This document shows, piece by piece, positions 1 through 36,318 of a DNA stretch of 36,318 nt. Numbering within the stretch: position 1 is the stretch's first letter; each line of letters begins with the position of its first letter. Made by a program: the position numbers and the translations under genes. The notes beneath the pieces are model-generated. The model had not been told where the DNA came from. It did not search any database and saw only the letters and a list, made by a program, of their open reading frames with translations. This DNA comes from a virus: positions 1 to 36,318 of IMG/VR virus record IMGVR_UViG_3300034110_001262; one strand, written 5' to 3'.

Positions 1-2649
1 TCATTTGCTCGACACAATGGCATCACCGCCTGAAGCCGCTGAGGCGGCCTGCATTTCACAGAGCGTCCCTTTGAATTTAATAGGAGGCATATTTAAGCTA
101 GCTGGCCCGCTCATCTCATGATTAGCCCCCTTAAAGCTCACTTCCCCAGGGCAGTGAATTTCAATATTGCCGTCTTTTAGCCGGATATAGCCGCCGCCAG
201 AGGTGAGGAGCAGTTCATTACCTGCGGTGATTTCTACTTTTTCTTTGCAGGCGGTGATTTTAACGTTTTTATCGCCAGTGATTTCAATATCGTCATTTTG
301 GGCTTGCAGCTGGATTTTGCCTTTGGCTGCGATGATCTTCAGCGCGATTTTATCTTTTACCCCGGCCACAAATAGGCTGATGTGCTGGCCTACGTTGTGA
401 ATCCAGCGGCGGCCAGAGGTTTGGTTGGTGTCTCTTTGCGCGACTAAGTCTATGTTTGTGCCTGCGCTGAGGGTTTGGCTTTGCGGGCTGGTGATGGCCA
501 CGCCGTCCTCGCCATGCAGCAAGATAATTTTTTGCTGGCCGGATTGGTCTTTAGATTTGCTCTTGCCGTCTTTATCCGTGTTGCTGCCTGCTTCAAAGCT
601 TTTGCTGGCGTGTACGTGGTGATAAAGATGGCCAGTGCTGGCGGTGCTGCCCGCGCTGTTATCCGCCTCAACAGTTTTGCCTTCGTCGCCGGTTTCGATG
701 CTGTCAGCAAGCTGGTTGGTGGCCGTTTCGCCTAGGCTTTGGGCCAGTGAAAATGCTGATTCAAGCTGGCTTTGCGCGGGGCTGTGGTCTAGCTGCTTGC
801 CGCTAGCGCCACCTTTGGCTTCAGTACTGATGAGTAAGCCGCTGGCGCGAATGGCTCCTTGTTTGTCGCTGCGTAATTCAAAGCCTTCGCCGCGTGCTTC
901 GCCTTTGCCATCGGTGCGTGGATGGATTAAATAACCAAGGTTAAGCTGGGTTTTACCGTGCTCGCTCGATAATTTAGTGCGAACTTCATCCTTGGTATCA
1001 TCAAACAGCAGCTCGCCATATTGGCCGCCTTCATGCTCTTTGGTTTTGATGCCAGATAGGGTTTTATTGGTAGGCAGAGCGCCAGCACCGCTAAACGCGG
1101 GCACTGAATGGCTGCCGTTATAGGTAACACCTGTTACAATTGGGCGGTCGATATCGCCCTCTATAAAGCTAACAGTCACCTCCTGGCCCACCCTAGGGAT
1201 GAACTGATGCCCAAAGCCTGCACCTGCTGATGGATAGGCGACGCGAACCCAGCAGGATGACTTATCGTCTAGGTTTGCGCCAAACTCTGGGTGCTCCTGA
1301 GCACGCTGCCAATGTAGCTGAATTTTTATGCGGCCGAGCTCATCCGTATGCACTTCTGATCCGGCGGGGCCAACTACCGTGGCGGTTTGTAAGCCTAGGC
1401 TGGTGGGCTTGGTAAATTCTTGCTCCCCCAGATGGCTAAGCACAGGCTGGCCGCGTCTTTGCGCGGTAAAGTCCGCTTGGTAAGGCGCGTTATCTTTGGC
1501 GGACGTGGCAAGCAGGCTAGGTGCAACTAAGCCAAGTTGCTGAGTTAAATCTGCTGGAAAATTATTGTTTGCGGTGAATTTAAGCTCGGTGATGGCGAAC
1601 TCTCGCTGCTCAAGCGAATCAAAATCATGGGCAGGGTGATCTTCTAAGCGGAACCATTGCCCCGCTTGTAAGCTGCGCAATGTGCCAGAGCCGGTAAATG
1701 ATTTCTTTTGCGCATCCATTGCGTCTTGGCGCAGCTTGGCATCGTTGTTGAACTGGTCTACATCGCTGGCGTAGTAATGCGTTTGCGGATCGTAATATTC
1801 TAGGCTGGCCTGAATTTGCTGCCCGCCATCTCCCTGATCGATCGCGCTTTCACTTGAGCTGTGGCTGGTATTGCTGGCTTTGTAATCGTAGCTGGCAAGG
1901 GAAACTGAGCTGCTGCCAATTTGCCGCTGGGTATTCCATTGGGTAAGAGAATCACTTTCCTCCGTTGCTGACGATCTATGAAAGCGAGCGATAGGCTCTA
2001 AAGCTTCGGGGATGGAGAATACATCATCAAACACCACCAGCTGCACTTGCGGGGAATCACCCGCCAAATGCTCAAATCGCCAAGTCAAACCACTTTCTTT
2101 CATTAATCTGCATAAAAACGCAAAATCGTCTTCGCGATACTGTAAGCAGTATGAGCGCGGTGGATATTCGCCTGATAACTTGAAATCCAGCGTTTGCACG
2201 GAGGCAAACACAGGATTCTTGGCCTGATGCTCCGCCAGTACCTGTTTCACAATATCGACTGGGGATAAATCCTGAAAAACGCGTGAAGTGCGGCGGTGTC
2301 TGAGCAAGGCAAAAGGCGGCTCTACGGTGAGGGAATATTGAGCGAAGCCCCCGTCAGAACCTAATAGCTGCGCCTGACTCACCACCCCGCAACGCTCAAT
2401 CGCATCGCCATTGGCGTTTGCGATAGACAATACCACCGGCAAGCCTAATAGCGATTTAAGTTCTAAATTGCCACTGGAGGATAAGCACTCAACCTGATAG
2501 CGATATGCTTGGCAAATCCCCTCGCTACCTGTTACGCGCTGGGGTAAGAGCTGCTGGCCCCATGCCGCACCGTCGCCTAGCTGAAGAGAAATAAGGCGCT
2601 GATCTTGATTAAAAGCAGCGGCGAAGGAAGCAAGCAGATCAAAGGTCAT
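1..2649 (-). CDS. vgrG: Type VI secretion tip protein VgrG
   Basis: The 882-residue protein is a complete VgrG, the trimeric spike at the tip of the type VI secretion tube. The N-terminal gp27-like part covers about residues 15-400. A gp5-like OB fold lies near 430-510, with the typical stretches DELGRIKIQ, CWVRVA and FIPRVGQEV and the GDIDRPIV signature. A DUF2345-type beta-helix follows at about 690-860, rich in short repeats such as KVEITAG and NIEIHCPG. There is no obvious C-terminal effector domain, so it probably carries effectors or a PAAR protein non-covalently. The start is the first ATG; no good Shine-Dalgarno sequence precedes it. It is divergent from the phage late genes, and the phage has its own spike gene elsewhere, so this is either host flanking DNA or phage cargo. 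The family call is firm; membership of the element is not. Confidence 0.93.
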   Translation of the reverse strand: MTFDLLASFAAAFNQDQRLISLQLGDGAAWGQQLLPQRVTGSEGICQAYRYQVECLSSSGNLELKSLLGLPVVLSIANANGDAIERCGVVSQAQLLGSDGGFAQYSLTVEPPFALLRHRRTSRVFQDLSPVDIVKQVLAEHQAKNPVFASVQTLDFKLSGEYPPRSYCLQYREDDFAFLCRLMKESGLTWRFEHLAGDSPQVQLVVFDDVFSIPEALEPIARFHRSSATEESDSLTQWNTQRQIGSSSVSLASYDYKASNTSHSSSESAIDQGDGGQQIQASLEYYDPQTHYYASDVDQFNNDAKLRQDAMDAQKKSFTGSGTLRSLQAGQWFRLEDHPAHDFDSLEQREFAITELKFTANNNFPADLTQQLGLVAPSLLATSAKDNAPYQADFTAQRRGQPVLSHLGEQEFTKPTSLGLQTATVVGPAGSEVHTDELGRIKIQLHWQRAQEHPEFGANLDDKSSCWVRVAYPSAGAGFGHQFIPRVGQEVTVSFIEGDIDRPIVTGVTYNGSHSVPAFSGAGALPTNKTLSGIKTKEHEGGQYGELLFDDTKDEVRTKLSSEHGKTQLNLGYLIHPRTDGKGEARGEGFELRSDKQGAIRASGLLISTEAKGGASGKQLDHSPAQSQLESAFSLAQSLGETATNQLADSIETGDEGKTVEADNSAGSTASTGHLYHHVHASKSFEAGSNTDKDGKSKSKDQSGQQKIILLHGEDGVAITSPQSQTLSAGTNIDLVAQRDTNQTSGRRWIHNVGQHISLFVAGVKDKIALKIIAAKGKIQLQAQNDDIEITGDKNVKITACKEKVEITAGNELLLTSGGGYIRLKDGNIEIHCPGEVSFKGANHEMSGPASLNMPPIKFKGTLCEMQAASAASGGDAIVSSK

Positions 2650-2681
2650 AATAAACCAAGGGTTTACAGGAGGTTATCTAT

Positions 2682-2737
2682 ATTACACGAAGCTTTGTGT
2701 TTTCTGATCCACCATTGCAATGGTTGGATAGTGTAAT
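2682..2737. repeat. Nested inverted repeats between vgrG and the phage genes
   Basis: An outer pair ATTACAC/GTGTAAT encloses a perfect 14-base palindrome, ACCATTGCAATGGT at 2711-2724. One bulged base lets the inner arms extend to ATCC/GGAT. There is no U-tract, so a terminator is unlikely. It sits in the divergent gap, closer to vgrG, and could be an operator for either side or a scar at the element boundary. The structure is seen directly; the role is unknown. Confidence 0.45.
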
Positions 2738-2804
2738 TATGAACACAAACATATCTTGTAAGGTATAACGCCTATGCCGAGTGAGACACTGGAAACAGCT
2801 TAAC

Positions 2805-2846
2805 TGGAAAACACGCACTTTGTGCCGCTATGCCTGCAATTAGTAT
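2805..2846 (+). promoter_or_regulatory. Late promoter 1 (GGAAAAC / -10 type)
   Basis: TGGAAAAC is followed after 28 bases by TAGTAT at 2841-2846. The predicted start point, about seven bases after the hexamer, coincides with the ATG at 2853, so the mRNA should be leaderless; only a weak GGCGG lies upstream of that ATG. A second, partial copy (ACTGGAAA) lies 15 bases upstream at 2788. This is one of seven sites with the same spacing in the window. Confidence 0.65.
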
Positions 2847-2852
2847 GGCGGT

Positions 2853-5800
2853 ATGAGCAAATTTCATGACGACTTCCTTTCTGTAGAAAATGCAGCACAC
2901 CGTGGCGCATTTGGGCAGAACGATCTCCCAATCCCTTCGTATGCACAGGCCAAGGCGGGCAACTATATGGTTGGCCGAACGACGCTGTATGGCTTGCCGA
3001 TAGCCATTGAACAGCCGCGTCATTCTTATCGCACGGGGATTGGTGCGAATGGAGCACGCTGGGCTAATCGCATGGCGGCTCATTACGGTTATTTTTCAGG
3101 CACTAAGGGCGCGGATGGGGACGGGGTGGATTGCTTCATTGGCCCGTGTCTACAGGCAGAGTGCGCTTATGTGATTAACCAATACATCGCTGGTCAATTT
3201 GACGAGCACAAAGTCATGCTTGGCTTCTTGGATGAAGGCATGGCGCAGCGTGCCTATTCCGATAGCTATGACCGCAATTGGGCGGGCCTGAAATCCATTA
3301 TTCCAATCACAATTAATCAACTTCGCTGGTGGCTCAAGCGGGGCGATTTAACGCGCCCGTTAGCAGCCCACACATTGCCAGCCCAAGGAATTGAAACAAT
3401 GCTTAAACCACCTATTTGGGATGCGGATGCAAACATCACCGGCCAAACGCTAGATCAATGCTTATATGCAATCCGCCGTAGCGATGAGGGGCTATTGCTG
3501 GATTCGGTTTGTGCCGCTGATATTTATGAGGATAGCGACGGGGTGATCTTGCTGGATGCGCTTGTTATACCGTTTGTTAAGTTGCAGCGAAAAATGACGG
3601 TGGTTCAAAAAGTGATGGAGCGGGTATCGGTCAAAGTTAAGCCGGTGTCCATGACGGTTAGCGATCCCTTTAAGCTGCGCGGGGCGGCTCAGGTTGCGGT
3701 GATCTATGATCTTTCAGATGGGCAAACGGTGAGTATTCTTTTTCATAATCCAGATAGCACGCCTAGCAAGATTTTACCTAGTGACGAGATGATCAGCTGG
3801 AAGTGGATGCTGAATAAAAAAGATATCACCATCGTTGTGGCTCCTGAGCGCGGTGCGGATTTGAATATAAATGAAGTGGCGCGGCGCATCATGAAGTTGG
3901 CAGAGAAAAATAGTGCTGCTTTCATGCGTGCTAATGCCAAGCGCTCAGAACGAATGGCCGCCATAGCAGGGGTAAAAGAAGAGGTCGCTTCGCTAGAAGC
4001 TGAGCTTGGGCAATTGCAGAATGATTTGGAAGTGGCAAAACAAGACGCCGAAGATCGAAAAATGCGGGGCGATTCCCCTGAGAGCACGCCACAGCCCGCC
4101 GAGGCTTCAGATGTTGTCGCTCATTTGGGGGAGGCTGAAGAGCCGCTTATTACCGCTTCTGACGATCAAGTTACCACCCCTGAAGCTCAAGCTTTACCAC
4201 TGGAAGTGCCTAAAGAGGTTATTGCCATTATTGAGCCATTGGTAGTCGAAGAGGTGCCAGAGCAAGATGAAGGCCGTGAAAGTATTGTTAAAACAGCAAA
4301 GGGCACGAAAGTCGTTACGGGCTTTAAAGTCGTTGAAGCATCAATTTTAATTGCATCCCATGATATCGACGGCAATGAAAATCCGCTTTACCCGATGGAA
4401 TTACAGCCGCGTGATCGCTCCCGTGATACGTCTATTGCGTGGGTAAAGAAAACTGCAGCCAATTTAGACCCAGAAAGCCTAGGGCGTACTAGCCGCGCGG
4501 ACACCGGCGCGCCGATTGTTGGGCCTGATTGGGTGGTTGAATCGGGCAATGGCCGGACGATGGCTATTCTTGAGGCGTATAGAACGGGGCAGGCAGTCGA
4601 GTACAAGCAGTGGTTAATTGATGAGGCTGATTATTTCAAAATTTCAGCAGAAAAAATAAGTGTGATGCAGCAGCCGGTGCTTGTTCGCGTAAGAAAATCA
4701 AATATTGATCGCCGTGAATTTGCCGTAGAGGCGAATCAGGACGACAAGCTGGCGATGACGGCAACAGAGCGGGCTCGCTCTGATGCAAAACGGCTGACCG
4801 ATGATCTTGTTTCTCGCATGGGTGAAAGTGGTGATCTGCTCGCGACAGAAAATGCGCTGTTCTTGGCTGGGTTCTTGCAATCTTTGGGTGATGCAGAGTC
4901 GGCTCAATATGTCACAAGCAATGGTAAGCCTACAGCCTCACTGGTGGCCCGTGTGCAGGCGGCGATTTTCTCCAAGGCGTATAACGATGATCGACTTTTA
5001 GAGCTGACAGCGGACTCGGCCAAGCCAGAGATTGCCAACGTGATTAACGCGTTAAATTCAGCGGCTCCATCATTTATTCAAGCAGCAAACGTAAACCAAG
5101 CCGGTGTAGAGGGCATTACCAAGCAGCTGACTGATAGTATTGAGCTGTCACTCAATAAACAGGCGGTTGATGCTGTTATTGGTGCGATCAATGTGGTGTT
5201 AGAAGCCAAACAAAAAGGCATGGATGTTGGCGAGTTGGTGGGCCAGCGCGGGCTATTTGGCGACACTGATCCTAATATTGCGGCTATGGCTGTATTCATC
5301 GCTAAAAATAGCCGTAGCGGTAAGCGTTTAGGCACTGCCTTCCGTGCAATGGCAGAGCATATCAAGAATGAAGGTGAACGCGCTCAAACCATAGATATGT
5401 TCGGTGATTCTGTTCCTGTATCCTTATCTGATGTGATTGGTGCAGCCAACAAGGCGTTAGATAAAGAGTTCGGCGAAGGATCATTTAGCATTCATGCCCC
5501 TGATTTATTTTCTACGCCAGAAGCCATACCAGAACTAGCGCAAATGGCAGCTGATACGCAGCAAGATGTAGCCATGCCGCTTTCCATTGTGCTAACCGGT
5601 AAGGAACTTGGGGAGTTTCCTGATACGAATGAAGGGAAAAAAGCACTACGCAATGCAGCAAAAGAATTTGTAGCTCAATTTAGAGGGGAAATGGTCAATT
5701 GCCCTGCACTGGGCGGCAAGGTTGAAATACGTCAACGTGGTATTAAGGAAATGTTTGCTTTTTCTGGGGACTCTAGAAAGCTGAAAATAATCCCTGCGAT

Positions 5801-6536
5801 TAAGGCGCTAATCGAATCAGCTACTTTAGGGGAAACGCAACCTAACTTCAAAAAAGACAAAAAGCCCTTTTCTAATGCTTACCATCGCCTAAATAGCGTA
5901 GCTACCCTAGAAGAAAAGCTTGTCAATGTAACCGTGGTGGTTGAAGAAGATTCCAGTGGGTTATTGCACTACGATTTCTTAATTACCCCAGACCTTGCGC
6001 CAACAAAAACGGCGCTAGACCAAGTAGTCAGCGCCGAAGATGTGTTAGCCCGTTCCCCCGATCACAATTCGGGGCTTGGCAACAACTTGATCCTAGATGA
6101 TACAAATTTGCTTGTCAATCAAGTTGAGGCTACCGGCGTGCTCAATTTATTTATTGATAATGATACAAGCGTCGAAGCAGAGATCATTACGAAAGGAGTA
6201 GAAGTGATTAAAAATGAAGAGATGGGCGAGGAAGGGGCGAGTCAGGGAGAGGCTTTGCTTGCTATCGATGAAAATGAAGCGGCAAATGCGGATCAGCTTG
6301 CCCCAGTTTCTAGCCCAATGATGCAAGATACAGGCGTAGATCAAGCAGACAAGGACTACTTGCAGTCTATCGCAGATGGGAACGAAGATTTTTCTAACCC
6401 TGAGCTTGCAGACAGGTTGGAAGCGTTATATCTGAAGTATGAGCAGGATGTGGATATGGAAGCATTGGCGAGTTTGGCCGTTGATGCGTATAGCGATCAT
6501 GCTGTTTCATTTATGAACGCTGCTTTAGCCCTCTAA
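2853..6536 (+). CDS. DdrB-like polyvalent protein (InPase + ParB-like + LPD-type domains)
   Basis: The 1,227-residue protein looks like a phage polyvalent protein, a class thought to be injected with the DNA. Residues about 45-150 match the inorganic-pyrophosphatase-like domain of such proteins: a YFSGTKGADGDGVDCFIGP stretch with acidic D88, D90 and D93, then FDEHKVMLGF. Residues about 345-400 are a charged helical, probably coiled-coil, segment followed by an acidic linker. Residues about 480-650 resemble the DdrB ParB-like nuclease domain, with VVESGNGRTMAI and a following FAVEANQDD. Residues about 910-1060 resemble a large-polyvalent-protein-associated domain (LPD3-like). P1 DdrB is the closest functional parallel I know, although this protein is longer because of the N-terminal domain. 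It forms a single-gene unit closed by a terminator. The InPase and ParB calls are fairly sure; the third domain is tentative. Confidence 0.75.
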   Translation: MSKFHDDFLSVENAAHRGAFGQNDLPIPSYAQAKAGNYMVGRTTLYGLPIAIEQPRHSYRTGIGANGARWANRMAAHYGYFSGTKGADGDGVDCFIGPCLQAECAYVINQYIAGQFDEHKVMLGFLDEGMAQRAYSDSYDRNWAGLKSIIPITINQLRWWLKRGDLTRPLAAHTLPAQGIETMLKPPIWDADANITGQTLDQCLYAIRRSDEGLLLDSVCAADIYEDSDGVILLDALVIPFVKLQRKMTVVQKVMERVSVKVKPVSMTVSDPFKLRGAAQVAVIYDLSDGQTVSILFHNPDSTPSKILPSDEMISWKWMLNKKDITIVVAPERGADLNINEVARRIMKLAEKNSAAFMRANAKRSERMAAIAGVKEEVASLEAELGQLQNDLEVAKQDAEDRKMRGDSPESTPQPAEASDVVAHLGEAEEPLITASDDQVTTPEAQALPLEVPKEVIAIIEPLVVEEVPEQDEGRESIVKTAKGTKVVTGFKVVEASILIASHDIDGNENPLYPMELQPRDRSRDTSIAWVKKTAANLDPESLGRTSRADTGAPIVGPDWVVESGNGRTMAILEAYRTGQAVEYKQWLIDEADYFKISAEKISVMQQPVLVRVRKSNIDRREFAVEANQDDKLAMTATERARSDAKRLTDDLVSRMGESGDLLATENALFLAGFLQSLGDAESAQYVTSNGKPTASLVARVQAAIFSKAYNDDRLLELTADSAKPEIANVINALNSAAPSFIQAANVNQAGVEGITKQLTDSIELSLNKQAVDAVIGAINVVLEAKQKGMDVGELVGQRGLFGDTDPNIAAMAVFIAKNSRSGKRLGTAFRAMAEHIKNEGERAQTIDMFGDSVPVSLSDVIGAANKALDKEFGEGSFSIHAPDLFSTPEAIPELAQMAADTQQDVAMPLSIVLTGKELGEFPDTNEGKKALRNAAKEFVAQFRGEMVNCPALGGKVEIRQRGIKEMFAFSGDSRKLKIIPAIKALIESATLGETQPNFKKDKKPFSNAYHRLNSVATLEEKLVNVTVVVEEDSSGLLHYDFLITPDLAPTKTALDQVVSAEDVLARSPDHNSGLGNNLILDDTNLLVNQVEATGVLNLFIDNDTSVEAEIITKGVEVIKNEEMGEEGASQGEALLAIDENEAANADQLAPVSSPMMQDTGVDQADKDYLQSIADGNEDFSNPELADRLEALYLKYEQDVDMEALASLAVDAYSDHAVSFMNAALAL

Positions 6537-6560
6537 TTCCCGCTTTTAGCCACACCCCTA

Positions 6561-6584
6561 AAACCCGCATTCCTGCGGGTTTTT
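6561..6584 (+). terminator. Rho-independent terminator after the DdrB-like gene
   Basis: A perfect 9-base stem (AAACCCGCA / TGCGGGTTT) with a TTCC tetraloop runs into a T-rich tail, 24 bases after the stop codon. It separates this gene from the next late promoter. Confidence 0.9.
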
Positions 6585-6597
6585 CTCGTTCTGAGAT

Positions 6598-6639
6598 AGG
6601 AAAACCCAAGCAAAACGACCAGAGCGCGACACATAAAAT
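6598..6639 (+). promoter_or_regulatory. Late promoter 2 (GGAAAAC / -10 type)
   Basis: AGGAAAAC is followed after 28 bases by TAAAAT at 6634-6639, the best -10 match of the seven sites. The predicted start point is near 6646, giving a leader of about 18 bases that contains the GGAGAG ribosome-binding site of the darB-like gene. Confidence 0.7.
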
Positions 6640-6663
6640 AAACCGATATTTTTGGAGAGTTTT

Positions 6664-9600
6664 ATGTTTGTTTTGGATCGTGCATCTGGGCTAAGTATTA
6701 GCCCAATTAAGAAAATGAAATTGAGTAAAGATGGCGCGCAGCTTGCAATACAAATTGCTACGGAAAAAAGTAGCGGGAAACCCCGAAAAATATTGATTAT
6801 TCAGCTCACTAAGCAGCTTATAGCCGTCAAGGCGGCTTTGTTTGGCTCACATTCGTTACCTGCCAAGCCCGATCCCGAAGTAATGAGCCAGGAGCCACGA
6901 AACCCTAGCGCGCAATTTTACGACTATGACCAAGATAGAAAGCCTGCTCAGCGTAAGCGCGAGAATGCTTCGGCGATGGCATTACTAAAGCAAGTTGAGT
7001 CTGGCGAGGTAGACGGCGCAGCGCTGAGCGCCGAACAGAAGCAAATCTTAGCAAAATATTCTGGCACAGGCGGGGCGCTGGTTGGCGCGGACGGCAAGAA
7101 AGGCAGCCAATATGAATACTTCACGCCTAAGCCTATTGCAGAGGGTATCTGGTCGCTGATGGCCGAAATGGGCTTTGCTGGTGGTAAGGTGCTTGATCCG
7201 TGTGCGGGGGCGGGCGTATTTGGTGCTACCGCGCCGACAAGTGCTTTAATCGATGCGGTGGAGCTCAATGCAACATCTGGCCAAATTAATGCGCTCGTAA
7301 ACAACGGCACCGGCTACACAACCACCATTAGCCCCTTTGAGCGGGTAGCGGCATCGACTCCCGATGAAACTTATGATGCGGTAGTTACTAATGTCCCGTT
7401 TGGTTCAAATGCAAGCCGTGGTGGCAATCAAGCGCTAGATTCTCGCCATAAAAGCGCATCTATTCATGCCTATTTCGTTTTACGTTCCTTAGAGAAATTA
7501 CGGCCTAACGGGCTGGCTGTTTTTATCACGCCCCCCGCGTGCGTCTCAGGCAAAGGCAAGGCCGACAAAGTGATGCGTATTCGAGCTAGCTATATGGCTG
7601 AGTTTTTGGGCGCGTACCGACTGCCGAATTCAGTATTTGGCACAGCGGCGGCGGATACGATGACCGATGTGATGGTGTTTAGAAAGTACAGCACCGAAGT
7701 GGCTGAGAAAATTCAAGAATTGAGGGATCAGTCCCCAATTACGCTGGTTGATGCAAAAGTCCAATGGGATGAATTCAACGAAGGCAAGTATTTCTTAGGG
7801 GAGGGCAAGCGGTTTGTATTGGGCGAATTTATTGCTAAAACGGACCCGAAGGATAAATGGGATCGTGATCGCGTGCATAGCACCGCGTCTATGGGTGAGA
7901 TTGGCAAGCTTTTTAAAAAGTTTCCCGGTTCAAGGGTGGATTGGGAGGCATTAAATGGCATTGAAACGCTGCCTATTTTGTATCGAGACGGCGATACGCT
8001 GACTCAAGCGGGCCAGACACTGGAAATGAAGGACGGCCAGTGGGTTGCACTTGCCAAGACGACGGATGATGAGGCCGCAATGGCTTTGGTCGGTCAATTT
8101 GCTGATCCATATAGCGCCTTTGAAAATGCCATGCCTTTTTCAAGCGCTGTGCGCGTGATTGATTACATGGAGAAAACAGGCCAAGCGCTCAATACGCCTT
8201 CTTGGTTGCGTGGCGCGGTATTTGAGTTAAACAAGCTGGCCAGCAATGGCGATAAAGAAAAATATTGGAATGCCGGCATTGTTGGCATGGCTTGTACTCA
8301 GGTGCTTGATGAGCGGCTGTCGAGTGATGGGCAGGGGGTTGATTTTGTTGCAGAGTACGCCGCCCTTAGTGATGCCATGCAGCGTTCTGCTCTGGCGGCC
8401 AAGGGGCGGCCAAGCATTTTAAGTGGCGACGTAAAAAAGGGGCTAGATCAGCTTGGCCTGCACTTCACAAAGAAAGCGGGGTTTTCTGCGGTTTGGCGGG
8501 GAGATGTTAATCAGCGACAAGACAAAGTCGTGACTGCTGACGGTGGGTTTGAAGGCTTGCGCTATCGAAGTAAGTCCATCTGGGTGCCGCGAGAAGAGGC
8601 CGCGAAGCTTTACGGCGAATCGTTCGACCCAGAAGGTAGTGACGAATGGTGCCTTAGCCCAGACGGCAATAGCGTTACCCGTGCCGGTGATTACTATATT
8701 GGCAATTACGCCGTGTTTATTAAGAAGATTGATCGCGAAATAGCCGCTGCCACGGATGAGGGCATTAAAGCCAAGTTGCTACGGCAGAAGCTAGGCGCGA
8801 AAGAACGCATCGATATGATCGACGTTTCAAAAATGTCATTTAACTTGTTTAGCCCCCATGTGACTGCTGAAGAAAAAGCAGAGTTTTTACGGCGCAATGT
8901 CAGCAGTTACGCTGTTGTGGTGACGGATGAAAGAACAGGTGTGCAACGGGTGGATATTGATATTCCATCTAGTGCGGTGCGTACAGATCGAGACAAGATT
9001 TTAAACCGGCTGGGTGATTATCTAAAGAAAGGCTCAATGACGCTGGGTAGCACCAAGATGAGTATTTCTAAGGCGGATGCGTTTAATGAGTTCCGCCAGT
9101 TGGTTCGAGAGGTCAATGAGCAGTTTGATGGCTATGTGAAGGCCAAGAAGCAGATTATTGCTCGCTTGGAGGCAAAGGCCAGCGATCCTGAGCTATTGCG
9201 CTTCTCCCAGGTTGATGATGAGTCCTACATGCCCATTGCCGGGTTGCGCCAATTCAATCCTGAGAATGGCGAGCCACTTGCATTGCATGGCTACCAGAAT
9301 GCCTTTGTGCGCAAAATGAGCCGAGAGTTTGGCGGCATTAACGGTTTTGGTGTTGGCCTAGGCAAGACGTTTACCGCGCTCGCTTCGGTGCAATATGCGC
9401 ACAACATCGGTGTAAAAAATAAAACTGTGTTTGTGGTTCCTAATTCTGTGCTTTCCAATTGGAAGAAAGAAACCAATAAGGCTTACGAGAATACAGACGA
9501 TTGCCTGTATGTCGGCTTGCGGGTGAATAAAAATGGTAAGGCTCAGGTGTTATCGAGTGCGGTGGATGCCGACTTAACCAGCATTATGGAAAATCGGCAC

Positions 9601-12600
9601 AGCAAGATTTTCATGACGATGGAAGCCTTTGAGAAAATCAATTTACGCCAAGAAACGATAGAAAAGTATCGTGACTACTTGATGAAGTCGGATTCTAGCT
9701 TTGCTGAAAGCGAAAGCAAAAAAGAAGACGAAGAAACAAAAAGCAAAACGATGACGCTGGTTGAAGTACTGACTAGAAGCAAAGGCTCTGCCCCATTTTT
9801 GGAAGATTTAGGCGTTGATTCGCTGGTTGTGGACGAGGCACACGCATATAAAAACAGCAGCTCTGTCGTCAACTTTGAAGGTGCAAAATTCTTATCACTA
9901 GGCAAGATCGCTAGTCGCGGCATTGATATGCAGGCCAAGGCTTGGTTTGTGCGCGGGCAGTCATCTTTGGGTGATGGGGTGTTGCTACTCACGGCGACGC
10001 CCATTACAAACAGCCCGCTAGAAATCTATTCGATGCTGTCACTGGCCAACGGGCACGGGCGTGTCAATGAGCTGTGTCTTGGGGTAAAAGGTGCCGATGA
10101 ATTTATGGAGATGATGTGCGAGAAGGAAAATCAAAATGATATTTCAATTGATGGGGTAGAGCGAAATATCAATGTGTTTGTTGGGCTTAATAATGTTGAT
10201 GTGATGCGTAAGGCTATTTTATCAACATCAACCATTTTGTCTGCCGATGAAGTTGGCGCGCAAGTGGTCGTGCCTGATGCAGATAGCCAAGCAACAAGTG
10301 TGACGCTGCCTGCGGCAACCTTTAAGCAGCTTATCCAATACAAGGAGGCGTTTCGCTGGGCGATTGATGAGAAGTCTTCAGAGCATAGCGGTAAGAATAA
10401 TCGCGGCAACCAGACCTCTTTTGATGAGGTTTCTTTGAAGTTTGGAGAAAGCCCTGAGCTGATGGCCAGCCCGTTTAACCTGATCAATAAAATGACCATG
10501 CTCATTCTTGATCCAGAGCTGGATGCTCGGTATACAAAATATATTGTAAGTGAGTCGGAAATTGATGCGTGTCAGGCCGTCGTTGATTTGTTTAATGGGA
10601 AAAAAACGCTAGAAAAAAGATCACTCCCTTCCCCTATTACCGACCCAGACGCAATCGTATCTCAAAAAACCGTCAAGGATACCAGCGAGGGCGGTGATGA
10701 AAAATTCGAGTTTTCAATCCAAGTACGGGCCAAGATGGTGGGCAATACCGTTTTGCTGGACACCCAAAGTGGCAAGCTACAAGCCGCATTTGAGGCGATG
10801 GCAGAAAAAGCCAAGCTTGATCTTGATGTTGAGTGCCCGCCTAAAATGGCGGCAATGATCGAGAACTTTAGAATTGAAATGGCCAATCCACGGGGCGTGG
10901 ATGCAGAAGGGAAACGTTCTTCTATCGTAAAGCAAATTGTATTCTGCGATATGTTGCCGTCCCACAATAAAATTAAGCGGCTATTGGTGAAGCGGTGTGG
11001 CATTCCATCATCACAGATTACGTTTATTACTGGGCAAACCAACAATAAACCCGATGAAATTTTAGAGGTTCAAGACGGGTTTAATGCAGGGGGTGAAGAG
11101 TCGAAATACAGTGTGATCATCTGTAATGAGAAAGCAGAGGTAGGTATTAACCTGCAGATTGGCACGCAAGCAATCCACCACCTGACTATTGGCTGGACGC
11201 CAGACAGCTTGACTCAGCGAAATGGGCGCGGTGTACGGCAGGGGAATAAAACTAAATCTGTGACTGTTTATAGCTACGATGCTGACGGTACTTTTGATTC
11301 ATCCAAACGCTCATTAGTACAGAAAAAAGCCGGTTGGATTGATGGTGTCATGGATGTCAATGGCGATAGCCATATTGCGGTAACAGGGGGCATGCGAGAT
11401 TCTGAAATGGATTCTCTGATTGAGGTGCTTGGCAATAGTGAGGCTATGGGCTGGTTGCAAGAGTCGATTGAGGCTAAAAACGCAGAGCGCCGCGCCGAAA
11501 CACTGCGAGATAAGCAGCTGATCAATTTAAGCACCATGAATAAGCAGCGGGCCTATCTTGATGAAAATCCGTCTTCCAAAAAATTAGCAGTAAGTAAACT
11601 GGTTACGTTTTGGTCGCTGGATAAGCAAATACAAATGCTTCGTGAGCGGATTGCAAACCCGAGCGCTTCTGCTAGCGCGATTGCTAAAAATGAGGCGACG
11701 CTGGCTGATTATTTGGTGCGGGCCAAGTCATTACGCGCCATGATTGATTCAGAGATCGTCTTTGTGTTTTCGGGGTACAACAAGAGCTATTTAGAGCGAG
11801 AATACGGCGTTGCGGGGATTGAGAGTGCATTTAAGTTGTTCAATCGAAAGTACGATGTAAAAAAACGTACTCCAAGAGCGGTATTTGATTTCTTTACTGG
11901 AAACTATGGTATTGGTTTTGATGTGAGTGCCGATGGAGAAATCCAAAATGAATGGCAATCAGAAAACGATATGTCTATTGGTTTATTGGCTGAGGCAAAA
12001 ACCAACTTTATTAAGCAAAGCGCAGGGAGTGGAAGCCTGCCCGCATCGCTTGCGGAGTCCATGGAAAAAGGGGAAGCCTCCTCTGTTTTTGGCTTTATCA
12101 TGGCGAATGGCTCACTGGTCAAGGAAACGGCGAGCGATGGCGTCGTTCGGCTCTATATTGCGACTGACAGCGGTAAGAAAGGTCAGTATTTGGTTGGCGA
12201 GCATACTGGGGCAATTGCTTTCACGCATGACATGCTTAAAAACGCCACAATCGCGCATGCGGGCTCTGCTGAATATGACGCGCTAGTCACATTGGCCGCA
12301 ACGATTGAAGATGATGCAAATGTGAATGGCACCGGCGCTAACTTATTTAGTGACGCGATCCCAGAAGTTGGCCAGCGCCGTAAAAGTATCGTTTCTATTA
12401 AATATCTTGCTGCTTATAGCACCTTGCCATCGCCTTATTTTCCTTATGTCATGCTGAATTCATCGGGCGGTTCGGCGTTAATTCAAGCCATTCGGCGACA
12501 GCAGAGTACGGCTGTTGTGCTTGCTGAGCGTGGGCATTTCTATGCCCCGTCCACGCTGGGCGTCGTTAATAAAGCTCTCTCAAGTCGTGTTGTGGATGAG

Positions 12601-13200
12601 GCGATGATTGATTTTGCATTCGCCCATGGGATCGATATGGTTGTGACTGATTTAAAGAGCTTAACGTCATTGCACGGGAAAATTACTCAGGCATTAAGTG
12701 TTGATCAGTTTAAGAGGGGGCTTGAATTAAGAGATGACGAGCACTCTGTAGATACGCTGACTAGATCAATGATTGCTGCGGCGTTGCCAATGATTGATCT
12801 ATCTCAGGTAAGTATTTCATCGTTTATCCCCGATTTATTTAGGCCTCATTACGATCGCGCATATATGGCTGAACTAGATGCGGTACGGCAGGCCCGTGCT
12901 GAACGCCAACAGGAAGAACAGCAGACTGCTAACGCGCTTACTGGCGATTCTGATGCGAGTCAGGACGCGGTAGAGGATGTGATTGTCGGTATTACAGGAA
13001 ACACAAAAGATTATAAGAGCAGCATCAAGGCTATTTCAGAGTCGCTTGGGTATTTTGCAGGCTGGGATGGCAAGGCCTCCCCAATGCGCTGGAATGTGTA
13101 CCAGTCAGCATGGGACAAGCTCGTTGCGACCTATCCAGCCATAGGAGGAGAATTGGAGTTATGCCCTGCGACACGGCGCGCATTGAAGGCTGTTTCGTAA
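6664..13200 (+). CDS. DarB-like antirestriction protein: N6-adenine methylase plus SNF2-type helicase
   Basis: The 2,178-residue protein has an amino-methyltransferase domain with SAM-binding motif DPCAGAGVFG near residue 178 and catalytic NVPF near 243. A superfamily 2 helicase follows: Walker A GVGLGKT near 896, DEAH near 1057, TATP near 1110 and motif VI QRNGRGVRQG near 1518. About 600 residues after that have no motif I recognise. Size and domain order match phage P1 DarB, a virion protein of about 250 kDa that protects incoming DNA from type I restriction. ATG at 6664 was chosen because GGAGAG lies five bases upstream; an earlier in-frame TTG at 6652 overlaps that site. It heads a two-gene unit with its own late promoter. 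The NVPF motif IV is a variant of the usual NPPF/DPPY. Confidence 0.9.
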   Translation: MFVLDRASGLSISPIKKMKLSKDGAQLAIQIATEKSSGKPRKILIIQLTKQLIAVKAALFGSHSLPAKPDPEVMSQEPRNPSAQFYDYDQDRKPAQRKRENASAMALLKQVESGEVDGAALSAEQKQILAKYSGTGGALVGADGKKGSQYEYFTPKPIAEGIWSLMAEMGFAGGKVLDPCAGAGVFGATAPTSALIDAVELNATSGQINALVNNGTGYTTTISPFERVAASTPDETYDAVVTNVPFGSNASRGGNQALDSRHKSASIHAYFVLRSLEKLRPNGLAVFITPPACVSGKGKADKVMRIRASYMAEFLGAYRLPNSVFGTAAADTMTDVMVFRKYSTEVAEKIQELRDQSPITLVDAKVQWDEFNEGKYFLGEGKRFVLGEFIAKTDPKDKWDRDRVHSTASMGEIGKLFKKFPGSRVDWEALNGIETLPILYRDGDTLTQAGQTLEMKDGQWVALAKTTDDEAAMALVGQFADPYSAFENAMPFSSAVRVIDYMEKTGQALNTPSWLRGAVFELNKLASNGDKEKYWNAGIVGMACTQVLDERLSSDGQGVDFVAEYAALSDAMQRSALAAKGRPSILSGDVKKGLDQLGLHFTKKAGFSAVWRGDVNQRQDKVVTADGGFEGLRYRSKSIWVPREEAAKLYGESFDPEGSDEWCLSPDGNSVTRAGDYYIGNYAVFIKKIDREIAAATDEGIKAKLLRQKLGAKERIDMIDVSKMSFNLFSPHVTAEEKAEFLRRNVSSYAVVVTDERTGVQRVDIDIPSSAVRTDRDKILNRLGDYLKKGSMTLGSTKMSISKADAFNEFRQLVREVNEQFDGYVKAKKQIIARLEAKASDPELLRFSQVDDESYMPIAGLRQFNPENGEPLALHGYQNAFVRKMSREFGGINGFGVGLGKTFTALASVQYAHNIGVKNKTVFVVPNSVLSNWKKETNKAYENTDDCLYVGLRVNKNGKAQVLSSAVDADLTSIMENRHSKIFMTMEAFEKINLRQETIEKYRDYLMKSDSSFAESESKKEDEETKSKTMTLVEVLTRSKGSAPFLEDLGVDSLVVDEAHAYKNSSSVVNFEGAKFLSLGKIASRGIDMQAKAWFVRGQSSLGDGVLLLTATPITNSPLEIYSMLSLANGHGRVNELCLGVKGADEFMEMMCEKENQNDISIDGVERNINVFVGLNNVDVMRKAILSTSTILSADEVGAQVVVPDADSQATSVTLPAATFKQLIQYKEAFRWAIDEKSSEHSGKNNRGNQTSFDEVSLKFGESPELMASPFNLINKMTMLILDPELDARYTKYIVSESEIDACQAVVDLFNGKKTLEKRSLPSPITDPDAIVSQKTVKDTSEGGDEKFEFSIQVRAKMVGNTVLLDTQSGKLQAAFEAMAEKAKLDLDVECPPKMAAMIENFRIEMANPRGVDAEGKRSSIVKQIVFCDMLPSHNKIKRLLVKRCGIPSSQITFITGQTNNKPDEILEVQDGFNAGGEESKYSVIICNEKAEVGINLQIGTQAIHHLTIGWTPDSLTQRNGRGVRQGNKTKSVTVYSYDADGTFDSSKRSLVQKKAGWIDGVMDVNGDSHIAVTGGMRDSEMDSLIEVLGNSEAMGWLQESIEAKNAERRAETLRDKQLINLSTMNKQRAYLDENPSSKKLAVSKLVTFWSLDKQIQMLRERIANPSASASAIAKNEATLADYLVRAKSLRAMIDSEIVFVFSGYNKSYLEREYGVAGIESAFKLFNRKYDVKKRTPRAVFDFFTGNYGIGFDVSADGEIQNEWQSENDMSIGLLAEAKTNFIKQSAGSGSLPASLAESMEKGEASSVFGFIMANGSLVKETASDGVVRLYIATDSGKKGQYLVGEHTGAIAFTHDMLKNATIAHAGSAEYDALVTLAATIEDDANVNGTGANLFSDAIPEVGQRRKSIVSIKYLAAYSTLPSPYFPYVMLNSSGGSALIQAIRRQQSTAVVLAERGHFYAPSTLGVVNKALSSRVVDEAMIDFAFAHGIDMVVTDLKSLTSLHGKITQALSVDQFKRGLELRDDEHSVDTLTRSMIAAALPMIDLSQVSISSFIPDLFRPHYDRAYMAELDAVRQARAERQQEEQQTANALTGDSDASQDAVEDVIVGITGNTKDYKSSIKAISESLGYFAGWDGKASPMRWNVYQSAWDKLVATYPAIGGELELCPATRRALKAVS

Positions 13201-13215
13201 CCGCACTATAAGCCA

Positions 13216-13238
13216 CGGCCCACTTCAATGGTGGGCCG
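13216..13238 (+). other. Intercistronic hairpin
   Basis: A perfect 8-base inverted repeat CGGCCCAC/GTGGGCCG with a seven-base loop lies in the 64-base gap after the darB-like gene. No T-tract follows, so it is more likely an mRNA processing or stability hairpin than a full terminator. The next gene keeps its own Shine-Dalgarno sequence (GAGGAAA). Confidence 0.5.
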
Positions 13239-13264
13239 AACACACAAGACAAATTGAGGAAAAA

Positions 13265-13675
13265 ATGAATTTTACTGATTATAAATACGATAAAAAATGG
13301 CTAGCGGATGAGCTGGCCCAAAAGAAAGTGAATTTAAAAGCGAACACGGGCCTTTCAGACTTGGAAGGGTTTGCCTTAAATAACATTAAAAAACGCCTGA
13401 ATGCAGATGCACGGCGTTATCGTGATTACGGCCCGTACTGGTGGGCGGTTAAATCGGCGCTGAATGCGTATGGGTACGCCCTAGGGGAGCAATCAGACCC
13501 CTTGGTCTTAGAAGAGTACCAGGGGGAGAGCCTCGGGGAGACGCTGATCGCTGCGGAACACTTTCGAGATGAGTATCTTGCTTCGCAAATGAAATACACA
13601 AATCAATTTGTACTCGATTCAAACTCTGTCGAGTGGTACGAGTTATTTGATCAGGATATGGAAATGGCAAACTAG
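13265..13675 (+). CDS. Hypothetical phage protein, 136 residues
   Basis: This is a small soluble protein I do not recognise. It is rich in aromatic and charged residues (RRYRDYGPYWWAVK near residues 43-56) and has an acidic C-terminal half, with no signal peptide or membrane segment. A clear GAGGAAA site lies five bases before the ATG, and the coding region follows the darB-like gene after a hairpin. A terminator 50 bases downstream closes the unit. Its place beside darB suggests an accessory role in the antirestriction set or in internal head packaging, but that is inference from position only. Confidence 0.7.
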   Translation: MNFTDYKYDKKWLADELAQKKVNLKANTGLSDLEGFALNNIKKRLNADARRYRDYGPYWWAVKSALNAYGYALGEQSDPLVLEEYQGESLGETLIAAEHFRDEYLASQMKYTNQFVLDSNSVEWYELFDQDMEMAN

Positions 13676-13724
13676 CGTAGCAAGGGTAGATGCTGCCGGA
13701 CTAGCCGACCTTTGGCTTGAATTC

Positions 13725-13755
13725 AAAAACCGAACCGCTCCGTTCGGTTTTTTTT
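13725..13755 (+). terminator. Rho-independent terminator after the darB-like unit
   Basis: Stem AAAAACCGAAC / GTTCGGTTTTT with a six-base loop CGCTCC runs into eight consecutive T residues. It ends unit 2 just before late promoter 3. Confidence 0.92.
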
Positions 13756-13776
13756 CGCCTCTTCTAGTCACTCTCA

Positions 13777-13884
13777 AAACAGGAAAACGACGCGTTTTGC
13801 CCTTTTTGTGCGAGCTGAGAATGAGCACTTACCGCGCTGCTATTAGCGCAAGTGCTTTATTCGCATAAACAGAGGGGCGAGTTG
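13777..13884 (+). repeat. Duplicated leader, copy 1 (upstream of capsid gene)
   Basis: About 108 bases are roughly 85% identical, by eye, to the segment at 18045-18153. The shared part includes the late-promoter motif, the -10 region, an inverted repeat GCACTT-acc-GCGC ... GCGC-AAGTGC at 13825-13855 and the AGGGGCGA ribosome-binding region. The leaders of two different operons therefore descend from one ancestral segment. Confidence 0.85.
13781..13822 (+). promoter_or_regulatory. Late promoter 3 (GGAAAAC / -10 type)
   Basis: AGGAAAAC is followed after 28 bases by GAGAAT at 13817-13822. The predicted start point is near 13829, leaving a leader of about 56 bases before the capsid ATG. The GGAAAACG half is also inverted by CGTTTT three bases later at this site. 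Confidence 0.65.
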
Positions 13885-15555
13885 ATGAGTAGTAACCGAA
13901 TTCAGGATTTTGCAAAGATTGGCACCGTAGAGGTTGCAAACTTTGTGGATGCTTTAAAAGAAAACGCGATGCCACAGGGCACATTTGATTCAATATCAGC
14001 TTGTGGCTTTATTGGCGATGTGAGCCATGCAACCTCTGGTGTGAAAATTCCTGAGAATTTGCAGGTCGTGTTTGATGAAGCTGGCCCAGAAAATACCGCA
14101 AGAATTTCCCGTGCCATCTTGGATGGCGTGAGCGTCTACGAACAGCAGCATGGCTGCACCGCCCCGGCTGACGTTATTGAGCAAGCGCTACATCTTGCCT
14201 ATGCAACCACGGACAAGGCCCGCCGCGCTTTTAGCCTAGATTCGGCCACCTCAAGTCATCATGACACCCACGCACTTCAGCCAAATCGCGCCATTACCGC
14301 TATTTTGTCGGCGATGGGCGAAGCGATTCCATTCGCGCATTATTTGCCAGCAGACATTGGCTCCAATAAAGCGGTGCTGGGCATCATGAGCCACAATGCG
14401 GGCAATACATTTGGCGGCTATAAGCAAGAAGGCTTGATGGATGGCGCGCTGTCAGGTGAGTCGTATATCTCGTCCAGCCGCACTTGCCAATGCAAGATTG
14501 TTGAATCTGCGATGACCGGCCAGCTCACCACGCTTCAAGGTGAAGACGAAGAAGTATGCGACAAAAGCGGTGATCCTATCCCGTTATTGCGTGGTCGATC
14601 TATTGTCTATGTGAATGGTATTCCTGTCGCGGCAGAAGTTTCACAAGCGGGCTCGGGCCTATCCCCTGTGTCAGGTACGGCGCGTATCTCTGGTTCCTCA
14701 TATGTCATTGGCGGCACGATTAATACGGATACCGGTGAAATTGCGCTGACATCAAATCCTGCGTTGCCAGAATTAACGCCATGCATTGTGGAAGGCTTTA
14801 TTGACTATGAGCGAGCATATAGCCTCGTTCCGTCAATCTCCACTTCGGTGACCATGTATGACCTCTTTGCAAAACCGTGGCGTGTAAACACACATCAATC
14901 CATTGATGCCCGCACCCAAATTTCTAATGAATTGGGCCTTGATCCATTCAGCGAGAGTGTCATTGCTATCCAAGCTCAGTTTGCGAATGAGCGTCATTAC
15001 GAAGTGCTTAAAAAAGCCAAGCGCATTTCGATGGGCAATCAAACGACCTTTGATTTCTCATGGGGCAAGCAAGGCCTAGCGAAAACTCGTGACCAAGTTT
15101 GGCAAGACTTCGCTACGCCGCTTGGCTACCTATCGCAGCAAATGGCGGTAGATACAATGGATCATGGCATTACGCACCTGTATGTAGGGCGCAATGTTGC
15201 AGCTCAGATGCTTAGTCTTCCAACGGCTCTATTTAGCCCCTCGGGCACACGTGCCAAGCCATTTATCTTCCGTTTAGGTCGCTTGTTTGGTCTGTATGAA
15301 GTTTATTACTCACCCAAAGTCGTTGAAGAAGTGGACTCCAAATCGGCACAAATTCTGTGTATTGGTCAGGCCACCAACGTGACTCGTAACCCGTTTGTAC
15401 TTGGCGATGCGGTTCCACCAACCGTTATCCCTTTGGCTGTTGGCGGCGATCTGCGAACTGGCGCTGGCTTCTATGCCCGCAATTTCACGGCAGTAAATCC
15501 GCATCCGCAATCTGCCGCAGGCTGCGCAATGATTACCGTGACGAATTTGGTCTAA
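13885..15555 (+). CDS. Major capsid protein (P1 gp23-like)
   Basis: The 556-residue protein is the best candidate for the shell subunit. It stands directly before the tail sheath gene, as gp23 and gp22 are paired in P1. Its C-terminal region is typical of myovirus capsid proteins: FRLGRLFGLYEVYYSPK near residues 460-476, then NPFVLGD and ARNFTAVNPHP before a short hydrophobic end. A central insert of about residues 235-310 with Gly/Ser-rich beta character (SPVSGTARISGSS) could be a surface domain. ATG at 13885 was chosen over an in-frame GTG at 13852 because AGGGGCGAG lies just upstream. No prohead protease gene is adjacent. Confidence is moderate to high because the call relies on family resemblance and gene order. 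Confidence 0.75.
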   Translation: MSSNRIQDFAKIGTVEVANFVDALKENAMPQGTFDSISACGFIGDVSHATSGVKIPENLQVVFDEAGPENTARISRAILDGVSVYEQQHGCTAPADVIEQALHLAYATTDKARRAFSLDSATSSHHDTHALQPNRAITAILSAMGEAIPFAHYLPADIGSNKAVLGIMSHNAGNTFGGYKQEGLMDGALSGESYISSSRTCQCKIVESAMTGQLTTLQGEDEEVCDKSGDPIPLLRGRSIVYVNGIPVAAEVSQAGSGLSPVSGTARISGSSYVIGGTINTDTGEIALTSNPALPELTPCIVEGFIDYERAYSLVPSISTSVTMYDLFAKPWRVNTHQSIDARTQISNELGLDPFSESVIAIQAQFANERHYEVLKKAKRISMGNQTTFDFSWGKQGLAKTRDQVWQDFATPLGYLSQQMAVDTMDHGITHLYVGRNVAAQMLSLPTALFSPSGTRAKPFIFRLGRLFGLYEVYYSPKVVEEVDSKSAQILCIGQATNVTRNPFVLGDAVPPTVIPLAVGGDLRTGAGFYARNFTAVNPHPQSAAGCAMITVTNLV

Positions 15556-15580
15556 TAAACGCATCAATAAGGGCGCACAA

Positions 15581-16306
15581 ATGAAGCAAGAATTAACATT
15601 TGGCGCTCCTTCCCTGACAGGGAAGGACGCTGAAACAGAAATTAATCGATTATTTTCTGACTCAAAATTTCCTTTGGAAATGGTGGTTGAGAATTTCGCA
15701 CCACGCGATATGGTATTTCCTGAAGTCCCTAATTTGTTTTTGAAAAATGTATCTTCAAAAACGGGCACCAAGCTCAAAGTTTCGTTTGAAGGTTTAGACC
15801 AACTTCACCGATTTGGCTCCAGTGTTGAGCAAATTTCAGAGCTTAATCATTACGATGTTGCGATGCTTATTGCTGAAGTGGTTGATACAGCGCCTCCTGC
15901 GCGGCTATCGGTTAAATCAATGGTCGTTACAGAGGCCAGCGGCGTGACCGAGGGTGAGTCGTTTCATGTCACTGTGACGCTAGATAGTGCGCCCGTAGAT
16001 GAAAATGGCGAAATGAGCATTCTGATGGCTAATAATGCAGGCGTAGTGATGAGTGCGCTTACATTTGATAGCTTCATCACTTTGGGTGCCAATAGCGACA
16101 CCACGGTGATTCCTGTTGGTGTCAGCTCTTTTGTCGTTACCGTTCCAACCGTTGATGATGAAGCGCTGACAGCTGATCGTACCGCCAAGCTAACGATGGG
16201 TGACAAGTCGGTTGATTTACTGATTCTTGAGAAAGAGCCGGACAGCTCAAAAAGCATGCCTAGCAAGAAAGTCACCAAGCCTGTATTGAATGAAGAGGGC
16301 AAATAA
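15581..16306 (+). CDS. Probable head decoration or accessory protein with Calx-beta/Ig-like domain
   Basis: The 241-residue protein lies between the capsid and sheath genes. The first 105 residues are a phage-specific domain I do not recognise. Residues about 106-222 have the pattern of a Calx-beta or Ig-like fold: VTEGESFHVTVTLDSAP, later VIPVGVSSFVVTV and a TVDDE turn that could bind calcium. The last 20 residues are a lysine-rich tail. Ig-like domains on phage heads often bind sugars on cell surfaces or stabilise the shell, so a displayed role is plausible. An AAGGGCG site precedes the ATG, and the stop codon overlaps the next start (TAATG), which indicates translational coupling with the sheath gene. 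Confidence 0.6.
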   Translation: MKQELTFGAPSLTGKDAETEINRLFSDSKFPLEMVVENFAPRDMVFPEVPNLFLKNVSSKTGTKLKVSFEGLDQLHRFGSSVEQISELNHYDVAMLIAEVVDTAPPARLSVKSMVVTEASGVTEGESFHVTVTLDSAPVDENGEMSILMANNAGVVMSALTFDSFITLGANSDTTVIPVGVSSFVVTVPTVDDEALTADRTAKLTMGDKSVDLLILEKEPDSSKSMPSKKVTKPVLNEEGK

Positions 16307-17964
16307 TGGCCTCTTTTACTCGGCAAATTGGCAGTGAGTCTGGCGTACAGCTCAATCCGCTCAACGATAACTCTGAAATCAGTGCTTCAGACAACCAGGA
16401 TCAGGTTTTCGCGATTTTGATGCGGGCCACGCGTGGGCGTATCGATAAACCATTTCTGGTCAATCGTGGCAATGTCTATCGTAAGTTGGGCAACGGCGAG
16501 CAAATGCGTGTTTCCCAGCTGAATGAAGCATGGGTGCATGTGGTTGAAGCGCTGGATTCTGGCGCGTATAGCGCAGTTGTTCAGCGGCTTATTACCTCTG
16601 CATATGAAATTAAGTATGCGACGGCAAAATATAAACCCGATGTTACAGAGTTAGGGTCGAAGAAAACCGCTTCTAAATCGGTTGTTTTCTCTGTGGATAA
16701 AGATGCCCCTAACGGTGATTTTATTGTGTCCGTTCGCCATCTGGAATGCCATAACGACGGGATTAAGATTGAAATTCATGCGGATGAAAAGAAAATTGGC
16801 GGTGTGGCTGTTGCTAATGATCGCGTCACTTTACGTCTCTTTGATTCTGCTGATGTGCGTCTTTATGAATTTACGGGGTCGTTAGATCCAGCGGCAAAGG
16901 ATGATTATGGCAATTCTGCGTATTTGCCTGATGTTGTTTCATTGCAAACCGACACGGTTGAAATTGAAACAGGGGTGAAATCAGTTGATCCGCTGTCAGT
17001 ATTTTATGGCTACGACGATAACTCTAAGCCTAATACCGTTAAATCTGAGGTTCTGGTGTGTTTTACCGAAGGGGGTATGGCTTATACGACTAAGGACTAT
17101 TTAACGGGGCGTGAAAACCTTCAATATACCCCGTTGAATTATAGCTATATCGCGGCGGGTGGTACAAAAGCGCCTGCTTTGCTTAGTCAGTTAGCAACCC
17201 TGGCATTTGAAACCAATCGGCAACTGAAGTTTGATGTGCCTAGTGAGCTAGACGAAGAGGCAGCTATTGCCTTTGTTGAGCAGCTTAACTTCGGTGCTAG
17301 CCAAACGGCTCATTTGTTGCACGCTTTCTGGTCGCCTCTAAAGTCAAATGATCCAACCGGCATTAACCCGAGTGGTTTTTTTGGCGTGGCCACGCTGAAT
17401 ATTGCGATGGCGTGTGGTCGCAATGCGCGAGTGGATGATAAAGGCTTTGCGCCAAAGAACTACCCAATTGCTGGCCGAGAATGGCCGATTCGACGCACTC
17501 GGATTATTCAAACTCGGACCCCTCGCGGCCCAGAATTAAACGCTTTGGCCCGAGCAAAAATCAATCCGGTCTTGTATGAAACATACACCGGCGGGGGGCG
17601 GTACGTGTTTCTTGATTCCCTTACAAGCGCAATGGTTGAGTCTAGCTTGAAAAAACTAATCTCAGTCGCGGATATGTCAACCAGCGTTGATGACACCGTA
17701 ACGCGTGTTGCAAAAGATAATTTGCAGCTGCCCATGGCGGTTTCAATTAAGCGCACGCGTGATTTTCTTGCTACTTATTTTGAAGGGGCTCAGGCAGCCG
17801 GTTGGATTGTTCCAAGTGATGACCCTGCGATGGGCGGTGCGGCATGGTCGTTTGATGTTCGCCCAGACAGCGTTCGTCCTTATGACCGCATGCAAGTTTC
17901 GTACTCCCTACGCTATGACGGTACAAATCGACAAACCTTTGTGACGCATACGCTTTCTCGATAA
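16306..17964 (+). CDS. Contractile tail sheath protein (P1 gp22-like)
   Basis: The 552-residue protein resembles myovirus sheath subunits in length, position and C-terminal sequence. The end reads as the conserved sheath domain: ARAKINPVLYETYTGGGRY with a FLDSLTSA strand, then about 100 residues later GAAWSFDVRPDSVRPYDRM and a final beta strand suited to the sheath handshake. The N-terminal third (residues 25-60) has the insertion-and-plug region VFAILMRATRGRIDKPFLV. It is the last gene of unit 3, followed 28 bases later by a terminator. Contraction of this protein around the tube drives DNA injection. Confidence 0.8.
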   Translation: MASFTRQIGSESGVQLNPLNDNSEISASDNQDQVFAILMRATRGRIDKPFLVNRGNVYRKLGNGEQMRVSQLNEAWVHVVEALDSGAYSAVVQRLITSAYEIKYATAKYKPDVTELGSKKTASKSVVFSVDKDAPNGDFIVSVRHLECHNDGIKIEIHADEKKIGGVAVANDRVTLRLFDSADVRLYEFTGSLDPAAKDDYGNSAYLPDVVSLQTDTVEIETGVKSVDPLSVFYGYDDNSKPNTVKSEVLVCFTEGGMAYTTKDYLTGRENLQYTPLNYSYIAAGGTKAPALLSQLATLAFETNRQLKFDVPSELDEEAAIAFVEQLNFGASQTAHLLHAFWSPLKSNDPTGINPSGFFGVATLNIAMACGRNARVDDKGFAPKNYPIAGREWPIRRTRIIQTRTPRGPELNALARAKINPVLYETYTGGGRYVFLDSLTSAMVESSLKKLISVADMSTSVDDTVTRVAKDNLQLPMAVSIKRTRDFLATYFEGAQAAGWIVPSDDPAMGGAAWSFDVRPDSVRPYDRMQVSYSLRYDGTNRQTFVTHTLSR

Positions 17965-17992
17965 GGCGGGCTTTGCACGGAGTGATTTAACT

Positions 17993-18023
17993 AAAAAACC
18001 AGGCTCTCATGTCTGGTTTTTTT
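17993..18023 (+). terminator. Rho-independent terminator after the sheath gene
   Basis: Stem AACCAGGC / GTCTGGTT with one G-T pair and loop TCTCAT is followed by a run of seven Ts. It separates units 3 and 4. Confidence 0.88.
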
Positions 18024-18044
18024 CGTTTTACCCGTCGATTTTTG

Positions 18045-18153
18045 AAACAGGAAAACGACGAGATTTCCCCCTTTTTTGCGAACTGAAAATAAGCACTTAC
18101 CGCGCCGTTATTGGCGCAAGTGTTTTATTCGCACAAATAAAGGGGCGAAGTGA
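18045..18153 (+). repeat. Duplicated leader, copy 2 (upstream of the EF-hand protein gene)
   Basis: This is the second copy of the capsid-gene leader. The inverted repeat is kept: outer arms are GCACTT/AAGTGT with one wobble, and the inner arm becomes GCGCC/GGCGC. The differences sit mostly where pairing is preserved, which hints that the structure matters. The ribosome site AAGGGGCGAAG is also conserved. Confidence 0.85.
18049..18090 (+). promoter_or_regulatory. Late promoter 4 (GGAAAAC / -10 type)
   Basis: AGGAAAAC is followed after 28 bases by GAAAAT at 18085-18090. The predicted start point is near 18097, with a leader of about 57 bases, the same layout as promoter 3. Confidence 0.65.
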
Positions 18154-18846
18154 ATGAGTGGCACAATCGATTTAAGAGCCTTAGTACGGGAAGCAATGGC
18201 ACGGTCAACATTGGATTCTACAGCCGAAGATAAACCGTCCAAGCGTGAGCGTCAGCTCAAGGGGGCGGCAGCCCATACTGATAATGAAAATAAGCTTAAA
18301 GCCCTTGGCGTACTCCATCAATGGGCAGAAAACGAAGACCTTGATGATGGCGAAACAAACGCAGATCGCTTAATGGCCTTGTTTATTGGGATTGCCGACG
18401 AAAATAAAGACGGTGAAATCTCAGAGGATGAGCAAGATATTGTTGATGTTGTACTGAACGCGGCATGGGACTACTTGGCCCAAAAGGGCGTTGATGACGA
18501 CGACTTGGATTTGCTCCTTAACGAGTGGGATGACGATGCCGGTGATCGTATTCGCGATTTGCTGGCTGCGTCATTGCCTGATGGCGAGGCTGCAGCTGAT
18601 GAAATTGATGATTTTGTTTTTGGTGATGACGATCAAGAACCTGTGTTTGATGCGGTTTATAAAAAGAAAATGGTGATTCGTGGTGGCAAAAAGGTTCGTA
18701 TTAATAAACGTGTTTCTGGGAATGTTCGTTTGTCTGCTAAGCAGAAAGTAGGGCTACGCAAGGCACGGATTAAAAGCCACTCTGCGGGGGCTCAGATGAA
18801 GCGCAAGAAGTCTTTGCGCATGCGTAGCAAGATGAATTTGAAGTAA
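18154..18846 (+). CDS. Acidic EF-hand protein with basic tail, probable head core/scaffold-like protein
   Basis: The 230-residue protein has three parts. The N-terminal 65 residues are helical and mixed in charge. The middle is strongly acidic and contains a textbook EF-hand loop at residues 82-93, DENKDGEISEDE, with all calcium ligand positions filled. A second acidic region with many Asp residues follows. The last 60 residues are very basic and end in KRKKSLRMRSKMNLK, like the tails of internal head or prohead core proteins in myoviruses. Charge separation of this kind fits scaffolding inside the shell. Its leader is a copy of the capsid leader, which suggests co-expression with capsid. Calcium binding is predicted from the motif; the core role is inference. 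Confidence 0.6.
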   Translation: MSGTIDLRALVREAMARSTLDSTAEDKPSKRERQLKGAAAHTDNENKLKALGVLHQWAENEDLDDGETNADRLMALFIGIADENKDGEISEDEQDIVDVVLNAAWDYLAQKGVDDDDLDLLLNEWDDDAGDRIRDLLAASLPDGEAAADEIDDFVFGDDDQEPVFDAVYKKKMVIRGGKKVRINKRVSGNVRLSAKQKVGLRKARIKSHSAGAQMKRKKSLRMRSKMNLK

Positions 18847-18855
18847 TTGCCACAT

Positions 18856-18883
18856 GGGGACGGCTAGGCCAGCGTTCCCTTTT
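18856..18883 (+). terminator. Possible weak terminator or attenuator within unit 4
   Basis: GGGGACG pairs with CGTTCCC (one G-T pair) and is followed by only four Ts. It may lower expression of downstream tail genes relative to the abundant first gene. Confidence 0.4.
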
Positions 18884-18897
18884 CTGGAAGAAATGAC

Positions 18898-19632
18898 GTG
18901 GCTAGATTGGGTTCGATATGGCGGGGGTTAAATCCTCATTTAATCGCAAGTATTTATCAGTGTAATAAGCAGGGTGAAATTGAAGGGGACACGTATGTCT
19001 GTGGGCCGCTAACTGAATCAAATTTAGAAATTTCATTGAATTGGCAATCGCCATTTGAATCGGCAGGGGCAGAGAGTAAAGCACCGGCGCTCGCGTCGAT
19101 GTTGCAGTCAGGCATGTTGCAACCGCTGGTTGATGCTGTGATGCCTGATGGCAGCAAGAAAGATGAAGCCACTGAAGTATTAAAAAACTTTTATGGCAAA
19201 ACAGGCATTACCAAACTGAATTCCACACAGGTTTTTTCAGGGATGCCGCCGGTAAAAATTCAGATTTCCATGCTGCTTCGGGCGTGGAGTGATCCAAAAA
19301 ATGAAGTAGAAGCGCCATTTAATCAGCTGGTGGAGTGGGGCTTGCCGGAAGAGTTGGCGGATTCCAGCATTATTGGCAATGTCATCGATGCGGCAAAAAG
19401 CCTTGATTTTGCCAAGGGCATTAATACATTGATGCCGTCCAAGGCACCCATTCTGATTGGAATGACCTACAAGGGCAGAACCTACGCGCCAATGGTGCTT
19501 GAAAGTATTGGCCAGCCACTTAATGCGCCTATTGATACGAATGGCTATTTCACTGAGCTGCTTGTGCCCATGACACTTTGCACCTTAACGGCCCTTGATC
19601 GTCGAGACTGGGCAAGAATGAGCCATAGCTAA
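18898..19632 (+). CDS. Probable baseplate/tail protein
   Basis: The 244-residue soluble protein has the pattern of baseplate or tube-end proteins. A strand region at about 103-120 reads GMPPVKIQISMLLRAWSDP with a following PFNQLVEWGLPEEL, and the C-terminal part has APILIGMTYKGRTYAPMVLESI, then a diverging strand pair ending LVPMTLCTLTALDRRDW. I do not know the exact family; P1 BplB is a candidate by position near the sheath. The start is GTG with TGGAAGAA upstream; a nearby ATG at 18893 is out of frame. Nine bases separate it from the next gene. Confidence 0.55.
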   Translation: MARLGSIWRGLNPHLIASIYQCNKQGEIEGDTYVCGPLTESNLEISLNWQSPFESAGAESKAPALASMLQSGMLQPLVDAVMPDGSKKDEATEVLKNFYGKTGITKLNSTQVFSGMPPVKIQISMLLRAWSDPKNEVEAPFNQLVEWGLPEELADSSIIGNVIDAAKSLDFAKGINTLMPSKAPILIGMTYKGRTYAPMVLESIGQPLNAPIDTNGYFTELLVPMTLCTLTALDRRDWARMSHS

Positions 19633-19641
19633 AGGTATTTT

Positions 19642-20367
19642 ATGCACTTTATCCCACTTAGAACACGCAGGTTTACTGTTCAGCTTAAAGAGCTATCCAT
19701 TGGCCAAAGTATTGCATTGGCAGGTTTTAATGAAAAAACAGAGCAGGCCGCGCTCACCGAGTTTTTAAGAATGGCAACATCGACCGTCAAAGGGATTGAT
19801 GACCCGGCTAAATGGACGATTACAGAACGCGTCTTTACGCTGTGTCATTACCTGTCTTCAATGCTGCCCGATGGGCCGGACTTCTCAGTAGGAAGTCACA
19901 AATACAGCGACTATATGGGCGGTAGCGAATCAAGCAAAGAAGGTGAAGAAATAGAGCTGGGCGAGCTGTCGGGGGATGTGTGGCTGATTCGCAATTTAAC
20001 CGGAGCAATGGCAGAGTCCATTGAGCGGCTAGTCGATGACTCAGACCTCAATGGGCGTTTGCACTGGGTAATTGGGGCGATGGCCGCTCAATTGACCCGT
20101 AAAGGGGAGGTCGTGCCAGAGGATGACCTAGACGAATGGCTTTTGGACAGAATGAAGGTGATTGTCGCTTTCCCTGAAAGTGATTTTATTCAGCTTTCAA
20201 GCCTATTTTATGAGGGCAGTGAGCGATTAAATAACTGGTTCAATTTCACATTTGATGCAGATGGGGTTTTGATTTTACCAAGGGAGGGCGCGGAGGATGA
20301 TGTTCCCCCTGCGCGGTTTCTTGTTCGTGCCTGCATCAGTAAATTTGCGTGCTCAATGGTCGAATGA
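19642..20367 (+). CDS. Tail assembly chaperone-like or baseplate protein
   Basis: The 241-residue acidic, mainly helical protein begins RRFTVQLKELSIGQSIALAGF, followed by WTITERVFTLCHYLSSM near residues 60-76. That pattern resembles T4-type baseplate-assembly proteins and tail chaperones, but I cannot name the family. Its 3' end overlaps the next gene by about 70 bases in a different frame, an arrangement common in tail-chaperone gene pairs. A +1 (or -2) frameshift would be needed to fuse them. No slippery heptamer was evident by eye. Confidence 0.5.
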   Translation: MHFIPLRTRRFTVQLKELSIGQSIALAGFNEKTEQAALTEFLRMATSTVKGIDDPAKWTITERVFTLCHYLSSMLPDGPDFSVGSHKYSDYMGGSESSKEGEEIELGELSGDVWLIRNLTGAMAESIERLVDDSDLNGRLHWVIGAMAAQLTRKGEVVPEDDLDEWLLDRMKVIVAFPESDFIQLSSLFYEGSERLNNWFNFTFDADGVLILPREGAEDDVPPARFLVRACISKFACSMVE

Positions 20368-20599
20368 GCTTTTTGAGTTGGCTAGCAATTTTTGCTTATA
20401 TGCCAATACGTCCTTGCATGATGCTCTTTCAACGTCAGCAAGCATTGCGGATCAATTTTTTAAGTCGGCTGCATTTAAAGACAAGCAAAAATCGTTTGAT
20501 TCTGAGGTGAAAATTCAGGTGGCCGTGGTTAATCGGCTTAACAGTGTCATTCAAGCCATTTGCTCGCTTGGGAAGCTCTTCGCAGATAGGAAAACGTAG
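20297..20599 (+). CDS. Small overlapping phage protein, 100 residues
   Basis: This unrecognised helical protein starts inside the 3' end of the preceding gene. The start is supported by AGGGAGG nine bases before the ATG, one of the strongest ribosome sites in the window. After the overlap, the sequence WSNELFELASNFCLYANTSLHDALSTS and the following lysine-rich region read as a real protein and run to the end of unit 4. A shorter ATGA-overlapping reading at 20364 in a third frame was considered less likely. A partner of the preceding chaperone-like protein is the best guess. Confidence 0.5.
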   Translation: MMFPLRGFLFVPASVNLRAQWSNELFELASNFCLYANTSLHDALSTSASIADQFFKSAAFKDKQKSFDSEVKIQVAVVNRLNSVIQAICSLGKLFADRKT

Positions 20600-20629
20600 C
20601 AAGAATGGGTGTATGTCATGCCACAAGAT
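20588..20629 (+). promoter_or_regulatory. Late promoter 5 (GGAAAAC / -10 type)
   Basis: AGGAAAAC is followed after 28 bases by CAAGAT at 20624-20629. It overlaps the last codons of the preceding gene. The predicted start point is near 20636, giving a leader of about 23 bases before the tube-like gene. Confidence 0.6.
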
Positions 20630-20658
20630 AGTGTCTTAATCTATCAAAGGCATTTGAA

Positions 20659-21159
20659 ATGGCAGTTTCTAAAGCATCCTATTTAAAGGGGTTGTTTTCA
20701 AAAGCTCAGGCTTTAGGCAAAAAAGTAATTTCGAGTGATTTTTGCTTAGAGATCGAAGGTTTTGAAGGCACCTACCTTCTTTGCAAACAAGCGCCTTGGC
20801 CGCAAATCTCATCAGCAGGTGAGATTGAGCTGTCAGGCCCGCTTGGGATGACCATGTATCAACCGCAGCAAGTAAAGGTTGCTCAGCAAGGGCAAGTTTC
20901 ATTCAGTGAAGTGACGGCAGGCAGCATTGATCAAATGCTGGTTGATTTAATCGCTCAAGGCGGAACGTTCAATTGCAAGGTATATGAAGGCGTACCGACA
21001 AAGTATTTGCGCTACAAGCCGCTGATTGAGTGCTTCTTGCAAATGGATAACCCAGACCGTGATTGGGAAAATCGATCACAGCCTCTTCTCTTTAGCGGCA
21101 CGATGTTTTTTCATTACTTCGGCGAAGTGGTCGAGGGCAATTCAAAAGATTACGCATAA
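20659..21159 (+). CDS. Probable tail tube protein
   Basis: The 166-residue protein is predicted to be mostly beta, of tail-tube size. Strands such as VKVAQQGQVSFSEV, a central helix SIDQMLVDLIAQGG and the closing strands LLFSGTMFFHYFGEV fit the tube fold shared by gp19-type proteins. It has a dedicated promoter directly upstream, in keeping with a subunit made in many copies. It leads the tail-tip genes of unit 5. P1 has a tube gene (tub) that this may match. AAAGG lies nine bases before the start. An alternative is a tube-like baseplate protein. Confidence 0.55.
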   Translation: MAVSKASYLKGLFSKAQALGKKVISSDFCLEIEGFEGTYLLCKQAPWPQISSAGEIELSGPLGMTMYQPQQVKVAQQGQVSFSEVTAGSIDQMLVDLIAQGGTFNCKVYEGVPTKYLRYKPLIECFLQMDNPDRDWENRSQPLLFSGTMFFHYFGEVVEGNSKDYA

Positions 21160-21162
21160 ACG

Positions 21163-21537
21163 ATGCAAAATATTAGTTCCTTGGCTGATCAATTTGCCAC
21201 ATTAGAGCGCCCAACGGGTGTCATGCTGGATGACGAAACGGTACAAGCCAATTTAATTGCCGCGACAAGATTCCATGCTGGGTGGGCCAGCTTGAAACAT
21301 CAAGATGATGCAGAGGCGATCACTGGGGATACTCATCTTAGCCATTCAGAGTGGGCGTTAATTCGCCCGCTCTTTATGCTGTATATCGAACGAGAAACGG
21401 CCCTGCAGTTAGAAGCATCCAGAGGCTTGGGGCTCGACGTGTTTGGCCGGTCAACGAGCGAGATTGCAGGGGAAATTACCCAGGCAGAAATGGAACACCC
21501 CCGCAAGGCGTTTTGTATGCGCGCTTTTTCGGTGTAA
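21163..21537 (+). CDS. Phage protein of tail region, 124 residues
   Basis: This short helical protein is of a type seen near baseplate genes in P1-like and related myoviruses; I cannot name the family. The conserved-looking core is SEWALIRPLFMLYIERETALQLEASRGLGLDVFGRSTSEI at about residues 65-104. It starts three bases after the tube-like gene, without a strong ribosome site, so it is probably translationally coupled. No membrane or signal features are present. Confidence 0.6.
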   Translation: MQNISSLADQFATLERPTGVMLDDETVQANLIAATRFHAGWASLKHQDDAEAITGDTHLSHSEWALIRPLFMLYIERETALQLEASRGLGLDVFGRSTSEIAGEITQAEMEHPRKAFCMRAFSV

Positions 21538-21540
21538 GGG

Positions 21541-22434
21541 ATGATACTTTGCACTGAAAATGGCGAGTTAGTCCGTGGCGATTTAATCAAAACGTCAGTG
21601 GTACGGTCTGATATGGCCCCTATCCCGTTTACGCTAGAAGCTGAAATCCGTGTGTTGGATGGTGACGGGAAAGCGCTGCTTGCCACAGGCAAGAAAATAC
21701 AATGTGGCGGCGGTGATTGGCTCACGATCATTAAGTCAGTGTATGCAGAGAATGGGCATTCACAAGGAGATTACAACATGGCCACGGTAAAGCTGACGGC
21801 TTTGCTTGATGAGTGTCATTCAATTTCCTTTGCACGAGAGCGCCCCGTGATTAAAGAGTCTGCGACATTGTTGCAAATCTATAGAGCATGTGGGGCGACG
21901 TTAAAAGCGATTGATGCTGATTTTCCCGTGCCTAGATTCTCATGTTTTTCTGGCGATGCGCCGAGTTTTCACCTGGCAAGGGCTTTACAAGAGCTGGGGG
22001 GCGTCGTTCGCTGGAAAAATGGCCGGCTGCGTTTTTTTAGGTTGCCAGACCTTTTTAAGCAGCCCCCTATCATGAGCCTGCCCAATGACACGATGGAAGA
22101 CACGGAAAGTGGCTTTTTAGAGCGGCATGAAATTCCCGCTTTTTTCTCAGTATTGCCATCAGGCAGCATTGTTATGGGTGATCAGAATAAAGCGCGCTCC
22201 AAATTCTTTACCCCATTCAAAAGCAAGCAAGAGCTAAACAATATGAGTCGTTGTTTAGTTTCAAAAAAGGTAGCCCGAGTTAGCTTTGATATGCAAATTT
22301 CAGCGGGTGATCTTGTATCCACGCCAAGTGAAAATTTGGTCGTTTTAACGGCTGCCCACGCTTATATAAACGGCATTGATGGTGGGAATACAGAGCAATA
22401 CACACGATTGTGGCTAGCGAGGATGGAAGGTTGA
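21541..22434 (+). CDS. Probable baseplate hub protein
   Basis: The 297-residue protein is placed immediately before the spike gene, where a gpD/gp27-like hub is expected. It has paired beta regions (residues 30-70 and 225-280), a middle segment ATLLQIYRACG near 105-115 and a second helix FHLARALQELGGVVRWKNGRLRF near 140-162. The latter pattern, an element followed by RW.NG.L.F, is typical of VgrG/gpD hub domains that process short peptides or sugars. AAGGG abuts the ATG. The stop overlaps the probable TTG start of the spike gene (TTGA). Confidence 0.6.
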   Translation: MILCTENGELVRGDLIKTSVVRSDMAPIPFTLEAEIRVLDGDGKALLATGKKIQCGGGDWLTIIKSVYAENGHSQGDYNMATVKLTALLDECHSISFARERPVIKESATLLQIYRACGATLKAIDADFPVPRFSCFSGDAPSFHLARALQELGGVVRWKNGRLRFFRLPDLFKQPPIMSLPNDTMEDTESGFLERHEIPAFFSVLPSGSIVMGDQNKARSKFFTPFKSKQELNNMSRCLVSKKVARVSFDMQISAGDLVSTPSENLVVLTAAHAYINGIDGGNTEQYTRLWLARMEG

Positions 22435-23072
22435 AAGTAAACAAAGATTTTGGCCTGATGGGAGGGCGTTACCCCGCATCTATCGCTAGTTATGACCCCC
22501 ATAGCCGCCTTTGTCGCATTCATATTAATGGGCTAACGGATGGCTGCGAAACCCTTCCTCTTGCCGAAATTGAGTACCCAATTGGCGATAAATCAAAACC
22601 TTCAGATAAATCCACTGAGATTGAAATGGTGACAGGGGACACGGTTTGGATTGCTTTTATTGGAGGGGATCAGCGCTACCCAATTATCACTGGCTACAGA
22701 AACCCTACAGAGGGTAACTCGGTCGGGTGGCGACGCTTCCACCATGAAAATATCGAGCTGTTGGCCGCCGCGTTGCTAAACATCATCGCAGAGAGCGATA
22801 TTCTCCTTAAATCTAACTCAAAAATAACGCTACAAGCACCGGAAGTGTTTATTGATTCGCCAAGCACGTCGATGACGGGTGATGCACTTGTCCAGAAAGC
22901 ATTGGCTTTCCTTGGTGGTATGACGGGGAGCGGTGGCAGTGCTGGCGGCCCATCTGCTGTTATTAGCGGCGGGATGGAGATATCCGAGGATGTTGTGATT
23001 GCAGGAAAATCATTCTTAGGCCACACCCATATGGAACAGGGTGACGGCAACACTGTCAGCCCGCCTATTTAG
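22431..23072 (+). CDS. Tail spike/baseplate assembly protein V-like puncturing protein
   Basis: The protein of about 213 residues has an N-terminal OB fold (YPASIASYDPHSRLCRIHI, then VWIAFIGGDQRYPIITGYR near residues 58-84) and a short beta-helix (ILLKSNSKITLQAPEVFID). It ends in GHTHMEQGDGN followed by SPP, matching the metal-binding tip of P2 gpV-type spikes, where an HxH motif binds iron. TTG at 22431 was chosen because AGGA lies seven bases upstream and it overlaps the preceding stop; GTG at 22410 would add seven residues. A glycine/serine-rich loop (GGMTGSGGSAGG) precedes the tip. It is distinct from the vgrG at the left edge. Confidence 0.82.
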   Translation: MKVNKDFGLMGGRYPASIASYDPHSRLCRIHINGLTDGCETLPLAEIEYPIGDKSKPSDKSTEIEMVTGDTVWIAFIGGDQRYPIITGYRNPTEGNSVGWRRFHHENIELLAAALLNIIAESDILLKSNSKITLQAPEVFIDSPSTSMTGDALVQKALAFLGGMTGSGGSAGGPSAVISGGMEISEDVVIAGKSFLGHTHMEQGDGNTVSPPI

Positions 23073-23081
23073 GAAAAAAAG

Positions 23082-23558
23082 ATGAAAACAACATTATTTA
23101 ATTTCGACGACTTATCCGCAAAAAGCAAAGAAACCAAAGCGGTGATGAAGATTTTTTCAAAAGCTGGATCGCCGGTGGTTTCTCAAGAAGTCAGCCCATC
23201 GACAAGGCGCACGGCAGGGGTGAGCTTTAAAGAAGTGTTCTTCACCTTTGGAGACTCGCAAACAGCGGTGTTTAGGATCAAGCAAACGGGGGATATTTTC
23301 CAAGTTTTAGTGAATGGAAAGGTCGTCCCTATCAGAAACCAAGAAGACCAAGAAAGAGCAGTCCTTGAAATTATTAGTTTTATGGACTCAGGCCGGTCTA
23401 GGTTTCAGAAGAAGCTGGCGGCAGTTGCCGTAAAACTGCCGCCATCGATTAGAACCGCAGCTCCAAAAATGGAGACTTTGCTAATTCAACGGCGCGATAC
23501 CTTGAAAGAAATGATCGAAGAGATTAAGTCTGAAATCTTAGCCGTCCAAGCTGCCTAA
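23082..23558 (+). CDS. DarA N-terminal-domain-like protein
   Basis: The 158-residue protein resembles the N-terminal domain of P1 DarA, which guides Dar proteins into the head. Matching features are a short start NFDDLSAK, the strand GVSFKEVFFTFGDSQTAVFRIKQTGDIFQV and the end FQKKLAAVAVKLPPS. Here it stands alone rather than heading a longer polyvalent protein. It closes unit 5 and its 3' end overlaps that of the convergent antirepressor gene by 21 bases. AGGAAAAAAG precedes the ATG as a ribosome site; this is not one of the late-promoter motifs. The call rests on pattern memory, so a profile search would be valuable. Confidence 0.55.
   Translation: MKTTLFNFDDLSAKSKETKAVMKIFSKAGSPVVSQEVSPSTRRTAGVSFKEVFFTFGDSQTAVFRIKQTGDIFQVLVNGKVVPIRNQEDQERAVLEIISFMDSGRSRFQKKLAAVAVKLPPSIRTAAPKMETLLIQRRDTLKEMIEEIKSEILAVQAA
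23417..23443. repeat. Perfect 10-base inverted repeat within the DarA-N-like gene
   Basis: GGCGGCAGTT and AACTGCCGCC are separated by seven bases. It lies in coding sequence (LAAVAVKLPPS region). It shares the GGCGGCAGT core with the C4-like RNA encoded about 1 kb away on the other strand; whether this matters is unknown. Confidence 0.5.
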
Positions 23559-24317
23559 TTTGTTTTTTTCAAGGCACACATTCTCAAGACGTTTCAAAAA
23601 AGATATAAGCGCTCCAGACTCTAAAAAATGGTGCTCATACTTCTTCAGGAGGGGTGATTCTAGCGATTTGAGCGCGGGCGCAATTTCTTTCCATGCGGAG
23701 CGCATGAAGCGAGCGTGAGAAATAAGCGACGGCAAATTGGTTGTTTCATCGCTAGTCAGCGTCAAAGGGCTTTTTTCTGCGGGGAGCCACTCACCATCTA
23801 GCACCATGCGGTGTACGTATTCCACTACTTGCGGGATTTGCTCGGCGGCCAGCTCCTCGATATGGGCGACGTTGAAGCGCTGGTGAATCATGGAGTAGGC
23901 CTCTGGATACATGAGGCGCTTTTTACCAACGAGTAGATTAACGGCGTCACGAATCGGGGTGCGGGCATCGGCGGTGGTCTTGCTAGCCGGTGCGGTGACG
24001 GCATCCAGAATATCGAGAACCCATTTACGGAAGGCTTTGGCTAGGGCTGTGCGGGCAAACATGGCTATCAGGTGAGCGCCGCGAAGGGAGAAGATGCGTG
24101 ATTCTCTGGTTAATTCACCGCCATTTTGCGGGACACTCAAATTGAGGGTCTGGCTCATCGCACTAGTAAATTCATCACTATTGCGATCATAAATCTGGGT
24201 AACAGCATCTGCTTTTTTGTAGCCAAGCGCACGAGCAATGTCAGCAGCTTTAAGCCAAGTATTGCCGCTGCGATCTACAACGTCGAATTCAGTATTTTGG
24301 AATGTAAGTGTGGTCAT
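23538..24317 (-). CDS. ant: Bro-N antirepressor (P1 Ant/P22 Ant-type)
   Basis: The 259-residue protein has a Bro-N domain at about residues 1-105: TWLKAADIARALGY, IYDRNSDEF, RIFSLRGAHLIAMFA and KAFRKWVLDILDAV. The C-terminal half, from RDAVNLLVGKKRLMYPEAYSMIH to EYVHRMVLDGEWLP, matches the P22 antirepressor C-terminal domain. Such proteins inactivate a phage repressor and trigger lytic growth. ATG at 24317 gives the usual Bro-N beginning (MTTLTFQNTEF); a longer reading of 25 residues upstream looks like leader sequence. A C4-type RNA lies about 50 bases upstream on the same transcript, as in the P1 immI region. GTGGTCA at 24344-24350 (read on this strand) can pair with TGACCAC at the start codon. 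Confidence 0.85.
   Translation of the reverse strand: MTTLTFQNTEFDVVDRSGNTWLKAADIARALGYKKADAVTQIYDRNSDEFTSAMSQTLNLSVPQNGGELTRESRIFSLRGAHLIAMFARTALAKAFRKWVLDILDAVTAPASKTTADARTPIRDAVNLLVGKKRLMYPEAYSMIHQRFNVAHIEELAAEQIPQVVEYVHRMVLDGEWLPAEKSPLTLTSDETTNLPSLISHARFMRSAWKEIAPALKSLESPLLKKYEHHFLESGALISFLKRLENVCLEKNKLGSLDG
23952..24199. repeat. Bro-N duplication, intact copy
   Basis: This stretch of the antirepressor gene recurs, diverged, at 24592-24839 in the same orientation. The first 150 bases from the left are around 90% identical by eye. The middle, coding for the variable region after TSAM, differs strongly. Confidence 0.85.
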
Positions 24318-24366
24318 GGTGTCGTGTTCCGTTTCTATCGGATTGACCACTACAAAATGAGGTGGC

Positions 24367-24440
24367 CGGGAGGTTAGAAACTGTACACGCACAGCGGGCA
24401 GTTTTTCCCTTGCGGGTCTTGCATGACTGCCGCCCTCCCG
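24367..24440 (-). ncRNA. c4: C4-like antisense RNA upstream of the antirepressor
   Basis: The minus strand can form a closed structure of nested stems: closing stem CGGGAGG/CCTCCCG, inner stem GGCAGT/ACTGCC holding a CCC-gcaa-GGG apical hairpin, and a side hairpin CTGT-gcgtgt-ACAG. This architecture and position match the C4 RNA of P1/P7 and relatives. That RNA is processed from the ant transcript and blocks ant translation. The order promoter, C4, then ant is the same as in P1 immI. The pairing target in the ant leader was not worked out. Confidence 0.75.
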
Positions 24441-24455
24441 ACCATAGACAGAACC

Positions 24456-24472
24456 AAACTCAAGCCGAGTTT
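24456..24472. repeat. Operator-like inverted repeat upstream of the C4-like RNA
   Basis: AAACTC-aagcc-GAGTTT is a perfect 6-base inverted repeat with a five-base spacer between the promoter and the C4-like RNA. It could be a repressor site or a small leader hairpin. Another weak hairpin followed by T residues on the minus strand lies at 24490-24515 and could attenuate the transcript. Confidence 0.4.
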
Positions 24473-24553
24473 AGTTAAAATATGGGCGTAAAAAATCCAC
24501 AACTTTAGGGTGTGGGTTCCTGCGTGTAATCGAGTTTCTAAGCTCTTGACCGA

Positions 24554-24583
24554 AGCATACTATTAGCTTATGTTTTTCGTCAA
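24554..24583 (-). promoter_or_regulatory. Sigma-70-type promoter for the C4/antirepressor transcript
   Basis: On the minus strand TTGACG (24583-24578) and TATGCT (24559-24554) are 18 bases apart. The predicted start near 24547 lies about 105 bases before the C4-like RNA. A plus-strand reading, TTGACC-17-TATGTT from 24546 to 24574, overlaps it; no gene follows on that strand, so it may be chance. Confidence 0.6.
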
Positions 24584-24873
24584 CCGACATTAATCGGGGT
24601 GCGGGCATCGGCGGTGGTCTTGCTGGCCGGTGTGGTAACGGCATCCAGAATATCCAGCACCCATTTGCGGAAGGCTTTGGCTAAGGCTGTACGGGCAAAC
24701 ATGGCAATCAGGTGGGCGCCACGAAGAGAGAAGATGCGGACTTCTTTTTCTGAGCCTCCGTTACCGAAACCCTTGACCGTCAAATTGACGGTCAAGGTCA
24801 TAGCACTTGTAAACTCATCAGGATTGCGGTCATAGATGCGGCTTACCGAGTTATTGAGGTCGGGCAGTTGCAT
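24580..24873 (-). pseudogene. Truncated second Bro-N antirepressor
   Basis: The 97-codon remnant encodes the middle of a Bro-N domain (SRIYDRNPDEFTSAM, RIFSLRGAHLIAMFA, KAFRKWVLDILDAV). It lacks the N-terminal strand-helix (the TWLKAADIARALGY part) and all of the C-terminal domain. It ends two residues after DARTPI, where homology to the intact copy also stops. Its upstream end runs into the 3' end of the antitoxin gene, and the putative ATG overlaps that gene. A recombination or insertion event probably removed the front. It might still be expressed and interfere with the intact protein, but decay is more likely. Confidence 0.75.
24592..24839. repeat. Bro-N duplication, degenerate copy
   Basis: This is the partner of 23952-24199. 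It contains a perfect 11-base inverted repeat, CCTTGACCGTC-aaatt-GACGGTCAAGG, at 24771-24797 that the intact copy lacks. Confidence 0.85.
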
Positions 24874-25144
24874 GTAATTGCAAGCCCAGTGCTTGCGTCA
24901 CCTTGAGAATGGTTGCAAAGCTGGGGTTGCCTTCACTAGAGAGGGCTTTGTATAAACTCTCGCGAGATAGCCCTGTATCTTTTGCTAGCTGGCTCATGCT
25001 GCGTGCACGGGCAATTACGCCTAATGCATGAGCGATCAGTTGCGGGTCGTTTTCTTCCAGGCATGCTTCAAAATAGAGCGCTCGATCTTCTTCTGTTTTG
25101 AGGTAGTCTGCAGAATCCCATTTACTTAAAGTAATGTCGTTCAT
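24851..25144 (-). CDS. Addiction-module antitoxin with HTH domain (HigA-like)
   Basis: The 97-residue protein is a probable antidote of the COG3636 type. The first half reads DYLKTEEDRALYFEACLEENDPQLIAHALGVIARAR. The second half is an HTH domain: MSQLAKDTGLSRESLYKALSSEGNPSFATILKVTQALGLQL at about residues 50-90. It follows its toxin with a one-base start/stop overlap, the usual toxin-first order of this family. It would neutralise the toxin and repress the shared promoter. The pair stabilises plasmids and prophages; here it sits in the antirepressor island. Confidence 0.88.
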   Translation of the reverse strand: MNDITLSKWDSADYLKTEEDRALYFEACLEENDPQLIAHALGVIARARSMSQLAKDTGLSRESLYKALSSEGNPSFATILKVTQALGLQLHATARPQ

Positions 25145-25446
25145 TATTCGCTTTCCTTAATATGTCTCGCCATCTCGTGTGCGGATTGAATGTCTTTGCT
25201 TTGGCTCGATTTGTCGCCGCCAGCTAATAGAATCACAATCTCCAGTCCACGCTGCATAAAATACACACGATAGCCTGGCCCGTAATGAATCCGTAATTCT
25301 GAAACACCTTCACCAACCGAATCACAGTCGCCAAAGTTGCCAAGTTCAACGCGGTCGATTCGTGCCTGTATTTTAAATTTGCCTAGCTTGTCGCGTAGAT
25401 TTATAAGCCATTGATCAAAAGTGGCGGTTTTTTGAATGGTTTTCAT
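25144..25446 (-). CDS. Addiction-module killer protein (RelE/HigB-like toxin)
   Basis: The 100-residue protein is of the COG3657 killer type. Diagnostic parts are FDQWLINLRDKLGKFKIQARIDRVELGNFGD near the front, VSELRIHYGPGYRVYFMQRG in the middle and LLAGGDKSSQSKDIQSAHEMA near the end, which keeps the basic and polar positions usual in these mRNA interferases. No Shine-Dalgarno sequence precedes the ATG. The predicted promoter places the mRNA start at or next to the first codon, so it is probably translated leaderless. Both partners look intact. Confidence 0.88.
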   Translation of the reverse strand: MKTIQKTATFDQWLINLRDKLGKFKIQARIDRVELGNFGDCDSVGEGVSELRIHYGPGYRVYFMQRGLEIVILLAGGDKSSQSKDIQSAHEMARHIKESE

Positions 25447-25453
25447 TGTGTCA

Positions 25454-25482
25454 AGTGTAGCCCGTGGGATACGTTATTGCAA
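25454..25482 (-). promoter_or_regulatory. Promoter of the toxin-antitoxin pair
   Basis: On the minus strand TTGCAA (25482-25477) and TACACT (25459-25454) are separated by 17 bases. The -10 end is only seven bases from the toxin ATG, which implies a leaderless or nearly leaderless mRNA. Confidence 0.6.
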
Positions 25483-25565
25483 GCGAGGTCTCTGTCAAGA
25501 AACTAAATGAGTATCTGTGTTTGTCCTAGTATCGGCATGGCGGAGGACTAGATGCAAAGTCTGAT

Positions 25566-25607
25566 AGGAAAACAGCACGAAAAGGGCGATGTTGCATAGA
25601 GCACCAT
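25566..25607 (+). promoter_or_regulatory. Late promoter 6 (GGAAAAC / -10 type)
   Basis: AGGAAAAC is followed after 28 bases by CACCAT at 25602-25607, the poorest -10 of the set but with the two invariant bases in place. The predicted start is near 25614, giving about 28 bases of leader before the portal gene. It restarts plus-strand transcription after the first minus-strand island. Confidence 0.55.
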
Positions 25608-25641
25608 GAGTAATTGTCCTTGATCCATATGGCTATTATTC

Positions 25642-27183
25642 ATGCCTCTTGCTACTACACCAAAAACACAAAAAGGTGTTTTTGCCCGAATGGGCACGTC
25701 TGCCAAACAATGGGCGGCGGCATTTTTGGGCGAAAGCAATCAGATTAGCCAGGCCGACACCTTCATGTATGGTGCCGGTAGCACGACAGTATCCTCTTTG
25801 CTGGGTTTTGGGCGGCGTGCGGCCAAGTCGCGGCAGGGCGTTTACGACAAGTGGTCGCAAATGGAGAGCGACCCCGTTATTTCTAGTGCGTTACTACTGC
25901 TATGTACGACCGCACTAGGCGGCCATGAAACATCAGGGCAGACCGTTTTTATTGAAGTTGCTCCGCAATCAAAGGGAGACAAGAAACGCGTCGCAATGGT
26001 CGAAGAAATGAGCCGCGATTTAACCGAAATTCTTAATAAAGTCGCATTCCAATGTGCCTACACCGGCGCAGCATTTGGCGATGCTTATGCGCGTATCTAC
26101 TCAGATTCTCGGGGCGTGATTGATTTATATATCGATGAGATGATCAGGCCGCCGCTGATCCAGCCTTTTGAGCGCGGTTCTCGCACAATTGGTTATGCCT
26201 TGTATATCGGCGAGAGAAATTTCGAGCGCTTAGATTTATCTCAATTGGCTAGATTGAAAATGCCTCGGACGCAATGGGTTCCTCAGCACGGGGTGGTCGA
26301 GAAATCGCTTCGGATCGCGCTAACAGAAAACAATATTGATAATCTGCCGATTATGCCTGCGATGGCAGGTGGGTCGCTGTTGTATAACGCTGAAGAAGCT
26401 TATGACAACTTTCAAGCGTCCTTAATGGGCCTTGTTGGCCAGCGCTGGATGGATTCGATTGATGAGCAAATCATTACTGCCAATATGGATTCAATGACTA
26501 AAGATCAGCAGGATACTTTCACTGAATCCATTGTTGGCATCTTAAAACGCTCAAAACAACTTGCAGATAAGGCCGTGAAAAGTGGCCGCCCAATTATGGA
26601 ACGTATTAGGCACATTATTCCTGTCTTTAATGAAAAACAGCTTACACAAATGAGCCCCGCAAACTCTGGCGGTTCTGGCCGGCAGGGGAACATCAGCACA
26701 GAAGATGTGATCTTCCACGCGAAAATGCTTTCAGGCGCATTGGGCGTGGATTTATCCATGCTTGGCTTTGCCGATATGCTCAGCGGCGGCTTAGGCGATG
26801 GTGGGTTTTTTAGAATGTCAGCGCAGGCGGCAGAGCGTTCTCGTGTCATTCGTATTGCACTAGCGGAAATGTTTAATCAAATTATTGATATTCATACATT
26901 GAAGCGATATGGCGTTGTTTTTGAATCGGGTGATCGCCCATGGGCAATTAATTTCTATGGTTCGATTTCAGCCCTAGAATCAGAAAAACAAAGAACAAAA
27001 GCCGACGCCATGAATGGCGGCATGATGCTTGTTCAAGCCATGCAGATGATGAAAGAGCTGGGTGCTAGTAAAGACATCATGGCGTCTTTCCTATCGCAAA
27101 CAATGATGCTTGATGAAGAGCAAGCAAAACTATACGCAACAATTGTTGACGTTCGACCTCCTTCTGAAGATGAAGGGGGTTAA
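25642..27183 (+). CDS. Portal protein (P1 Prt-like)
   Basis: The 513-residue protein is the probable dodecameric head-tail portal. It fits P1-like portal proteins in size and pattern: KWSQMESDPVISSALLLLCTTALGG (residues about 70-95), the wing region FQCAYTGAAFGDAYARIY near 135-152, then an IRHIIPVFNEKQLTQMSP strand-loop near 327-344. The helical crown DLSMLGFADMLSGGLGDGGFFRMSAQAAERSRVIR covers about 370-405. The presence of a portal, with the capsid gene, argues that the element encodes a DNA-filled phage rather than a tail-only particle. No clear ribosome site was seen for this ATG; an upstream ATG at 25629 is out of frame. Confidence 0.8.
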   Translation: MPLATTPKTQKGVFARMGTSAKQWAAAFLGESNQISQADTFMYGAGSTTVSSLLGFGRRAAKSRQGVYDKWSQMESDPVISSALLLLCTTALGGHETSGQTVFIEVAPQSKGDKKRVAMVEEMSRDLTEILNKVAFQCAYTGAAFGDAYARIYSDSRGVIDLYIDEMIRPPLIQPFERGSRTIGYALYIGERNFERLDLSQLARLKMPRTQWVPQHGVVEKSLRIALTENNIDNLPIMPAMAGGSLLYNAEEAYDNFQASLMGLVGQRWMDSIDEQIITANMDSMTKDQQDTFTESIVGILKRSKQLADKAVKSGRPIMERIRHIIPVFNEKQLTQMSPANSGGSGRQGNISTEDVIFHAKMLSGALGVDLSMLGFADMLSGGLGDGGFFRMSAQAAERSRVIRIALAEMFNQIIDIHTLKRYGVVFESGDRPWAINFYGSISALESEKQRTKADAMNGGMMLVQAMQMMKELGASKDIMASFLSQTMMLDEEQAKLYATIVDVRPPSEDEGG

Positions 27184-27184
27184 A

Positions 27185-28069
27185 TTGAGCTTATACAATG
27201 ATGTTGCGCAGAAGCTCAAAAACTCAGGGTTAATTGGGACAGCCACAAGCTCTATAAATGGCTCTATTTCTAGTGTTGTGGGTGGGTTAGTAGGAAATGG
27301 CATGATCGCCAATGCGATTGGTGATCGTGTTATTAGCGCCGGTGAAATCGCATCTAAAAACCTCGTCAACAAGTATATGCCTACCGACCTAGTTAATAAG
27401 CTGGAATACGGTGGGAGTGTTGCGGGTAGCATTCTGAGCGGTGACTTTTCAGGGGCAGCACTTAAAGTGGTTGATCATGAATGGTCAAGCATGTTTGGGG
27501 GCGGAAGCAATTCAGGCAAGTTATCAAGTGATACCCCTCTTTTCGGGGGGATTAGCGCTAATGAAGCAAAAAAAATAATGATGGAGTCGTTAAATACAAA
27601 GTACGCAAAGAAAAATTTATTTATGGTCGAGGTTTCGAGCAAATTAGAAGGCGATGCATCTAGTAAATTTAATTTGTTTTGTTTGGATTTGGATTACACG
27701 CCATTTATTGTAACGGGTGAAAAAAGAAAACTAGGCTCAGCCACCTCTGACTCAGTTCAAAGTTCAGAAGCCGTAGAATTTAGAATGACCACGCTCGATG
27801 ATGAGCGAGGTGGGATTAGGCGATGGTTTGCTGCACATCATGCGATGACCGTGCATCAAGATGGAACCGTGGGCGTTCCTGCTGATTACGCAATTAAAAT
27901 TAAAGTGCTTCATGGGATTGTTGAGAAAAACGGCAAGGGCTGGGCGTATTTTGACGTTGGGAATTTTAGGCCCGCGACGCTAGAAGTTGCTCTTTCAAGG
28001 CGTGAAGATGCCTTGCAAGAGATTCAAATGACCTTCTCTCAATTAGACACATTCATGACGGTATCTTGA
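27185..28069 (+). CDS. Tube-fold-like baseplate or tail-terminator protein
   Basis: The protein of about 294 residues combines a small-residue-rich, membrane-active or helical N-terminal half (SSINGSISSVVGGLVGNGMIANAIG) with a C-terminal half of tube-like beta pattern. That half includes AVEFRMTTLDDERGGIRRWFAAHHA near residues 198-222, then YAIKIKVLHGI and the final LEVALSRREDALQEIQMTFSQLDTF. The tube-like domain suggests a tube initiator such as gp48/gp54, or a tail completion protein; I cannot choose. TTG at 27185 was preferred because AAGGGGG lies six bases upstream, right after the portal stop; ATG at 27170 would overlap that gene. Confidence 0.55.
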   Translation: MSLYNDVAQKLKNSGLIGTATSSINGSISSVVGGLVGNGMIANAIGDRVISAGEIASKNLVNKYMPTDLVNKLEYGGSVAGSILSGDFSGAALKVVDHEWSSMFGGGSNSGKLSSDTPLFGGISANEAKKIMMESLNTKYAKKNLFMVEVSSKLEGDASSKFNLFCLDLDYTPFIVTGEKRKLGSATSDSVQSSEAVEFRMTTLDDERGGIRRWFAAHHAMTVHQDGTVGVPADYAIKIKVLHGIVEKNGKGWAYFDVGNFRPATLEVALSRREDALQEIQMTFSQLDTFMTVS

Positions 28070-28071
28070 AA

Positions 28072-30753
28072 ATGTTAAACCATGATACGCAAGGCTTTCT
28101 AACCGGCGAGCCATTAGAGCTAAAGCAAATATCAATTATTCTTAGCGATATTCTTAGTAATATAAAAGGAATTCGCAAAGGGATTGCGGCAACAAAAAAT
28201 CTATCATCTACGAGCTATCGGACGGTTGCGGCTAATGAAAGCAAAATCCATGATATCCGTCCAAGCATAATCAGACGCAACGAAAAATCACCGCGCCCAG
28301 CTTCAGTCGTAACGAATAATTATACTCAGAACTACAACCAATCGACACCGGCCATTCCCGCAGCTTCGGGAGCTGCAAGCAGCCGTCCAGCGCAGATGCC
28401 CACCCCTGTTTCGCTATCACCTCACGGACGAGCCCCAAGCGCCACTGTACGAATAGCGCCAGTACAAGCTAAACGGCGAGATGAGCATGGTCGATTTATT
28501 AAAAATCAAAATGCGATCAATGTAGTGGGGGGAAGGGGCCACGATGATGACGATAGCCCAAGCAATAAAAGCCATGTGAATCAATTAATATCGAGCGTAG
28601 GCGATAAAATTACTGGCTCTATTGAATCACTCAGCACGATTGAAGATGTAGACCCGTCTATCAAAGCATTTAAAGAAATTGCTCAGCCGGTACAGGCCGT
28701 ATTTGGTGGGGCCAAGGGCTTATTAGGTAAGGGAAAAGAAAAAGTAAACTTGACGTGGTTCCGACGCATCTTCGGCGTACTCACCTCGTTTAAAAAAGAA
28801 GAAACAACCCTTTCCAAAGCCGCTAACAAAAGGTTAAAAGAGCTGGCAGATAGGCCTGAAGCTAAAGAAGAGGGTGGCAAAGGGCTTTTTGCCACCATGC
28901 TTGCTGGCATACTCGCCGCTCTACTAGGTTTGGCTTCTAAATTTGGAGGCTTGCCTAAACTCGGCGGTATGCTTTCACGGGCTCCATTGCTTGGGCGTGT
29001 TTTTAGTAGTGGAAGTATTGGAACGGGTAGCCGTATAGTCGCAGCTAGGGCAGGTAGCACGGCAACAAATCGAGTGGGTAACACTGCCGCTGGTGCAACA
29101 AGAGAGGTGGGTTCAGCTAGGGTGGCTCGTAGCGGTATAACTGAGGCTGGAGCCGTAGTGAAGCCGGGCAAGCTGGCGAAGCTAGGTAAACTTGCAAAGA
29201 AAATACCTTATATTGGCACTCTCCTCGGTGGACTTGGGGCTACATCTGACATTTATGCCAGTGAATCTGATCAAACACTCACACGCAAAGATAAAGATAA
29301 AAAAGCAGGGTCTGCTATTGGCGGGTTTGCTGGCGGTCTAGCTGGCATGGGGGCGGGGGCTTCATTAGGCGCATCGGTTGGGATGCTTGGTGGCCCTATT
29401 GGTGTTGCTATTGGCGGATTTGTGGGCGGTGCTGTGGGCATGTTCTTAGGAGAGGATGCAGGGAAAATTATTGGCGATACCTTCGGAGGGTGGGTCAATG
29501 ATTTACGGAAATTTGATATTTCCAATAAAATTTCAGCCGCGTGGAGCTCTGCCGTTTCTTCGATGAAATCCGGCTGGGACTCTCTCGTTAAATCAACTTC
29601 TAGCATGTTTAGCTCGATGGGGGATAAAGCGACTGAGGCATGGAAAAGCGTCAAGGATAAGAGCAAAGGAGTATTTGATGACGCGAAAATAAAAACATCT
29701 ACAGCCCTACATTTTGCTAATGACTCGGTAAAAAAAGCCACGGGCGTTGATCTTGCATCAAGTGCAAAGAAAGGTTTGGCCTATGCAAAGGACGCTGGTA
29801 GCAAGGCGGTCGATGCGGTGGAGAAAAGCTCTATTGGTCGTGGGGCAAAAACGGTACTCAATAGCGCGAAATCAGCATCAAACTGGGTGGTTGGGCAGAC
29901 GAGTAAGATTTTTGAGTCGGGGCGAGGTGGGGCAGGAACCGTTTCAACAGGCAAAGGCGATCACGGCGGTGCATCCTACGGAACCTATCAAATGTCATCT
30001 AAAAGAGGGGTGGCGCAAGACTTTATTAAAGCGAGTAAATATAAAGACCAATTTGCAGGGCTCAAGGCGGGTTCGCCAGAATTCAACGCCAAATGGAAGG
30101 AAATTGCCAAGGTTGACCCTGAATTTGAAGGTGATCAGCATGCTTTCATTAAGAAAAAGCATTTTGACCCAGCAATGGCCTCGTTGAAAAAAGATGGTAT
30201 CGACCTATCTAAAAAAGGTAGTTCTGTACAAGATTCAGTTTGGTCTACTTCGGTGCAATTTGGCGCTGGCGGTGCAAATTCAATGTTTAAAAAAGCATTG
30301 AAAGGAAAAAATGCCGCCGAACTATCAGATGAGCAAATTGTGTCTGCAATTCAAGACTATAAAATTGCAAATAACGATGGTTTATTTAAAAGCTCTAGTG
30401 AAAATATTCAGGCGGGAACGGCGAAACGAGCTGTAGAAGAGAAAAAGCGTCTTGTGGCATTGGCTAGAAACACTGTGTCAGCTCCTCCCGATGGTAAGGT
30501 GGCTACTAATAGCGTCGTACTGCCAAGCGTCGTTACCAAGAATCTTCCTGTGACAGTGAGTGCGAGGAATGCGGCGCAAGTAACAATGCCACGAATTGCT
30601 GCGCCACCAGTATTGCCTGCTGCTCCAGTCATTCAAACCAAGCTAAATAGCTCCCCGCTAGTAAGCCCTGCTCCAACAACATCGCATATGGTTGGTCAAG
30701 ATTTATCGGATAGAAAAATTGCGCACATTGTGACAGGGGGATTGTTTTCTTGA
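28072..30753 (+). CDS. Large tail protein with lysozyme-like C-terminal domain
   Basis: The protein of about 893 residues looks like a tail-internal protein that degrades peptidoglycan during injection. The first 130 residues are low-complexity (Ser, Pro, Asn), followed by RRDEHGRFIKNQ near 135-146, a motif I have seen in phage tail lysozymes and tape proteins. Residues about 413-473 are Gly/Ala-rich and hydrophobic, as in tape measure proteins. Residues about 626-800, from GKGDHGGASYGTYQMSS to TKRAVEEKKRLVALA (approximate), read as a lysozyme or transglycosylase-like domain with SVWSTSVQFGAGG. P1's tail transglycosylase (Sit) is a functional parallel. ATG at 28072 was chosen; TTG at 28066 overlaps the previous stop. 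No separate tape measure gene is visible in the window. Confidence 0.6.
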   Translation: MLNHDTQGFLTGEPLELKQISIILSDILSNIKGIRKGIAATKNLSSTSYRTVAANESKIHDIRPSIIRRNEKSPRPASVVTNNYTQNYNQSTPAIPAASGAASSRPAQMPTPVSLSPHGRAPSATVRIAPVQAKRRDEHGRFIKNQNAINVVGGRGHDDDDSPSNKSHVNQLISSVGDKITGSIESLSTIEDVDPSIKAFKEIAQPVQAVFGGAKGLLGKGKEKVNLTWFRRIFGVLTSFKKEETTLSKAANKRLKELADRPEAKEEGGKGLFATMLAGILAALLGLASKFGGLPKLGGMLSRAPLLGRVFSSGSIGTGSRIVAARAGSTATNRVGNTAAGATREVGSARVARSGITEAGAVVKPGKLAKLGKLAKKIPYIGTLLGGLGATSDIYASESDQTLTRKDKDKKAGSAIGGFAGGLAGMGAGASLGASVGMLGGPIGVAIGGFVGGAVGMFLGEDAGKIIGDTFGGWVNDLRKFDISNKISAAWSSAVSSMKSGWDSLVKSTSSMFSSMGDKATEAWKSVKDKSKGVFDDAKIKTSTALHFANDSVKKATGVDLASSAKKGLAYAKDAGSKAVDAVEKSSIGRGAKTVLNSAKSASNWVVGQTSKIFESGRGGAGTVSTGKGDHGGASYGTYQMSSKRGVAQDFIKASKYKDQFAGLKAGSPEFNAKWKEIAKVDPEFEGDQHAFIKKKHFDPAMASLKKDGIDLSKKGSSVQDSVWSTSVQFGAGGANSMFKKALKGKNAAELSDEQIVSAIQDYKIANNDGLFKSSSENIQAGTAKRAVEEKKRLVALARNTVSAPPDGKVATNSVVLPSVVTKNLPVTVSARNAAQVTMPRIAAPPVLPAAPVIQTKLNSSPLVSPAPTTSHMVGQDLSDRKIAHIVTGGLFS

Positions 30754-30872
30754 TTGGTGCATCCATGCGGGTGTGAGCCCAGATTGTTTCAAGGTCGCGC
30801 ACAGCGGCGGGGGTAACGGATATATTCTCCATCATTGGTATAGTGGCCAGCATCAACCTGCACTTTAATCAT
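30754..30872 (-). pseudogene. Remnant of a parDE-type toxin-antitoxin locus
   Basis: Two short pieces remain in different frames. The first, MIKVQVDAGHYTNDGEYIR from the ATG at 30872, matches the ribbon-helix-helix antitoxin core (G.Y.N.SEYIR). The second, ISVTPAAVRDLETIWAHT, matches the beginning of ParE/RelE toxins (TPAAVRDLE.IW). The end of the antitoxin and the end of the toxin are missing. The remnant abuts the stop codon of the large tail gene. Confidence 0.6.
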
Positions 30873-30876
30873 GCTT

Positions 30877-31176
30877 TTATCTCGTTAAATCTTTGTCTAA
30901 ATTCGGCCATTGCTGCGCACCATGCAAAAGATTCATTACTTGGATGTCATCACCCACAATTCGATACACCACGATAAATGGTGTGCGGTTTACGACCAGT
31001 TCCCGCTTTCCTTTCACGCGCCCGGCGCGGCCTAATTTCGGATGATCCACCAATAAATCAATTTGGCGCTCGATCTCGCCAAGCTGATTCAATGCTGCGG
31101 TCGGGTTTTCTTGAGCAATAAATTCAATTGCATTTTCTCGGGCGATACGAGCGCGAGTCAGCCATACAATCCGCAT
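30877..31176 (-). CDS. ParE/RelE-family toxin
   Basis: The 99-residue protein is a plasmid-stabilisation toxin: WLTRARIARENAIEFIAQENPTAALNQLGEIERQIDLLVDHPKLGRAGRV near the front, then ELVVNRTPFIVVYRIVGDDIQVMNLLHGAQQWP. These positions (the P..GR..R turn and the VVYR strand) are those expected in ParE proteins, which poison gyrase, or RelE proteins, which cleave mRNA. The ParE subtype is more likely from the antitoxin partner. Its ATG overlaps the antitoxin stop (TAATG). Confidence 0.88.
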   Translation of the reverse strand: MRIVWLTRARIARENAIEFIAQENPTAALNQLGEIERQIDLLVDHPKLGRAGRVKGKRELVVNRTPFIVVYRIVGDDIQVMNLLHGAQQWPNLDKDLTR

Positions 31177-31646
31177 TACTCACCCTTCGCAATACGCGCC
31201 ATCAGGCTTTCACGCTGCCGCTGCATGTCGGCCTTCACCGTTTCATGCGAAATCCATTCTGTGTTTGGATCGTCGGCTTCCGTCACGGCCAGTGCCACTT
31301 GCTCTCTAAACCATTGGTCATGGGCTGCCGCTTCATGCGCTTTACGCATACGTTCTGCGGAATCTGGTCGCACTTGCCGAGTCGCCGATTCATGGCTGTA
31401 GTTCGTCGCGTCCAGCATATCGAAGCGAGAAAGATGCAGCTCGGAGGTCACATACTCAATGCAACGATCCAAGGAGCGCCACAGGCGAGGCTTATCAGTG
31501 CGTTGTGTACCAAGTGGTTTTTCTGACATACCCAACTTAAGCATGACTGACCAGCCGCCAGGCTGCCCGATAATTGAAGCGCCACGAATGGCCGCCGCTT
31601 CAACCAGCCGTTTGGCCATCGCCGTATCTATGGTGTGTTCACTCAT
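31176..31646 (-). CDS. Antitoxin of the ParE-type toxin, with extra N-terminal domain
   Basis: The 156-residue protein precedes the toxin in one operon. The last 50 residues (HDQWFREQVALAVTEADDPNTEWISHETVKADMQRQRESL) match the toxin-wrapping tail of ParD/PaaA-like antitoxins. About 100 residues before that form an additional domain, with GASIIGQPGGWSVMLKLG and KPRLWRSLDRCIEYV, that I do not recognise; it may bind DNA. ATG at 31646 was chosen because GAGGG lies five bases upstream; an earlier in-frame ATG at 31670 lacks this. The operator in the promoter suggests autoregulation. Confidence 0.75.
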   Translation of the reverse strand: MSEHTIDTAMAKRLVEAAAIRGASIIGQPGGWSVMLKLGMSEKPLGTQRTDKPRLWRSLDRCIEYVTSELHLSRFDMLDATNYSHESATRQVRPDSAERMRKAHEAAAHDQWFREQVALAVTEADDPNTEWISHETVKADMQRQRESLMARIAKGE

Positions 31647-31684
31647 GATGCCCTCGCAGAATCCGCACAAAATCTATAGATAAC

Positions 31685-31713
31685 ATAATGACAATCTTTT
31701 ACAGATTGTGCAA
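31685..31713 (-). promoter_or_regulatory. Promoter and operator of the ParE-type toxin-antitoxin operon
   Basis: On the minus strand TTGCAC (31713-31708) and CATTAT (31690-31685) are 17 bases apart. The spacer is filled by a perfect inverted repeat ACAATCT-tttac-AGATTGT (31691-31709). A protein bound there would cover both boxes, so the antitoxin is the likely repressor. Confidence 0.75.
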
Positions 31714-31831
31714 ATTCATCTTATGGAAAGGTACACTTGTTTGACATAACCCCGATTGTACGAACTTAATCAGGCTCACTTTATCTTTTCGAGGGGTGAT
31801 TAGTCACTAAGCCATATATCTATCTCAAATG

Positions 31832-31873
31832 TGGAAAACCTAGCAAATCCCCCGTAATCCATGCTCTTAAACT
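31832..31873 (+). promoter_or_regulatory. Late promoter 7 (GGAAAAC / -10 type)
   Basis: TGGAAAAC is followed after 28 bases by TAAACT at 31868-31873. The predicted start coincides with the ATG at 31880, the same leaderless layout as promoter 1, and no ribosome site precedes that ATG. It restarts plus-strand transcription after the second minus-strand island. Confidence 0.65.
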
Positions 31874-31879
31874 TGTTGC

Positions 31880-32173
31880 ATGGATGAAATCACCCCTCAA
31901 GCAATTCAATTAATGGTTCAGCACTGGCTAGATACGCCCGAAAACGGCTATTTAGGTGCGTCGTATGGGCAGGGTGGAATTAATGCGCTGTTACAGGTGC
32001 CGCACGCGGCTGGGCGGGCGGATGCCATCATCAAAAAGCTGATGCGCGACGTTCCTTTGCTTGCCGCGCTCCCTTCTGGCTCCGTAAATATCTATAGCCA
32101 AGCCACTGGCATTGATCGCTCTGCGTTAGTTTTTGAAGTTGCGGGTCAGCTCATCCCAATAGAGTACAAATAA
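31880..32173 (+). CDS. Small baseplate-region protein, 97 residues
   Basis: This is a compact protein I do not recognise by name. Its core AAGRADAIIKKLMRDVPLLAALPSGSVNIYSQATGID and the closing strand ALVFEVAGQLIPIE suggest an alpha/beta fold. It is the first gene of the wedge operon, overlaps the baseplate J-like gene by one base (TAATG) and is predicted to be translated from a leaderless mRNA. A wedge component comparable in place to gp25-type proteins is the natural guess, but the usual gp25 motifs are not visible. Confidence 0.6.
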   Translation: MDEITPQAIQLMVQHWLDTPENGYLGASYGQGGINALLQVPHAAGRADAIIKKLMRDVPLLAALPSGSVNIYSQATGIDRSALVFEVAGQLIPIEYK

Positions 32174-33648
32174 TGCTGACAAAAGCCGACTTTGAAACAG
32201 CGATTAAAAACTCGATTGCAAAATTCCCATCACTCGCGCCGCTATTCTTGGCCGGTGATCCTAGAATTTTGCAGCACCTCGATGCGATGGCCACGATGTG
32301 CGCAATGCTCTCTTCGCAAATTGAAGTAGCGATGACAGAGCCTTTTGAAAAAGCACGCGATGCAACGATCCTTGCTGATGCGGCTTTGCGTGGGCTGGTT
32401 AGAAAAGCCATCCCGTCTAAAATTAAGATTGAAGTCATCAATAAAAGCATCAAAACAATCAATATTGCATCGGGGCGAAAGCTGTTTGATTCAAATGGCT
32501 TGCCATGGGTTATGACCACGGATGCATTTGAGATTCCACCAAGCGGTAGCGTCTTTGTTTCAGCTGAGCAAAGTGAGCAAATCAAGTCAACACACACGGT
32601 TGCTGACTCAGCTCCATTCTATGCCATAGGCGTTCCAGAAATTACAGACGGTGGCTTTTTAGCCGGAGTATCGCTGTCAGATAACGCTGGCCCATACCTC
32701 TACCGTGAGAAATTCACGAATGTAGCGCCTAATGAGCGGGTTTTTCACATTGAAACAGATGCTAGACAGCGTACTTTTATTAAATTGGGCTTCCGTGGAG
32801 TGGTTGGCTATCAACCCGATGATGGCAGCGTATTAAACATTACCTTGCTCGCCACGCATGGCCATACGCAAGTGGAGGCGGGCAGCCAGTTCGTTTTGGA
32901 TTACATCGGCAATGCTCAAGAATCTCTTGTTGAATTTAAGATGGATTCTTTACTTATGGCCGGTAAGAATCCACCCGATACGGCTGTTTTAAGAGATTTA
33001 TGTAAATACCCCTCTGTGTATGACAATTCCGCCGTGTTTCTTGGCGAGTTTGACTTTCTAATTCGCCGAAACTTCATTGATTTGCAATTTTTATCTGTAT
33101 GGAATGAACTAGCAGAAGAGCAAATTAGAGGTGCTAAGTTTGAAAATATCAATGCGATTTTCGTAGCGTGCCTATCTAAGGATGGGGGAGAGCAAACGCT
33201 AGAAAATGCCGCAGCTCCAGCTGAAATAAAAGAATTAACTGAAACTCAAAAAGAAATTAAGAATAAATTATTGGCCGCAGACGATAGCTATAAAGTAAGA
33301 TTTTTTACGCCAGTCATTGAAGAAATAAAGGTAAAGATTGATGCCTTTATTCCATCAACCTACGTGACTGCTGAAGTGAAAGAACAAATTACTACGGCAT
33401 TGCTGAGTGAATACGGCGCATCAGCGAGTAAGTCGAGGCGTGGTAATAACGTTCCTTTGTATCAAAATGTGTATTCGCTTTTAAAAGAAAAAGTGCCCGC
33501 GTTACAAATGGGTGGCGCTGATTTTATTGTCAAAATCGAAGCACAAACAAGCAATGCAGCACGGCCTGAGCTATGGCGCTATATGTCGGATAAATCACTC
33601 GATATTAAGGTCACTACAAATCCAAAAACAGCGAACACATGGGGCTGA
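32173..33648 (+). CDS. Baseplate wedge protein (gpJ/gp6-like)
   Basis: The 491-residue protein fits baseplate J-type proteins, which form the ring linking wedges. Support comes from the N-terminal helix region with LSSQIEVAMTEPFEKARDATILADAALRGLVRK at about residues 46-78, the central beta domain, and the C-terminal half with KVRFFTPVIEEIKVKIDAFI then VKEQITTALLSEYGASAS, which is the usual J-protein pattern. It is followed by a small tail protein and fibre genes, as in P2- and P1-type phages. It is insertion-free and complete. Confidence 0.7.
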   Translation: MLTKADFETAIKNSIAKFPSLAPLFLAGDPRILQHLDAMATMCAMLSSQIEVAMTEPFEKARDATILADAALRGLVRKAIPSKIKIEVINKSIKTINIASGRKLFDSNGLPWVMTTDAFEIPPSGSVFVSAEQSEQIKSTHTVADSAPFYAIGVPEITDGGFLAGVSLSDNAGPYLYREKFTNVAPNERVFHIETDARQRTFIKLGFRGVVGYQPDDGSVLNITLLATHGHTQVEAGSQFVLDYIGNAQESLVEFKMDSLLMAGKNPPDTAVLRDLCKYPSVYDNSAVFLGEFDFLIRRNFIDLQFLSVWNELAEEQIRGAKFENINAIFVACLSKDGGEQTLENAAAPAEIKELTETQKEIKNKLLAADDSYKVRFFTPVIEEIKVKIDAFIPSTYVTAEVKEQITTALLSEYGASASKSRRGNNVPLYQNVYSLLKEKVPALQMGGADFIVKIEAQTSNAARPELWRYMSDKSLDIKVTTNPKTANTWG

Positions 33649-34370
33649 TGATGGAGGAAAGTAGGCAAAAACTCACGCCATTAAAAAACAGCTTTACTCA
33701 AAACGATGTTGAGAGCGAGCTGAATAGTCTGTTTTTGTCTATTTTTAATGATCATATTTCAGGTGCTGCCTCAGATGCAAACGTACTGGGTGCCATGCAA
33801 TTGGGCTCCCCTGATTTATTAAAAAAAGCCATTCATGCCGACGGCCTTGTTTTAGTAAAAGAAGAACAAATGTTTTCTGCTTCACGCTATTTATATCAAG
33901 CGTGGAAAGCAAAAAATCAATCTGGTCGTGGCCTGCATTTTTTAAGAACTTATTTACAACTATTGTTTTACGGCGAGTCCCGAGTTGATCAGATGTGGCA
34001 GAAGTCAGATAAGCCATATCCAGAGTCGTTGCAGCGAAATACTGTAAATATTGATACCGATAAATATTATTTAACCAGCCGAATAGAAATATCTCTTGAT
34101 ATTACTTTGGCGGGAATTGCTACGCCAGCGCTTTTAAATGCGATCGGATCAACTATTCCCGCAAGGTTTGTCCCTATGTTTAGGTTTGCGATTAGCGCAA
34201 TCATAAATGTAGAGAGTTCAGCGTCAATCCGCGCTTTTAGACAGCAACTTATTGTTGCTCGCGTCATTGGTATTCGTGATCAAGTACGGTGGAAACTGGG
34301 TAAAGACGGTAGGCCAGCATGGGGGCTTGGTGAAAATGAAAATCACCCAATTATTGAAATTGATTTTTAA
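33648..34370 (+). CDS. Baseplate/tail protein at the gpI position
   Basis: The protein of about 240 residues occupies the slot of P2 gpI between the J-like protein and the fibre genes. RYLYQAWKAKNQSGRGLHFLRTYLQLLFYG (about residues 86-115) followed by VDQMWQKSDKPYPESL is a pattern I have seen in phage proteins at this place. The end carries DQVRWKLGKDGRPAWGLGENENHPIIEIDF. ATG at 33648 overlaps the preceding stop (TGATG), with GGGG just upstream; an in-frame ATG at 33639 is possible. Confidence 0.6.
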   Translation: MMEESRQKLTPLKNSFTQNDVESELNSLFLSIFNDHISGAASDANVLGAMQLGSPDLLKKAIHADGLVLVKEEQMFSASRYLYQAWKAKNQSGRGLHFLRTYLQLLFYGESRVDQMWQKSDKPYPESLQRNTVNIDTDKYYLTSRIEISLDITLAGIATPALLNAIGSTIPARFVPMFRFAISAIINVESSASIRAFRQQLIVARVIGIRDQVRWKLGKDGRPAWGLGENENHPIIEIDF

Positions 34371-34387
34371 TTACGGACGTTATAAAT

Positions 34388-34756
34388 ATGGCAATTAAAT
34401 CAGCAGTTATTGTTATTTCTCAGCGTAAGAAAATGGCCAGATATATGGCAGGGGAAGTCTTTGAGGTTGCATTTGGTAGTGGCGGAAATACTCCTGAAGG
34501 GAATGAGATTCCTCCATCGGAAGATGCAACATCCTTAAAAAAAGAAAGGTTTAGAAAGAAAATAACAAGCGTTAATAACGAAGGTTTATCACTAAATATT
34601 CTAACTACACTAGAAAGTGATGAGCTAAATGGGATTGATGTTTCTGAGGTTGCTATTTTTGACAAGAATAAAAATATGATCGCTATAAAAACATTCAAAA
34701 AAATAAAAAAGATCGTAAATATTCGATATGAATTTCCTTTTACTTTGAACTTTTAA
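34388..34756 (+). CDS. Tail-collar fibre domain-like protein
   Basis: The 122-residue protein resembles the N-terminal tail-collar domain of P2 gpH-type fibres, here as a separate polypeptide. It begins KSAVIVISQRKKMARYMAGE, has a VAFGSGG turn near residues 27-33, SLKKERFRKKI, and ends in DVSEVAIFDKNKNMIAIKTF, which is the usual collar signature. It would attach the fibre that follows to the baseplate. The region is clearly AT-richer than the distal fibre gene. Confidence 0.6.
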   Translation: MAIKSAVIVISQRKKMARYMAGEVFEVAFGSGGNTPEGNEIPPSEDATSLKKERFRKKITSVNNEGLSLNILTTLESDELNGIDVSEVAIFDKNKNMIAIKTFKKIKKIVNIRYEFPFTLNF

Positions 34757-34767
34757 AGAAGAAAAAA

Positions 34768-36318
34768 GTGACTATTAAAAAAATTACCCCAATTCCAAAC
34801 ACTGAGCCGGATGCAATCCCAGAGCTATGGAACACAAGATATAAAGAAATTGACGCCAATTTTTATGACCTATCAAAAAGCAAAACAAGTGAAGTAGATG
34901 TAAAAAATATTCTTGGGTTATTTGGTCTGGGTAAAGAAGCAAAGCTCGTTACGAACATAGATACGCTTGGCGTGAATAGTGGATTGTTTCGAGTAAAAAC
35001 GCCTAATACAGAAGGGGTTTTATTACCTGCTGGTGGAGCAGAATTTCGAGTTATTCACATGACTGGCGGTAGTGGCTATTGGTCACAAATTGGAATGACG
35101 TCAGGTGGCACACTTTATATTCGCTGTTTTAGCTCGGGCGTCATGCCTGAGCCTACTCCATTCGTTTTGATTGCAACATTTGATCAGATTACGGCTGCAA
35201 GTGACTCTGTTACCAAAGCATTTAAAGCTGCAGATATTGCAGTAACTGCTGCTGCAAAAAAATACGCGGATGACAACAAGGTGGCCTTAACCGGCAATCA
35301 AAGCATTGCGGGCAATAAGACGTTTACCGGCGATACCGTCGTCAATAAGATCACCGCAAAAGTCGAGGTCGTTTCAGAGAATTCTTTTATTGCCCTGCGC
35401 AACAACGCCAAATACGCCCCCTCTGTCACCCTCAGTAATAAAGCCCTTACAAAAGCAATCACCGATGCCTTGCCCAATGGCAATTCGGCACAAGCCGCCG
35501 CCTATCTAGCCTATGCTGCTGACACTGAAACGAGCGCTTTACGCAAGGTGGGCTCCTTAGAGTTTCGCGTGGATAAAGAAGGGCTGACCCGTTCCATGTG
35601 GTCGGTCAATCACCGCGACGGCACATCGGGCGTGGTCGTGTTAGGTAAAGCCAGTTGCTCATTCCCTGTGCCTATTTCTGCACCTGATCCAACTCAAACG
35701 GCCAATGACTTATTTAAAGTGTCGTCGCAATGGGTGAATGAAAAATTAAAGCCCTACCGCAAAGGCATGCAGCCTATGCCCGCTACCTCGGATCTCAATG
35801 ATTATGTATCAGAGGGGCGGTGGCTTCAGCCATCTAACACGGCAGCAGGGGCGGGGAAAAACTACCCAGCTCCGATCGCTGGTGAATTAGAGGTTTCGCC
35901 AACAGGAACAACCGCAATTCAGCGGTACACCCTCTATACAGACTCCACCGTGTTTACTAGAACACGTTACGCGGGTAGCTGGAGAGCGTGGGCTAAAGTA
36001 GTGACAGATTTAAGAGGAACGGCCTATGACGCGGCCCGATTGGGTGGCAAATTGGCCGCCACCTTTGCCCCTATTGCTAACCCTGAATTTATTGGTTTAG
36101 TGAAAGCACCCAATATCGAAGCATCGGCTGAGTTAAAGACGGGCTATCGGCTGATGATCGACCGAAATCAAGCCCCCTTTGCGCCCTATGTCACGATGAA
36201 CAATCGAGCCGCAACACTGGCCGCGCTCAACACGCTGGCAAATGGGGCCATGCTCGATGTCGGAAACGTCAACTACACCGCCGTCGATACACCCGATGCC
36301 ACGGCAAGAACCGTTTCA
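34768..36318 (+). CDS. Tail fibre protein, partial (runs off the right edge)
   Basis: The reading frame is open for 517 codons to the window end, so the protein is longer. GTG is the start, with AAGAAGAAAAAA upstream. The N-terminal DAIPELWNTRYKEIDANFYDL is the typical baseplate-attachment segment of myovirus fibres. Residues about 174-188 (LTGNQSIAGNKTFTG) are a known phage fibre repeat element. Residues about 349-410, from GRWLQPSN through a Gly/Pro-rich stretch to SWRAWAKV, resemble the pyocin-knob domain. A second repeat, FAPIANPEFIGLVKAP, begins near 430. Base composition becomes richer in GC after the LTGNQ element, which suggests the distal, receptor-binding part was acquired by recombination. 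Confidence 0.82.
   Translation, partial: MTIKKITPIPNTEPDAIPELWNTRYKEIDANFYDLSKSKTSEVDVKNILGLFGLGKEAKLVTNIDTLGVNSGLFRVKTPNTEGVLLPAGGAEFRVIHMTGGSGYWSQIGMTSGGTLYIRCFSSGVMPEPTPFVLIATFDQITAASDSVTKAFKAADIAVTAAAKKYADDNKVALTGNQSIAGNKTFTGDTVVNKITAKVEVVSENSFIALRNNAKYAPSVTLSNKALTKAITDALPNGNSAQAAAYLAYAADTETSALRKVGSLEFRVDKEGLTRSMWSVNHRDGTSGVVVLGKASCSFPVPISAPDPTQTANDLFKVSSQWVNEKLKPYRKGMQPMPATSDLNDYVSEGRWLQPSNTAAGAGKNYPAPIAGELEVSPTGTTAIQRYTLYTDSTVFTRTRYAGSWRAWAKVVTDLRGTAYDAARLGGKLAATFAPIANPEFIGLVKAPNIEASAELKTGYRLMIDRNQAPFAPYVTMNNRAATLAALNTLANGAMLDVGNVNYTAVDTPDATARTVS

Follow-up and report, generated by a model that had tools for sequence, protein, structure and literature searches.

Three Dar-like genes scattered through the late region of a virus record raise the question of whether they belong to one system and, if so, how that system relates to the Dar (defence against restriction) proteins of phage P1. 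In a preliminary description of the window (the whole stretch of DNA analysed here, a 36,318-base virus record and probably a fragment of that record's genome), these genes were taken for a dispersed set of three pieces: a DdrB-like protein with a pyrophosphatase-like front, a DarB-like protein and a lone DarA-N-like protein. All three are present, although a homologue of Ulx had been missed and two of the three proteins have proved to be something more specific than described (Table 1). With a probability of roughly three in four, the set represents a P1-type Dar system in a fused form, in which DarA would act as the chassis and from which the proteins would be ejected with the DNA. The suggestion of a variant antirestriction system draws good support from gene context and from the homology of its members to five Dar proteins of P1.

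By gene content, the phage is a P1-like myophage. In addition to the major capsid protein, the window encodes the tail sheath, tail tube, baseplate, portal (phrog_1497), tape measure and antirepressors, and the dar genes adjoin those for capsid, sheath and portal. Homologues of Hdf, the DarA core, the N-terminal half of DdrB, DarB and Ulx are found among the late genes, as in P1, and three of them (Hdf, Ulx and DarB) match PHROG families named after P1 proteins. A near-identity search found no near-identical phage record. An origin in a defence island was considered and rejected, since the PADLOC matches comprise only generic methyltransferase and helicase domains (in DarB) and one marginal match (in the fusion protein).

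Table 1. Positions of the dar features, associated late promoters and capsid gene in the window
Feature	Position	Strand	Basis
Late promoter of fusion gene: GGAAAAC 2806-2812, -10 TAGTAT 2841-2846	2806-2846	+	
InPase-DarA-DdrB-LPD3-C-tail fusion protein, 1227 aa	2853-6536	+	Pfam, PHROGs, BLAST to P1 and Rb1, relatives
InPase domain, aa 31-162	2943-3338	+	PF18823 (5.9e-46), alignment, PDB profile, structural match
DarA core, about aa 187-408	3411-4076	+	PF18788; P1 DarA match by sequence and fold
DdrB-like region, aa 451-876	4203-5480	+	PF18763; P1 DdrB, 41% identity; ParB N-domain structural match
LPD3 domain, aa 928-1040	5634-5972	+	PF18798 (3.4e-20)
Conserved C-terminal tail, aa 1166-1214	6348-6494	+	Iterated HMM; matches C-terminus of Rb1 head protein
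Intrinsic-terminator-like hairpin in fusion/darB gap (AAAACCCGCA-TTCC-TGCGGGTTTTT)	6560-6584	+	Read from sequence
Late promoter of darB-ulx: GGAAAAC, -10 TAAAAT	6599-6639	+	
DarB homologue, 2178 aa	6664-13200	+	N6-MTase and SNF2/helicase families, PHROGs, BLAST
Ulx homologue, 136 aa	13265-13675	+	phrog_1629 (5e-23); P1 Ulx 33%, Rb1 41%
Major capsid protein	13852		phrog_1014; 52% to Rb1 MCP
Late promoter of tail-tube unit ending with hdf	20589-20629	+	
Hdf homologue, 158 aa	23082-23558	+	PF18788 (2.2e-16); phrog_1620 (1e-33); P1 Hdf (9ukm_H)

Anatomy of the fusion protein

The protein first described as DdrB-like does carry the InPase, ddrB-ParB and LPD3 domains ascribed to it, but it also contains a DarA core and is therefore a DarA-DdrB fusion; all four families proposed for profile searches (InPase, ddrB-ParB, LPD3 and DarA_N) are matched, and the Pfam domains of the fusion lie far above the Pfam gathering cut-offs. 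BLAST aligns aa 275-407 with residues 126-276 of P1 DarA and aa 460-876 with residues 13-434 of P1 DdrB, so that one protein holds both, with the InPase domain in front. It is better put as a DarA with InPase added at the front and DdrB inserted behind. The DarA core consists of a DarA_N fold (aa 233-354; PF18788, 2.6e-43, 147 bits, compared with 60 bits for the Hdf homologue and a gathering score of 27) and a long helix predicted by AlphaFold at aa 339-405, and its PDB sequence match is P1 DarA (9ukm chain I). Within the DdrB-like region, a ParB/Srx domain (ddrB-ParB, PF18763, aa 483-615, 3.5e-33) is accompanied by a helical region, and an ESGNGRT sequence is present; of the 51 distinct DdrB sequences examined, 37 contain the SGNGR motif, which this protein also has.

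Several features of the P1 proteins are missing from this arrangement. The DarA and DdrB parts are only 31-41% identical to P1, and against the NCBIfam DarA equivalog model (NF052326) the fusion scores 88 bits relative to a whole-protein cut-off of 350 bits, making it a DarA homologue rather than an equivalog of P1 DarA. Pfam detects no DarA_C domain (PF18789), which occupies residues 411-472 of P1 DarA, and a metallopeptidase model built from P1 and Rb1 matches nothing in the fusion or elsewhere in the window. Among relatives, the metallopeptidase half of P1 DdrB occurs as a separate gene (loci L003, L010-L013, L065, L134, L139, L152 and L160), mostly in clusters from which the ParB half is missing, so that the two parts of the protein segregate.

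The structural predictions are in keeping with this domain order. An AlphaFold model of aa 1-890, made from 36 aligned sequences, has a mean pLDDT of 74.7 and a pTM of 0.41, with confident InPase and ParB parts and weak linkers. Foldseek returns P1 DarA (9vz0_I, E 2.7e-3) as its best match, followed by type I pyrophosphatases, and VIA-align places ParB N-domains at about aa 484-637 and pyrophosphatases at aa 46-165. These VIA-align matches are middling (Z 7.0-7.5) and agree with the sequence evidence.

The InPase domain is a putative pyrophosphatase. Its residues D88, D90 and D93, which had been thought to look catalytic, form the D-x-D-x-x-D motif of type I pyrophosphatases and are invariant in 28 aligned homologues, while an FDEHK segment at 116-120 is, together with that motif, invariant or nearly so. 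Searched against the PDB, a profile of these homologues finds cellular type I pyrophosphatases with the D-x-D-x-x-D residues in register; the matches are individually weak (E 0.004 and up), yet nearly all of those listed belong to the pyrophosphatase family. The predicted fold contains the OB fold and the metal site and gives middling VIA scores (Z about 7.4 over 108-111 residues). Retention of the active-site motif indicates that this is not a decayed domain, and a catalytic role for the three aspartates is supported. According to Iyer et al. (2017; PMC5512222), InPase is without the beta hairpin of cellular pyrophosphatases and is proposed either to clear pyrophosphate or to act on a compound resembling a nucleotide. 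A search of the P1 genome for InPase found none.

At the other end of the fusion is a conserved C-terminal tail of about 50 residues that, in iterated HMM searches, is nearly always separated from the end of the DarA protein by 10-17 residues. Exceptions are a locus in which 207 residues follow the tail (L152) and a weak match in L136. The tail of the window protein stands behind LPD3, and DdrB and LPD3 thus appear to have been inserted inside DarA; the cargo between the DarA helix and the tail varies widely among relatives. In some clusters the tail instead stands at the end of a different protein encoded in the dar cluster, 124-612 aa in length. Such proteins are encoded at L012:16985-17359 and in L011, L013/L159, L010, L065, L136/L162 and L160, and in L011-L013 the gene lies directly upstream of darB. 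On a separate protein, the tail could possibly be a packaging or docking tag. A homologous tail at the C-terminus of P1 DarA appeared plausible by eye but was unsupported by profile.

Separately encoded partners and the late promoter

The lone DarA-N-like protein does contain the DarA_N domain, but it is the homologue of Hdf, the partner of DarA in P1, and the notion of a free packaging tag is superseded, given that DarA itself resides in the fusion. The only PDB sequence match of this protein is P1 Hdf (9ukm_H). Its model (pLDDT 83.5) aligns far better with the chain of P1 DarA (Z 10.9) than with any other chain, and Hdf and the DarA core therefore share a fold. The structures of the P1 Dar system (9ukm and 9vz0) are matched by both the Hdf homologue and the DarA core. 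In the Hdf homologue, the DarA_N domain is followed by a predicted helix (residues 130-157) that is much shorter than the corresponding region of P1 (135-203). Differing from the P1 arrangement, hdf is the last gene of the tail-tube unit and is without a promoter of its own.

The DarB assignment was upheld by N6-methyltransferase and SNF2/helicase family matches and by identities of 47% to Rb1 DarB and 27-38% to P1 DarB. A single protein of more than 2000 aa combines methyltransferase-like motifs (motif I, DPCAGAGVF; motif IV, NVPF) with an SNF2 helicase (GVGLGKT, DEAH). Its start is most likely the ATG at 6664, which is preceded by a Shine-Dalgarno-like GGAGAG, rather than 6652 as originally given. 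In most homologues, the window and P1 proteins among them, motif IV reads NVPF instead of [ND]PP[YF] (L047 has NPPY), and methylation activity is consequently uncertain for the window and P1 proteins. No PHROG or HMM match to DdrA was found in the window; DdrA is a short protein, the model was built from two sequences and the record is fragmentary.

The three dar units had been described as separate and under one promoter type, and both points are borne out: the promoters at 2806, 6599 and 20589 precede the fusion gene, darB-ulx and the tail-tube unit, respectively. The late promoter has the form GGAAAAC-N28-NANNNT. All seven GGAAAAC sites in the window (2806, 6599, 13782, 18050, 20589, 25567 and 31833) are on the + (coding) strand upstream of late genes, namely, in order, the fusion gene, darB-ulx, the major capsid gene, a gene at 18154, the tail tube gene, the portal gene and a gene at 31880. 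The NANNNT hexamer begins exactly 35 nt after the first base of GGAAAAC at every site, an arrangement that never arose in 20,000 random anchor sets. A chance origin was rejected: although the total number of GGAAAAC sites is not enriched (7 versus 5.8 expected), enrichment is seen in their position, strand and -10 spacing. A sigma70 consensus scan found no promoter-like site at these gene starts, and P1-type Lpa boxes were rejected upon comparison, the -22 boxes of late promoters in P1 being AAGTNACT-like and thus a different element.

Among relatives, which include Burkholderiales plasmids and contigs, the GGAAAAC promoter is common. The motif lies upstream of 21 of 30 darA genes (window included) compared with 2.4% of coding windows, and the hexamer is at offset 35 in 17 of 22 sites and at 34 in 7 (a site may count at both offsets). 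The ATG of the fusion gene is 6 nt downstream of its -10 hexamer, and a distance of 5-7 nt from hexamer to darA ATG is shared by about 15 relatives, which implies a leaderless or near-leaderless mRNA. Start codons at this distance were seen for darA in L007, L009, L044, L145, L147, L149 and others, and for the portal gene in L007 and L044; judging from this spacing, these late mRNAs are probably leaderless. The shared late promoter and the apparently leaderless darA transcripts constitute a testable regulatory trait of the lineage.

Recurrent fusions and a domain that changes carriers

Domain maps of public dar loci (numbered with the prefix L) indicate that the fused architecture is recurrent. 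DarA and DdrB are fused in 21 of 59 non-redundant DarA loci, isolate plasmids included, and the fused or unfused state changes at least six times on the DarA tree, which supports a physical association of the two proteins. The DarA and InPase trees were made quickly and have many weak forks, and only simple statements are drawn from them. Two Pseudomonas plasmids (P. fluorescens CP048608 and P. putida AP015032) share the InPase-DarA-DdrB order and the C-terminal tail; their proteins differ from that of the window in being about 52-55% identical over aligned parts and in having no LPD3, and no full P1-type darB was found in the flanks examined. It is conceivable in principle that the long ORF is an artefact of assembly or sequencing that joined two genes, given that the window is a metagenome-type fragment for which no near-identical record was found. 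This is extremely improbable and is refuted by the same fusion on independent isolate plasmids and contigs, the fused order recurring in CP048608, AP015032 and many contigs at 50-65% identity.

A close phage comparison is Xanthomonas phage Rb1 (PQ569993), in which the InPase-DarA front (57%), the tail, Hdf (53%), DarB (47%) and Ulx (41%) all have counterparts; by contrast, the middle of the Rb1 head protein is unrelated and contains no ParB, and the metallopeptidase protein is separate. Relative to P1, the window differs in its fused DarA and DdrB and in the addition of InPase and LPD3.

InPase occupies five different places across the loci: the N-terminus of DarA, the C-terminus of Hdf (L011, L012 and L038), the C-terminus of a separate DdrB (L045-L047 and L070-L076), a position after DdrB inside the fusion (L050, L068 and L155-L158), and free-standing (L018 and L021). 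In the InPase tree, the domains at the N-terminus of DarA fall together on one side of a branch with support 94, the Hdf-linked domains form one group (98) that is sister to one DdrB-linked group (L070-L076; 99), and the mid-fusion domains form another (97). Attachment has thus occurred, or moved, several times. Among the loci found with InPase-free queries plus the window, 34 have one InPase, 9 have none and none has two; for those with more than 4 kb on both sides, the corresponding counts are 24 with one and 4 with none. Although the carrier may be DarA, Hdf or DdrB, no cluster has more than one InPase in the flanks examined. A homologous InPase is also found on another virion head protein (PDB 9b41 gp19; Pbunavirus minor head proteins), where it is linked to the portal rather than to Dar proteins.

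Polyvalent phage proteins, described as packaged and injected multidomain effectors, include InPase, DarA-N, ddrB-ParB and LPD3 (Iyer et al., 2017; PMC5512222). In the passages found in the main text of that paper, neither a transfer of InPase between Hdf, DarA and DdrB carriers within Dar clusters nor the insertion of DdrB into DarA is described, and no further literature on InPase within Dar was found. The Dar system itself is already known; as far as these papers show, its covalent DarA-DdrB form and its carrier-changing InPase are undescribed.

Possible roles in the head and on entering DNA

In P1, the inner capsid face is lined at penton-hexon junctions by 55 DarA-Hdf pairs, which touch the DNA; when Hdf and DarA are deleted, DdrB, DarB, Ulx and DdrA fail to enter the head, and all Dar proteins are absent from emptied heads (PMC12810830). 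P1 virions include DarB, Ulx, DdrB, DarA and Hdf, with DdrB listed as aiding the addition of DarB and Ulx as aiding its localisation (PMC9024508).

By analogy with P1, we infer packaging, InPase activity and antirestriction for the window proteins. The DarA core would form pairs with Hdf on the inside of the capsid, with DarA as a chassis bearing InPase on its N-terminus and DdrB plus LPD3 between the long helix and the C-terminal tail. The anatomy and the recurrence of the fusion suggest that DdrB and InPase would be packaged one-to-one with DarA and would require no separate recruitment, whereas DarB, with its methyltransferase-like part and SNF2 motor, and Ulx would be loaded as separate proteins. 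Upon infection, the DNA and the Dar proteins would leave the head together; the incoming DNA might then be protected against type I restriction by DarB and the DarA/Hdf/DdrB complex, while InPase could act on this DNA or close to it by hydrolysing pyrophosphate or a related phosphoanhydride. Counted against the P1-type reading are the absent DarA_C and DdrB metallopeptidase, the lack of a detected DdrA and the low identity to P1.

It could also be that these proteins are mainly head-assembly factors that govern capsid size and stability through DarA and Hdf, with antirestriction secondary or lost and InPase and ParB as passengers. When P1 loses DarA or Hdf, about 15% of heads are normal instead of about 80% (PMC12810830), homologues in relatives are annotated as 'internal head protein' or 'head protein', and the variability of the cargo behind the DarA helix would suit passengers. 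We nevertheless consider this somewhat unlikely, because DarB and Ulx are retained in the same late programme and because invariant InPase residues, in a domain that has joined Dar clusters at several sites, are not expected of a passenger.

A different concern is the fate of the InPase domain. P1 DarA is cleaved near residue 70-90 and loses its N-terminal part (PMC12810830), and in the window InPase lies N-terminal of the region that aligns to P1 DarA. A P1-type cleavage here would detach InPase and argue against stable tethering; the prohead protease might then yield a free pyrophosphatase in the infected cell or head. This outcome is unlikely, as elsewhere InPase is carried C-terminally on Hdf or DdrB, or lies inside the fusion, places from which that cut would not free it.

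Returning to the P1-type system in fused form, we tentatively suggest that InPase is a recurrent, functionally coupled Dar enzyme absent from P1, acquired by different Dar carriers from separate InPase lineages, that may aid protection of entering DNA or the first steps of its replication by hydrolysing pyrophosphate or a related nucleotide there, and that DarA with its C-terminal tail may be a general chassis for head-packaged effectors. To our knowledge, the packaging order of the P1 Dar proteins is established and contacts beyond DarA-Hdf are not. The recurrent fusions point to a direct association of DarA with DdrB, the insertion point of DdrB suggests where on DarA the cargo sits, and the mobile InPase names an activity missing from the P1-type set.

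The window contains several other genes of note. A complete type VI secretion VgrG is encoded at 1-2649 (- strand; TIGR03361, 1.3e-115; Phage_GPD, base_V, T6SS_Vgr and DUF2345), with an identity of at most 34% to the best plasmid or phage matches listed; it either belongs to host DNA flanking an integrated prophage or is carried by the phage itself next to its dar genes. Within the late region, a RelE/ParE-type toxin-antitoxin pair (upstrm_HI1419 and dnstrm_HI1420; 24851-25446, - strand) is adjoined by two antirepressor genes, one full (23538-24392) and one short (24580-24873). Finally, the tape-measure-like protein encoded at 28066-30753 (+ strand) has a VgrG3-like C-terminal domain (PF21277, residues 610-793) that is probably a cell-wall hydrolase for injection.

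Follow-up and report, generated by a model that had tools for sequence, protein, structure and literature searches.

In the transposase mRNAs of IS10 and IS50/Tn5, read-through RNA folds so as to hide the Shine-Dalgarno sequence (SD), and the element's own promoter gives an RNA in which the SD is free. These elements differ from the phage leaders described here in being transposons whose pairing arm comes from the terminal region, and no homology is implied. In phage T4, the SD and/or start codon of e, soc, 49 and the intron gene I-TevI is hidden in a helix (PMC3014915, PMC2988022). For e and I-TevI, the same sources describe long early transcripts that form the helix and a late promoter whose RNA lacks the 5′ portion; they put the effect on synthesis at 100-fold for gene e. 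Phage P1 has 11 Lpa-dependent late promoters with a conserved 9-bp inverted repeat (PMC10695390), and the P1 record annotates −22 and −10 regions for late promoters.

The leader analyzed here resembles this T4 arrangement: long upstream transcripts would hide the SD and, if the predicted start is right, late transcripts would lack the 5′ part. It differs in its promoter. T4 late promoters use a phage sigma factor and TATAAATA, whereas the present family has a GGAAAA box and a NANAAT −10. It also differs from T4 in its setting: the gene concerned encodes the major capsid protein, and the design is found again, in diverged sequence, across a P1-like family. As in P1, late promoters lie before homologous genes, and the P1 leaders LPsit and LPpac also pair with the SD region. 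However, the P1 Lpa repeat is located near −22, whereas the box of the present family is about 45 nt before the start, without a conserved −22 element. Searches of an open-access library whose coverage does not extend to the main P1 genome paper found no account of an SD-hiding read-through structure in P1-like phages, so the support for novelty is weak.

The duplicated leader and its genes

The DNA analyzed is the 36,318-nt virus record IMGVR_UViG_3300034110_001262, hereafter the window. By its encoded proteins (DarB-like, Ulx-like, capsid, tail sheath, PmgG-like and portal) it comes from a P1-like phage. The gene order capsid-sheath-gp21-pmgG and the homologous proteins are common to the window and P1, which identifies a P1-like structural module. 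The capsid protein is 51.7% identical to that of Xanthomonas phage Rb1 and 25% identical to P1 gp23. The EF-hand protein aligns with P1 gp21 at 32.7% over 196 amino acids (E 1e-12), and an EF-hand-like loop is found in 49 of 59 relatives examined.

Several other features of the window are recorded here as separate observations. A VgrG-like baseplate hub protein with DUF2345 is encoded at the window's end on the opposite strand (1-2649, minus strand). An Rfam match to sRNA-Xcc1 (24356-24443, minus strand; 72.7 bits, gathering threshold 53) sits where a Bro-N anti-repressor gene (23538-24392) has its 5′ end, a position reminiscent of that of C4 RNA before ant in P1; sRNA-Xcc1 also comes up in integron papers. 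A short anti-repressor copy (24580-24873) is located upstream of the full-length gene, and this part of the window holds a second duplication (23945-24105 and 24585-24745; 161 nt, 89% identical) plus another 72-nt pair. A probable toxin-antitoxin pair (24851-25446, minus strand) adjoins the anti-repressor genes; its toxin is phrog_3445, with a weak Gp49-like match, and its antidote is of the HI1420 type.

The leaders of the capsid and EF-hand genes form a gapless 109-nt direct repeat with 17 differences (84% identity), in good agreement with the first-pass annotation, which had put the likeness at about 108 bases and 85%. The inverted repeat that it described, with a variant in the second copy, is present in both leaders with the arms as given (Table 1). 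Upstream of it lies a pyrimidine-rich stretch complementary to the SD region, the anti-SD arm, and the pairing thus reaches beyond the inner repeat. An intrinsic terminator precedes each copy, a feature that, like the outer pairing, is absent from the first-pass annotation; the two terminators align weakly with one another, and we do not claim that they were copied along with the leader.

Table 1. Features of the two leaders, their genes and a further late promoter in the window
Feature	Position	Strand	Remarks
Major capsid gene, P1 gp23-like	13885..15555	+	ATG 13885
EF-hand protein gene, P1 gp21 homologue (phrog_1053)	18154..18846	+	ATG 18154
Leader copy 1, before major capsid gene	13777..13885	+	84% identical to copy 2
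Leader copy 2, before EF-hand gene	18045..18153	+	84% identical to copy 1
Intrinsic terminator 5′ of copy 1, then T run	13732..13750	+	
Intrinsic terminator 5′ of copy 2	17993..18022	+	
GGAAAA box, copy 1, probable activator site of late promoter	13782..13787	+	fixed spacing to −10
GGAAAA box, copy 2	18050..18055	+	
Anti-SD arm, copy 1	13797..13814	+	entirely upstream of −10; predicted duplex with SD region −22.9 kcal/mol; beats all 58 foreign segments
Anti-SD arm, copy 2	18065..18082	+	predicted duplex −18.7 kcal/mol; 1 of 58 foreign segments equal or stronger
−10 element GAGAAT, copy 1	13817..13822	+	
−10 element GAAAAT, copy 2	18085..18090	+	
Predicted transcription start, copy 1	13829 (about ±2)	+	placed by a 6-nt spacer after −10
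Predicted transcription start, copy 2	about 18097	+	
Inner inverted repeat, copy 1	13825..13855	+	GCACTT acc GCGCT..AGCGC AAGTGC
Inner inverted repeat, copy 2	18093..18123	+	GCACTT acc GCGCC..GGCGC AAGTGT
SD GAGGGG, capsid gene	13872..13877	+	predicted unpaired value rises from 0.04 (read-through RNA) to 0.68 (predicted late RNA)
SD AAGGGG, EF-hand gene	18140..18145	+	predicted unpaired value rises from 0.01 (read-through RNA) to 0.51 (predicted late RNA)
Additional GGAAAA/−10 (TAAAAT) promoter before DarB-like gene	6599..6639	+	

Both copies fold more stably as RNA than their shuffles (copy 1, −39.8 kcal/mol, z −3.7; copy 2, −36.7, z −4.5). When the 35 predicted pairs of copy 1 are followed into copy 2, 25 are the same, six are kept by one-sided and one by two-sided changes, and three are broken. 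The change from T-A to C-G at 13838/13845 is truly two-sided; that from G-C to G-U at 13825/13855 is one-sided. If the 17 changes are placed at random, an average of 7.0 pairs are broken (P = 0.013), and the earlier claim that changes in the second copy preserve pairing therefore holds, modestly. It could be argued that the leaders are alike through duplication alone and that the hairpin is functionless, given that a single two-sided compensatory change separates the copies. The deficit of broken pairs argues against this, as does native-specific pairing in diverged relatives (below), and we consider this explanation highly improbable.

A probable late-promoter motif among relatives

Relatives were collected by capsid-protein searches of IMG/VR and prokaryote genomes, which gave 34, 80 and 31 loci, some on the same contigs. 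With named records added, 147 loci were used, of which 142 have a capsid match, and these yielded 93 distinct leaders. All relatives are distant, the top capsid identity among the matches listed being 65%. Start codons were picked by a simple rule and some are possibly wrong; leaders were discarded if the guessed start was over 60 nt away from the expected one. Once copy 2 was added, 91 leaders were available, which fall into 66 clusters at 80% identity. GGAAA occurs 70-170 nt upstream of the start codon in 61 of the 66, and the five without it (L020, L021, L024, L132 and L040, which is P1) were omitted. Fold tests cover 59 clusters, namely both window copies and 57 others, with L016 and L116 left out for deviant spacing. 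Because the leader clusters are mutually related, the counts that follow do not represent independent events. The exact inverted-repeat pattern of the leader had no match in viral_contigs. A 15-mer from the leader's start gave 82 stretches, and our guess is that chance recurrence is possible in so large a collection.

In all but three of the 61 clusters (58), the GGAAA(A) box and the NANAAT −10 are 34 or 35 nt apart, where 26-44 nt was allowed and a −10-like hexamer was defined by A at the second and T at the sixth position. Since the GGAAA letters were themselves a selection criterion, independent evidence comes only from the flanks and the spacing. The flanks are conserved, with AAA before the box and C-rich sequence after it. 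Among the 59 clusters, no other strongly conserved column and no −35 was seen between box and −10, and near −22 no column besides the box and −10 is strongly conserved. A sigma-70 consensus scan called no −35/−10 promoter at either window leader. The promoter has neither a TTGACA-like −35 at 16-18 nt from the −10, as a sigma-70 promoter would, nor the 9-bp inverted repeat at about −22 beside the −10 that marks the P1 Lpa type. A GGAAAA box with a NANAAT −10 and no −35 is probably an activator-dependent late promoter, with the activator itself presumed.

Across 65 loci (725 kb), the box and −10 pair also precedes 17 ORFs other than the capsid gene, and copy 2 is one of these cases; as a control, four other spacings summed give three such pairs ahead of ORFs. 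In 12 of 58 clusters an intrinsic terminator is found no more than 95 nt ahead of the box, compared with 0.4 expected from shuffles.

Predicted pairing between the upstream arm and the SD region

The −10 is positioned by the fixed box spacing, and the predicted start then falls within the 5′ arm of the inner inverted repeat, inside GCACTT, which would exclude that arm from the late RNA. The complete inverted repeat would thus not be a late-mRNA structure. The first-pass annotation, which had suggested a 5′ mRNA structure, had itself named a start excluding the 5′ arm as evidence to the contrary, and this is what the start predicted from the −10 alone implies for the repeat taken as a whole. 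What stands of that suggestion is that the leader structure is maintained and probably bears on translation. The outer arm, lying wholly ahead of the −10, would be absent from any mRNA started there.

We take the leader to be a late-promoter cassette with a built-in translational shield of the T4 gene e type, a reading to which we assign a probability of roughly 0.6. A phage-directed promoter (GGAAAA box, 34-35 nt, NANAAT −10) would start the capsid mRNA within the 5′ arm of a long imperfect hairpin. Read-through RNA from upstream would hold the whole hairpin, in which the anti-SD stretch pairs with the SD, and would be translated poorly; promoter-started RNA without the 5′ arm would leave the SD free. 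We infer both this start site and the effect on translation. A short stem-loop at or near the 5′ end of the late RNA may also protect the mRNA. Terminator and shield would form two layers of insulation, such that the capsid protein, and here also the gp21 homologue, would be made only from its own late promoter.

Complementarity specific to the native leader is, like the repeat, the promoter spacing and the usual short gap at the second site, established computationally. Sequence upstream of the predicted start pairs with its own leader at −9.38 kcal/mol, as opposed to −4.37 ± 0.24 with swapped leaders (59 clusters), and the own leader is stronger than all of about 10 foreign partners in 29 of the 59 (5.4 expected). 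The excess peaks around the SD, at about positions −12 to −5. In a restricted test, the 20 nt upstream of the −10 were paired with the last 25 nt plus the start codon, giving −9.41 kcal/mol for native, −6.96 for foreign and −7.57 for shuffled prefixes (0 of 20000 permutations); the difference persists without the window copies (−9.01 vs −6.80). As in T4 gene e, the SD region has its complement in sequence 5′ of the predicted late start, and the match is strong in both window copies. Of the 59 clusters, 10 have the native pairing among the top 5% of partners, 15 among the top 10% and 30 among the top 25%, and by the restricted test several clusters show none (e.g., L102, L072, L068, L128). The predicted SD shielding is marked in both window copies and in some of the other clusters, and weak or absent in about half.

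Energies and SD accessibilities are predicted values throughout. Over all clusters, the SD is predicted to be unpaired at 0.341 in read-through RNA and 0.480 in late RNA, compared with 0.420 ± 0.014 when foreign 5′ parts are attached. Access is greater in late than in read-through RNA in 41 of 59 clusters, with no gain in 18. Read-through leaders fold more stably than their shuffled versions: their z averages −2.28, and 31 of 59 fall below −2. For control sequence from further upstream the average is −0.67, with 7 of 58 below −2. Native pairing is favored at promoters other than that of the major capsid protein as well (P = 0.001), for the 12 that were examined out of the 17; the five omitted are copy 2 and L031, L100, L108 (at 3912) and L113 (at 4002), the last four judged by eye to be one homologous stretch with a similar site upstream of the capsid gene. 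At the DarB-like gene of the window, pairing of the SD with sequence upstream of its start is not significant. The operon upstream of the capsid gene seems to have a late promoter of the same type (6599), which counts against the shield by making its read-through target less obvious. As a separate observation, a further late gene, located some 3.4 kb ahead of capsid (L104 at 1480, L108 at 1480, L113 at 1585) has a −10 that, with the preceding bases, pairs with the SD region; at L113 1585 the pairing is 10 bp, ACCTGAAAAT/ATTTTCAGGT.

Pairing of this kind can also be seen in P1. Its LPsit/pmgC leader (NC_005856, our L244, about 46600) has a 10-bp perfect stem, CTCGTAGAAT/ATTCTACGAG, which includes the −10 and extends as far as the pmgC SD. 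When the 11 P1 late promoters were put through a pairing test, 0 of 200 shuffles were as strong for LPsit/pmgC and 7 of 200 for LPpac. Only these two of 11 pass; for gene 23, 136 of 200 shuffles are as strong. Gene 23 (CTCTTCC with GGAAGAG) and lydA (CCTCCT with AGGAGG) both fail, their pairing just 3′ of the −10 having been noted by eye and, for gene 23, being visible in the fold too. Gene 23 fails because its anti-SD CTCTTCC is just downstream of the −10. By eye, the SD is in a stem with the 5′ arm in 7 of 14 P1-like leaders, among them that of an Acinetobacter oleivorans plasmid (L156), with a 14-bp stem.

A different role would follow if the hairpin were what is left in the late mRNA, a 5′-terminal stem-loop guarding the abundant capsid message from 5′-end-dependent decay, with the upstream pairing a by-product. 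In 43 of 55 leaders, no more than 3 nt separate the predicted start from the first base that pairs (28.8 expected, p = 6.6e-5), and late leaders are more stable than shuffles (mean z −1.72, 23 of 55 below −2). However, this would leave unexplained why the SD region is complementary to sequence upstream of the −10, and the stem remaining in the window is only about 6 bp. We regard it as unlikely by itself, although 5′-end protection and SD shielding are compatible roles. Of the two roles offered earlier for the repeat, stability thus stays alive through the short 5′-terminal hairpin of the predicted late RNA, and the outer arm points to blocking of read-through translation.

The dyad could instead work as DNA, either as a cruciform or as a protein site in promoter control. 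The −10 is located within the dyad, and most stem pairs are Watson-Crick; among the mismatches, G-T does not outnumber A-C (8 vs 15; 77 vs 81). Because wobble pairs are not enriched, selection on the RNA of this strand and DNA symmetry are not separable by this measure. But the excess pairing is greatest around the SD, and stem sequences vary widely among clusters, unlike those of a protein site. The protein-site reading, also raised in the first-pass annotation, was set aside for this divergence, and control through DNA is on the whole improbable. Slightly more doubtful still is autoregulation through binding of capsid or another phage protein to the leader RNA. AGTCGG..CCGGC-like and TTTGAAC letters are conserved in one subgroup of 14 leaders, as such a site might be, but these are absent from the window and many other clusters, and the P1 stem is different. 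RNAalifold on 14 related leaders recovered only the inner hairpin and a small SD stem, with two-sided changes in two of nine pairs, and so lends little support to the outer stem within that subgroup.

Origin of the second copy and implications

The sheath gene and the gp21 homologue are separated by 70 nt or less in 51 of 57 clusters having both genes (a corrected estimate), and by 193 nt in the window. In P1, 9 nt separates genes 22 and 21, with no leader between. Seven other clusters have GGAAAA somewhere in this gap; among the promoters listed, where five hits without an ORF were only counted, none of the seven was seen as a promoter ahead of an ORF in the gap. No other cluster was found with this leader at the sheath-gp21 site. 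Phage L136 does have a terminator and a box/−10 promoter after the sheath gene, but before an ORF of 126 aa that gave no gp21 match. Since the two genes are usually close, the second copy is apparently a derived feature of the window lineage: on sequence comparison, the 109-nt cassette appears to have been copied between the sheath gene and the gp21 homologue, with the direction and time of copying being what we infer. The proposal that a shared leader sets capsid and core-like proteins to a fixed ratio is unsupported, as the second gene normally follows the sheath gene so closely and, among the clusters examined, was found with the leader only in the window. A fixed capsid-to-gp21 ratio is unnecessary for explaining the second copy.

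Tentatively, and with rather less than even confidence, we propose that P1-like phages of Proteobacteria possess an undescribed class of GGAAAA/NANAAT late promoter, often fused to a hairpin that silences read-through, and copyable as a unit to other genes, as in the window phage. If the shield is real, a mechanism of T4 lysis and homing genes would also guard the major capsid gene of P1-like phages. Many of these phages persist as plasmids, where capsid read-through could be harmful. It would also supply a clear late-promoter motif, open to testing, in a group of phages whose regulation is sparsely annotated, single out the P1 leaders LPsit and LPpac and, by eye, those of gene 23 and lydA, and offer an example of a regulatory cassette apparently copied inside an operon.
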